DNA from: a bacterium
Lineage (GTDB): Bacteria; Bacillota; Clostridia; Christensenellales; Aristaeellaceae
Length of the DNA: 36,437 bases
Assembly: GCA_029009515.1 (NCBI GenBank)
Contig: JAQXJZ010000115.1
Location: 1-36,437 of the forward strand
Direction of reading: 5' to 3'
This document shows positions 1-36,437 of the stretch, piece by piece; the first letter of the stretch is position 1, and the number at the start of each line of letters is the position of its first letter. Below the pieces are notes generated by a model, which ran no database searches, had not been told where the DNA came from, and was given only the letters and a program-made list of their open reading frames with translations. Both the position numbers and the translations under genes were made by a program.

Positions 1-357
1 ACACCCGAAAGCTCCGCTAAACTGTCCGGCTGTTTCAACCTCACCGAAGTGATTGCGCGCCAAACCTGCGCAGGTGTATACGTCACCATCTGCACAGAGC
101 TGGATGCGCCCATGACCATGCATGAGTTCTTCGAAATCAACGATGAATGGGATGTGCTGGACACTGACGGCAGCCGCTGGCCCACCGGCGCAAGCCTGAC
201 CGGCGAGTACATGGACAGCAACGGCGAATCACTGCATGGCGATCTGCCGGAGGATTTTGTGCTTAACGGCCTTCAGTACATGCAGATGATCACCGCTGAT
301 GAACTGCCCGAAACCTTTACCGTGACGGACGGCACGGTGAAGATCGATGTGAAGTAA
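1..357 (+). CDS. C-terminal part of an unidentified protein (5' end outside the window)
   Basis: The frame is open from base 1 and ends at TAA 355-357, so the true start lies upstream; the GTG at 49 has no ribosome binding site and is probably internal. The visible 118 residues are acidic, with Asp/Glu/Thr-rich stretches (for example DTDGSRWPTG and DELPETFTVTDG) and alternating hydrophobic residues at the end (TFTVTDGTVKIDV) that look like closing beta strands. No membrane segment or catalytic motif is visible. It ends 12 bases before a solute-binding lipoprotein gene, so the two are probably co-transcribed. I do not recognise the family. An extracytoplasmic beta-rich domain is possible, but that is inference. 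Confidence 0.6.
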   Translation, partial: TPESSAKLSGCFNLTEVIARQTCAGVYVTICTELDAPMTMHEFFEINDEWDVLDTDGSRWPTGASLTGEYMDSNGESLHGDLPEDFVLNGLQYMQMITADELPETFTVTDGTVKIDVK

Positions 358-369
358 GGTGCGCAACTT

Positions 370-2577
370 ATGAAACGTATATGTCTTGCCATCCTGCTGG
401 TTCTGTCGCTGTTTTCCTGTTCAGGCATGGCTGAATCCTCTTCCCAAATGCTCCTGTGGGATATCACCGCAGACAGCAGCTTCCGGTATGAACAGGCATG
501 GTACGATCCTTTTGCCGATACGCTGAGCGAAATGCAGCGCATCCAGCCGGATGCGGCGGTACTGCGGCTGTACAACGATGACCTGCAGCCCCTCATCGAG
601 GCGGACTTTCTGGCGGATCTTTCCGCAAGCCCGGCCATTGCGCAGGCTGTATCCCGCATGCCGGAGTGGCTTCAGCTGCTGGTCACCACCGATGACGGCC
701 AGATCCTCGCCCTGCCTACCTCGGCCATCGTGCGCCCCTTCTACTGGTATCCGGATGCATGGGAGGCCGCTGGACTGACGGCGGAGGATGTACCGCAGAG
801 CTTTGCGGAACTGCTGGATTTTCTGGATGCGTGGAGCAAAAACAAACCGCATAAGAACGTATGCGTCAGCCGCCTTGTGCGCTGGGACATCGGGGAGGAA
901 AGGCTCGTCTATGTCCACTGGCTCATGAAAACGCTGCTGAAAAGCCACATCGCACAGCAGTACCACGCAGGAGAAACGCTGTCCTTCCAAACACCTGCGT
1001 TCATCGAGCTGGCGGAACATGCCCGAAAAACAGGAATGGCTCTGTATGAAACGGAACCAGGCCAGCAAAAACGCCAAAACATGCTCCAACTGTTCCAGAA
1101 TGACATCAGCGGCGGCGAGCATGCCAACGGCGGCCGTCCATACGGCTTGTCCCATTCCATCCCGCTGCGCCTGACTGCTGATCAGCCGGCGCTGACCGGC
1201 TGCAGTGTGGAAGTGGCCTTCGTGCGCAAGGACAGCCCGTGGCTGGAGGAAGGCATCCGCCTGCTGGAAACCAGACTGGAAAAAATCAACTGGTGGAACC
1301 AGTGCGCCCTGTACATGGATTTTCAGGCGGGCGATTACGCCTACGACAGCAGCCGAACCGGCCGCGTGGACGAGGGCTGGCTGAAGGACTACCGCAGCTA
1401 TGAAGGCAGCTTCGTCACAGCCCCGTCTCCGTTTGCCAGCGCCCGCGACGGTCTTGACCGCAAAGACACCCTGCTGATGCAATTCTGCCGCGGTGACATT
1501 TCTGCCGAAACTTTTGCTCAACAACTGGATGAACTCCTTGAGGCCGCCTTGCAGGCGGCCTCCATTTATGGGATTCTCAAGGGTGAAACCCTTGAGCGGA
1601 GGGTACAGGGAGGCAGCGCCTCCCTGCCGCTCCTATTGCATCCAACCCAAAAAACGGTATACAATAGGCAGGATTCATCTGGAAGGCGGTGCTTTGTTGA
1701 TATGAAGAAAAGCGCACGAATGATGCTGGTCATCTCCATGGCCATATTTGGTACCCTCGCGCCTTTTGTGAGGCGCATTTCCGTCGCCTCGGGCGAATTG
1801 GCGCTGTACCGCGCGGTGATGGCGGCGGTGCTCATCGGCGGCTATCTGCTGGTGACGAAGCAGAAGATTGACCTGCGCAGCATCAAAAAGGAACTGGTGC
1901 TGCTGGTGATTTCCGGCATGGCGATGGGCATGAACTGGATACTGCTGTTTGAAGCCTACCGCTATACCACGGTCTCGGTGGCTACGCTGAGCTATTATTT
2001 TGCGCCGGTCATCGTCACGCTGGCAGCCCCTGTGCTTTTCAAAGAGAAACTGACAAAGAAACAGATCCTCTGCTTTGTGATGTCCACGCTGGGTCTGGTG
2101 CTGGTCATCGGCGTGAGCGGCTTTGGCCAGGGCAGCTCGGATTTGACGGGCATTCTGTTCGGTTTGGGTGCGGCGGTATTGTATGCCACGGTCATTCTGC
2201 TCAACAAGTTCATCAAGGGCGTGGCCGGCATCCAGCGCACTTTTTTGCAGTTCCTTGCCGCCATCCTCATCCTGATTCCGTACGTGGCTTCCACCAGCGG
2301 TGTTACGCTGGGCGGCATGGACGCGGCGGGCTGGGCGTGTCTGCTGGTGGTGGGGCTGATCCACACCGGCATCGCGTATTGCCTGTATTTCTCTGCGCTC
2401 AGGGAAATTCCCGATCAGGAGGCTGCCATCCTCAGCTACATCGATCCGCTGGTGGCGGTGGTGATCTCCGTGACGGTGCTGGGCGAGGGCATCGGCCTTG
2501 CGCAGATCGTCGGCGGCGCGCTGATTCTTGGCTTTACGCTGTGGAATGAAGTGAAGACGGAAAAACGCACGGCTTGA
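370..2577 (+). CDS. Read-through frame: extracellular solute-binding lipoprotein fused in frame to an EamA-family transporter
   Basis: One uninterrupted frame of 735 codons joins two unrelated proteins. Residues 1-395 look like a family-1 ABC sugar-binding protein: signal peptide MKRICLAILLVLSLFSCSG with a lipobox-like LFSC (Cys17), then SBP-like segments such as ALPTSAIVRPFYWYPDAWEAAGLT. Residues 445-735 are a complete 291-residue DMT/EamA transporter with its own ATG at 1702. The joint (about residues 391-444) is encoded by a cluster of perfect hairpins that also carries a promoter-like sequence. The binding protein has no stop codon of its own, which suggests the hairpin element replaced its natural 3' end. 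Topology argues against a working fusion: a lipoprotein domain lies outside, whereas EamA proteins normally start inside. No ABC permease or ATPase gene is adjacent. The start has AGGTG 9 bases upstream of ATG 370. Confidence 0.75.
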   Translation: MKRICLAILLVLSLFSCSGMAESSSQMLLWDITADSSFRYEQAWYDPFADTLSEMQRIQPDAAVLRLYNDDLQPLIEADFLADLSASPAIAQAVSRMPEWLQLLVTTDDGQILALPTSAIVRPFYWYPDAWEAAGLTAEDVPQSFAELLDFLDAWSKNKPHKNVCVSRLVRWDIGEERLVYVHWLMKTLLKSHIAQQYHAGETLSFQTPAFIELAEHARKTGMALYETEPGQQKRQNMLQLFQNDISGGEHANGGRPYGLSHSIPLRLTADQPALTGCSVEVAFVRKDSPWLEEGIRLLETRLEKINWWNQCALYMDFQAGDYAYDSSRTGRVDEGWLKDYRSYEGSFVTAPSPFASARDGLDRKDTLLMQFCRGDISAETFAQQLDELLEAALQAASIYGILKGETLERRVQGGSASLPLLLHPTQKTVYNRQDSSGRRCFVDMKKSARMMLVISMAIFGTLAPFVRRISVASGELALYRAVMAAVLIGGYLLVTKQKIDLRSIKKELVLLVISGMAMGMNWILLFEAYRYTTVSVATLSYYFAPVIVTLAAPVLFKEKLTKKQILCFVMSTLGLVLVIGVSGFGQGSSDLTGILFGLGAAVLYATVILLNKFIKGVAGIQRTFLQFLAAILILIPYVASTSGVTLGGMDAAGWACLLVVGLIHTGIAYCLYFSALREIPDQEAAILSYIDPLVAVVISVTVLGEGIGLAQIVGGALILGFTLWNEVKTEKRTA
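1540..1632 (+). repeat. Cluster of three perfect hairpins (mosaic palindromic repeat, copy A)
   Basis: Three back-to-back inverted repeats, each with perfect 9-bp arms. Hairpin 1: GAGGCCGCC 1540-1548 with GGCGGCCTC 1554-1562. Hairpin 2: CTCAAGGGT 1576-1584 with ACCCTTGAG 1588-1596. Hairpin 3: CAGGGAGGC 1606-1614 with GCCTCCCTG 1618-1626, further enclosed by GAGCGG and CCGCTC. The stretch GGGATTCTCAAGGG...CCTTGAGCGG recurs at 28970-29000 with a different but still paired stem. The element is in frame with the surrounding coding sequence and looks like a REP-like intergenic element at the end of the binding-protein gene. Confidence 0.8.
1636..1665 (+). promoter_or_regulatory. Candidate sigma-A promoter for the EamA gene
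   Basis: TTGCAT (1636-1641), an 18-base spacer, then TACAAT (1660-1665); TATACA at 1658 with a 16-base spacer is an alternative. It lies just after the hairpin cluster and about 37 bases before the EamA ATG, which supports separate expression of the transporter. Confidence 0.55.
1702..2577 (+). CDS. EamA/DMT-family transporter (internal start of the read-through frame)
   Basis: Starting at ATG 1702 this gives a 291-residue membrane protein, the usual size of a drug/metabolite transporter with two EamA repeats and ten helices. The N-terminal MKKSARMMLVISMAIFGTL leads straight into helix 1, and helices alternate with short basic loops (KKELVLLV, KEKLTKKQ). The second repeat contains ILFGLGAAVLYATVILLNK and the late motif FSALREIPDQEAAILSYIDP, which is typical of the family (conserved Pro near helix 9). 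Its role is export or import of a small metabolite; the substrate cannot be told. A promoter-like sequence lies at 1636-1665, but the ribosome binding site is weak (AAGG about 15 bases upstream). Upstream, the frame stays open into the solute-binding protein. Confidence 0.75.
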   Translation: MKKSARMMLVISMAIFGTLAPFVRRISVASGELALYRAVMAAVLIGGYLLVTKQKIDLRSIKKELVLLVISGMAMGMNWILLFEAYRYTTVSVATLSYYFAPVIVTLAAPVLFKEKLTKKQILCFVMSTLGLVLVIGVSGFGQGSSDLTGILFGLGAAVLYATVILLNKFIKGVAGIQRTFLQFLAAILILIPYVASTSGVTLGGMDAAGWACLLVVGLIHTGIAYCLYFSALREIPDQEAAILSYIDPLVAVVISVTVLGEGIGLAQIVGGALILGFTLWNEVKTEKRTA

Positions 2578-2602
2578 AACAAAACAGTGGGTATCGTATA
2601 AT
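2574..2602 (+). promoter_or_regulatory. Sigma-A promoter of the GH20-like gene
   Basis: TTGAAA (2574-2579), a 17-base spacer and a perfect TATAAT (2597-2602). The -35 overlaps the stop codon of the transporter gene. The ATG of the next gene is about 40 bases beyond the expected start site. Confidence 0.8.
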
Positions 2603-2649
2603 AGGGATAACAGATTTCGTTCCATCCAACTGCATAAGGAGGGCTTGAG

Positions 2650-3696
2650 ATGTTTGACCGCACGATTCCCATGCTTGGCTTCCATACCATCCTGTCCAAA
2701 CACGAGTGCGTGGACGCGATGATCCGCCTGATTGAAGAGGGCCTTGCGCCCAATGGCTTCAATACGGTAATCCTGGAAATGCGCTACGCGTTCCGCTGCT
2801 TTCCGGAGTATGCCACCGGCACCGTCACCTATGAGGACGCGGGACGCATCGCCGATGCATGCGAAAAGCACGGCATCCGGCTGGTGCCGCTGCTGCCGTG
2901 CCTGAGCCATCAGTCTGCCGGGCCGAGGGGCAATCCCTATCCGCTGTACAAGGCGCATCCGGAGTTTCTGGAGCAGCAGGGTATTGATCCTGCCATCGAC
3001 TGGCCGGATTTTGCGCTTCACAGCTGGTGCGCGTCCAATGATGACGTGTATCAGTTCATTTTCCCCATGATTGACGAAATGGCTGAGGCCACGCGCTGCC
3101 AAGCATTCCATGTGGGCATGGATGAACTGTTCGACGTGGCCATGTGTCCCAGATGCAAGGGCAAGACGCCTGCCGAGCTGTACGCCCGCACGGTCAAAAT
3201 CCTGCACGATCATCTGGCCGAAAAGGGGCTGGACACTATGATCTGGGGCGACCGCCTGCTGGATGCGCAGAAGATGGGCTACTCCATGTGGGAGGGCGAC
3301 CGGTTTGACATCCATCCCGCCATCCACCGCAAGGATGAGGTGACGCGCGATATCATCATCTGCGACTGGCACTACGAGTGGCACAGCGCGGGCTATCCGT
3401 CCGTGGAGGCGCTGATGAAGGAAGGCTTCTTTGTGGTTCCCTCCTTCTGGCGCGATCCGGCCAATGCCAGCCACTTCTGGCTGCATGCGCTGGAGGCGCA
3501 CTATCTGGGCAAGCGCTACGGCTGGGAAGGAACGCTGGGCGGCATGCTGTGCACCAACTGGCGTTCGCTGGATGACGAAGCCGTGGATAACATGCTGGCT
3601 GAGATGAACGGCGAAGCCCGCGGCGATGCCGCCGGTGCGAATATCGGCCGCGTCATCCGCGAGGTGGCGCCCAAGGGACGCAAATATCACCTTTGA
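2650..3696 (+). CDS. GH20-like glycoside hydrolase (beta-N-acetylhexosaminidase family)
   Basis: A 348-residue protein without signal peptide, so cytoplasmic. The fold looks like the TIM barrel of family-20 glycosidases. Strand ends are followed by family-type motifs, including the catalytic Asp-Glu pair in FHVGMDEL (Asp158-Glu159; most relatives have GGDE), GIRLVPLLPC early in the barrel and DTMIWGDRLLD later. GH20 enzymes remove terminal N-acetylhexosamine by substrate-assisted catalysis. At 348 residues it is close to a bare catalytic domain, lacking the usual N-terminal domain. A CPRCKGKTP segment at about residues 175-183 could bind metal but may be chance. The start is clear: AAGGAGGG at 2636-2643 before ATG 2650, with its own promoter and a terminator after it. 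The exact substrate is unknown. Confidence 0.75.
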   Translation: MFDRTIPMLGFHTILSKHECVDAMIRLIEEGLAPNGFNTVILEMRYAFRCFPEYATGTVTYEDAGRIADACEKHGIRLVPLLPCLSHQSAGPRGNPYPLYKAHPEFLEQQGIDPAIDWPDFALHSWCASNDDVYQFIFPMIDEMAEATRCQAFHVGMDELFDVAMCPRCKGKTPAELYARTVKILHDHLAEKGLDTMIWGDRLLDAQKMGYSMWEGDRFDIHPAIHRKDEVTRDIIICDWHYEWHSAGYPSVEALMKEGFFVVPSFWRDPANASHFWLHALEAHYLGKRYGWEGTLGGMLCTNWRSLDDEAVDNMLAEMNGEARGDAAGANIGRVIREVAPKGRKYHL

Positions 3697-3710
3697 TCAT
3701 TGTGCGTGAA

Positions 3711-3747
3711 AAAAACCCCGAACCCAAGCGGTTCGGGGATTTTTTTG
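3711..3747. terminator. Bidirectional terminator between convergent genes
   Basis: CCCCGAACC (3716-3724) pairs perfectly with GGTTCGGGG (3730-3738) around a 5-base loop. A T-run follows on the plus strand and an A-run precedes it, so it can stop transcription from both sides. Confidence 0.9.
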
Positions 3748-3753
3748 TGCTGC

Positions 3754-4590
3754 TCACAGCTCAAGCAGCTTCCTTGCGTTTTCACCCAGAATATTCTGCT
3801 TTTCCTCATCGCTCAGCGGCAGCGCCCGGATGGCCTGTACGCTGTCCTGCTGATCCGTCCACGGACTGTCCGTGCCAAAGAGAATGCGGTGGCTTCCGAA
3901 CAGGCGTACCATGCGGCAGAAAGCCTCATCGGACAGCAACTGCTGTTCTTTCTCGGTGTAGGTGTTGTCGATGGGCATGATGCGCCCCAGCGAGAACGCA
4001 GTGTCCAGATAGACGCTGGTTCCGCTGAGCAGCTCGCACACCTCGTTCCAGTTGCGCCAGCCGCCCATGTGCGCCAATACCAGCCTGACGGGCCCGGCCT
4101 GCCTGATTGCGCGCAGCGTCATGGCGGGGCTGCAGCGCACCACGCCGGGAAAGCCGATATCATCTCCGGCGTGCATCACCACGGTGAGCCCAAGCTCGCC
4201 TGCGCGCGCAAGAATGCGCACAAAGCGCGGATCGTCAATGTCCACGCCCTGATAAACCGGGTGCAGCTTGATGCCCTTCAGCCCGGAGCGCGCAATGCGG
4301 CCCAGCTCCTCATGCCAGGTTTCGCACTCCGGATGCATGCAGCCGAAGTGGATCATGCCATCCTGACCGTTCAGGCGGATGGAGGAATCGTTCACAGAGG
4401 ACACTTTCAGCGGATTGGTAGCCACGGGCAGCACCACGGACAAATCCACCCCTGCGCGTGCCATGGAGCGGTTCAGCCCGCTGACCGTGCCATCCGAAAA
4501 AGCGGCGGTGTGGCTGGCGGCCTGCAGCTTTTCAACGGCTGCACGGGCGATTTTGTCGGGAAAGGTATGCGTATGAAAATCGATGATCAT
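3754..4590 (-). CDS. Amidohydrolase-family metal-dependent hydrolase (Amidohydrolase_2 type)
   Basis: A 278-residue TIM-barrel hydrolase. The N-terminus MIIDFHTHTFP carries the metal-binding HxH (His6, His8). Further ligand candidates are the His in GIKLHPVYQG, the His in VVMHAGDD, and Asp241 in LFGTDSPW, in the order usual for the ACMSD/'amidohydrolase 2' branch of the superfamily. Members hydrolyse or decarboxylate small carboxylic acids; the substrate cannot be read from sequence. AGGAGG at 4598-4603 sets the ATG at 4590. It is transcribed alone from a promoter at 4615-4643, divergently from the membrane protein gene, and ends at the bidirectional terminator shared with the GH20-like gene. 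Confidence 0.8.
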   Translation of the reverse strand: MIIDFHTHTFPDKIARAAVEKLQAASHTAAFSDGTVSGLNRSMARAGVDLSVVLPVATNPLKVSSVNDSSIRLNGQDGMIHFGCMHPECETWHEELGRIARSGLKGIKLHPVYQGVDIDDPRFVRILARAGELGLTVVMHAGDDIGFPGVVRCSPAMTLRAIRQAGPVRLVLAHMGGWRNWNEVCELLSGTSVYLDTAFSLGRIMPIDNTYTEKEQQLLSDEAFCRMVRLFGSHRILFGTDSPWTDQQDSVQAIRALPLSDEEKQNILGENARKLLEL

Positions 4591-4614
4591 GGTTTCGCCT
4601 CCTGAATGCCTTTC

Positions 4615-4643
4615 AGTATAGCAGGATGCAGCGGCGGACTCAA
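4615..4643 (-). promoter_or_regulatory. Sigma-A promoter of the amidohydrolase gene
   Basis: On the minus strand, TTGAGT (4643-4638), a 17-base spacer and TATACT (4620-4615), about 25 bases before the start codon. Confidence 0.7.
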
Positions 4644-4684
4644 GAGAAAAACTGGCCGGAATGACGGACTTTCGACAAAAACTG

Positions 4685-4693
4685 TGCTATAAT
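4685..4693 (+). promoter_or_regulatory. Extended -10 promoter of the cysteine-rich membrane protein gene
   Basis: TGCTATAAT (4685-4693) is a perfect -10 with the TGn extension; no good -35 lies at the right distance. A transcript starting near 4700 excludes the more upstream in-frame ATG at 4661 as the start of the next gene. Confidence 0.65.
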
Positions 4694-4753
4694 AGTCCGG
4701 TTCGATCGGTATGGAAAGAAGGGGTCGTTATTTCCGCAATCAGGAAAAGTTAC

Positions 4754-5455
4754 ATGCTTCGCTTTGTGGGGCGCAGCGTGGTGCTGGCGGTGTGCGTGTG
4801 GCTGTGCATTGCTTATCCGCAGCAGCTGGACGTGCTGCAGGGATGGGCCTTTTTTCAGAAACCTTCGCTGCTTCATCTGCTCTGGCTGATCTGGGTGGGC
4901 GATATGACGCTGCAGCTGATTCCGGCCAAGAAAAATCTCTCGCTGGGATCCAAAAAGCTGTTTAAGCAGTATTTCCGTCCTGCGCAGATCAAGACGGATC
5001 TGCTCGCGCTCAAGCGCTACATCGTGTCCACCACGCGCGCGGCCTACCGCATCATGCTTTTGTGGGCGGCGCTGATTGCGGTGCTCGGCTTCTGCCATTT
5101 CAGGGGCTGGCTGAGCGATGCGGCGCTGTTCATGACGTCGGTGCTGTTTTATGTGTGCGATCTCATCTGCGTGCTGTTCTGGTGCCCCTTCAGGCTGCTG
5201 CTCAAAAACCGCTGCTGCACCACCTGCCGCATTTTCAACTGGGCTCATGTGATGATGTTCACCCCCATGCTGTTCGTGGGCGGCTTCTACTCCTATAGCC
5301 TGCTGGCGCTTTCGCTGGTGGTGTGGGTGGCATGGGAACTGAGCGTGCTGCTGCATCCAGAACGGTTCTGGTGGCAGTCCAACGAAACATTGCAGTGCGC
5401 CAGCTGCACCGACAAGCTCTGCACGCAGTACTGCCGCAAGCTGCGCCCAAGATAA
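4754..5455 (+). CDS. Multi-pass membrane protein with conserved-looking cysteine clusters
   Basis: The start is placed at ATG 4754 (AGGAAAAG just upstream) because the promoter at 4685-4693 rules out the more upstream ATG. The product has 233 residues. It contains about five or six hydrophobic helices (around VVLAVCVWLCIAY, LLHLLWLIWV, IMLLWAALIAVLGF, ALFMTSVLFYVCDLI, MFTPMLFVGGFYSYSLLAL and VVWVAWELSVLL). Two cysteine groups stand out: NRCCTTCRIFNW in a loop between helices, and CASCTDKLCTQYC at the C-terminus. These could bind a metal or take part in thiol chemistry at the membrane face; that is inference. I have the impression of a family found in other Clostridia but cannot name it. A strong terminator follows immediately. 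Confidence 0.75.
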   Translation: MLRFVGRSVVLAVCVWLCIAYPQQLDVLQGWAFFQKPSLLHLLWLIWVGDMTLQLIPAKKNLSLGSKKLFKQYFRPAQIKTDLLALKRYIVSTTRAAYRIMLLWAALIAVLGFCHFRGWLSDAALFMTSVLFYVCDLICVLFWCPFRLLLKNRCCTTCRIFNWAHVMMFTPMLFVGGFYSYSLLALSLVVWVAWELSVLLHPERFWWQSNETLQCASCTDKLCTQYCRKLRPR

Positions 5456-5458
5456 CCC

Positions 5459-5497
5459 AAAAGTCCGTGATCTCCCCAATGGGATCACGGACTTTTT
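5459..5497. terminator. Bidirectional terminator
   Basis: Perfect 14-bp stem AAAAGTCCGTGATC (5459-5472) with GATCACGGACTTTT (5483-5496) and a T-run on both strands. It serves the membrane protein gene and the convergent small gene at 5511-5840. Confidence 0.9.
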
Positions 5498-5510
5498 GCG
5501 TATGGATGAA

Positions 5511-5840
5511 TCAGCGAAAACGGCTGCGCAGCGCGGTCTGACCAGCGCCGCAGCGCCCGGCGTACAGCGGCCTGCGCAGCGTGCTGCCGGTGCCCACGCC
5601 TGCGGCGCGCAGCACGCCGCGGCCTGCCATGCTTCCCCGGGGACGCACGTATGTGCTCAGCTCGGTGCTCTGGCTGGCGGGCCAGTTCTCCGCAACGGGG
5701 CGGAAGGAATCCGCCGCAGGCTTTGTATGGGCAAAGCGGTTGGAAAAACGAGGCATGGAAAAACTGCGGCGTTCCAGCGCGGGCAGGAGCACCGCTTCGC
5801 TCTTGTGCAGGGCCGGACGCATCCACCATTCATTCTGCAT
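5511..5840 (-). CDS. Small Arg-rich protein divergent from cotJ, probable sporulation gene of unknown function
   Basis: A 109-residue protein starting MQNEWWMRPALHKSE. It has 16 Arg and only six acidic residues, aromatic/Arg pairs (RRSF, RFSNRF) and a Gly/Arg-rich tail ending RSRFR; no signal peptide or membrane segment. I do not recognise the family. Reasons to think it real: a good ribosome binding site (AGGGAG seven bases before ATG 5840), codon use like its neighbours (CTG, CGC, GGC, AGC preferred), a perfect terminator just after the stop, and a sigma-K-like promoter at 5875-5903 that is back to back with the cotJ promoter. An Arg-rich coat or coat-associated protein made in the mother cell is the best guess, as inference from context. 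Confidence 0.7.
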   Translation of the reverse strand: MQNEWWMRPALHKSEAVLLPALERRSFSMPRFSNRFAHTKPAADSFRPVAENWPASQSTELSTYVRPRGSMAGRGVLRAAGVGTGSTLRRPLYAGRCGAGQTALRSRFR

Positions 5841-5874
5841 ACCAACACTCCCTTCCAAATCGGACGTCCTGCTA

Positions 5875-5903
5875 CATGCTATGTCGGCTGCCGCTGTGCG
5901 TGC
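5875..5903 (-). promoter_or_regulatory. Sigma-K-like promoter of the small Arg-rich gene
   Basis: Minus strand: GCAC (5903-5900) and CATAGCATG (5883-5875), with 18 bases from the A of AC to the C of CATA. This is the same geometry as the cotJ, murA and dpaA sites, and its -35 shares the palindrome GTGCAC (5900-5905) with the cotJ promoter. Confidence 0.55.
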
Positions 5904-5930
5904 ACACAACCCGACGGGACACATAGGTTG
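5902..5930 (+). promoter_or_regulatory. Sigma-K-like promoter of the cotJ operon
   Basis: GCACA (5902-5906), 15 bases, CATAGGTTG (5922-5930). This fits AC-N16-CATAnnnTA except the last base. It has the same spacing and nearly the same bases as the sites before murA and dpaA. B. subtilis cotJ is known to be mother-cell expressed (sigma-E). Confidence 0.65.
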
Positions 5931-5980
5931 ATCATGCGGAGTTCATCCGCACCCATCCTCAGAGAAAAGGAAGGATTGGT

Positions 5981-6376
5981 ATGCAGCATCAGCATTCCAA
6001 CTGCCATACCGGCAGCGTTGGTATTGTATACGGCTGTGAGCAGCGCTTTTCGCAGGTGTATCCTGCCCAGGTCGCGCTGCGCAGCGGCACGCTTTTTCCG
6101 GAACTGAACAAACCCATGGCCTGCGCCGCCGCGCCTACGGGCTGTGCGGAGCCCACGCCCCAGCAGGCGTCTGCCTTTGCTGCGTGGGAGATGAGGCTGT
6201 ATCTCAACACCCATCCCAACGACGAAAGCGCGCTGCAGATGTTTGAACAGATCTGCCGCCAAACCCATCAGCCCAACTATGCCTGCACCTTTGCGCCCTG
6301 CGTTCACAATGGCTGCTGGACATGGATTCAGGACCCGTGGCCATGGGAACTGGAAGCAAACGAAGGGAGGGCGTGA
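5981..6376 (+). CDS. CotJA-CotJB fusion, spore coat protein
   Basis: A 131-residue protein in which two normally separate small coat proteins are joined. Residues 13-46 match CotJA (SVGIVYGCEQRFSQVYPAQ, then ALRSGTLFPELNKPM). Residues 66-125 match CotJB (AWEMRLYLNTHPNDESAL near the start, and the hallmark WTWIQDPWPWELEAN at the end). A Cys/Pro/Ala linker of about 20 residues separates them. Eight cysteines are present, which is unusual for the family and suggests cross-linking or metal binding. CotJA, CotJB and CotJC form an inner-coat complex in B. subtilis. AAGGAAGGA at 5967-5975 sets ATG 5981. cotJC starts four bases after the stop, so they form an operon. The frame is intact, so this is not a frameshift artefact within the window. 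Confidence 0.85.
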   Translation: MQHQHSNCHTGSVGIVYGCEQRFSQVYPAQVALRSGTLFPELNKPMACAAAPTGCAEPTPQQASAFAAWEMRLYLNTHPNDESALQMFEQICRQTHQPNYACTFAPCVHNGCWTWIQDPWPWELEANEGRA

Positions 6377-6380
6377 AGCG

Positions 6381-6980
6381 ATGTTTGTCTATGAGAAGAA
6401 ACTGCAGTATCCGGTGCGCATCACGCGCCCGGACGCCCGGATGGCCAAGGCCATCATCAGCCAGTACGGCGGGCCGGACGGCGAGCTGAGCGCATCGCTG
6501 CGTTATCTCAGCCAGCGTTTTTCCATGCCGCACAGGGAGCTCAAAGGGCTGCTGACCGATATCGGCGTGGAGGAACTGGGCCATTTGGAAATTGTGGGCG
6601 CGATGGTTTATCAGCTCACGCGAGGATTGAGCGAAAAGCAGATCAAGCAGGATGGATTTGACGCCTATTTCACCGATCATGCGCAGGGCGTGTATCCGCA
6701 GGCAGCAGCCGGTTTTCCGTATACGGCGGCCACCATCGCGGTCAAGGGCGATCCCATCACCGATCTGCACGAGAATCTGGCGGCCGAGCAGAAGGCGCGC
6801 ACCACCTACGAAAACCTGCTGATTCTGGCGGATGACCCGGATGTGAAGGATGTGCTGCGCTATTTGCGCCAGCGTGAGATTGTGCACTACCAGCGTTTTG
6901 CCGAGGGGCTGGAGATTGTGAAGGATCATCTGAACGAGCGCAACTTCTACGCCTTCAATCCTTCACCGAGTGTAAAGTAA
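6381..6980 (+). CDS. cotJC: Spore coat protein CotJC, manganese catalase family
   Basis: A 199-residue protein, the typical CotJC length. All five ligands of the dinuclear manganese site of manganese catalases are in place: Glu35, Glu65, His68 (VEELGHLE), Glu136 (LAAEQKAR) and His169 (REIVHYQR). The family decomposes hydrogen peroxide, and in spores CotJC sits in the coat with CotJA and CotJB. The start is ATG 6381, preceded by GGGAGGG inside the end of the fusion gene. A strong terminator follows the stop. It is probably transcribed in the mother cell from the sigma-K-like promoter at 5902-5930. Confidence 0.93.
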   Translation: MFVYEKKLQYPVRITRPDARMAKAIISQYGGPDGELSASLRYLSQRFSMPHRELKGLLTDIGVEELGHLEIVGAMVYQLTRGLSEKQIKQDGFDAYFTDHAQGVYPQAAAGFPYTAATIAVKGDPITDLHENLAAEQKARTTYENLLILADDPDVKDVLRYLRQREIVHYQRFAEGLEIVKDHLNERNFYAFNPSPSVK

Positions 6981-6995
6981 TATTCTAATGAAGAA

Positions 6996-7030
6996 AAAGC
7001 CCGGCCGCAGTGGCCGGGCGAGTTGCTTTT
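6996..7030. terminator. Terminator between cotJC and the CAP-domain gene
   Basis: GCCCGGCC (7000-7007) pairs with GGCCGGGC (7012-7019) around a 5-base loop, with an A-run before it and a T-rich stretch after it. It probably works for both converging genes. Confidence 0.85.
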
Positions 7031-7721
7031 ATCGCACAAACAGCTGCGTTACGTACACGTAGCCCTGAGCATCTGTCCACACACCGATGCCCACTTTGCT
7101 CCATTGGGAGCCCATCATATTGCGGCGGTGACCGTCGCTGCTGAGGAAGGCGGCGTGGGCTTTTGTGACCGTGGCGTGGTGGGCGATGTTTTCCGCCACG
7201 GAAACGAAGCTGTAGCCAAAGTGCCTGAGCATCTCCGAAGGAGAGCCGTAGGTGGGGGAGGTGTGGGAAAAATAACCCTTCTCATACATGTCCTGGCTCT
7301 TCATGCGGGCGATGTCGCACAGCCGGGCGTCCAGCCGGAGTGCGGGCAGGCCGTTGGCAATCCTGTCCTGATTTAGCAGATTAAATGCATTTTCCTCTTG
7401 CGCGCTTATGGAAGGCGTAGTATAATCATCGTCGTTAGCAGGAGGAGTCGTTGTCGCTTGAGGCTTTTGAGTTGCCTGAGGCGCTTTTGTCGCGTTTGGC
7501 GTGGCAGTCGGCACAGGGGACGGTACCGCCGTGGGTTCTGCGGTGGGAACGAGGGTCGGCTGGATGGAGGGCGCAGGCGTAGGACAGAGAATGCTCTGCC
7601 GGTACGGCCATCCTTTGAAACCGAACTGCGACGTGGGCTTTCCGGAAGCGGCTGCATATGCGCCGCTGGTCGAAAGGCTCAGGGCAAGGACGAGGGCAGT
7701 CAGCTTTTGTTTCTTGTTCAT
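7029..7721 (-). CDS. Secreted CAP-domain (SCP/YkwD-like) protein
   Basis: Starting at ATG 7721 (GGAGG at good spacing upstream) this gives 230 residues. There is a signal peptide (MNKKQKLTALVLALSLSTSGAYA), then a Pro/Thr linker (about residues 45-105, with repeats such as PTAEPTAVPSPVPTATP) and a C-terminal CAP domain. The CAP motifs are LLNQDRIANGLPALR, YFSHTSPTYGSPSEML, the His/Glu pair in SVAENIAHH, and SSDGHRRNMM, then KVGIGVW. This is the YkwD branch found in many spore formers and secreted by Clostridia; its molecular role is unsettled. It converges with cotJC at a shared terminator and has no other operon partner. Confidence 0.9.
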   Translation of the reverse strand: MNKKQKLTALVLALSLSTSGAYAAASGKPTSQFGFKGWPYRQSILCPTPAPSIQPTLVPTAEPTAVPSPVPTATPNATKAPQATQKPQATTTPPANDDDYTTPSISAQEENAFNLLNQDRIANGLPALRLDARLCDIARMKSQDMYEKGYFSHTSPTYGSPSEMLRHFGYSFVSVAENIAHHATVTKAHAAFLSSDGHRRNMMGSQWSKVGIGVWTDAQGYVYVTQLFVR

Positions 7722-7741
7722 AAGATACCTCCGGAAGTGAA

Positions 7742-7759
7742 TTACGCCATATAGCGTAA
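7742..7759. promoter_or_regulatory. Inverted repeat in the leader of the CAP-domain gene
   Basis: TTACGC (7742-7747) and GCGTAA (7754-7759) flank the 6 bases CATATA. The dyad lies 21-38 bases upstream of the CAP gene start, where an operator or small leader hairpin would lie. I could not assign a clear -10/-35 around it. Confidence 0.4.
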
Positions 7760-7869
7760 CAAAATCGTAATAGTTCAGAAAAGAAATTGCAATAGAAATA
7801 CCAGTCCCTTTCCATGGCAATCTTTTCTGACACAAGCATAATCCCCAATCAATGAGGAGGAACCGGACT

Positions 7870-8274
7870 ATGAATCTCGTAAAATGCCCCCGCTGCGATC
7901 TGAATTATATCCTGGACACTGAAAAGCTGTGCAAGGTATGCCTTCGCGAAATGAAAGGCACGCACGTTGAGGATGAGATGGAAATGTGCTCTGTGTGCAA
8001 TGAAGCGCCTGCACTGCCCGGCCATGACGTTTGCCTGAGCTGCCTGAAGGAAATGAGCGGCAGCAATACCGATACCGCGATTGAAGAAAACCCCGCTTCC
8101 GTGGATGAAAGCACCATCGGTCTCAACTCCGTGAGCACCATGGACGAAATCATCCCCCAGATGCACGAGGACATCCCCGAGGGCGAGTTTGACGACATCG
8201 AAGACGAACTGTCGCTGGAAAGCGTCATCGAAGAGGAAGAAAACGAAGAGAACGAGGAAGACGACGAAGACTGA
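7870..8274 (+). CDS. Small double zinc-ribbon protein with acidic tail
   Basis: 134 residues starting at ATG 7870, chosen because AGGAGG lies at 7855-7860, which excludes the earlier in-frame ATG at 7852. Four CxxC pairs are visible: Cys6/Cys9, Cys21/Cys24, Cys40/Cys43 and Cys55/Cys58, arranged as two zinc ribbons (CPRC...CKVC and CSVC...CLSC). After residue 60 the chain becomes very acidic, ending in a run of Glu/Asp/Asn. Such a layout suits a protein that binds zinc and a basic partner, for instance a nucleic-acid-binding or ribosome-associated protein, but I cannot name a function. A metallophosphoesterase gene starts 19 bases after its stop, so the two are likely co-transcribed. A weak promoter-like pair, TGGCAA and CATAAT, lies at 7815-7842. 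Confidence 0.75.
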   Translation: MNLVKCPRCDLNYILDTEKLCKVCLREMKGTHVEDEMEMCSVCNEAPALPGHDVCLSCLKEMSGSNTDTAIEENPASVDESTIGLNSVSTMDEIIPQMHEDIPEGEFDDIEDELSLESVIEEEENEENEEDDED

Positions 8275-8293
8275 ACTGCAAAGTGAGGTACGA

Positions 8294-8986
8294 ATGTCTG
8301 TATTTGCCATTGGCGATCTCCATCTGCCCGGCCATGAGCAAAAGCCCATGGACGTCTTCGGCAGTCACTGGGATCGCCATTTTGAAACCATCAGCGAACA
8401 CTGGCGCGCAGCGATTACCGATGAGGACGTTGTGCTCATCCCCGGCGACATCAGCTGGGCCATGCAGCTGAGCCAGGCTGCGGATGATCTGAATGCCATT
8501 GCCTGTTTGCCCGGCACCAAGCTGCTGCTGCGCGGAAACCATGACTACTGGTGGAGCTCGCTGAGCAAGCTGCGCGCTGCCCTGCCCCCAAGCATGCACG
8601 TCATTCAGAACGACGCCATGTGCATCGGCGGCCATGTGTTCTGCGGAACCCGCGGATGGAACTTTCCCACGCCTCAGCAGGCGTTGGATGGACAGGATGA
8701 GAAGGTCTACCGCCGCGAACTGATGCGTCTGCGCATGTCGCTGGATCAGGCCAGAAAACTGGGCGGCGAGGATGTGACGGTTATGCTCCACTTTCCGCCT
8801 CTGTTTGCCGATGGCGTCGGAACGGCCTTTACCGAGATTCTCGAAGAGTATCAGGTGGATCATGTGGTGTACGGCCATCTGCACGGTCTGGGCATCAAGA
8901 TCGGTTTTGAGGGAGAGCGCGAGGGCATCCAGTATCATCTGGTTTCCTGTGATGCGTTGGGTTTTCATCCCAAAAAGATTTTCTGA
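8294..8986 (+). CDS. Calcineurin-like metallophosphoesterase (COG1768-type)
   Basis: 230 residues from ATG 8294 (GTGAGGT upstream). The metallophosphoesterase motifs are in order: FAIGDLHLPG (Asp8, His10), PGDISWAM (Asp52), LRGNHDYWW (Asn82, His83), MLHFPPL (His166) and VYGHLHGLG (His195, His197), which together bind two metal ions. The family hydrolyses phosphomonoesters or phosphodiesters; the short cytoplasmic form with GDISWA and GNHDYWW resembles the predicted phosphohydrolases of COG1768. It is linked to the upstream zinc-ribbon gene by close spacing. Physiological substrate unknown. Confidence 0.88.
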   Translation: MSVFAIGDLHLPGHEQKPMDVFGSHWDRHFETISEHWRAAITDEDVVLIPGDISWAMQLSQAADDLNAIACLPGTKLLLRGNHDYWWSSLSKLRAALPPSMHVIQNDAMCIGGHVFCGTRGWNFPTPQQALDGQDEKVYRRELMRLRMSLDQARKLGGEDVTVMLHFPPLFADGVGTAFTEILEEYQVDHVVYGHLHGLGIKIGFEGEREGIQYHLVSCDALGFHPKKIF

Positions 8987-9039
8987 TTCTGATTATTAAT
9001 TTTTAGAAATCTTTTATTAATAAAAATGTAATATTTGAT

Positions 9040-9057
9040 TGCGAACGAGCGTTCGCA
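9040..9057. promoter_or_regulatory. LexA/DinR-like SOS box 1
   Basis: CGAACGAGCGTTCG (9042-9055) fits the Gram-positive LexA consensus CGAAC-RNRY-GTTCG at every position, and one base pair more extends on each side. It lies between the phosphoesterase stop and a terminator, just after a TAATAT that could be a -10. The whole gene-free stretch 8987-9287 holds this box, a terminator, a second box, the mraZ promoter and G-rich repeats. Confidence 0.55.
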
Positions 9058-9060
9058 CGT

Positions 9061-9101
9061 CCCGCAAACCTTTGTAAATAAAGGGCTTGCGGGGATTTTT
9101 T
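9061..9101 (+). terminator. Terminator after the metallophosphoesterase gene
   Basis: CCCGCAA (9061-9067) pairs with TTGCGGG (9087-9093), and an inner CCTTT (9069-9073) pairs with AAAGG (9080-9084). A run of six T follows (9096-9101). Confidence 0.85.
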
Positions 9102-9119
9102 ATGTGCCCATCCATTGTG

Positions 9120-9135
9120 GCGAACTGTTGTTCGC
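9120..9135. promoter_or_regulatory. LexA/DinR-like SOS box 2
   Basis: GCGAAC (9120-9125) and GTTCGC (9130-9135) with a 4-base spacer TGTT. The half sites are perfect, but the centre deviates from RNRY. It is 64 bases upstream of the mraZ -35. On the minus strand a TTGACA (9170-9165) lies just upstream of it. Confidence 0.5.
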
Positions 9136-9198
9136 ACAAATACACATTTTCTGTGATGCAAATATGTCAAAATGGAAGAAGAAGGAAAAGCGCGCGCA

Positions 9199-9228
9199 TT
9201 GACTTTCCCTGAAAAGGTGGGGCATAAT
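9199..9228 (+). promoter_or_regulatory. Sigma-A promoter of mraZ and the dcw cluster
   Basis: TTGACT (9199-9204), an 18-base spacer and CATAAT (9223-9228), about 60 bases before the mraZ start codon. Confidence 0.7.
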
Positions 9229-9242
9229 GGTGTCACAACCCT

Positions 9243-9275
9243 AAAAAGGGTGCAAAGTGGAGGCAAAAGGGGAGC
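9243..9275 (+). promoter_or_regulatory. MraZ-box-like direct repeats in the mraZ leader
   Basis: Three A-then-G-rich units follow each other about every 10 bases: AAAGGGTG (9245), AAAGTGGAG (9254) and AAAAGGGGAG (9265). MraZ is known to bind short G-rich direct repeats before its own gene (AAAGTGG type in mollicutes, TGGG type in E. coli). The last unit also provides the ribosome binding site, so autoregulation by MraZ is plausible. Confidence 0.5.
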
Positions 9276-9287
9276 GGGGTGACGGCA

Positions 9288-9791
9288 ATGGATGAGCAGA
9301 TGCATATGGACGCCAGCGCCGCCAGCGAGCGCCGCACGCCCCGAAAGTTCACTTTTTTCGGCAGTTACGACCATTCCATCGACGCCAAGGGCCGCATTAT
9401 CATCCCCAATGCGTACCGCAAGGCGCTGGGAGACAGCTTCACATTGACCCTTACCCTCGACGACCGCGCCATCGCCATCTATCCCGACGCCGCTTTTGAA
9501 GAGATGGTGGAGGCTCTCTACCGCCTCAACCGCCGCAAGCCCTCCGTGCAGCGTCAGCAGGATCACATCGCCAAGTTCAGCTATCCCGGACTGCAGGCGG
9601 ATAATCAGGGCCGTGTGCTTCTGCCGGCCAAGCTGCGCCAGTACGTGCTGGGCGACGCCAAGGACGTGGAAATCAGCGGCGCGCTGGACCATGTGCGCAT
9701 CATCGACAGCGCCGCCGGTCTGGAAGAGGACACCTACTATAAGGAACACCGCGATGAAATAGCCGATGATATCGCGGAACTGGAAGAATAA
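9288..9791 (+). CDS. mraZ: Transcriptional regulator MraZ
   Basis: 167 residues when started at ATG 9288; a GTG at 9279 in the same frame (AGGGGAG four bases upstream) is the alternative. Two SpoVT/AbrB-like repeats are visible: FGSYDHSIDAKGRIIIPNAYRKAL early, and FSYPGLQADNQGRVLLPAKLR later, each with the D-x-K/Q-GR-hydrophobic-P core. MraZ forms rings that bind direct repeats upstream of the dcw operon and control it. The N-terminus is about 22 residues longer than in B. subtilis MraZ, where the protein starts next to the first repeat. In most Firmicutes rsmH (mraW) follows; here the next gene is ftsL-like. Confidence 0.92.
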   Translation: MDEQMHMDASAASERRTPRKFTFFGSYDHSIDAKGRIIIPNAYRKALGDSFTLTLTLDDRAIAIYPDAAFEEMVEALYRLNRRKPSVQRQQDHIAKFSYPGLQADNQGRVLLPAKLRQYVLGDAKDVEISGALDHVRIIDSAAGLEEDTYYKEHRDEIADDIAELEE

Positions 9792-9811
9792 AATGAGAAG
9801 GAGGAACGGCC

Positions 9812-10426
9812 ATGTCTCAGTACGAACCGATGTACGACAGCTTTCGCCGCGCCCCCGCTGAAGGATATGTTCCCTCTGCACGCATGACCGTTTCTGCCAG
9901 CGTTTATCTGCCCGGCAGCGAAGTGGACATGTACACCGGCCAGCTCAAGCCCGATCATCAGCGCCGCCGCCGTATGCAGGCCAAGAAGCTGGAACAGGCC
10001 AGGCTGGAACGCGAAGAAAAGCGCCAGCAGGAAGCCTATGAGAAAGAAATGAGCAAGGGCGGCGTGCGCGTAACAAGGTTTACGGGCATACTGACCATTG
10101 CTGTGTTGATGTTTGTGTGCGGTCTGATGGTTCTGTACCAGCAGGGCCAGATTGCCAGCCGCCAGAAGGAAATCAACCGCATCGAACGCGCCATCACCGA
10201 GTGCCGCAAAACCAACGAAGAACTCAGCACGCAGGTGGCTGCCGCTTCTGATCCCGCCGTCATTTGCTACGCAGCTTCCCAGCGCCTCAACATGATCCCC
10301 TCCGAAGCCGCCCATGCCATCCATCTGACGGCCGTGGATACCCGCCCGCTGGAAAACGCTTCTCAGCCCGTGGTGGTGACGGCGCAGACGCAGAACACGC
10401 CCGTGCCCATGCTGGCCAGCAACTGA
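9812..10426 (+). CDS. ftsL: FtsL-like division protein
   Basis: 204 residues; ATG 9812 has AAGGAGG just upstream. The layout is that of FtsL/DivIC bitopic proteins. A long charged cytoplasmic part (residues 1-88, with a Lys/Arg/Glu-rich helix at 50-80) is followed by one membrane helix (FTGILTIAVLMFVCGLMVLY, 90-109) and then an extracytoplasmic coiled coil (110-150). A short closing motif with family character, AASQRLNMIPSEAA, comes next. The last 35 residues are a Thr/Pro/Gln-rich tail. FtsL forms a complex with FtsQ/DivIB and FtsB/DivIC and activates FtsW-FtsI at the septum. It lies between mraZ and the PBP2-type transpeptidase, the usual place for ftsL. Sequence identity in this family is low, so the call rests on layout and position. 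Confidence 0.85.
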   Translation: MSQYEPMYDSFRRAPAEGYVPSARMTVSASVYLPGSEVDMYTGQLKPDHQRRRRMQAKKLEQARLEREEKRQQEAYEKEMSKGGVRVTRFTGILTIAVLMFVCGLMVLYQQGQIASRQKEINRIERAITECRKTNEELSTQVAAASDPAVICYAASQRLNMIPSEAAHAIHLTAVDTRPLENASQPVVVTAQTQNTPVPMLASN

Positions 10427-10460
10427 TTTTGTCTCATCTGCACCAGAATGTGCGAAATAC

Positions 10461-10489
10461 GCATACAGCGCCCGTGACGTGCATACATC
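10461..10489 (+). promoter_or_regulatory. Weak sigma-E-like promoter candidate before the ftsI/spoVD-like gene
   Basis: GCATAC (10461-10466), 14 bases, then GCATACATC (10481-10489). CATACA agrees with the sigma-E -10, but the -35 match is poor. B. subtilis spoVD is known to be sigma-E dependent. If used, transcripts would begin near 10495, inside the hairpin at 10489-10511. Confidence 0.3.
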
Positions 10490-10511
10490 CCTTTTATGAA
10501 ACATAAAAGGG
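10489..10511 (+). other. Hairpin that overlaps the ribosome binding site of the ftsI/spoVD-like gene
   Basis: CCCTTTTATG (10489-10498) and CATAAAAGGG (10502-10511) form a perfect 10-bp stem with loop AAA. The 3' arm includes part of the GGGGGAAG ribosome binding site of the GTG start at 10521. RNA reading in from ftsL would hide the site. No T-run follows, so it is not a terminator. Confidence 0.65.
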
Positions 10512-10520
10512 GGAAGTGCC

Positions 10521-12644
10521 GTGCCGACCGAACTGCATATCCGCAAACGGGTTTTTGCGCTGCTGATGCTGCTGGTGTTTCTGTTTTCGCTGCTCATGCT
10601 GCGCATCGTGTATCTCACCACCGCTCTGTCGGCGGATCTTACCCGCAGGGGTGTGCGCCAGTGGACGCGGGAAGGCACGGTGTATGCGCGGCGCGGAAGC
10701 ATACTGGATGCAAACGGACAGACGCTTGCGATGAGCGCCACCGCCTACATCGTCAGCGCCGATCCACGAAAGATATCGGACATGTCTTTGTTTACACAAA
10801 CGATATGTCCGATTTTGGATTTGAACGAGGAGAACACGGCGCAAAAGCTGCAGAACAAAACCCGCGCCTCTGTCACCCTGAAAAGGCAGGTTTCGCGCGA
10901 AAAGGCGGATGAGCTGCGCAAGCTGCAGCTGAGCGGCTCCGAAGCGGTGAAGAAGCAGCTGGAAGCGCTCCTGTTTGACGAGGATGTGCGGCGCGTGTAT
11001 CCGCGCGGCGCATTCCTTGCGCAGACGCTTGGGCTGACCAACATTGACAGCGTAGGGCAGTCGGGTCTTGAGATGCAGTACGAAACGCTGCTCAAGGGCA
11101 TGGAAGGCACCATTCTGCGCAGCGTGGACGGCCAGTCGCAGCCCATCTATGACAGCCAGAACCTTTACATCGAGCCGCAGAACGGCAACGATCTGGTTCT
11201 GACCATCGACGCCGCCATTCAGGAAATCTGCGAAAAAGCCATGCGCGAATGCTATGCCGTCAACAAGGCGCAGGCCGTGCATGTCATCGCTATGGATCCC
11301 TACACCGGCGCGATTCTGGCCATGTGCTCCAAGCCGGATTACGATCCCAACCAGCCGCCGCGCGAGCAGGCCGACGCCCTTTCGCAGCTGATGCGCATCC
11401 GGCTGATCTCCGACGCTTACGAGCCGGGCTCCACCTTCAAGATCCTCACAGCAGCCGCAGCGTTGGATGCCGGTGTGACCACGCCGGAGGATTCCTTCTA
11501 CTGCTCGGCCAAAATCAAGGTGGATGGCGATACCATCCGCTGCTGGGGGAATCCGCACAAGGATGAGACCATGGCCGAAGCACTCCAGAACAGCTGCAAC
11601 CCCGTGTTTGTCGAACTGGCCCTGCGGCTTGGCACGCAGCGCATGTATCAGTATCTGCATGCGTTCGGCCTGGGCAGCAAAACCAATGTTGACTTGCAGG
11701 GGGAGGGAAGTGGTATACTGATAGCGGAGCGGAACGTCAAAAATGTGGATTTGGCACGCATTGGCTTTGGCCAGAGCGTAGCCGTAACGCCCATTCAGCT
11801 TTTGACGGCTGCCTGTTCCGTTGTCAACGGCGGCAGACTCATGCAGCCCTATCTGCTCAAGGAGGCTGTTTCGCCGGATGGCACGGTGCTCTACCGCAGC
11901 CAGCCCAGAGTGGTCAGCCATCCCATCAGCGAGGAAACCAGCCGTACGATGCGCACCCTGCTGGAGAAGGTGGTGTCCATCGGCGGCGCGAAGAACGCCA
12001 AGGTGGAAGGCCAGCGCATTGGCGGCAAGACCGGTACGGCGCAGGTGTACAAGGAAGGGCGCATCGTGTTGGATGTGCACATCGGCTCCTTTCTGGGCTT
12101 TGCTCCGGCGGATGATCCGCGCATTGCGCTGCTGGTGATCGTGGACGAGGCGGATACGCCCGTGGATTACGGCGGCACCACCGCCGCGCCTTTTGCTGGA
12201 CAAATCCTTGCGGATGTGTTACCGTATTTAGGTTATCCTCCGGCTGGCGATGAACGCCTGGAAAAGGTGGAAGTGCCGGATGTGACCGGGCTTTCCCTTG
12301 CGCAGGCGCGCAGCCGCATGGCGCAGGCGGGATTCCGCGTGCTGGATGACGGCGCGGGCAGCACCGTGACGGCGCAGATGCCCGCCGCGGGAGCACAGCT
12401 CGTGGAAGGCGGACAGGTGATGCTGTATACCTATACGCAGGATCTGCCCAAGCCTGAGGAACTGGTATGCGTACCCGATGTCAAAGGACAATCGCTGGCG
12501 CAGGCGGCCACGCTTCTTCGCCAGCGGGGACTGGATATGATGATCGACGGGGCAGGCTTTGCCGTCCGTCAGGAGCCGGCGGCAGGCGAATACGCCGCGC
12601 AGGGTTCCGTGGTAAAGGTTACGTTTGAATGGCTCAATCCATAA
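10521..12644 (+). CDS. Class B penicillin-binding protein 2 with two PASTA domains (FtsI/PBP2B/SpoVD type)
   Basis: 707 residues starting at GTG 10521. One N-terminal membrane anchor (VFALLMLLVFLFSLLML) is followed by the PBP dimerisation region (YARRGSILDANGQTLA) and the transpeptidase domain. That domain carries SxxK at Ser304 (GSTFK), SxN at Ser358 (SCN) and KTG at Lys503 (GGKTGTAQV). Two PASTA repeats close the chain (about 583-637, VEVPDVTGLSLAQA, and 649-706, VCVPDVKGQSLAQA). The enzyme cross-links septal peptidoglycan with its partner SEDS protein (the ftsW-like gene nearby). It cannot be told whether it acts in vegetative division (PBP2B), in cortex synthesis (SpoVD) or in both; PBP2B of B. 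subtilis has two PASTA domains and SpoVD one. Its start is covered by a hairpin. Confidence 0.93.
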   Translation: MPTELHIRKRVFALLMLLVFLFSLLMLRIVYLTTALSADLTRRGVRQWTREGTVYARRGSILDANGQTLAMSATAYIVSADPRKISDMSLFTQTICPILDLNEENTAQKLQNKTRASVTLKRQVSREKADELRKLQLSGSEAVKKQLEALLFDEDVRRVYPRGAFLAQTLGLTNIDSVGQSGLEMQYETLLKGMEGTILRSVDGQSQPIYDSQNLYIEPQNGNDLVLTIDAAIQEICEKAMRECYAVNKAQAVHVIAMDPYTGAILAMCSKPDYDPNQPPREQADALSQLMRIRLISDAYEPGSTFKILTAAAALDAGVTTPEDSFYCSAKIKVDGDTIRCWGNPHKDETMAEALQNSCNPVFVELALRLGTQRMYQYLHAFGLGSKTNVDLQGEGSGILIAERNVKNVDLARIGFGQSVAVTPIQLLTAACSVVNGGRLMQPYLLKEAVSPDGTVLYRSQPRVVSHPISEETSRTMRTLLEKVVSIGGAKNAKVEGQRIGGKTGTAQVYKEGRIVLDVHIGSFLGFAPADDPRIALLVIVDEADTPVDYGGTTAAPFAGQILADVLPYLGYPPAGDERLEKVEVPDVTGLSLAQARSRMAQAGFRVLDDGAGSTVTAQMPAAGAQLVEGGQVMLYTYTQDLPKPEELVCVPDVKGQSLAQAATLLRQRGLDMMIDGAGFAVRQEPAAGEYAAQGSVVKVTFEWLNP
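10775..10813. repeat. Inverted repeat inside the PBP2 coding sequence
   Basis: ATCGGACAT (10775-10783) and ATGTCCGAT (10805-10813) are perfect 9-base arms, with a second pair TTTGT/ACAAA in the 21-base interval. The codons here (ATA, TTG, ACA, CAA) are less GC-rich than in the rest of the gene. Confidence 0.5.
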
Positions 12645-12661
12645 GGGATGGAGGAATACAG

Positions 12662-14131
12662 ATGCTACTGAGAGATTTGCTGCTTGAAACGCCCGGCGTG
12701 CTGGAAACGCAGGGTGATCTGGATACGCAGATTGACGCGCTGGTGACCAACAGCCGTGAGAAAACGGAAAACGGCGTGTTTTTCTGCATCAGCGGCCTGC
12801 GCTTTGACGCGCACAACTTTGCCCCTCAGGCCGTGGAAAACGGCTGTACGGCGCTTATTGTGGAGCGCTTTGTGGATTGCCCCGCCGTGCAGGTGAAGGT
12901 GGAAAACGTGCGCTCCGCCATGGCCTACATCGCCTCGGCCTTCTACGGCCATCCCTCCCGCAAGCTGCGCATGATCGGCGTGTGCGGCACCAAGGGCAAG
13001 ACCACCACCAGCTTCCTGGTGAAGGCCATCACCGAGCAGGCGGGCATGAAAACCGGCCTCATCGGCACCACCGGCAACATGATCGGCGACAAGCATCTGC
13101 CCAGCAACATGACCACGCCCGATCCTGTGGATCTGCACCGCTGCCTCCGGCAGATGGTGGATGAAGGCGTGGAAGTGGTGAGCATGGAGGTCAGCGCTCA
13201 CGCGGTGGATATGCACCGTCTGGACGGCGTGATCTTCGAGGCGGCCTGCTATACCAACTTATCGCAGGATCATCTGGACTACTTTGGCACCATGGAGCGC
13301 TATTTTGAAGCCAAGAAGGCTTTCTTCATGCGCGATCAGGTGCGCAATGCCGCGCTCAATGCCGACGAGGACACCAGCGAAAACATCCGCCGCGATCTGA
13401 AGATTCCACATCTCACCTTCGGCATCAGCGCCGATGCGGACGTGTTTGCGCGTGATATCGAGATTTCTGAAAACGGCGTGGAGTTTGCCATCCGCCTGCG
13501 CGGGCTGGAAGAAATGCGCCTGACCATGCACCTCACCGGTATGTTCAATGTCTACAATGCACTGGCTGCCGCATCGCTGAGCATGATCATGGGCATTGAT
13601 AAGGAGGACATCCGCCTGGGTCTGGAGAGCGTGAAGAACGTGCCCGGCCGCGTGGAAGTGCTGGAAACCGGCACGCCCTACAAGGTGATCCTCGACTACG
13701 CTCACTCCCCGGATGCGCTGGAGAACGTGCTGCGCACCGTGCGCGCCTTCACCCGCAGGCGCCTGATCACGCTGGTGGGCTGCGGCGGCGACCGTGACCA
13801 CGGCAAGCGCCCCATCATGGGCGAGATTGTGGGCCGGATGGCGGATTTCTCCATCCTCACCAGCGATAATCCCCGCACCGAGGATCCCATGCTGATTCTC
13901 CAGTCCATCGAGGAAGGCATGAAAAAGACCGACGGTCAGTATGTGATGATCGAAAACCGCCGCGAAGCCATCCGCTATGCGCTGGAAATGGGCGAAGAGG
14001 GCGACGTGATCATTCTGGCCGGCAAGGGCAACGAGACCTATCAGGACATCATGGGCGTCAAGCGGCCCTTCGACGAAAAGATCGTCGTGCAGGAGCTGCT
14101 GGAGGAAATGCGCAACAATACCAAGGAGTGA
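12662..14131 (+). CDS. murE: UDP-MurNAc-tripeptide ligase MurE (meso-diaminopimelate type)
   Basis: 489 residues; ATG 12662 follows GGAGG. It adds the third amino acid to UDP-MurNAc-L-Ala-D-Glu in the cytoplasm. The ATP-binding loop GTKGKTTT is at residues 109-116. The specificity motif DNPRTEDP is at residues 402-409; in known MurE enzymes DNPR marks meso-diaminopimelate rather than lysine as substrate. Other family motifs are TTPDPVDLH, SMEVSAHAVDMHRLDG, NLSQDHLDYFGTM and DYAHSPDALENVL. The start is 17 bases after the PBP2 stop, and mraY follows six bases after its own stop. murF, usually between murE and mraY, is missing here. Confidence 0.95.
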   Translation: MLLRDLLLETPGVLETQGDLDTQIDALVTNSREKTENGVFFCISGLRFDAHNFAPQAVENGCTALIVERFVDCPAVQVKVENVRSAMAYIASAFYGHPSRKLRMIGVCGTKGKTTTSFLVKAITEQAGMKTGLIGTTGNMIGDKHLPSNMTTPDPVDLHRCLRQMVDEGVEVVSMEVSAHAVDMHRLDGVIFEAACYTNLSQDHLDYFGTMERYFEAKKAFFMRDQVRNAALNADEDTSENIRRDLKIPHLTFGISADADVFARDIEISENGVEFAIRLRGLEEMRLTMHLTGMFNVYNALAAASLSMIMGIDKEDIRLGLESVKNVPGRVEVLETGTPYKVILDYAHSPDALENVLRTVRAFTRRRLITLVGCGGDRDHGKRPIMGEIVGRMADFSILTSDNPRTEDPMLILQSIEEGMKKTDGQYVMIENRREAIRYALEMGEEGDVIILAGKGNETYQDIMGVKRPFDEKIVVQELLEEMRNNTKE

Positions 14132-14137
14132 TTCCAA

Positions 14138-15157
14138 ATGCTGAAGCTGATTCTGGCGCTGGTTCTTTCTGTGATTGCAATGCTCATCATCGGCCCGCGC
14201 GTGCTGCCGGTACTGCGCAAGCTCAAGTTTGGCCAGTCTGTGTATGAACTGGGTCCCAAGAGCCATCAGGTCAAGCAGGGCACGCCCACCATGGGCGGAC
14301 TGATGTTTGCCTTTGTGGCGTGCGCGGCGTCCCTTCTGCTGCACGGCACGTGGTATGGTTTCAACGATTTCATCCTCGCGCTCATCTATGTGTCCGGCGC
14401 GAGCATGCTGGTTGGCTTTGTGGACGACTACATCAAGGTGGTCAAGAAGCGCAACCTGGGCCTCATCTGGTGGCAGAAGATCATCGGTCAGGTGCTTGTG
14501 GCGGTTAGCTTCTCCCTGTACTGCTACTTCCATCCCATGGTCGGCTCCAGCGTGATCGTTCCCTTCTTCAATGTGGAATGGGATCTGGGCATTTTCTACG
14601 TGCCGCTCATGGCCTGTGTCATGATCTTTATGATCAACAGCGCCAATCTGCAGGATGGTCTGGATGGCCTGCTCTCCAGCGTCACCGTCATCGGCAGCGC
14701 TGCGTGGGGCCTGATTGCGCTGGTGCTGGTGATGATCGGCGGCGCGGCGATGGATCCTGCCACGGCAGGCAACTACCAGAACATCGCCATCTTTGCCATG
14801 GCGCTGGCTGGCGGCTGCATGGGCTTCCTGCGCTTCAACCATTATCCGGCCATGGTGTTCATGGGCGATACGGGCAGCATGTTCATCGGCGGCGCAATGG
14901 TGGGTATGTCCATGCTCCTGCGCATGCCCATCTTCATGATTCTCATCTGCTTCACGCTTTTGGCCTCGTCTTTCAGCGTCATCATCCAGCGCATCTATTA
15001 CAAGGTGACGCACGGCAAGCGCATCTTCAAGATGTCGCCCATTCATCACCATTTTGAGCTCAGCGGCATGAGCGAGCAGCAGATTGTTGCCATGTATGCC
15101 ATCGTGGAAGGCCTGCTGTGCCTGGTGGCCATCCTGTCGCTGAATCTGATTCCGTGA
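14138..15157 (+). CDS. mraY: Phospho-MurNAc-pentapeptide transferase MraY
   Basis: 339 residues, ATG 14138 with AAGGAGTG upstream. An integral membrane enzyme with about ten helices that transfers phospho-MurNAc-pentapeptide to undecaprenyl phosphate, giving lipid I. Family motifs: KQGTPTMGGLMF near the start, the Asp-Asp pair in GFVDDYIKV, NLQDGLDGLLSS, the FMGDTGSMFIGGA segment with the catalytic Asp, and the His-rich MSPIHHHFELSGMSEQQIV. All key residues are present and the length is close to the family norm. Confidence 0.96.
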   Translation: MLKLILALVLSVIAMLIIGPRVLPVLRKLKFGQSVYELGPKSHQVKQGTPTMGGLMFAFVACAASLLLHGTWYGFNDFILALIYVSGASMLVGFVDDYIKVVKKRNLGLIWWQKIIGQVLVAVSFSLYCYFHPMVGSSVIVPFFNVEWDLGIFYVPLMACVMIFMINSANLQDGLDGLLSSVTVIGSAAWGLIALVLVMIGGAAMDPATAGNYQNIAIFAMALAGGCMGFLRFNHYPAMVFMGDTGSMFIGGAMVGMSMLLRMPIFMILICFTLLASSFSVIIQRIYYKVTHGKRIFKMSPIHHHFELSGMSEQQIVAMYAIVEGLLCLVAILSLNLIP

Positions 15158-15177
15158 ACCTTGGAGGTAAAGAAACC

Positions 15178-16539
15178 ATGAAACTGACTGGAAAGCGTAT
15201 TCTGCTGGTTGGCATGGCGCGCAGCGGCATTGCCTGCGCGGCGCTGATCCGCAGCCACGGCGCGATTCCCGTTCTCAACGACCAAAAAAAAGAAGAGGCC
15301 TTTGGCCATGATCTGGATCACCTGCGCGAACTCGGCTGCGAGTTCCGCCTGGGCGAGGATCCGGTGAAGGTGCTGGACGAGTGCGACGGGCTGATCATCA
15401 GCCCCGGCGTGCCCATCGACGCGCCTGTGGTGAAGGCGGCCAAGGAGAAGAACATTCCCATGGTGGGCGAGCTGGAAATGGCCTATTCGCTGCTCAAGGG
15501 CGATGTGCTGGCCATCTCCGGCACCAACGGCAAAACCACCACCACCACGCTGGTTGGCAAGATTTTCGAAAACGCCGGCAGGCTGACCCATGTAGCCGGC
15601 AACATCGGCTATCCTCTGTCCTCTGTGGCCATGGAATGCCGCAAGGAGGATGTGACGGTGGTGGAGGTGAGCAGCTTCCAGCTGGAAAGCATCAAAACCT
15701 TCCATCCGCACGTGGCCGCTCTGCTCAACATCACCGAGGATCACCTCAACCGCCACGGCACCATGGCGGAGTACATCCGCCTCAAGCAGCGCATTTTTGA
15801 AAACCAGACGGCTGAGGACTATGCTGTACTCAACATGGATGACGCCGAACTTGTGAAGATGGCGCCCAAGTGCAAGGCTCAGGTGGCGTTCTTCAGCCGC
15901 ACCCAGAAGGTGGAAAACGGCGCCTTTGTGGAGGATGGCAAGATTGTGTGGCAGTGGAAGGGCGCGCGCAGGATCATCTGCGACGCCGACCAGATCCTCA
16001 TTCCCGGCCCGCACAACCTGGAAAACGCGCTGGCCGCCGCTGCCATGACCTGCGCCATGGGCGTGCCCGCGCCGGTCATCCGCCACACGCTCATGTCCTT
16101 TACCGGCGTGGAGCACCGCATTGAAAAGGTGCGCGTGTTCCAGGGCGTGACCTACATCAACGACAGCAAGGGCACCAATGTGGACTCCACCATCAAGGCT
16201 GTGCAGAGCATGAAGGCGCCCACCGTCATCCTGCTGGGCGGCTACGACAAGCACACCGACTTTATGCCCCTGTGCCGCGAAATGGTCGCTTCCGGCCAGA
16301 TCGCTCACGCGGTGGTGCTGGGCGAAACCGCCAGGCAGATCCGCGAACAGCTGGAGGAAGCCGGCTACACCGCCATCACCCAGGCCTACAGCATGGAGGA
16401 CGCCGTGAACAAGGCGCGCGCGCTGGCTGTATCCGGCGGCAATGTGCTGCTTTCTCCTGCCTGTGCCAGCTTTGACATGTTCCGCGATTACGAACAGCGC
16501 GGCGAAGTATTCAAGCAGATCGTGCACGATCTGAAGTAA
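15178..16539 (+). CDS. murD: UDP-MurNAc-L-Ala:D-Glu ligase MurD
   Basis: 453 residues; the start is ATG 15178 with TTGGAGGT upstream, 20 bases after the mraY stop. It adds D-glutamate to UDP-MurNAc-L-alanine in the cytoplasm. The N-terminal Rossmann-like domain starts GKRILLVGMARSGIACA, the ATP loop GTNGKTTTTT begins at residue 115, and MurD motifs NITEDHLNRHG, GPHNLENALAAAA, GVEHRIEKV and INDSKGTNVDSTIKA follow in order. The C-terminal LLGGYDKHTDF and LLSPACASFDMFRDYEQRGEVF are characteristic of MurD. Confidence 0.96.
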   Translation: MKLTGKRILLVGMARSGIACAALIRSHGAIPVLNDQKKEEAFGHDLDHLRELGCEFRLGEDPVKVLDECDGLIISPGVPIDAPVVKAAKEKNIPMVGELEMAYSLLKGDVLAISGTNGKTTTTTLVGKIFENAGRLTHVAGNIGYPLSSVAMECRKEDVTVVEVSSFQLESIKTFHPHVAALLNITEDHLNRHGTMAEYIRLKQRIFENQTAEDYAVLNMDDAELVKMAPKCKAQVAFFSRTQKVENGAFVEDGKIVWQWKGARRIICDADQILIPGPHNLENALAAAAMTCAMGVPAPVIRHTLMSFTGVEHRIEKVRVFQGVTYINDSKGTNVDSTIKAVQSMKAPTVILLGGYDKHTDFMPLCREMVASGQIAHAVVLGETARQIREQLEEAGYTAITQAYSMEDAVNKARALAVSGGNVLLSPACASFDMFRDYEQRGEVFKQIVHDLK

Positions 16540-16569
16540 GCGCATGCGCAACGCCCCTTCCTGCATGGG

Positions 16570-16604
16570 AAGAGATGCTCACCAAAGACAACGCATCTTT
16601 TTCG
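16570..16604 (+). terminator. Possible attenuator between murD and the ftsW-like gene
   Basis: AAGAGATGC (16570-16578) can pair with GCATCTTTT (16593-16601) with one G-U pair, and the 3' arm ends in a T-run. The loop is 14 bases and the stem moderate, so partial read-through into ftsW is likely; no promoter is visible between the two genes. Confidence 0.4.
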
Positions 16605-16623
16605 ATGGAGGGAGGGGAGTTTT

Positions 16624-17739
16624 TTGATTCAAAGGACATCTGTAAAACGCAGACCGGTGGACCGCACGCTGCTGACCATTCTGGCGCTGCTGCTGATGGG
16701 CGGGGTGCTGACGCTGTTCAGCGCCACGTATTACAAGGCGCTTGATCACGGCGATGCGCTGCTGGAAGTGAAAAGGCAGCTGATCGGCATAGGTCTTGGC
16801 GCGGTGCTGATGACCATCACCAGCCGCATTCCGTATGCTTTCTGGCGGGATCCGCGCGTGGTGGTGGCCGGGCTGGGTGTGAGCTTTGCGCTGCTCATTC
16901 TGGTGCTCATTCCTGGCATCGGCGTGCATCTGAATGGATCGCGAAGGTGGATCTACATTGCGGGCATGAGCTTTCAGCCTTCCGAAGTAGCCAAGATCGC
17001 CTCGGTGCTGTATCTGGCCTCCACGCTCAGCTTTCGCCTGAAACAGGTGGAAAAGCTGTGGAAGGGCATTGTGCCGCTGCTGATTGTGCCAGCTGTGATG
17101 TTTCTGCTTATCCTCGAGCAGCCCAACCTGTCCACGGCGGGCAGCATCATGATCGTGGCGGTTTTGATGATGCTGCTGGCCGGGGCCAGGTGGAGCCATC
17201 TGACGCTGATGGGCGTAGCTGGGCTGTGCGTGGGATCCGTCTATGCGTGGATCGAGCCTTACCGGCGCGAACGCCTGCTCAGCTTCCGCGATCCCTTTGC
17301 GCAGATGAGCGACGAGGGCTATCAGCTGGCGCAGTCGCTGATCGCCATTGGTTCCGGCGGCCTTTTCGGACGCGGGCTTGGGCAGGGCAGGCAGAAGTTC
17401 AGCTTTCTGCCGTACCCGGAAAGCGACTTCATCTTTGCCATTGTGGGCGAGGATTTCGGGCTGTTCGGATGCGTGGTGGTCATCCTGATGTTCATTGCCT
17501 TTGCGTTTGCGGGCATGCGCATTGCGGTGAGCTGCCCGGACCGCTATGGCTGTCTGCTGGCCGCAGGACTGACCGCCATGATCACCGTGCAGGCGGCGCT
17601 GAACATCGCTGTGGTGATTGGCGCAATGCCCACCACCGGTTTGCCGCTGCCGTTTTTCAGCGCGGGCGGCACATCGGTGAGCCTGCTGATGGCGTCGGTG
17701 GGCATCATTCTCAGCGTGTCGCGCACAAGCGCGCTGTAA
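16624..17739 (+). CDS. ftsW: SEDS-family peptidoglycan glycosyltransferase FtsW/SpoVE
   Basis: 371 residues, starting at TTG 16624 after a long purine-rich ribosome binding site (GGAGGGAGGGGAG). Ten membrane helices are expected. Family motifs: HLNGSRRWIYIAGMSFQPSEVAKIA, where the conserved acidic residue of SEDS enzymes lies in a neighbouring loop; the long QLAQSLIAIGSGGLFGRGLG; and FLPYPESDFIFAIVGEDFGLFG. Near the end comes TTGLPLPFFSAGG. SEDS proteins polymerise lipid II together with a class B PBP, here probably the product of 10521-12644. The gene is called ftsW by cluster position; a spoVE-type role in cortex formation is equally possible. Confidence 0.92.
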   Translation: MIQRTSVKRRPVDRTLLTILALLLMGGVLTLFSATYYKALDHGDALLEVKRQLIGIGLGAVLMTITSRIPYAFWRDPRVVVAGLGVSFALLILVLIPGIGVHLNGSRRWIYIAGMSFQPSEVAKIASVLYLASTLSFRLKQVEKLWKGIVPLLIVPAVMFLLILEQPNLSTAGSIMIVAVLMMLLAGARWSHLTLMGVAGLCVGSVYAWIEPYRRERLLSFRDPFAQMSDEGYQLAQSLIAIGSGGLFGRGLGQGRQKFSFLPYPESDFIFAIVGEDFGLFGCVVVILMFIAFAFAGMRIAVSCPDRYGCLLAAGLTAMITVQAALNIAVVIGAMPTTGLPLPFFSAGGTSVSLLMASVGIILSVSRTSAL

Positions 17740-17748
17740 ACGCACATT

Positions 17749-17776
17749 CACACCTTTTCCGTCATGGCATAGGATG
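17749..17776 (+). promoter_or_regulatory. Sigma-K-like promoter before murA
   Basis: CACA (17749-17752), exactly 15 bases, CATAGGATG (17768-17776). Bases and spacing are identical to the site before dpaA and differ by one base from the site before cotJ. A transcript would start near 17783, leaving a short leader with GGAGGTGG before the murA ATG at 17809. Confidence 0.6.
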
Positions 17777-17808
17777 GTGCATATGGAATGCTTGACGGAG
17801 GTGGAGCG

Positions 17809-19074
17809 ATGAACGCCTTGCGAATCCGCGGCGGCAGGCGCCTGGACGGCGAATGGAACATACATAGCGCCAAGAACGCGGTGCTGCCTATCATGGCAGC
17901 AGCCATCCTGACACAGGACAAAACCACGCTGGAGCGCTGCCCCAATCTCAGCGATATCCGCTACATGGGCGATATTCTGGAAACGCTGGGCTGCCGCGTG
18001 AAGCGGAGCGGTGATGTGATGGAGATTGATCCGGCCGGCTTGTGCCGGTATGAGATGCCGGATCAGCTGTCCAAAAAGATCCGCTCTTCCATCTTCCTGC
18101 TGGGGCCCATCCTGTCGCGCTTCCGCAAGGCGGCCGTCACCTTTCCCGGCGGCTGCGAGATCGGGCTGCGGCCTATCGACCTGCACCTGAGCGGCCTCAG
18201 ACAGCTGGGCGTGGATGTGCGCGAGGAAGGCGGGCTGATCCTGTGCGATGGACAGGGCATGCGTGCGGGAAATGTCCATTTCGATTATCCCAGCGTAGGC
18301 GCTACGGAAAATGTGATGATGGCTGCCGTGCTTCTGCGCGGAAGAACCACGCTGCACAATGCGGCGAGGGAGCCGGAGATTGCCGATCTGCAGTCCTTCC
18401 TGTGCCGCATGGGCGCAAGGGTTTCCGGTGCGGGCACGCATACCATTGCCATCGAAGGCGTGAACCGCCTGCATGGCGTGCATTATCAGCCCATGGCGGA
18501 CCGCATTGTGGCCGGTACGCTGATGGCTGCCGCAGCCGCTACCGGCGGAACGGCACATCTCACCAACGTGCCCTGCGGCGATCTGTGCGCGGTGTTTTCC
18601 AAGCTGCGTGAAATGGGCTGCGTGATCACCGAGAAGGAAAACGAGGCAATCCTGCACGCGCCCGCGCGCCTGAACGCCTTTCATCAGCTGCAGACGCAGC
18701 CGCACCCCGGTTTTCCCACGGATATGCAGGTGCAAATGCTGGCTTTGGCTGCATCGGCAAAGGGAACTTCGGTGATCGTGGAGAATGTATTTGAGAACAG
18801 GTTTACGCATGCGGGCGATCTGAACCGGATGGGCGCGGATGTGCTGGTGAACGGACGCACAGCGGTGGTCAAAGGGGTGCCAAAACTCTGCGGCGCACGG
18901 GTGACGGCAAGGGATCTGCGCGGAGGCGCAGCGCTGGCCATTGCGGCGCTTGGGGCAGAAGGTGAAACGATCATCGAGCATGCCCAACTCATCGACCGCG
19001 GATATGACCATCTGGAGGATATGCTTTGTGCGCTGGGCGCGGACGCCGTGCGCATGGAGATGAACACGCAATAA
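17809..19074 (+). CDS. murA: UDP-N-acetylglucosamine 1-carboxyvinyltransferase MurA
   Basis: 421 residues; ATG 17809 with GGAGGTGG upstream. It catalyses the first committed step of peptidoglycan synthesis, transferring enolpyruvate from PEP to UDP-GlcNAc. The N-terminal SAKNAVLPIMAAAIL, with the substrate-binding Lys-Asn, and the catalytic Cys116 in PGGCEIGLRPIDLH are present, as are PSVGATENVMMAAV and FPTDMQVQMLALA. Cys at this position is the residue modified by fosfomycin in known MurA enzymes. Many Firmicutes have two MurA copies. The copy here sits between ftsW and ftsQ, where murG or murB is more usual, and has its own sporulation-like promoter. ftsQ follows after 11 bases. Confidence 0.94.
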   Translation: MNALRIRGGRRLDGEWNIHSAKNAVLPIMAAAILTQDKTTLERCPNLSDIRYMGDILETLGCRVKRSGDVMEIDPAGLCRYEMPDQLSKKIRSSIFLLGPILSRFRKAAVTFPGGCEIGLRPIDLHLSGLRQLGVDVREEGGLILCDGQGMRAGNVHFDYPSVGATENVMMAAVLLRGRTTLHNAAREPEIADLQSFLCRMGARVSGAGTHTIAIEGVNRLHGVHYQPMADRIVAGTLMAAAAATGGTAHLTNVPCGDLCAVFSKLREMGCVITEKENEAILHAPARLNAFHQLQTQPHPGFPTDMQVQMLALAASAKGTSVIVENVFENRFTHAGDLNRMGADVLVNGRTAVVKGVPKLCGARVTARDLRGGAALAIAALGAEGETIIEHAQLIDRGYDHLEDMLCALGADAVRMEMNTQ

Positions 19075-19085
19075 AGAAGGTGTAC

Positions 19086-19958
19086 ATGATGAGCAGAAGA
19101 CAAGACCAGCGACCCGAAGAGCAGTTCGAGAAGGAATCCTTCGAGGCCTACGGCGAGTATACCTACGATTTTCAGCCGGATCCTGCGCAGGCGGCTGCCA
19201 GCGTGGCGCAGGCCAAAAAGGCGCACGAGCGCAGGCGTACACACGGCTTTTTCAAGTTTCTGATTTTGCTGGCTATCCTCACCGTGGGCGTGGTGGTGGT
19301 GCAGCAGACGGTGTTCCGGCTGGAAACCGTGTACGTCATCGGCAACGAGCTCAAAACGCCGCAGCAGGTGGTGATCTCCTCAGGGCTGGTGCGCGGCAGC
19401 AACATGCTCAGCATTCAGGAGGAGGATGTGGCCGAGGCCATCGGGCGCGATCACACCCTCATCTTTGTGGATATGCAGAAGGAATACCCCAACACCATCT
19501 ACCTCTACATCGAGGAGCGCAAGACCGTGGCCGCCATGCAGTGGCTGGGCATGCTGTACACGCTGGACGGAGAGGGCATGGTGATGAAGGAGGAAAACTC
19601 TGCCATCCTGCCCGCCGGCCTTCCGGTCATCACAGGCTTCATGGCCGGTCATGTGCAGGTGGGGCAGCATCTCACCTCCCGCACCAGGGGTCAGCTGGAA
19701 GCATACTGCGAAATGATGAAGGAGCTGAGGCTGCAGCTCTATTCGGATCAGGTGTCTGAAATCAACCTGGCTGATCCGGAAAACATCTATCTGGTCACCA
19801 TTGAGGGAGTGACCGTGCGCCTGGGCAGCAGCGATTACATGCAGGCCAAGATCGGCGCGGTGCGCACGTACATGGCGTATCTGCGCCAGCTGGGCAACAA
19901 GGGCGGCATTCTGGATGTGACCACGCCGGAAGACGCCAAGTATATGCCGGAAAGCTGA
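19086..19958 (+). CDS. ftsQ: Cell division protein FtsQ/DivIB
   Basis: 290 residues from ATG 19086 (AAGAAGG upstream; a second ATG at 19089 is equally possible). There is an acidic/Gln-rich cytoplasmic part (1-54) and one membrane helix (FFKFLILLAILTVGVVVV, 55-72). A POTRA domain follows, starting FRLETVYVIGNELKTPQQVVISSGL, and then the FtsQ beta domain with YPNTIYLYIEERKTVAAMQW. FtsQ/DivIB binds FtsL and FtsB/DivIC outside the membrane and regulates septal wall synthesis. It is probably co-transcribed with murA (11-base gap). A promoter for ftsA follows after its stop. Confidence 0.92.
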   Translation: MMSRRQDQRPEEQFEKESFEAYGEYTYDFQPDPAQAAASVAQAKKAHERRRTHGFFKFLILLAILTVGVVVVQQTVFRLETVYVIGNELKTPQQVVISSGLVRGSNMLSIQEEDVAEAIGRDHTLIFVDMQKEYPNTIYLYIEERKTVAAMQWLGMLYTLDGEGMVMKEENSAILPAGLPVITGFMAGHVQVGQHLTSRTRGQLEAYCEMMKELRLQLYSDQVSEINLADPENIYLVTIEGVTVRLGSSDYMQAKIGAVRTYMAYLRQLGNKGGILDVTTPEDAKYMPES

Positions 19959-20018
19959 AAGGAAAGGCAGTTTTTACAAGTCATATCTCAAATTCGTGAA
20001 AAAAAAGCAGGAATATGC

Positions 20019-20047
20019 TTGCGTATTTATGCCAAAACGGTTACAAT
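20019..20047 (+). promoter_or_regulatory. Sigma-A promoter of ftsA-ftsZ
   Basis: TTGCGT (20019-20024), a 17-base spacer, TACAAT (20042-20047). It is separated from the ftsA start by a structured leader of about 90 bases. Confidence 0.7.
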
Positions 20048-20062
20048 AAATAATGGTACTTT

Positions 20063-20112
20063 GGGTGCTTTGTATGAAGCGCCCTTCCCGCCGTTGTGTC
20101 CAAAGCGACGGC
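20063..20112 (+). other. Two stem-loops in the ftsA leader
   Basis: Stem-loop 1: GGGTGCTT (20063-20070) with AAGCGCCC (20077-20084), one G-U pair, loop of 6. Stem-loop 2: GCCGTTG (20090-20096) with CGACGGC (20106-20112), one G-U pair, loop of 9. They fill the leader between the promoter and the AGGGGAA ribosome binding site of ftsA. No T-run follows, so they are not terminators. Confidence 0.5.
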
Positions 20113-20143
20113 TGATACCTGAGGAACAGGGGAATGCTTTGAT

Positions 20144-21337
20144 ATGAAATCTACCATCGCAGCCATTGATTTTGGCACATGCAAGATCGTGACGCTCGTA
20201 GCTGAGACCAGCGGTACTCAGCGCTGCGATATCGTAGGCGCTGGTACTGCTGCATATGACGGCTTTCTGGAAGGCGAGTGGAACAACACGGTTCTGCTCA
20301 ACGAGGCGATTCAGAAATCCATCACCGAGGCCGAAACGCAGTCCAAGCGCAAGATCCGTGAGATCAACGTTGGCGTGCCCGGCGAATTCACCCGCGTGTA
20401 CGCTGTGGAAACCAGCGTGACCATTCAGGGCGCTGATCCGCATGTAACGCCCAAGCATGTGGAAAAGATTTTTGCCGAGGCGGACAAGCAGCTCTCTCCC
20501 GTGCGCGGCGTGGTGGTTCATCGCAGCCCCGCGTGGTTCATGGTGGACGGCGGCAAAAAGACGCTGGAGCCCGTAGGCATGAAGGGCACCGAACTCAAGG
20601 CTCTGGTGAGCTTTGTGGTGGCGGATACCTTCTTCCTGGATGACGTGATGGCCCGTCTGCGCGACATGAACATTACCGTCAGCGGCTTCTTCTCCTCCTG
20701 CACCGGCGAAGCCATGCTCTACCTGCTGGAGGAAGACCGCGACCGCACCGCCATCCTCATCGACGTGGGTTACCTGTGCACCGACGTCATGGCTGTGGAA
20801 GGCGACGCTGTGATCTTCCAGAAGACCCTGCCGGTGGGCGGCGGACACATTGCAGCCGACGTGGCCGAGGGCCTCAATATTCCGCTGGAGTCTGCCGAGC
20901 AGATCAAGCGTGAATACGTGTATGGAATTTCCACCATCTCGCAATCCTATACAGTGTCCGGCCGCGAGGGCGGCAAGAGCGAAACCTTCACGCAGGATCA
21001 GGTGGCCGCAGTGCTGGAGCCCCGCTTGGACGAGATCGCGGACATGATCAAGGAATGCATCGACGACAGCGGCATCCGCCTGGGCAACTGGTCCACCATC
21101 TATCTCACCGGCGGCGGCATCAGCCTCAACCGCGGCGGCAGGGATTATCTGTCCGCCAAGCTGGAACGCCCTGTGCGCGATACCGTGAAGCGCACCATCA
21201 AGCTCTCCAGCCCCATCTACGCCAGCGCCATGGGCCTGATGGACCTGATCATCGATACCATCGAATCCCGCAATGCTCCTGCCAGCGGCGTGGGCGGCGG
21301 CATCAAGGAATTTTTCAGAAGTCTGCTGGGCGGCTAA
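20144..21337 (+). CDS. ftsA: Cell division protein FtsA (actin-like)
   Basis: 397 residues; ATG 20144 with AGGGGAA upstream. It is an actin-fold protein that anchors FtsZ to the membrane. The phosphate-1 loop AAIDFGTCKIVTLVAE and the adenosine motif YLTGGGISLNRG are recognisable. The C-terminal GGGIKEFFRSLLGG looks like the amphipathic membrane-targeting helix of FtsA. The phosphate-2 loop reads LIDVGYLCTDVM, where most FtsA proteins have DIGGGTTD, so ATP handling may differ. The SHS2-like 1C region (residues about 80-160) is present. The gene follows its own promoter and precedes ftsZ by 48 bases. Confidence 0.9.
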   Translation: MKSTIAAIDFGTCKIVTLVAETSGTQRCDIVGAGTAAYDGFLEGEWNNTVLLNEAIQKSITEAETQSKRKIREINVGVPGEFTRVYAVETSVTIQGADPHVTPKHVEKIFAEADKQLSPVRGVVVHRSPAWFMVDGGKKTLEPVGMKGTELKALVSFVVADTFFLDDVMARLRDMNITVSGFFSSCTGEAMLYLLEEDRDRTAILIDVGYLCTDVMAVEGDAVIFQKTLPVGGGHIAADVAEGLNIPLESAEQIKREYVYGISTISQSYTVSGREGGKSETFTQDQVAAVLEPRLDEIADMIKECIDDSGIRLGNWSTIYLTGGGISLNRGGRDYLSAKLERPVRDTVKRTIKLSSPIYASAMGLMDLIIDTIESRNAPASGVGGGIKEFFRSLLGG

Positions 21338-21385
21338 TAACCGTCCTGCCACCGAAGAACAAAGATAAAGTAGGGGGAACGCACT

Positions 21386-22864
<1,479 letters not shown>

Positions 22865-22878
22865 GATTTCACATTTCC

Positions 22879-22911
22879 AAGCCCTGCCGAGTCAATCCGG
22901 CAGGGCTTTTT
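22879..22911 (+). terminator. Terminator of the dcw cluster after ftsZ
   Basis: AAGCCCTGCC (22879-22888) pairs perfectly with GGCAGGGCTT (22899-22908) around a 10-base loop; T-rich tail. Confidence 0.9.
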
Positions 22912-22953
22912 GCATACCCTTCCCAGCAGAAGAGTGGGGGGAGGGCGAGATAA

Positions 22954-23952
22954 ATGAAACACAGCATGGGCGCCGCTATCACCTGCACAGGCGCGGTGAT
23001 TGGTGCGGGATTTGCCTCGGGGCGCGAGGTGGTAACCTTCTTTAGCCGATATGGTGAAAACGCGTGGTGGCTGATCCTACTCTCAGTGGCCGTGATGGTT
23101 CTGCTGAGCTGCCTTTGCATGCTGGCTGCAAGAAAATGCGCTGCCGACGGATGCTGGTGCGCGCTGTTTGAAGCCGATGGAACCGGCGCCAGAATTTGCA
23201 CAGTGATGCTGCTGGTGCTCACTTCCGGCGCTATGGTTTCCGCTTCCGGCAGCCTGATGGCGCTGCTTTGGGCGCATCGGTGGGCATATTTCATTGGCGC
23301 GGCGGGAACGCTGATAACGGCGTGGGCGCTGGGGAGACGCGGCGTTCGATGGCTGGGATGGATCAGCACGCTGATGACGGCGCTGCTTTTTTTCGCGGTT
23401 GTGCTTGCCATGAGCCGCGCGCCTGAAATGGAAAGCGCACGGCTGATTCCTCACAGCGCGGATGGCTGGGCGGCGCTGCGCGCTGTGGGCTATGCTGCCA
23501 TGAACATGACGCTGGCCATCGGTGTGGTTTGCCGCTGCGCAAATGGCGGTTCCGCGCGGCGATTTGGCTGGGCGTTCGGCAGTATCATGGCCGTTCTCCT
23601 GTATACCAGCAATGCGCTGTATCTGCGCCATCCGGAGGTGCACAGCAGCGCCTTTCCCATTGTGGAACTGCTGCGCTGCCTTGGACGCAAAGGATTTCTT
23701 GTGAGCGTTGCTGTACTGTATCTGTCGGTGTTTACCACGATGACAGCCACGCTGTGCGCACTTGGCAGCGCTGTAAAAAGACCTGCAGCGGTGCTGATTC
23801 TGCCTCTTTTGGCCTCGTGCGCAGGGTTTTCCGGCATTGTGGATCGTCTGTACGCGCCTGCCGGGCTGATCTGTGTGCTGCTGGTGTTTGCGCCGCTTTG
23901 TTTGACACAAATACAAAGTGGTACAAAAGAAAGGCTTGACAATCTGGAGTGA
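22954..23952 (+). CDS. YkvI-like membrane protein (COG3949 type)
   Basis: 332 residues with about ten membrane helices. The N-terminal TGAVIGAGFASGREVVTFFSRYG (residues 12-34, best core GAGFASGRE) is characteristic of YkvI-type proteins, which are related to the APC/LeuT transporter fold with an unwound glycine-rich first helix. The substrate is unknown. ATG 22954 follows a GGGGGGAGGG ribosome binding site. The stop overlaps the promoter of the next gene, so the two are separate transcription units. It has no clear functional link to ftsZ beyond being downstream of its terminator. Confidence 0.85.
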   Translation: MKHSMGAAITCTGAVIGAGFASGREVVTFFSRYGENAWWLILLSVAVMVLLSCLCMLAARKCAADGCWCALFEADGTGARICTVMLLVLTSGAMVSASGSLMALLWAHRWAYFIGAAGTLITAWALGRRGVRWLGWISTLMTALLFFAVVLAMSRAPEMESARLIPHSADGWAALRAVGYAAMNMTLAIGVVCRCANGGSARRFGWAFGSIMAVLLYTSNALYLRHPEVHSSAFPIVELLRCLGRKGFLVSVAVLYLSVFTTMTATLCALGSAVKRPAAVLILPLLASCAGFSGIVDRLYAPAGLICVLLVFAPLCLTQIQSGTKERLDNLE

Positions 23953-23964
23953 ATCAAGTAGGAT
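23936..23964 (+). promoter_or_regulatory. Sigma-A promoter of the maltose phosphorylase gene
   Basis: A perfect TTGACA (23936-23941), a 17-base spacer, and TAGGAT (23959-23964). It overlaps the end of the upstream gene. I see no CRE or other operator palindrome near it. Confidence 0.75.
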
Positions 23965-24013
23965 AGTGACAAGGCTGTACAAACGATTGCACATCCGAAA
24001 GGAGTCCCTTGAT

Positions 24014-26272
24014 ATGAGCTTTGAAATCCATCCTTGGAAAGTGGTAGAAACTGCGCTGAACAAGGAGCATATGCGCCTGTCCGAAAGCCTCACCTCCATT
24101 GGCAACGGCTACATGGGCATGCGCGGCAATTTTGAGGAGGACTACACCGGCGATACCCATCTGGGCACCTACATCGGCGGTGTGTGGTTCCCGGACAAGA
24201 CCCGCGTGGGCTGGTGGAAGAACGGCTATCCACAGTATTTCGGCAAGGCCATCAACTGCGTGCGCATGAACGGCATCCGCGTGGAGGTCAACGGCACGCC
24301 CATCGACCTGGCCAAGGCGGACGTGCTGGATTTCTACCGCGAGCTGGATATGCAGACCGGTATTTTCCTGCGCCGCTTCACCCTGTGTACCCCGGACGGC
24401 AACATCCGCGTGGAGGCCGAGCGCTTTATGTCGCTTGCTCAGAAGGAGCTGCTGGCCATCCGCTACACCGTTACGCCCGAGTTTGCCGCTCACGTGGTCA
24501 TGAAACCCTATCTGGACGCCAATGTGCGCAATCTGGACAGCAACTATGACGAAACCTTCTGGGATATGCTGGCTGAGGAAGAGGGCGAGGACGGCGTTGC
24601 CATCCTGACCAAGACCAAGGAAAATCCCTTCGGCACGCCTCGCTTTGCCGTGGCCGCCGCCATGAGCTGCTGGGCTGACGGCATGGAGATGGAGCGCCGC
24701 AACATGCAGAGCGGCTATGCCGAGGCCGTGTATTCCGGCGATGTGGAAGCCTTCGAGAGCGCGTCCCTTGAAAAGTACGTGCTGTGCTTCACCAGCCGCG
24801 ATTACGAGCAGAAGGCGCTCACCACCATCGCTCTGCGCGCCGCTTCCCGCGCCCGCGAGCTGGGCTATGACGAGCTGCGCGACGCGCATGCCGGTGCGTG
24901 GAAGGATCGCTGGGCTGGCTGCGACGTGACCATCGAAGGCGACGACGCCGCGCAGCAGGGCATCCGCTTCAACCTCTTCCAGCTGCTCAGCACCTATTCC
25001 GGCGACGACGCCCGCCTCAATATCGGCCCCAAGGGTTTTACGGGCGAAAAGTACGGCGGCGCGACCTACTGGGATACCGAGGCCTACTGCCTGTCCGTGT
25101 ACATGGCCATCGCCGGTCAGGACGTGGCCAAGCAGCTGTTGCTCTACCGCTGGCTGCAGCTGGACGGCGCATATGAAAATGCCCGTCAGCAGGGTCTGAA
25201 GGGCGCGCTGTATCCCATGGTCACCTTCACCGGTGTGGAGTGCCACAACGAGTGGGAGATCACCTTTGAGGAGATCCACCGCAACGGCGCCATTTCTCAT
25301 GCCATCTTCAACTACGCCACCTATACCGGCGATTACGACTACATGCTCAAGGAAGGCCTGGACGTGCTGTGCGGCATCGCCCGCTTCTATACCGACCGCG
25401 TGCACTTCTCCAAGCGTCAGCAGAAGTACATGATCCACGGTGTAACCGGCCCCAATGAGTACGAGAACAACGTCAACAACAACTGGTACACCAACCGCAT
25501 CGCGGCGTGGAGCATCGGCCTGTTCGTGACGCAGGCACACCGCGCTTCTCAGGATCGTCTGGACAAGCTGGGCGTGACCAAGGAAGAGATCGCCCACATG
25601 CTGGATGTGGTGGAGCGCATGTATTATCCCGAGGACAAGGAGCTGGGCATCTTTGTGCAGCACGATACCTTCCTCGACAAGGATCTCATGCCTGTCACCG
25701 ATATTCCTGCCGGCGAGCGTCCCATCAACCAGCACTGGTCCTGGGATCACATCCTGCGCAGCTGCTTCATCAAGCAGGCGGACGTGCTGCAGGGCCTGTA
25801 CTTCCTCAATCATCTGTATGACGAGGATACCATCCGCCGCAATTTCGACTTCTACGAGCCCATGACGGTTCACGAAAGCAGCCTGTCTCCCTGCGTGCAC
25901 AGCATTCTGGCTGCGCAGCTGGGCTACCATGACAAGGCGGTGGAGATGTACCAGCGCACCGCGCGCCTCGACCTTGACAACATCAACAACGATACCGAGG
26001 ACGGACTGCACATCACCAGCATGGCGGGCAGCTGGCTGGCCATGGCGCACGGCTTTGCCGGCATGCGCACCACCGACGGCCTGAGCCTGAAGCCCTTCCT
26101 GCCCGACGCCTGGAAGGGATATGCGTTCCAGTTCCACTACCGCGGCCGCGTCATCCGCGTGAGCGTCAAGCCCGGCGAGGCTTGCGTGGAGCTGCTGGAA
26201 GGCATGCCGCTCACCCTCACCCTGTGCGGCGAGGAAATGAAGCTGGAAGACCGCATCGTGCACGCCCTGTAA
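24014..26272 (+). CDS. Glycoside hydrolase family 65 phosphorylase, probably maltose phosphorylase
   Basis: 752 residues from ATG 24014, with AAAGGAG upstream; the promoter position excludes earlier starts. It is probably cytoplasmic, having no signal peptide. The GH65 layout is clear: an N-terminal beta-sandwich (SLTSIGNGYMGMRGNF early), an (alpha/alpha)6 barrel and a C-terminal beta domain. The catalytic acid is Glu482 in HGVTGPNEYENNVNNNWYTN, a stretch very like that of Lactobacillus maltose phosphorylase. The phosphate-binding region near the C-terminus reads HITSMAGSWLAM. Maltose phosphorylase splits maltose with phosphate to glucose and beta-glucose 1-phosphate. Kojibiose or trehalose phosphorylase cannot be fully excluded. 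No beta-phosphoglucomutase gene is adjacent; it would be the expected partner. Confidence 0.85.
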   Translation: MSFEIHPWKVVETALNKEHMRLSESLTSIGNGYMGMRGNFEEDYTGDTHLGTYIGGVWFPDKTRVGWWKNGYPQYFGKAINCVRMNGIRVEVNGTPIDLAKADVLDFYRELDMQTGIFLRRFTLCTPDGNIRVEAERFMSLAQKELLAIRYTVTPEFAAHVVMKPYLDANVRNLDSNYDETFWDMLAEEEGEDGVAILTKTKENPFGTPRFAVAAAMSCWADGMEMERRNMQSGYAEAVYSGDVEAFESASLEKYVLCFTSRDYEQKALTTIALRAASRARELGYDELRDAHAGAWKDRWAGCDVTIEGDDAAQQGIRFNLFQLLSTYSGDDARLNIGPKGFTGEKYGGATYWDTEAYCLSVYMAIAGQDVAKQLLLYRWLQLDGAYENARQQGLKGALYPMVTFTGVECHNEWEITFEEIHRNGAISHAIFNYATYTGDYDYMLKEGLDVLCGIARFYTDRVHFSKRQQKYMIHGVTGPNEYENNVNNNWYTNRIAAWSIGLFVTQAHRASQDRLDKLGVTKEEIAHMLDVVERMYYPEDKELGIFVQHDTFLDKDLMPVTDIPAGERPINQHWSWDHILRSCFIKQADVLQGLYFLNHLYDEDTIRRNFDFYEPMTVHESSLSPCVHSILAAQLGYHDKAVEMYQRTARLDLDNINNDTEDGLHITSMAGSWLAMAHGFAGMRTTDGLSLKPFLPDAWKGYAFQFHYRGRVIRVSVKPGEACVELLEGMPLTLTLCGEEMKLEDRIVHAL

Positions 26273-26278
26273 CAACCG

Positions 26279-26306
26279 CACAACTTGTCGCCTCCCGCAT
26301 AGGATG
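26279..26306 (+). promoter_or_regulatory. Sigma-K-like promoter of dpaA-dpaB
   Basis: CACA (26279-26282), 15 bases, CATAGGATG (26298-26306). The same motif and spacing occur before murA and (one base different) cotJ. spoVF of B. subtilis is known to be sigma-K controlled. The expected start near 26312 lies beyond the 5' arm of the terminator hairpin, so this transcript keeps the ribosome binding site free. Confidence 0.7.
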
Positions 26307-26338
26307 CAGTATCTTGCATCGGCGGGAGGCGATTTTTT
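26288..26338 (+). terminator. Terminator of the maltose phosphorylase gene, overlapping the dpaA promoter and ribosome binding site
   Basis: TCGCCTCCCGC (26288-26298) pairs with GCGGGAGGCGA (26322-26332), and an inner GATGCA (26303-26308) pairs with TGCATC (26315-26320). Six T follow. The 3' arm contains GGGAGGCG, the likely ribosome binding site of dpaA. Confidence 0.9.
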
Positions 26339-27137
26339 GGTTTCAAGAATGCTGATGATCGGCGGCGACCGGCGCGCGGAATGCCTGTGCGAACTTCTGC
26401 GCAAGGATGGGTACATGGTGGATACCTTCGGCATCAAAGCGGGGGACGACAAAACAGCACGGTGGGACGATGCGGAAGCTGTGCTGTTTCCCTATCCTTT
26501 TTCCGTGAAGAACGGCTGCATTCCAGCCCTCAGCGGGCTGAGCATCCACCCGGAGGATGTGCTGGCCAAACTGCCTGCGGGCGCGGTCATCCTGCACGGA
26601 AGAGGCATGAACGCAGGCCTGCGTTATGACGAAAACACGCTGCTGGAAGCGCGTAATGCCGAAATATCCGCCGAAGCAGCCGTGTGCGAAGCCATGCAGC
26701 GCATGGACATCGCCCTGATGGATGCACGCATTCTGGTAACGGGTTACGGCTTGTTTGGCAGGGCACTGGCAAGAAAATTGGCAGCGCTTGGTGCAGAGGT
26801 ATGGGTGGCGGCACGGCGCGAAGAGCAGCGTACGCAGGCAGCAGACGACGGCATGAAGACAGTTGCATTGACCGACGCGGCAGAAGTACTTGGCGACATG
26901 CACATGGTGTGCAACACCATTCCCGCGCAGGTGCTGGATGAATCCGCCCTCCGTGCTATGCAGCCTGGTGCATGGCTTTTGGAACTGGCCAGCGCACCCT
27001 ATGGCTTCGACCGTCGAGTGGCACAAAAACTGGATCTGCGCTGCGATGTGCTGGCCGCGCTGCCTGCCCGGTATGCACCTATGAGCGCAGCATATGCGCT
27101 GCGGGATGCTGTGATGCAGAAACTTGCGGAGGTGTGA
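26337..27137 (+). CDS. dpaA: Dipicolinate synthase subunit A (SpoVFA)
   Basis: With TTG 26337 as start (GGAGG seven bases upstream) the protein has 266 residues; the next in-frame ATG at 26349 is too far from any ribosome binding site, and the ATG at 26304 overlaps the promoter. DpaA with DpaB makes dipicolinic acid in the mother cell from a lysine-pathway intermediate. Visible are an N-terminal MIGGDRRAECLCELLRKDG and a Rossmann NAD(P)-binding segment, ILVTGYGLFGRALARKLAALGAEVWVAAR. The CNTIPAQVL and LLELASAPYGFD motifs are typical of the family. dpaB follows after two bases. A sigma-K-like promoter precedes it. Confidence 0.92.
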   Translation: MVSRMLMIGGDRRAECLCELLRKDGYMVDTFGIKAGDDKTARWDDAEAVLFPYPFSVKNGCIPALSGLSIHPEDVLAKLPAGAVILHGRGMNAGLRYDENTLLEARNAEISAEAAVCEAMQRMDIALMDARILVTGYGLFGRALARKLAALGAEVWVAARREEQRTQAADDGMKTVALTDAAEVLGDMHMVCNTIPAQVLDESALRAMQPGAWLLELASAPYGFDRRVAQKLDLRCDVLAALPARYAPMSAAYALRDAVMQKLAEV

Positions 27138-27139
27138 AG

Positions 27140-27724
27140 ATGAAACCACTCACTATCGGCTTTGCCCTCACCGGTTCCTTCTGTACCTTCGAACGCGCGC
27201 TTGGCCAGATGGAAGCGCTGGTCAAACGCGGATATGACGTGCTGCCCATCGTATCCTTCGACGCTGGCAGCCTCGACACGCGCTTCATGACGGCGCAGCA
27301 CCTGCGCGAGCGCATCCGCGAAATCACCGGCAAAGAGCCCATTGATTCTCTTGTGTGCGCAGAACCGATCGGTCCGAAAAAACTGTGCGATGTCTACATC
27401 ATCGCACCTGCCACCGGCAACAGCCTGAGCAAGCTGGCAAACGGCCAGTTTGACACGCCTGCTCTGCTGGGCGCAAAAAGCCATCTGCGCAACGACCGGC
27501 CTCTGATTCTGGCTGTCTCCACCAATGACGGGCTTGGCGCAGCGGCGCAGAACATCGGACGCCTGCTCACATGGCGCAATGTATACTTCGTTCCCTTCGG
27601 GCAGGATGATCACGTCAAAAAGCCCCGATCACTGGTGGCGGATTTTGACCAGATTCCCAAAACCATTTCTGCAGCGCTGGAAGGCGTGCAGATTCAACCG
27701 CTGCTCACCGTCAAAAATGAATGA
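27140..27724 (+). CDS. dpaB: Dipicolinate synthase subunit B (SpoVFB)
   Basis: 194 residues from ATG 27140; GGAGGTG lies at the end of dpaA. This is a flavoprotein-fold protein of the Dfp/SpoVFB type. It has the N-terminal IGFALTGSFCTFERAL, the central CDVYIIAPATGNSLSKLANGQFDTPAL and AVSTNDGLGAAAQNIGRLL, all characteristic of DpaB. It acts with DpaA to form dipicolinic acid, the calcium-binding core solute of spores. Many Clostridia lack spoVF and use an EtfA-based route, so its presence is informative about the lineage. No clear terminator is visible after it. Confidence 0.93.
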   Translation: MKPLTIGFALTGSFCTFERALGQMEALVKRGYDVLPIVSFDAGSLDTRFMTAQHLRERIREITGKEPIDSLVCAEPIGPKKLCDVYIIAPATGNSLSKLANGQFDTPALLGAKSHLRNDRPLILAVSTNDGLGAAAQNIGRLLTWRNVYFVPFGQDDHVKKPRSLVADFDQIPKTISAALEGVQIQPLLTVKNE

Positions 27725-27768
27725 TGTTTTTCAAAAATGGGATTATGATGAGAAATACTGTAACAAAC

Positions 27769-27797
27769 TTGCAACAAAAGGCGTTCTGAGGTACAAT
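27769..27797 (+). promoter_or_regulatory. Sigma-A promoter of the DUF3298-type gene
   Basis: TTGCAA (27769-27774), a 17-base spacer, TACAAT (27792-27797), about 40 bases before the start codon. Confidence 0.7.
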
Positions 27798-27837
27798 AGA
27801 AACTGCGAAAGAATGTACACAAGGGGGAGAGAACGCT

Positions 27838-28959
27838 ATGTTGAAAAAGTTGCTGAGCTGCCTGCTGGCTATGCTGATGATGTCCTCTGTCGCCTTTGCA
27901 CAGGATAGCGGCGCAGAGATTACCGAACTGCGTACGGAGATTGGCGATAACGTGGTGGCGTATCCCCAGCTTGCAGGCATGGCGGACGCTGCCGTGCAGC
28001 AGAAGATCAACGACGATATCGTGCTGTCCTCCGGCGTGACCGATCATCTGATCACTTTGGTCACGCTGGGGCAGAGCAGCGTGGGGCTCAAGGTGGATTA
28101 CAAGGCGTCCATCACGGATGAGTGCATCTTTTCTGTGCTCATCAGCGCCAGGGGCAGCAAGGTGGGCGGCAAGCGCGACGGACATGCCTATTCCGCCATG
28201 ACCTACGACCTGACCACGGGCGAACGCGTAACGCTGCATGACCTGTTTGCTGATGAAGAAGCCGCCGTTGCCTTCATGGAAGAAGCCGCCCTGGCCACCC
28301 TCTCCGACGAGCTCAACGGCTACATGGAATACAGCGATATCACGCCCATCCCGCGCAATTCCTTTACGCTGGACGAGCATGGCATCACCTTCTGGTATCC
28401 GGCGGATCAGTTCCAGCTTTTGAGCGGCTACAGCGGCGCGTGCCAGTTCTGGTATGAAGAGCTGAACGGCTTCTGGAAGGAAGAACGCATTCCGGAGAAG
28501 CCCGATGCGCAGGCCATCGCCCAAAGCGTGGAAGCGGGGGAGATCCCCCATGTGCCCGTGAAAATGGGTCAGCCCATTCCTGAGGTAACGGAGACCTACC
28601 GCCTGCTTCGCGAGCCAGATGCATTCCCCGGCGGACGCTACTTTGTGCTGGAGGATCCCGCCTTCCGCAGCATCCTGGTCATCAGTGATTCCCTTTCTGC
28701 CGATGACGCACATGCCGTGGTGGAGGGCATCCAGCTCAGGCGCGGCGGCCTGCACGGCCTGATGATCGGCCAGACAGCAATGGACGAATGGCGCGCTGTG
28801 CTGGGAAATCCCAGCGAGACCATTGTGTTTTCCGAAAACATGGCATATGATTACAACCTGCCTGCGGGCAGCTGCGACGTGTACCACTTCGGCAGCAACG
28901 AGCTGCGCCTGCACGCCGACGAAACCAATACTTTGTGCGCAATCCAAATCTGCAAATAA
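27838..28959 (+). CDS. Secreted protein with a DUF3298/RsiV-type domain
   Basis: 373 residues; ATG 27838 after AGGGGGAGAG. The signal peptide MLKKLLSCLLAMLMMSSVAFA is followed at once by Gln-Asp, so a cleaved secreted protein is likely. Residues about 30-210 resemble the DUF4163/DUF3298 pair known from RsiV: a strand-rich part, then ISARGSKVGGKRDGHAYSAMTYDLTTGERVTLHDLF and, later, FTLDEHGITFWYPADQF. The C-terminal 150 residues are less familiar and have a second repeat-like module (GLHGLMIGQTAMDEWRAVLG). RsiV is an anti-sigma factor that senses lysozyme, but this protein lacks the cytoplasmic and membrane parts, so only the fold, not the function, can be inferred. The gene ends 11 bases before the hairpin repeat that precedes ftsK. 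Confidence 0.75.
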   Translation: MLKKLLSCLLAMLMMSSVAFAQDSGAEITELRTEIGDNVVAYPQLAGMADAAVQQKINDDIVLSSGVTDHLITLVTLGQSSVGLKVDYKASITDECIFSVLISARGSKVGGKRDGHAYSAMTYDLTTGERVTLHDLFADEEAAVAFMEEAALATLSDELNGYMEYSDITPIPRNSFTLDEHGITFWYPADQFQLLSGYSGACQFWYEELNGFWKEERIPEKPDAQAIAQSVEAGEIPHVPVKMGQPIPEVTETYRLLREPDAFPGGRYFVLEDPAFRSILVISDSLSADDAHAVVEGIQLRRGGLHGLMIGQTAMDEWRAVLGNPSETIVFSENMAYDYNLPAGSCDVYHFGSNELRLHADETNTLCAIQICK

Positions 28960-28970
28960 ATCAATGTACG

Positions 28971-29040
28971 GGATTCTCAAGGGGGTAGCCCCCTTGAGCG
29001 GATTCCAAAGGCAGAGCCTTTGGCCGCCGGAGGCACTCCC
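28971..29040 (+). repeat. Mosaic palindromic repeat, copy B, upstream of ftsK
   Basis: CTCAAGGGGG (28976-28985) pairs with CCCCCTTGAG (28989-28998), and CCAAAGGC (29005-29012) with GCCTTTGG (29016-29023), both around 3-base loops. GGATTC precedes each hairpin. The first hairpin matches hairpin 2 of the copy at 1576-1596, but with a longer stem in which changes on one side are matched on the other. Confidence 0.8.
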
Positions 29041-29064
29041 GTCATCCAGGAGGAACAAACCATT

Positions 29065-31899
29065 ATGGCGAAGAGCAGCAAAAAGAAAAACGCTGCACAA
29101 TATGAATCCAACACGCTGGCGGCATTTGCCGTCGTTGGCATCGTGCTGATTGCAATCGGCGCGGTGTCTCTTTTGGCGGTTGTCGGCGGCGTGAAGGGCG
29201 CGTTTTTTGATTCGGTGCGCCGCGTGATGCAGGGCGTCGGAGGCGGACTGTGCATTGGCGTGAGCATCCTCATCCTTTGGCTGGGCGTGCTGGTGGCATT
29301 CTCATCCGCCCGCAGCATGCCCAAGCGCGGCTTTATTCTCATTACCATCCTGTTTGTGGCGGTCATGGGCATCATCAACCTCATGAGCAAGGTGGGCACC
29401 TACTCGCTGATGGAGTATCTGGAGCGCGCCAACACCACGTCCAATCCGCCCAAGGTGGATCCGGACAGCTTTGGCAGCATGATCAGCGCTGCCTTTACCG
29501 CCTGCGCCAACAGCGGTGCGTTTGGCGGCGCTATGGGCATGCTGCTGGCGTGGCCGGCATGGACGTTCCTGGGCAACACCCTTGGCGCTGTGGCGCTGGG
29601 CTTGATCTGCGTGGCTTGTGTGCTGCTGGTGTCCCGCTTTGATCTGCTGCAGATGTTTGAGGCCATGCGCGAGGGTGTGGCCGCCGGAAGCGAAAAACGC
29701 CGTCAGCGCCGCGAGCAGGAGGCCTATCACCCGGCGCTGGAGGAACAGCGCCGACAGGCTGAGGAAGCCGAACGCCTGCGCCTGACGCCTGCCTATGCGC
29801 GCCGCGGCGAGCAGCCGCAGCAGCCTGTGCAGCAGCCCATGCAGCCGATGTATGCTCCGGTCAATCCGGCCATGATGGCACAGCCGCAGGGCGAGATTTA
29901 CGATGAAATCATCGTGCCTCAGGGCAGCACGCTGCCGTGGCAGAAGAGTCAGAAAAAGAAGAAGGCTGCGCCCAAGGATGCATCCTATCAGACCCGCATG
30001 ACCTTCACGCCCACCGAAATGGGCGCGGACAATCAGGAGACGCAGCTGGGCGATACGCTCATTCTGTCCGCCACACGCAAGAAGGCGCTGGAGCGCATCG
30101 AAGCCATCCGCAAGCGCAAGGCGGAGCTGAATGAGGAAATCGAAGGTGCGGAGAAGGCCCGTCAGGCCGCATATGCGCCTGCACCTGCTGCTCCCGCGCC
30201 TGCGCCGGCTCCCGTTCCCGCAGCCAACACCTTCGCGCCGGCTGTTGCTGCCGTGCCTGTGCAGCCTGTATTTGAGCCGGAAGCTGAGTACGAGGAAGAG
30301 GAACTGCCGCCGCTGCAGCCCATTCAGCCTGCCCCTGCGCCGCAGCCTGTCGTGCCTGACCGCAACGCGGCCTACAAGCGCCCGGCGCAGCAGCCTGCGC
30401 CCGTGGCTCCTGCACCTGCGCCCGTGCCGCAGGCGGATCATCCCGCCTATGCGTACCCGTCCATCGACCTGCTCAACCAGCAGCAGCGCCGCGAAACGGT
30501 GGATACCCGATCCGCCGATGCAGAGGACGCCGCCCGTCTGGAAAAGACGCTGGAGAGCTTCGGCATTCCGGCGCGCGTGCAGCGCGTGACCCATGGCCCG
30601 GCCGTGACCCGCTTTGAGCTGGGGCTGGTGTCCAGCGGTATCAACGTCAAGCGCATCATGGGCATTGCGGATAATATCGCCCTTGATATGGCTGCCAACG
30701 GCGGCGTGCGCATTGAGATTCCCATTCCCGGCACCAACCTGTTCGGCGTGGAAGTGCCCAACAAGGAGATTCAGAGCGTCACGCTGGCTGAGGTGCTTAT
30801 GAGCCCCGAGATGCGCGCCGCCAAGTCTCCGCTGGCCGTTGCGCTGGGCAAGGATATCGCAGGCCGTCCCGTGATCTGCGATATCGCCCGCATGCCGCAC
30901 CTGCTTATTGCCGGTCAGACGGGCAGCGGTAAATCCGTCTGTATCAATACCATCATCAACTCCATCCTCTTCCGCTCTTCGCCCGAAGAGGTGCGCATGA
31001 TCATGATCGACCCCAAGGTGGTCGAGCTGCAGTGCTACAACGTGGTGCCGCACCTGCTCATTCCCGTGGTGAGCGACCCGCACAAGGCTGCCGGTGCGCT
31101 GCAGTGGGCCGTGGCGGAAATGCTGGACCGCTACCACAAGATGCAGAGCAAGAACGTGCGCGAGATTTCCGCCTACAATGCCAAGCTTGGCCCGGATGAA
31201 GAAAAACTGCCGCGCATCGTCATTGTCATCGACGAGCTGGCCGACCTCATGCTTGCCTGCAAAAAGGAAGTCGAAGAAAGCATCATCCGCATCGCCCAGC
31301 TGGCGCGTGCTGCCGGTATCCACATGATCGTGGCCACCCAGCGCCCCACGGTGGATGTCATCACCGGCCTGATCAAGGCCAATGTACCTTCCCGAATCGC
31401 CTTTGCTGTTTCCTCCAGCATCGACAGCCGCACCATTCTGGATCAGAACGGCGCTGAGAAACTGCTGGGACGCGGCGACATGTTCTATTTCCCGACCGGC
31501 GCAAGCGCTCCCATCCGCGTGCAAGGCTGCTTCCTGAGCGACGCCGAGACCGAGCGCGTGGTCAACTATATCGGCGAGCATTCCCGTGTGGACTTTGATC
31601 CCAATGTGATTGAAGCCATGGAAAGCGACGATGAGAGCACTGCTGTCATCAGTGATCACGATGAGGACAGCGGGCTGGACGATCGCCTGGCCGAGGCCAT
31701 CGAGATGGTTATCACCGATGGACAGGCCTCCATCAGCATGCTGCAGAGACGCATGAAGATTGGCTACGCGCGTGCAGGCCGCCTGATTGACGACATGGCC
31801 GCGCGCGGCATCGTGAGCAAATCCGCCGGAAGCAAGCCGCGCGAGGTGCTCATGAGCCGGGAGCAGTACGAAGCTATGAAGGAACAGCTGCTTTCGTAA
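29065..31899 (+). CDS. ftsK: DNA translocase FtsK/SpoIIIE
   Basis: 944 residues; AGGAGG at 29048-29053 sets ATG 29065 (MAKSSKKKN). Several membrane helices occupy the first 215 residues (AFAVVGIVLIAIGAVSLLAVV, ILILWLGVLVAF, GFILITILFVAVMGIINLM and others). A long Pro/Ala/Gln-rich linker (about 220-480, rich in APAP units) follows. The motor comes next, with Walker A GQTGSGKS (617-624) and Walker B VIVIDELADL (Asp723, Glu724). The C-terminal winged-helix gamma domain (DDRLAEAIEMVITDGQASISM to the end) reads polar DNA sequences. It pumps chromosomal DNA through the division or sporulation septum. No second translocase is visible, so this may do both jobs. No promoter was found between it and the upstream gene. 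Confidence 0.96.
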   Translation: MAKSSKKKNAAQYESNTLAAFAVVGIVLIAIGAVSLLAVVGGVKGAFFDSVRRVMQGVGGGLCIGVSILILWLGVLVAFSSARSMPKRGFILITILFVAVMGIINLMSKVGTYSLMEYLERANTTSNPPKVDPDSFGSMISAAFTACANSGAFGGAMGMLLAWPAWTFLGNTLGAVALGLICVACVLLVSRFDLLQMFEAMREGVAAGSEKRRQRREQEAYHPALEEQRRQAEEAERLRLTPAYARRGEQPQQPVQQPMQPMYAPVNPAMMAQPQGEIYDEIIVPQGSTLPWQKSQKKKKAAPKDASYQTRMTFTPTEMGADNQETQLGDTLILSATRKKALERIEAIRKRKAELNEEIEGAEKARQAAYAPAPAAPAPAPAPVPAANTFAPAVAAVPVQPVFEPEAEYEEEELPPLQPIQPAPAPQPVVPDRNAAYKRPAQQPAPVAPAPAPVPQADHPAYAYPSIDLLNQQQRRETVDTRSADAEDAARLEKTLESFGIPARVQRVTHGPAVTRFELGLVSSGINVKRIMGIADNIALDMAANGGVRIEIPIPGTNLFGVEVPNKEIQSVTLAEVLMSPEMRAAKSPLAVALGKDIAGRPVICDIARMPHLLIAGQTGSGKSVCINTIINSILFRSSPEEVRMIMIDPKVVELQCYNVVPHLLIPVVSDPHKAAGALQWAVAEMLDRYHKMQSKNVREISAYNAKLGPDEEKLPRIVIVIDELADLMLACKKEVEESIIRIAQLARAAGIHMIVATQRPTVDVITGLIKANVPSRIAFAVSSSIDSRTILDQNGAEKLLGRGDMFYFPTGASAPIRVQGCFLSDAETERVVNYIGEHSRVDFDPNVIEAMESDDESTAVISDHDEDSGLDDRLAEAIEMVITDGQASISMLQRRMKIGYARAGRLIDDMAARGIVSKSAGSKPREVLMSREQYEAMKEQLLS

Positions 31900-31911
31900 A
31901 CAAAAAACATC

Positions 31912-31946
31912 ACAAAAGAGGCTGCGAGCAATCTCGCAGCCTCTTG
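31912..31946. terminator. Terminator between ftsK and the convergent SH3-domain gene
   Basis: Perfect 13-bp stem AAGAGGCTGCGAG (31916-31928) with CTCGCAGCCTCTT (31933-31945), loop CAAT. The T-rich tail is better on the minus strand, so it is mainly the terminator of the minus-strand gene. Confidence 0.85.
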
Positions 31947-31958
31947 CTGTATGCGGGG

Positions 31959-33275
31959 TTACCAGGTGGCCTTGCTGGCCTTTTCCACGGCGTCCTGATG
32001 ATCGGGGTCGATCTTGTCGCTGCCGTGGGTCTTGCTGTTCTTGAAGTGAATGCACAGGTGGCCGTCAAAATCATTGTTGATGGTGGTGGTACCGTGAGGC
32101 ATGCCGTTCATGGAAGCAGCATATACATGGCCGTTGTAGAGGATCAGGATGGCCCTTCTGCGCCAGCTGAAGGATCCGCCGTAGATGCTCTTGATGGTGG
32201 CGGTATCCTCGTCACTGTAGGGTTCAGCGTCCATGTGGTCGACGCCGGACCAACGTACCATCTGGAAGGTTTTGCCGGTGGCAACGTCCTTGACGGTGAA
32301 GCGGGCATTCTTGGGAATCACGCGGCTCACATTGTCCTTGTACCAGTCCAGCACCTCGGTCTTGTACTTGCTGGAGGAAGGAGAGCTGGCTGCGCTTTCG
32401 CCAAAGATGACGCGGATGGTGCTTTCGCCCGCAATGCCGTCAGCCTTCATGCCGCGCTTGGTCTGGAAGGCCTTCACAGCAGCCACGGTGGCGTTGCCGT
32501 ACTTGCCGTCGATGACGCCGTCGTAGTAACCCAGATATTCAAGCGCCTGCTGGATCTTGATCACGTCATTGCCGCGGTCGCCCAGTTCGCACTTGGCAGG
32601 AGCAGAGCCGATTTCAGCAATGCTGCTGACGGTGTTCTTCTTGGAAGAAGAGGAAGTGGTGGAGGCGGCTTCCTTGCTGCCGGGTTCGGGCTGGGTGGTC
32701 AGCGTGTTGCTGGAGCAGCTGCCGAAGATGGCGGTGACGGTGGACCAGCCGGCATAGCCGTCGGCTTCCAGATCGTTGGCTTTCTGATACTTCTTCACGG
32801 CCTCGGTCGTGCCGTCGCCGTACTTGCCGTCCAGCTTGCCATCATAGTAGCCCAGAATGTTCAGCGCCTTCTGCAGCTTGAGCACGTCGCTGGTCTCGTC
32901 GCCAACGCGCATGATGCCGGGGGCAGAGCCCAAAGCCTTGATCTTTTCAGCGCTCCTGGACGCAGCGGCGGCGCCCTTGGTGATGTACTTCTTCATGATG
33001 TAGCCGGAGTAGGAGCCGTAGCCCACCTTGTACCAGCTGCCCTTGGTGCCCAGAATGTTTACCTCTTCGCCTTCCGGCAGGGTCTGCAGGGCCTTGGAAT
33101 CCTTATCCGCTTCCTTGCGCAGCACAACCTTGGCATTGGTGGTGCCGGGCGTGCTGTCCGCCAGCGCGGATGCAGGAAGTACGATAACGCTCATCATCAC
33201 TGCCAGCGTCATCAGCAGGCAGAGCAGGCGTTTGGCAGCATTTTGCACAGAGTTCATGGCATTTGTACAAAACAT
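31959..33275 (-). CDS. Secreted SH3 and peptidoglycan-binding protein with an L,D-transpeptidase-like C-terminal motif
   Basis: 438 residues from ATG 33275 (AAGGAGG upstream). The parts in order are a signal peptide (about 15-39, LLCLLMTLAVMMSVIVLPASALA); a bacterial SH3 domain (about 47-98, VVLRKEADKDSKALQTL to GYIMKKYI); peptidoglycan-binding domain 1 (about 124-185, LKLQKALNILGYYDGKLDGKYG); a Ser/Lys linker; and a second copy (about 231-292). The C-terminal domain (about 315-438) has an unusual HGT at 394-396 and GHLCIHF at 405-411, reminiscent of the HGT...SHGCIR signature of YkuD L,D-transpeptidases with a possible catalytic Cys408. It probably binds the cell wall outside the membrane. 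Enzymatic activity is inference. It has its own promoter and a leader stem-loop. Confidence 0.85.
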   Translation of the reverse strand: MFCTNAMNSVQNAAKRLLCLLMTLAVMMSVIVLPASALADSTPGTTNAKVVLRKEADKDSKALQTLPEGEEVNILGTKGSWYKVGYGSYSGYIMKKYITKGAAAASRSAEKIKALGSAPGIMRVGDETSDVLKLQKALNILGYYDGKLDGKYGDGTTEAVKKYQKANDLEADGYAGWSTVTAIFGSCSSNTLTTQPEPGSKEAASTTSSSSKKNTVSSIAEIGSAPAKCELGDRGNDVIKIQQALEYLGYYDGVIDGKYGNATVAAVKAFQTKRGMKADGIAGESTIRVIFGESAASSPSSSKYKTEVLDWYKDNVSRVIPKNARFTVKDVATGKTFQMVRWSGVDHMDAEPYSDEDTATIKSIYGGSFSWRRRAILILYNGHVYAASMNGMPHGTTTINNDFDGHLCIHFKNSKTHGSDKIDPDHQDAVEKASKATW

Positions 33276-33307
33276 GTCGTATGAACCTCCTTTTCGATGA
33301 TCACAGA

Positions 33308-33330
33308 GCAAACGAAAAGCATTTGTTTGC
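33308..33330 (-). other. Stem-loop at the 5' end of the SH3-domain gene transcript
   Basis: On the minus strand GCAAACAAA pairs with TTCGTTTGC (8 of 9 pairs) around a 5-base loop. With the promoter at 33337-33365 the RNA would start at about 33330, at the base of this stem. Such 5' stem-loops can protect an mRNA from decay. Confidence 0.5.
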
Positions 33331-33336
33331 ATTTCA

Positions 33337-33365
33337 AATATATTACGAAAATATTAAAAAGTCAA
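33337..33365 (-). promoter_or_regulatory. Sigma-A promoter of the SH3-domain gene
   Basis: Minus strand TTGACT (33365-33360), a 17-base spacer and TATATT (33342-33337). Confidence 0.75.
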
Positions 33366-33449
33366 TATAAAATGGTCATCTGTTACAGGTTTTTCGTAAG
33401 GAACGGAAAGAATGGAAGATAGTTCTCTTGAGCAAAATGCCCGAAACTA

Positions 33450-33478
33450 TTGACGAAAAGCCATTTCATGGTTAAACT
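33450..33478 (+). promoter_or_regulatory. Sigma-A promoter of the 837-residue coiled-coil protein gene
   Basis: TTGACG (33450-33455), a 17-base spacer, TAAACT (33473-33478). The leader to ATG 33560 is about 75 bases and contains a short inverted repeat GTTCAT/ATGAAC around 33495-33520. Confidence 0.65.
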
Positions 33479-33559
33479 GTTATGGTGTTCACGGTTCATT
33501 CATATTTGGCTCATGAACTGGACCCATGCTTTACAACACTTTGAGGGGTAATATTCGAT

Positions 33560-36073
33560 ATGAAGGAGATCAATGGTACCATTACGCTGGCCTTTGTCGA
33601 GGAGGACAACCGTCAGCGTGTGATCTTCCGCGTCATTCCGCTTTGCACCCGTGAGGGCGGCACTTTTCATGGCGGCGCGGATGAATTTCCGGACGAGGGC
33701 AGCTTGCGCATCGTGCCTGACAAGCGCGAGCAGAGCACCTTTAAGGAAAGAATGCGCGAGATTGGCGGACTGTGCGTGGTAGCGCTTGCCAGCGATGGCA
33801 AGGAGCTGCTGAAGGTGCGCCAGAACCGCAACTATGCGCCTGATCAGGGTGAAAAGAACCAGTTTGCCATCTATTCCGACGTGATTTGCGAGTTTGCGCC
33901 CGGCGGATGCATGGAAGTGGTGGAAGCCGGCAGCAGCGCGCAGAACGCCCTGACTGCCAAGGTGCTTCTGCACAAGGACAAGATGCTCTACGGCCCCGTG
34001 GACAAGGCGGACGCTGACAAGGCGGATCTGTCCGCGCTCAAGCCCTTTGGCAACGAGCAGTTCCTGCTGCACACCATCGAAGCCCCGCAGATTGGCGGCA
34101 AGCATCAGATCTGCTGGGATCCTGAGGCCACCATCAACTGGCGTCAGCGCCGCAACTCCCTGCGCAAGCGCGACCGCGGCACGCAGGAAGAAAAGGAAGC
34201 CGCCTGCGAAACCAAGGATGAGCAGGCCAGCGCTGAAGCCCAAAAGACCGAAGAGGAAAGGCTGGTTCGCGAAAAGGCCGAGGCCGAGCATATCGAAAAG
34301 CTCAAAAAGCTGGATCCTCACTCCCGCCGCGTAGAGCGCTCCGCTGAAATCCTGCGCCAGCAGGAAGAGGAGAAGCGTCAGGCCGCCAAGGCTGAAAAGG
34401 CTGCCGCCCGCAAGGCGGAAAAGGAAAAGGCCCGCGCTGCCAAGGCAGAGACCAAGGCTGCTGAGAAGGCCGCAGAAAAGGCTGCTGAAGCCGCCGCTGA
34501 AAAGGAAGCCGAAGCGCTGCCCATTGGCACGCATCTGGAAATTCTGGACAGCGCGCTCCCCTTTGAACAGCAGATTTCCCGCCTGGCTCAGCCCCTCAGC
34601 GAAGGCGCCAACCGACTCAGCAGCGATGTTTCCACCGTTGAGGAAGAGGAAATCCCCGAAACGGTGACCGCGCACTTCAACGGCACGCCTCTTGCCCGCA
34701 ACAGCGGCAAGCCCATCCGCAGCAAGACCCGTGCTGAAAACGTGCACCACGTGGTGGAGCAGCAGATCAACGGCCAGCGCGACGAAGTGATGGGCAGCGA
34801 GCTGGGCGCCGGCGCTTACGGCATGGTGCTCAATCCCATCGAAAGCCTGCGCAGCTGCATGGAATACGTGTGGCAGAACGCTGATATGCGCGATCAGGCG
34901 CTGGCCATGCTCATGGCCAACGAAGCCTTTGCTTCCGATATGGCAGATGCCCTGCGCCGCGGCGGCATGAACCTGAAGGCCTCTGCGGCCGCTCAGGAGC
35001 AGCTGGCGGAGATTGAAGCGGACCGTCTGAGCCTGCTGATGCAGCTGGAAACCGCCCGTGAAAACACCCGCAAGTACCGCGAGGAAACCATTGCTCACGC
35101 TGCGCAGAAGAAGCGCGACGAGATTGAGCGCCTGAAGAACGAGGTCAAGAACCTCGAGGCCACTCGCAAGAAGCTTTCGGACGCCGCCAAGGCTCTCAGC
35201 AGCGATAACGCCCAGCACACCACGGATTTCCTGCGCAGGCAGCTCACCTGCATGAGCGGCGCTGCGGAAAACCGCGTGCTCATCTCGCCTGTGATCGGTC
35301 ATGAATACACCCGCAAGGAGCTGGCTGAGCAGCTGCGCGTGCATATGAACGCCAGCGGCTTCAGCATCAGCGAGGACGACGCCATGAGCCTGCTGATCGG
35401 CTTTGCGCTGTTTGACGCGGTCTGCCTGCGTGCCCGCACCGTGCAGGATGCGCAGCAGTTTGCCCGCATTGCGCTGGAGAGCTTCGGCCTGCAGAGCGTA
35501 TCCGCCGTGGTTACCCCCGACGCTTATGTGGAAATGGTGAGCCTGCTGGATGAAAACGCCATCCGCACGCCCACTGTCACCGTGCAGATGCTGGGCACCG
35601 AGACCATGACCGCTTTTGGTCACAAGACCATCTACCTGGCTTCTGACAGCATGCTGGCCGAAGGCATGGAATCCATCCTGCCGCTGCCCGTCATCCAGGT
35701 GCCGCCCATGCTCAAGCGCACCTTCGGCCAGAACGATGAGTGGACGCCGGTTATGCCCGCTTCCCTGTCCACCTTTGCCCAGATCCGTGCGGATTCCCAT
35801 CCCATGCTGTCCGAGGCTGAAAAGTGGTTTGCTGAGCTCAAGAACGCGCTGAAGCAGGAGAATGTGCAGGTATCCGATACCGCGCTGAGCTGCATGCAGC
35901 GCTTCATCGAGGTGGCCTCGCGCAAGGTGCGCGGCGGCTTCCTGACCGCAGCGGATATTGCCGTGTGTCACTGGATCGTGCCCATGCTCATGTGGAAGCG
36001 CTGCGAATCTCAGCAGATTACCGCAGTGCTGGCCGGTCTGCCCCGCGCCATGGAGCAGCTTGGCATCCGCTGA
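33560..36073 (+). CDS. Large coiled-coil protein of unknown function (837 residues)
   Basis: The product has 837 residues; ATG 33560 with GAGGGG upstream and its own promoter. No signal peptide or membrane segment, so cytoplasmic. Residues 1-190 form a compact domain rich in beta strands (INGTITLAFVEEDNRQRVIFRVIPL). Residues 205-320 are a highly charged Lys/Glu/Ala helix (units like KAEKAAARKAEKEKARAAKA), a second predicted coiled coil spans 476-546, and 555-837 form an alpha/beta domain (LLIGFALFDAVCLRARTVQDAQQFARIA; TVTVQMLGTETMTAFG). I see no Walker motif, nuclease motif or zinc cluster and cannot assign a family. The gene ends 24 bases before the small FakA-like gene, so they may act together. 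A scaffold role is a guess from the coils. Confidence 0.85.
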   Translation: MKEINGTITLAFVEEDNRQRVIFRVIPLCTREGGTFHGGADEFPDEGSLRIVPDKREQSTFKERMREIGGLCVVALASDGKELLKVRQNRNYAPDQGEKNQFAIYSDVICEFAPGGCMEVVEAGSSAQNALTAKVLLHKDKMLYGPVDKADADKADLSALKPFGNEQFLLHTIEAPQIGGKHQICWDPEATINWRQRRNSLRKRDRGTQEEKEAACETKDEQASAEAQKTEEERLVREKAEAEHIEKLKKLDPHSRRVERSAEILRQQEEEKRQAAKAEKAAARKAEKEKARAAKAETKAAEKAAEKAAEAAAEKEAEALPIGTHLEILDSALPFEQQISRLAQPLSEGANRLSSDVSTVEEEEIPETVTAHFNGTPLARNSGKPIRSKTRAENVHHVVEQQINGQRDEVMGSELGAGAYGMVLNPIESLRSCMEYVWQNADMRDQALAMLMANEAFASDMADALRRGGMNLKASAAAQEQLAEIEADRLSLLMQLETARENTRKYREETIAHAAQKKRDEIERLKNEVKNLEATRKKLSDAAKALSSDNAQHTTDFLRRQLTCMSGAAENRVLISPVIGHEYTRKELAEQLRVHMNASGFSISEDDAMSLLIGFALFDAVCLRARTVQDAQQFARIALESFGLQSVSAVVTPDAYVEMVSLLDENAIRTPTVTVQMLGTETMTAFGHKTIYLASDSMLAEGMESILPLPVIQVPPMLKRTFGQNDEWTPVMPASLSTFAQIRADSHPMLSEAEKWFAELKNALKQENVQVSDTALSCMQRFIEVASRKVRGGFLTAADIAVCHWIVPMLMWKRCESQQITAVLAGLPRAMEQLGIR

Positions 36074-36097
36074 TCTTCCTGAAAGGAGATACAATCC

Positions 36098-36349
36098 ATG
36101 CTTGAATTCAAGTTTGATACCCAGCTCCTCATCGAAGGTACCGGCCTTGACGAGGACGCCATCAACGATTACATCACCCAGAACATCAAGGGCGACTGCC
36201 TGCTGGCTGTCGGCGACGATGAACTGATCAAAATCCACTACCACACCAACGAGCCCTGGCAGGTGCTGGAATACTGCGCCAGCCTCGGCGATATTCACGA
36301 CATCGTCGTGGAAAACATGCAGCGTCAGTCTGAGGGACTTGGCGGCTGA
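36098..36349 (+). CDS. Stand-alone FakA middle-segment-like protein ('kinase to dihydroxyacetone kinase' type)
   Basis: 83 residues; AAAGGAG before ATG 36098. The sequence matches the segment of FakA (YloV, DAK2-family fatty acid kinase) that lies between the kinase domain and the FakB-binding domain: IKGDCLLAVGDDELIKIHYHTNEP, then LGDIHDIVVENMQRQ. In FakA the equivalent HxHT segment is part of the dimerisation/catalytic middle domain. The kinase (DAK2) and C-terminal domains are absent, and the flanking sequence has no trace of them, so this is a stand-alone domain rather than a frameshifted FakA. Its role is unknown; modulation of a complete FakA encoded elsewhere is possible. It is probably co-transcribed with the upstream coiled-coil gene. 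Confidence 0.8.
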   Translation: MLEFKFDTQLLIEGTGLDEDAINDYITQNIKGDCLLAVGDDELIKIHYHTNEPWQVLEYCASLGDIHDIVVENMQRQSEGLGG

Positions 36350-36383
36350 GTTGGTTGTGTGAGATGCGAGAGGGGGCATTATT

Positions 36384-36437
36384 TTGAAAAAGAAAGGCCC
36401 CACGCGCGCTCACCCCCAAGAAAACGGGCGTGGGGGG
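36384..36437 (+). CDS. Possible start of the next gene (runs off the window)
   Basis: TTG 36384 follows AGAGGGGG by seven bases and opens a frame to the window end (MKKKGPTRAHPQENGRGG). The same stretch contains an inverted repeat CCCCACGC (36398-36405) and GCGTGGGG (36428-36435), which could instead belong to a terminator. Only 18 codons are visible, so no product can be named. Confidence 0.35.
   Translation, partial: MKKKGPTRAHPQENGRGG

Follow-up and report, generated by a model that had tools for sequence, protein, structure and literature searches.

A candidate sigma-K-type promoter lies within predicted RNA hairpins before dpaA and, less clearly, murA in an Aristaeellaceae genus

In the 36,437-nucleotide stretch of DNA analyzed here (the window), one promoter-like motif, CACA-N15-CATAGGWTG, precedes cotJ, murA and dpaA. 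This arrangement raises the question of which sigma factor, if any, would read the motif, and of what it means that the same letters are predicted to pair with the Shine-Dalgarno sequences of two of these genes. The three sites that an earlier note had described were found where it had placed them, all on the plus strand, but a fourth, divergent site on the minus strand had been overlooked (Table 1). In the draft genome that contains the window (3,020,060 bases in 175 contigs, 86% complete), the exact pattern occurred three times on the forward and never on the reverse strand, and the reversed pattern was absent. The exact pattern had been proposed as a means of finding the whole regulon; it returned only the three known sites and, with one mismatch, seven, the four additional sites having all lost CATA. 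It was dropped for that purpose. Because the pattern was derived from these same three sites, finding it so rarely here cannot count as independent support, and the claim that chance is unlikely now stands on conservation instead. Further, four matches were present in the window at two mismatches, a number that 7 of 100 shuffled windows also reached. Nevertheless, chance, or an artefact of a pattern fitted to its own sites, deserves hardly any credence, as the motif is kept in 17 of 17 orthologues at each of two genes, murA and dpaA. The observation of the motif is confirmed.

Table 1. Features of the window discussed in the text.
Feature	Position	Strand	Description
Small gene, unnamed family (WMRPALxKSEAVLLPALxR)	5511..5840	-	Open frame; behind the fourth site
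Fourth promoter-like site, divergent	5875..5902	-	CACG, N15, CATAGCATG (CAC-N16-CATAGCATG); directly abuts the cotJ site
cotJ promoter-like site	5903..5930	+	CACA (5903-5906), N15, CATAGGTTG (5922-5930); pattern match
CotJA-CotJB, fused in one frame	5981..6376	+	Passes the Pfam cut-off for both domains; CotJB scores 52.1 bits and CotJA 33.7 bits
cotJC, manganese catalase type, intact	6381..6980	+	Pfam Mn_catalase
murA promoter-like site	17749..17776	+	CACA, N15, CATAGGATG (17768-17776)
Predicted hairpin, promoter spacer/-10 to murA Shine-Dalgarno	17751..17803	+	-20.8 kcal/mol, z -2.08
murA-type gene, dcw cluster	17809..19074	+	Frame and protein-family match
Glycosyl hydrolase family 65 (GH65) frame	23918..26272	+	Upstream of dpaA; stop 6 bases before the dpaA promoter site
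dpaA promoter-like site	26279..26306	+	CACA, N15, CATAGGATG (26298-26306)
dpaA hairpin	26287..26333	+	12-bp outer and 7-bp inner stem; -32.4 kcal/mol, z -5.76; covariation
T6 run	26333..26338	+	Behind the stem, resembling the tail of an intrinsic terminator; shares bases with the dpaA start codon
dpaA, dipicolinate synthase subunit A	26337..27137	+	TTG start 7 nt after GGGAGG; Pfam DpaA_N above cut-off

The core form of the motif in the genus is [CA]AC-N16/17-CATANNATG, and it preceded both the dcw-cluster murA (CAC, gap 16) and dpaA ([CA]AC, gap 16 or 17) in all 17 genomes. Among the genomes scanned, the exact pattern was held by 11 of the 16 others of the genus, by 1 of 19 from other genera of the family and by none of 24 from the wider order. 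With the own genome included, it stood before murA in 12 and before dpaA in 4 of the 17 genus genomes, the spacer letters differing. A relaxed form of the motif gave 134 matches in the genus, compared with 22 when reversed and 49 at a wrong spacing. GG followed CATA in 58 of 133 relaxed sites (a set that includes one GG site from another genus) and in 6 of 49 wrong-spacing sites; the GG of the original pattern is thus favoured but not required. As a proxy for position before genes, the sites were checked for a strong Shine-Dalgarno sequence and a 40-codon frame within the next 60 nt. Both followed the motif at 31 of 58 sites with GG and at 22 of the 75 without it, compared with 94 of 2905 random positions in the fetched stretches. 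An open frame across the motif was dropped as a coding test, true promoters also being found within long stop-to-stop frames.

The genes behind the relaxed motif included those for CotJ, collagen-like, DUF11, ice-binding-like adhesive, aspartokinase-type and cysteine-rich proteins, and many were of coat type as judged by homology. Of 12 genus genomes examined at the cotJ locus, 10 carried [AC]AC-N16/17-CATANN[AT]TG upstream of cotJC at a distance of up to 1.5 kb; a cotJC match was present in 13. The fourth site lies 34 nt before the ATG at 5840 of the small gene, and in relatives the motif also precedes members of this family, one of which (L160) had no match in Pfam or NCBIfam. Outside the genus, the looser [AC]AC-N16/17-CATANN[AT]T[AG] stood before 10 of 13 murA and 2 of 5 dpaA genes, although in A+T-rich genomes some of these sites may have arisen by chance, and in two genomes (G036 and G049) the dpaA match begins away from the gene start.

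With regard to the sigma factor, the -35 position was CAC in 17 of 17 murA sites and CAC or AAC in 17 of 17 dpaA sites, so that AC, not the ATA of sigma-E type, occupied that place in 34 of 34. The gap after the C was 16 or 17 in all 34, in line with the spacing taken for sigma-K (about 15 ± 1 between a 5-nt -35 and a 10-nt -10; AC-N16-CATA). The sigma-K -10 consensus is CATAnnnTA. Compared with it, CATA and the T were present in 34 of 34 sites and the last base was G in 34 of 34; A was the last base only at some sites outside the genus. Judged by homology, the motif precedes late mother-cell genes. Both sigK and sigE are present in the genome, each above one curated cut-off; sigK scored 271.9 bits against a cut-off of 252 (NF004471), and 274.8 against 298.65 for TIGR02846, below that cut-off. 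SigK carries 'ISRSY' and SigE 'ISQSY', in which we take the Q to be the residue that determines -35 recognition and the R to be its sigma-K counterpart. Q is named as a sigma-E -35 determinant in PMC517825.

A CATA -10 is common to both factors, and the sites could instead be sigma-E promoters; sigE is present, and B. subtilis transcribes cotJ as a sigma-E operon. We regard this as improbable, because the -35 is AC rather than ATA and because the upstream regions of spoIVA, a control of sigma-E type, held the motif in 0 of 16 cases. For C. difficile, PMC3789822 associates an AC with sigma-K and an ATA with sigma-E, and places the cotJB2 operon in the sigma-K regulon. The suggestion of a late mother-cell promoter is supported by an AC at the proper distance in the -35, a -10 with CATA, the downstream genes and the presence of sigK and sigE, and the best reading of these letters is a late mother-cell promoter of sigma-K class in the form common in this genus.

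The 5' arm of the dpaA hairpin is formed by the spacer and -10 of the promoter, and the 3' arm contains the Shine-Dalgarno sequence GGGAGG (26324-26329). None of 200 shuffles folded equally well. The predicted probability that this Shine-Dalgarno sequence is unpaired was 0.00 in 16 of 17 read-through RNAs (0.20 in G003) and 0.15-0.83 in RNAs started at the promoter; when the 5' halves of other leaders were substituted, the mean was 0.19-0.45. In a partner swap, cognate arms paired at -22.5 kcal/mol compared with -16.7 kcal/mol for non-cognate ones (0 of 20000 permutations). Further, 93.3% of dpaA cells were paired compared with 87.8% after shuffling (0 of 500), and 38-54% after sliding. Neither the number of dpaA pairs with a change in both partners nor the number of different pair types exceeded that of shuffles (131 and 120 of 500). 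In 17 of 17 orthologues, the 3' arm covers the Shine-Dalgarno sequence and the 5' arm lies upstream of the presumptive start point, as in the sigG layout described below. The dpaA protein scored under the cut-offs of the NCBIfam DpsA and DpaA models.

At murA the layout was less uniform. The own hairpin was equalled by 7 of 200 shuffles, and 10 of 15 foreign 3' sides were better partners for its 5' side than its own. Pairing beat shuffles in 14 of 17 orthologues, and in 11 of 17 the Shine-Dalgarno sequence was hidden by 0.2 or more in read-through compared with promoter RNA. It was no more hidden in G006, G008, G011, G013 and G015 and about half free in G009, G011 and G015, and bridging in G003 was below the null mean. 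RNAalifold returned no consensus pairs on the murA leaders. Cognate arms paired at -14.8 compared with -10.7 kcal/mol in the partner swap (0 of 20000 permutations). Arm covariation was found at dpaA by cell pairing and partner swap, and at murA by partner swap. The murA hairpin sits directly behind an ftsW-type gene. Every genus genome holds at least two further MurA-type matches. These predictions suggest that murA has, less clearly, a weaker form of the layout at dpaA.

Accessibility was scored at 102 sites: all 17 murA and 17 dpaA sites were kept, two sites of the own window were added, and relaxed sites (of the 133) were excluded if they lacked a Shine-Dalgarno sequence and frame or if the distance to it exceeded 110 nt. 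Among the 68 other rows, L022 is the murA of G010 and was counted twice. The cotJ, MazF and adhesive families showed no cognate preference in partner-swap pairing. In a chosen sample from outside the genus (3 dpaA genomes, and 7 murA genomes out of 13 outside murA loci), the hairpin beat the spacer-shuffle null at 0 of 2 dpaA and 1 of 7 murA sites scored (murA of G045), and an extension of the layout beyond the genus is not supported.

The letters of CATAGGATG fall within the covarying dpaA hairpin, and the conserved unit might be an RNA leader or attenuator with CATAGGATG as its loop, not a promoter. This is very improbable: identical letters at the same distance from the -35 stand before genes that lack such a hairpin, the looser site outside the genus is found before most murA genes with the hairpin at one of those scored, and the window has no Rfam match. 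A different objection is that the sites are sigma-K promoters and the hairpins merely the intrinsic terminators of upstream genes, compressed into short gaps, with the Shine-Dalgarno pairing a by-product without a role. The dpaA hairpin starts 14 bases after the GH65 stop and ends in T6; it has the layout of an intrinsic terminator, a G+C-rich stem followed immediately by a T-run (4 to 7 T in all 17 orthologues), and would be predicted to terminate, although no more than a 6-pair section of it was picked up by a simple scan for terminators. By reading, several coat-type leaders also place a hairpin with a T-run ahead of the Shine-Dalgarno sequence. The murA hairpin, however, has no T-run, yet its arms prefer their own partners, and read-through control would follow from termination anyway. 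We consider the pure terminator explanation rather unlikely.

We favour, with a probability of roughly 0.7, a promoter of sigma-K class in its genus form, placed inside an RNA hairpin strongly at dpaA and more weakly at murA. A mother-cell polymerase of sigma-K class would read the -35 [CA]AC, a spacing of 16-17 bases and the -10 CATANNATG, with GG preferred. RNA entering from upstream would contain the spacer and -10 letters, which would pair with the Shine-Dalgarno sequence, and read-through RNA would therefore be left untranslated; at dpaA, the hairpin and T-run may also halt polymerase arriving from upstream. RNA from the promoter itself would begin a few bases after the -10 and would not include the 5' arm, and its Shine-Dalgarno sequence would therefore be freer. 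A wider proposal, that the genus insulates its late mother-cell regulon by design, is tentative and somewhat short of even odds: sigma-K promoters would lie inside terminator or anti-Shine-Dalgarno hairpins, RNA begun upstream would be cut off or silent, transcripts initiated at the promoter alone would escape, and the dcw murA would be silent in the vegetative division transcript and serve as a sporulation-only MurA.

For a genus represented here by draft genomes only, the motif provides a signature with which promoters of late spore genes can be recognized, and the promoter alone points to unnamed families of coat type. If the hairpin works as proposed, compact genomes could shield developmental genes from leaky expression in this manner; the barrier would then contain the promoter instead of standing ahead of it. 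Such a layout could escape searches that handle promoters and terminators separately.

In the fold-back inhibition of IS10 and IS50 transposase, read-through RNA hides the Shine-Dalgarno sequence and promoter RNA does not; those are mobile elements, whereas the present case concerns a developmental regulon. The sites resemble B. subtilis and C. difficile sigma-K promoters, as given in PMC3789822 and PMC517825, in the AC of the -35, the spacing of about 15-17 bases, the CATA -10 (shared with sigma-E) and the association with coat, exosporium and CotJ genes. They differ in a -10 that ends in ATG instead of TA, in the preference for GG and in having the dcw-cluster murA as a target; the word murA is absent from PMC517825. 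The closest precedent appears to be a read-through hairpin at sigG (spoIIIG) in B. subtilis. According to PMC5942855, it is predicted to block translation of RNA entering from the upstream spoIIG operon and cannot arise in transcripts that begin at the promoter of sigG itself. Among the open-licence papers listed, promoters inside spore-gene hairpins were not described beyond sigG in any title or abstract opening. However, sigG is a forespore regulator, unlike dpaA and murA, and here the arm consists of promoter spacer and -10 letters, a T-run is present at dpaA and the covariation is genus-wide. We conclude that the promoter is probably of sigma-K type and that the hairpin architecture is already known, the present variant of it being new.

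The three copies of CACA-N15-CATAGGWTG described in the earlier note were borne out in the window, in position and as exact matches. In the draft assembly containing the window, the exact pattern matched only these three sites, a rarity that is weak proof because the pattern was derived from the same sites. The broader MAC-N16/17-CATANNATG, which does not cover the cotJ site of this genome (TTG), had 16 matches there versus 7 for the reversed pattern. A plausible regulon gene followed 8 of the 16: murA, dpaA, the WMRPAL gene (see below), an aspartokinase gene, genes for a DUF11 protein and a 151-residue protein, the locus L277 (its protein by eye resembling L202) and possibly the locus L281. 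The remaining eight comprised six sites with no gene behind them and two with a weak candidate.

Across the 17 genomes of the genus, relaxed CACM-N15/16-CATANNATG had 134 matches versus 22 for the reversed pattern; the wrong gap N11/12 gave 49, at least two of them overlapping true sites. GG occupied NN in 58 of 133 relaxed sites (one from another genus) versus 6 of 49 wrong-gap sites. That the sites precede genes, a check named in the earlier note, was seen as enrichment over random positions, with a strong Shine-Dalgarno and a 40-codon frame within 60 bases as proxy (31/58 GG sites, 22/75 others and 94/2905 random positions; 53/58, 48/75 and 814/2897 with weaker demands and 160 bases). Because the Shine-Dalgarno and frame were rarer behind non-GG than GG sites, a good share of the non-GG matches may have arisen by chance.

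Of the other genus genomes, 11 of 16 contained the exact motif; elsewhere in the family the figure was 1 of 19, and in the wider order 0 of 24. The compared genomes are drafts, some incomplete. Within the genus (own genome included), it preceded the dcw-cluster murA in 12/17 and dpaA in 4/17. When upstream regions were selected by gene and not by motif, all 17 murA orthologues carried CAC, gap 16 and CATANNATG, and all 17 dpaA orthologues carried CATANNATG with CAC or AAC at gap 16 or 17, with varying spacer letters in both. A cotJC match was present in 13 genus genomes, of which G015, whose match is a fragment, was left out. Ten of the other 12 had [AC]AC-N16/17-CATANN[AT]TG in the 1.5 kb ahead of cotJC; G007 and G011 did not. 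In genomes from outside the genus, a looser form ending in A or G stood no more than 130 bases before 10/13 murA and 2/5 dpaA matches.

According to extracts of one study, C. difficile promoters have AC at -35 for sigma-K and ATA for sigma-E, with similar -10 boxes, and the sigma-K regulon includes the cotJB2 operon and bclA genes (PMC3789822); an extract of another gives a gap of 15 +/- 1 for sigma-K promoters of B. subtilis (PMC517825). Both sigK and sigE are present in the own genome, SigK scoring above the NF004471 and below the TIGR02846 cut-off, and SigE above NF006158 and below TIGR02835. The control spoIVA, a sigma-E type gene, was found in 16/17 genus genomes, and the motif lay within 200 bases before it in none of the 16. 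Given the AC -35, the gap, the presence of both sigma genes and the absence before spoIVA, sigma-K is the best name for the factor that would read these promoter-like sites; the late mother-cell promoter proposed earlier is thus the best fit.

Features of the window and related loci
Feature	Position or loci	Strand
Motif before cotJ	5903-5930	+
Motif before murA	17749-17776	+
Motif before dpaA	26279-26306	+
Motif before WMRPAL gene	5902-5875	-
Abutting divergent sites	5875-5930 (minus ends 5902, plus begins 5903)	
WMRPAL gene	5511-5840	-
WMRPAL family elsewhere	L160, L162, L170, L183, L204, L231, L246, L250	
MazF/PemK-type genes	L144, L186, L195, L199, L213, L230	
735-codon frame	370-2577	
dcw-type cluster	9279-22864	
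dpaA hairpin	26287-26333	
Split cotJC	G001:C4:32120-32536 and 43361-43582; G016:C23, G051:C41, G046:C4, G036:C3	
Split cotJC, locus pairs	L101/L111, L103/L114, L106/L113, L107/L115, L105/L116	

Genes behind relaxed sites encode CotJA/CotJB, a collagen-like protein, a DUF11 repeat protein, an ice-binding-like adhesive, cysteine-rich proteins without family, FeoA, a PRC-barrel protein and MazF-type proteins; an amino-acid kinase with ACT domains was interpreted as aspartokinase, an enzyme of dipicolinate precursor supply. MazF/PemK-type genes followed the motif in at least six genus genomes (one locus by Pfam, the others alike by eye). The unnamed WMRPAL family (about 110 residues, WMRPALxKSEAVLLPALP) has its own sigma-K-like promoter, which in the window abuts the cotJ site exactly as a divergent spore-type pair; its gene lies 11.0-11.5 kb before murA in G003, G010, G012 and G014, the four relatives with both on one contig. 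The window cotJC is intact. In five relatives, cotJC matches were split into two pieces 3-11 kb apart that overlap by some residues, and G010 had two pieces on two contigs; in piece layout, this resembles skin-type intervening elements, which are excised during sporulation. By eye, the 735-codon frame seems joined (fusion, read-through or assembly join), with a secreted solute-binding-like first half and an EamA-type transporter second half.

The dpaA leader is predicted to form a hairpin (-32.4 kcal/mol, z -5.76) in which the promoter spacer plus GATG of the -10 makes up the 5' arm and the Shine-Dalgarno the 3' arm. The stem is followed by T6, which extends into the TTG start codon; the orthologues have T-runs of 4 to 7. 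Across 17 leaders, 93.3% of cells were paired (0/500 shuffles reached this; 38-54% when slid) and 20 cells had changed on both arms (0/500); the five pairs with two-sided change (131/500) and the number of pair types (120/500) were not above shuffles. Swapping halves between genomes weakened pairing from -22.5 to -16.7 kcal/mol in dpaA (17 leaders) and from -14.8 to -10.7 in murA (16 distinct leaders), each at 0/20000 permutations, and reached 444/20000 in the WMRPAL family, figures that overstate certainty because related genomes are not independent; the MazF, cotJ and adhesive families showed no preference for their own halves. Spacer shuffling (60 each) gave values at or below 0.02 in 17/17 dpaA, 14/17 murA and 15/68 other rows. 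Among the latter were two cysteine-rich coat-type leaders (L226, L247), whose hairpin, by reading, begins within the -10 and ends in T, and, in the own genome, the leader of the protein at C29:5738, where the spacer AACCTCCT is predicted to pair with AGGAGGTT.

The evidence for the murA hairpin is mixed. The predicted unpaired probability of the own murA Shine-Dalgarno was 0.00 in read-through RNA (begun upstream) versus 0.75 in promoter RNA (start points in the computations assumed 6 bases past the -10), and the Shine-Dalgarno was at least 0.2 more hidden in read-through RNA in 11/17 genomes. It was no further hidden in G006, G008, G011, G013 and G015, and about half open in G009, G011 and G015; bridging in G003 fell below the null mean, and the own murA hairpin was weak against shuffles.

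The gene ahead of dpaA, a GH65 gene on the same strand, ends 64 bases before it. In the dcw-type cluster, murA comes directly behind an ftsW-type gene (the murA and ftsW identities checked by Pfam) and is followed by frames that by eye look like ftsQ, ftsA and ftsZ. The place after ftsW usually belongs to murG; murG, murF, murC and murB were not seen in a by-eye reading of the window's frame list. Every genus genome had at least three MurA-type matches, and the dcw copy is therefore not necessarily needed for growth. dpaA and murA both appear exposed to read-through. Transcripts reaching them from genes further up would contain the hairpin in its closed form, and RNA begun past the -10 would be without it.

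According to the extract of a B. subtilis sigG study, a large hairpin is expected to prevent translation of RNA reading in from spoIIG, and RNA started at the gene's own promoter cannot fold it (PMC5942855). The proposed logic at dpaA and murA, a hairpin in read-through RNA only, would be common to what that extract describes. Unlike sigG, dpaA and murA are sigma-K-class genes in which the promoter itself would be the hairpin arm, covarying across one genus, and dpaA adds a T-run. As far as the literature searched goes, this layout in sigma-K-class genes would be new.

Follow-up and report, generated by a model that had tools for sequence, protein, structure and literature searches.

Three copies of one promoter-like motif, CACA-N15-CATAGGWTG, stand before cotJ, murA and dpaA in the window (the whole stretch of 36,437 nucleotides that was analysed), and they raise the question of which form of RNA polymerase reads them and what their position in the leaders of these genes means for expression. 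The exact matches, at 5903-5930, 17749-17776 and 26279-26306, are all on the + strand, at the positions and with the identical spacing that the initial annotation had reported. CATAGGWTG, starting at 5922, 17768 and 26298, occurs in the window only these three times when both strands are searched, always with CACA at the motif spacing. As 0.0017 exact matches were expected (first-order Markov estimate), the initial judgement that this was very unlikely by chance was sound; with up to two mismatches the excess was weak, at 4 matches vs 1.3 expected, and 7/100 shuffles were equally high. The features at the three loci are as follows.

5875..5902, - strand: back-to-back promoter-like site, AC-N16-CATAGCATG, with 2 mismatches, directed toward a small - strand ORF
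5903..5930, + strand: putative sigma-K-type promoter before the cotJ operon; AC 5904-5905, N16, CATAGGTTG 5922-5930
5981..6376, + strand: CotJA and CotJB domains in one 131-aa ORF (Pfam CotJB 52.1 bits, CotJA 33.7 bits)
6378..6980, + strand: cotJC, manganese catalase family (Pfam Mn_catalase 192.9 bits)
17749..17776, + strand: putative promoter before murA; AC 17750-17751, CATAGGATG 17768-17776
17809..19074, + strand: murA, cluster copy (TIGR01072 488 bits)
26279..26306, + strand: putative sigma-K-type promoter before dpaA; AC 26280-26281, CATAGGATG 26298-26306
26337..27137, + strand: dpaA (spoVFA); Pfam DpaA_N 48.1 bits, PRK08306 145 bits, below its cut-off of 261
27137..27724, + strand: dpaB (spoVFB); NF006161 263 bits, above cut-off, scanned as the longer ORF 26972-27724

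Distribution of the motif

In the whole assembly (3,020,060 bases, 86% complete) the exact pattern had 3 matches, all of them in the window, and the reversed pattern 0, which makes it too strict to find a regulon, the use that had been suggested for it. In 17 genomes of the genus, whose nearest named relative is Candidatus Limiplasma stercoravium, there were 22 matches, spread over 12 genomes, against 1 for the reversed control: 12 matches lay before murA, 4 before dpaA, 4 before genes of a surface-like protein family and 1 before cotJ, i.e., 21/22 in all. Because they split by gene in this way, the 22 matches amount to about four independent gene families and not to 22 events. The leftover match, in L007, is at the start of an M23/SpoIIQ-like gene (named by eye), points away and looks like chance.

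Promoter type

Comparison of orthologues shrank the motif to AC-N16/17-CATAnnnT. Sigma-K promoters have a -35 element of AC, a spacer of 16-17 bases and a -10 element of CATAnnnT(A), and the sites share all three with the sigma-K promoters of B. subtilis and of C. difficile dpaAB; they differ in that the final -10 base is G at the window sites and A in the consensus, and in that at two window sites the promoter forms part of a hairpin. In the genus, AC-N16-CATAnnATG precedes dpaA in 17/17 and murA in 17/17 genomes (N17 in two of the dpaA cases), the bases after CATA varying while AC, CATA and the spacing are kept. AC-N15-17-CATAnnnT precedes the cotJ operon in 11 of the 13 genus genomes with cotJC, 72-79 bases upstream of the called ORF start in 8 of those 11. 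The pattern AC-N16-CATAnnATG alone has little power, since in genome G000 it gave 11 matches vs 7 reversed.

Of 63 loci scored in other Clostridia and Paenibacillus, 51 also had AC-N15-18-CATAnnnT before dpaA, and the motif, judged by its sequence, is accordingly a sigma-K-type promoter of the general form. The initial annotation had suggested a late mother-cell promoter, which the form of the sites and the genes beside them fit, and one that may be specific to the lineage, which these data do not support; it had overlooked a Shine-Dalgarno-sequestering hairpin at two of the three sites. A SigK-type gene was found in 16/17 genus genomes, the exception being G008 (65% complete), and all 17 have a SigE-type gene; the two types were distinguished by model for one gene of each. 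The SigK-type matches all fell below the stricter TIGR02846 cut-off; the gene is cut off in 6 of the 14 read, and that of G000 passed the SigK subfamily model (273 bits, cut-off 252). In C. difficile, a sigma-K promoter whose -35 element is AC drives transcription of dpaAB, and the targets in common with ours are dpaAB itself and coat operons for Mn-catalase, which carry sigma-K-like elements (PMC3789822).

Predicted hairpins over the Shine-Dalgarno sites

Our main reading, to which we give a probability of about 0.6, is that sigma-K and sigma-E-like spore promoters lie inside a lock that closes the Shine-Dalgarno site on read-through RNA, and that a sporulation start within the lock bypasses it. 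The motif (AC-N16/17-CATAnnnT) would serve sigma-K as a sporulation promoter in the mother cell, and at dpaA and murA it would form the 5' arm or the loop of a hairpin that pairs the Shine-Dalgarno sequence with promoter-region sequence; spoVD and spoIVFA would have the same hairpin placement with a sigma-E-like promoter. Read-through RNA from the co-directional upstream gene would hold both arms, and because both are present its ribosome site would be hidden; at dpaA and spoIVFA, the hairpin and its T-rich tract should terminate transcription as well. RNA from the sporulation promoter, starting in or after the loop, would lack the 5' arm and be translated, so that spore genes could sit unexpressed in growth-time operons. 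The start point, the use of sigma-K or sigma-E and the effect on translation are here predictions. The predicted hairpins and the sigma-E-like promoter are these.

10463..10488, + strand: sigma-E-like promoter before spoVD, ATACA-N14-CATACAT; similar layout elsewhere in the genus, by eye
10488..10513, + strand: predicted spoVD Shine-Dalgarno lock; arms 10488-10498 / 10502-10512, GGGGG, start GTG 10521
16550..16626, + strand: long U-tailed Shine-Dalgarno-sequestering hairpin before ftsW/spoVE; start TTG 16624
17748..17805, + strand: murA hairpin, in which the -35/spacer stretch pairs the Shine-Dalgarno GGAGG 17797-17801; start ATG 17809
26287..26339, + strand: terminator-like lock before dpaA; 5' arm 26287-26298, 3' arm 26322-26333

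In the hairpin before dpaA, the 5' arm consists of the promoter spacer and the first -10 base, and the 3' arm includes the Shine-Dalgarno sequence (26325-26329) and is followed by a T-tract and by the start codon TTG 26337-26339, as assigned in the present analysis. Over the 17 genomes, 99.5% of the 187 cells in the 11 pairs of this hairpin were paired and 16 cells had changed on both sides, i.e., compensatory changes; 0/500 shuffles were paired as highly, slid versions were 43-65% paired, and in the inner stem a single register is not kept. A covariance model of the hairpin, run on 120 genomes drawn, matched all 5 genus members at E 3e-16 or better; outside the genus there were weak matches from E 3e-8 up, which are likely terminators because several of them match on both strands.

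The predicted cost of opening the Shine-Dalgarno site was compared between read-through RNA and a shortened, own-promoter RNA with its start at an assumed position, the hairpin being absent from the latter as a consequence of that predicted start. Against a background of 163 genes (mean 3.9, 95th percentile 7.9 kcal/mol), the means over the 17 genomes were 18.2 vs 2.6 kcal/mol for dpaA, 15.2 vs 3.0 for spoIVFA and 8.9 vs 2.9 for murA. The spoIVFA lock is lowest in G016 (8.6 vs 4.6), the remaining 16 genomes having at least 11.7 kcal/mol; CATAnnnT lies between its arms in 16/17 genomes, and its upstream gene is co-directional in 16/17 (by homology), as are the genes upstream of dpaA and murA in the window. 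The murA lock is uneven: its helix register shifts between species, the difference was below 4 kcal/mol in 5/17 genomes in the cluster-wide comparison, and with the assumed start the gain stayed under 3 kcal/mol in four genomes and had the wrong sign in one of these. Predicted pairing in read-through RNA is strong at dpaA, spoIVFA and spoVD (named from its best model, TIGR02214, at 603 bits, below the cut-off of 688), and uneven at murA.

Within the cluster, the mean difference in opening cost (kcal/mol) was 14.7 for dpaA, 6.7 for spoVD and 6.5 for murA, and among the other genes -0.4 for mraY, -0.1 for ftsZ, 0.6 for ftsK, 1.2 for ftsQ, 1.4 for dpaB and 1.8 for murE, with at least 4 reached by dpaB in 1/13 and murE in 3/14. 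In these models spoVD and spoIVFA, with their sigma-E-like promoters, share the lock design of dpaA and murA, and ftsZ and mraY do not. CATAnnnT was not recognised inside the ftsW/spoVE hairpin. The lock was absent in four of the nine cotJ leaders scored (the window's, G004, G008 and G011), G005, G010 and G012 gained 2-4 kcal/mol, and in G006 and G009 the promoter arm forms a moderate lock (6-7 kcal/mol), which by this modelling blurs the contrast with lock-free motif sites. It was also absent in all four surface-protein leaders scored, where the neighbour is divergent by ORF.

Among 802 sampled genes, called by simple rules so that some are surely false, CATAnnnT was enriched before locked sites (11/53 vs 33/749, p 5e-5), and remained so without six recognised cases (7/47 vs 33/749, p 0.007); none of the other 11 letter arrangements of CATAnnnT was enriched there (lowest p 0.11). 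A scan of 802 genes, called by equally simple rules, over a wider distance than that of this test, gave 12/53 vs 28/749. CCTCC beside CATAnnATG had 48 matches vs 18 reversed in the genus, and the locks among the 30 matches listed were five at dpaA, one at murA and one at an unnamed gene. In other lineages dpaA promoters are mostly lock-free, a difference of at least 5 kcal/mol being found in 10/63 loci, of which one (L023) is a genus member by its identical leader. In spoIVFA leaders from outside the genus, locks were associated with this same co-directional neighbour (3/4 scored vs 2/21).

Alternative explanations

The hairpins could be only intrinsic terminators or coding-end structures of the upstream genes, brought into overlap by short intergenic space, with the hiding of the Shine-Dalgarno site functionless. 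T-rich tracts do follow the dpaA and spoIVFA hairpins, upstream stop codons are near, the terminator scan also marks 26312-26327 in the dpaA leader, and a plain terminator would likewise give a stable hairpin at both genes. Nevertheless, we regard this as unlikely: no T-tract follows the murA or the spoVD hairpin, yet both pair the Shine-Dalgarno site, CATAnnnT is generally enriched before locked sites, and a terminator needs no Shine-Dalgarno sequence as its 3' arm, which 17/17 dpaA leaders of the genus have. That a plain sigma-K promoter pairs by chance, a G-rich Shine-Dalgarno sequence meeting a C-rich spacer, would agree with the frequent C-richness of sigma-K spacers and with the rarity of locks at dpaA elsewhere; with dpaA and spoIVFA far outside the background and the compensatory changes at dpaA, it is hard to hold for these two genes and very improbable overall, although possible for murA.

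The murA site might instead be a vegetative sigma-A promoter, TTCACA-N17-TAGGAT, and a consensus scan does give TTCACA-17-TAGGAT at 17747-17775 with 9/12 matches, in line with a conserved T-rich stretch before CAC in murA sites. Such sites, however, numbered 4 in 10.9 kb vs 3.4 in shuffles, dpaA and cotJ have the CATAnnnT core without TTC, T before CACC occurs also in Paenibacillus dpaA, and there are three murA genes per genome, the cluster copy being one of them, which leaves others for growth; a vegetative promoter here seems to us rather improbable. Least credible of all is a regulatory RNA element, riboswitch- or protein-controlled, present in every transcript, with CATAGGATG as a conserved loop and not a -10 box. 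The motif is in or beside a hairpin at two sites, and the loop of the ftsW/spoVE hairpin is conserved and matches no promoter, as such an element might; on the other hand, the motif occurs lock-free before the window's cotJ and the surface-protein genes, the AC of dpaA is conserved outside the stem, the promoter form recurs before dpaA in most of the 63 outside loci, and the window and nine loci gave 0 Rfam matches at gathering score.

Parallels and significance

A long read-through RNA that folds over a ribosome site, and an inner-promoter RNA that does not, are familiar from the late genes e and soc of phage T4 and from IS10/Tn10. The fold-back logic is the same; those are phage or transposon genes, and the sequences and polymerase forms are unrelated. 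In sporulation, the principle was proposed for the single gene sigG (spoIIIG) of B. subtilis, and sigG was the only sporulation case found in a search of mainly freely available literature. In four loci inspected by eye, the ORF after sigE was murG-like or of another kind, and in none was it sigG. Where sigG is one forespore gene, the genus would have such locks, throughout its members, at three to four mother-cell genes or more, with both sigma-E-like and sigma-K-like promoters, the lock at dpaA and spoIVFA being merged with the start codon and a tail that resembles a terminator's. The repeated use of a read-through lock in the genus appears to be new.

If the main reading is true, a single proposed case becomes a repeated, evolving design predictable from sequence. 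It would provide an inexpensive means of spotting, in uncultured Clostridia, the sporulation genes that vegetative operons conceal, as well as small natural parts whose translation is controlled by the choice of promoter; growth-time RNA of such genes need not imply protein. On these models, the locks may silence spore genes while their neighbours are read during growth. More tentatively, and with somewhat less than even odds in our estimation, mother-cell genes would be kept silent within growth-time operons by some 60 bases that are at once terminator of the gene upstream, sporulation promoter, Shine-Dalgarno sequence and start codon, the choice of promoter deciding readability, so that the dcw cluster would yield different protein sets in growth and in the mother cell, by a rule used repeatedly, which other genera of the family would have evolved anew at these genes with sequences of their own.

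Probable sigma-K-type promoters

The initial annotation had described three copies of one promoter-like motif, CACA-N15-CATAGGWTG (the exact motif), all of which are present where it placed them, and their rarity was borne out, about 0.002 exact matches being expected by chance in the window and three found:

5903-5930, + strand: exact motif, upstream of cotJ
17749-17776, + strand: exact motif, upstream of murA
26279-26306, + strand: exact motif, upstream of dpaA
5981-6376: CotJA and CotJB, apparently fused in a single product (Pfam matches at residues 21-45 and 63-123)

The source assembly (175 contigs, 86% complete) held no exact match beyond these three. The annotation had also proposed a scan of relatives, and among the 17 genomes of the source genus (G000-G016), 12 carried exact matches, 22 in all, compared with one match for the reversed pattern. 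They precede murA (12), dpaA (4), a surface-like protein family grouped by eye, with function not assigned (4), and cotJ (1); the remaining match (L007) is directed away from an M23/SpoIIQ-like gene, with no recognised gene in its own direction. The surface-like genes (L005, L017, L022, L004), each with the exact motif upstream, are ORFs of ~440 aa or longer that start like MATYTGVPYQDLRWQ; we take them to resemble choice-of-anchor A proteins, and they are perhaps spore-surface proteins. A collagen-like (GPP-repeat) protein gene (L223, - strand, start 7827) with AC-N17-CATATGCTG upstream may belong to the same regulon and encode an exosporium filament.

In the looser form AC, 16 bases, CATAnnATG, the motif stands upstream of dpaA and of murA in 17/17 genomes each. 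The spacer is 17 bases long at dpaA of G001 and of G011, and the bases after CATA vary (GG, AG, CG, TG, GT, GA). AC-N15-17-CATAnnnT precedes the cotJ operon in 11 of the 13 genomes with a cotJC match, 72-79 bases upstream of the called ORF start in 8 of the 11; it was not found in G003 or in G007, whose locus lies near a contig end. In C. difficile, according to PMC3789822, sigma-K promoters have AC and sigma-E promoters ATA at -35, with a common -10, and dpaAB carries a sigma-K promoter. Judged by its sequence, the motif is a promoter of sigma-K type: of the late mother-cell promoter that the annotation had suggested, the type stands, with AC, spacing and CATA kept. A lineage-specific form is not supported, since AC-N15-18-CATAnnnT lies no more than 85 bases from the Shine-Dalgarno site at 51 of 63 scored dpaA loci of other lineages (80 fetched; one scored, L023, is actually a genus member), and the form is thus general. 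In other genera of the family, it occurs at 22/26 dpaA loci under the same limit.

A SigE-type match occurs in 17/17 genomes and a SigK-type match in 16/17 (not found in G008, a 65% complete genome), the two being distinguished by model for one gene of each only. Among 14 sigK genes with a readable end, six (G001, G006, G007, G010, G012, G014) are broken in the last helix-turn-helix, stopping after SRSYV or SRSYVS and continuing into foreign sequence; in the near twin G015, sigK is whole. Near the broken gene in G001, G007 and G014 is a large-serine-recombinase-like ORF (534 aa, by eye), and a skin-like element may possibly lie near the 3' end of sigK. The cotJC gene is split in G009 (~11 kb apart), G012 (~9 kb) and G005 (two contigs) (L367/L371, L368/L372, L369/L373); the stretch between the G009 pieces holds transporter-like ORFs and one that by eye resembles a large serine recombinase (561 aa). 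Among the papers listed in the literature search, titles and abstract openings name no cotJC element. In several other genomes, e.g., G004, G005, G009 and G010, the ORF at the position of the fused CotJA/CotJB is ~280 aa long.

The predicted dpaA lock

On modelled folding, the dpaA promoter is folded into a Shine-Dalgarno lock, i.e., a hairpin pairing the Shine-Dalgarno site with promoter-region sequence in read-through RNA. The stretch separating -35 from -10 forms 11 pairs with the site, intact in 99.5% of 187 cells (17 genomes), with both sides changed in three pairs (16 cells); none of 500 shuffles scored as high, and slid versions were 43-65% paired. Two of five pairing measures fell within the shuffles (pairs changed on both sides, 269/500; further pair types, 74/500), and the register of the inner stem is not conserved. 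A T-rich tract follows the 3' arm, and within it or just past it lies the assigned start codon, usually TTG.

Shine-Dalgarno opening costs are predicted energies for read-through RNA versus truncated RNA beginning 15 bases past the C of CATA, a start assumed from the usual -10 distance. For dpaA they average 18.2 vs 2.6 kcal/mol (both arms vs truncated RNA, 17 genomes), and with longer flanks the mean unpaired probability of the site rises from 0.01 to 0.43; the background is 3.9 kcal/mol on average, reaching 7.9 at the 95th percentile and 14.1 at the 99th (163 genes, 400 kb of G004). Assemblies were mostly multi-contig, gene starts were picked by a simple rule, and several gene names were given by eye or from models under cut-off.

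Predicted locks at other genes

The predicted murA lock is uneven between genomes: opening costs average 8.9 vs 2.9 kcal/mol (17 genomes) and unpaired probability rises from 0.18 to 0.35 (longer flanks), with the wrong sign in G013 and a gain under 3 kcal/mol in G014, G001 and G015. A near-perfect anti-Shine-Dalgarno adjoins CATA in G012 and G004, and in other genomes a longer helix extends to the CAC of the -35. At spoVD (best model TIGR02214, 603 bits, under the cut-off of 688), ATAnn-N14-CATACAT, sigma-E-like as read by eye, is directly followed by a hairpin containing the Shine-Dalgarno site; the difference is at least 4 kcal/mol in 13 of 14 scored leaders, and G003 has none. Costs at spoIVFA, identified by its M23 domain and a downstream M50-protease-like ORF (the latter by eye), average 15.2 vs 3.0 kcal/mol (17 genomes; weakest G016, 8.6 vs 4.6), with CATAnnnT between the hairpin arms in 16/17. 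The same layout, a long hairpin with CATATCATG inside, precedes a G000 gene (L152, G000:C29:5739) for a 151-aa Cys-containing protein without a Pfam match; an ORF before it resembles the tRNA methyltransferase TrmO by eye.

In the dcw cluster, mraY, ftsZ, ftsK, ftsQ, dpaB and murE show small mean differences, from about zero up to 1.8 kcal/mol, few sequences being scored for ftsQ (4), ftsK (5) and murD (2) and none for ftsA; 4 kcal/mol is reached in murE 3/14, dpaB 1/13 and, for the ORF at 22954, 4/12. The ftsW/spoVE hairpin (7.8-17.1 kcal/mol; 14 loci scored, 2 skipped) has no CATAnnnT inside it at the scored loci and is unexplained by the lock model. It is possibly a separate RNA element; at window positions 16550-16626 and in L271-L286, it hides the Shine-Dalgarno site and has GATGC/GCATC as its inner stem, with the loop conserved as ~nYACnAAAG.

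In a sample of 802 genes that have a Shine-Dalgarno site, drawn from 1.58 Mb of G000, G004 and G007, CATAnnnT lies upstream of 11/53 locked sites vs 33/749 others (p 5e-5), or of 7/47 locked sites once six recognised cases are removed (p 0.007), p-values computed as if genes from the three related genomes were independent. None of the other 11 permutations of CATA was enriched before locked sites (lowest p 0.11).

Read-through and neighbouring genes

The window has a GH65 gene ahead of dpaA and ftsW/spoVE ahead of murA, each co-directional and no more than 70 bases away; spoIVFA follows a methionine-gamma-lyase-family gene, co-directional in 16/17. Four surface-protein leaders with divergent neighbours (by ORF) are at background, 1.1-4.1 vs 0.0-0.4 kcal/mol. 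The cotJ site, whose neighbour is also divergent by ORF, is without a lock in the window, G004, G008 and G011; G006 and G009 score 6.1 vs 0.3 and 7.5 vs 0.4 kcal/mol, so the contrast with divergent-neighbour sites is blurred.

In other genera of the family, dpaA has a lock at 3/26 loci. For spoIVFA there (25 of 27 loci scored, some with doubtful starts), 3/4 scored loci with the methionine-gamma-lyase-family neighbour are locked vs 2/21 without it, at a limit of at least 12 kcal/mol set after the values were known (L419 has 11.8); a fifth such locus, L395, unscored, forms such a hairpin on folding. Hairpin sequences in these genera appear unrelated, which suggests that the spoIVFA and dpaA locks arose repeatedly. 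The closest named relative by DpaB (75% identity) is Candidatus Limiplasma stercoravium, classed in Clostridia, Eubacteriales incertae sedis; its dpaA leader (L023) is identical to that of G016, so the 17-genome genus is probably its own.

Precedents

Phage T4 late genes and IS10 are precedents of the same logic. In B. subtilis sigG, according to PMC5942855, a hairpin with over 20 pairs, unable to form in RNA from PsigG, was proposed to block translation of spoIIG read-through, the same logic as in the predicted locks of the genus and there also a proposal. Against the literature searched, three features appear to be new: a single lineage uses the design repeatedly and with promoters of two types; terminator, promoter, Shine-Dalgarno site and start codon overlap densely; and locked genes contrast with the growth genes beside them.
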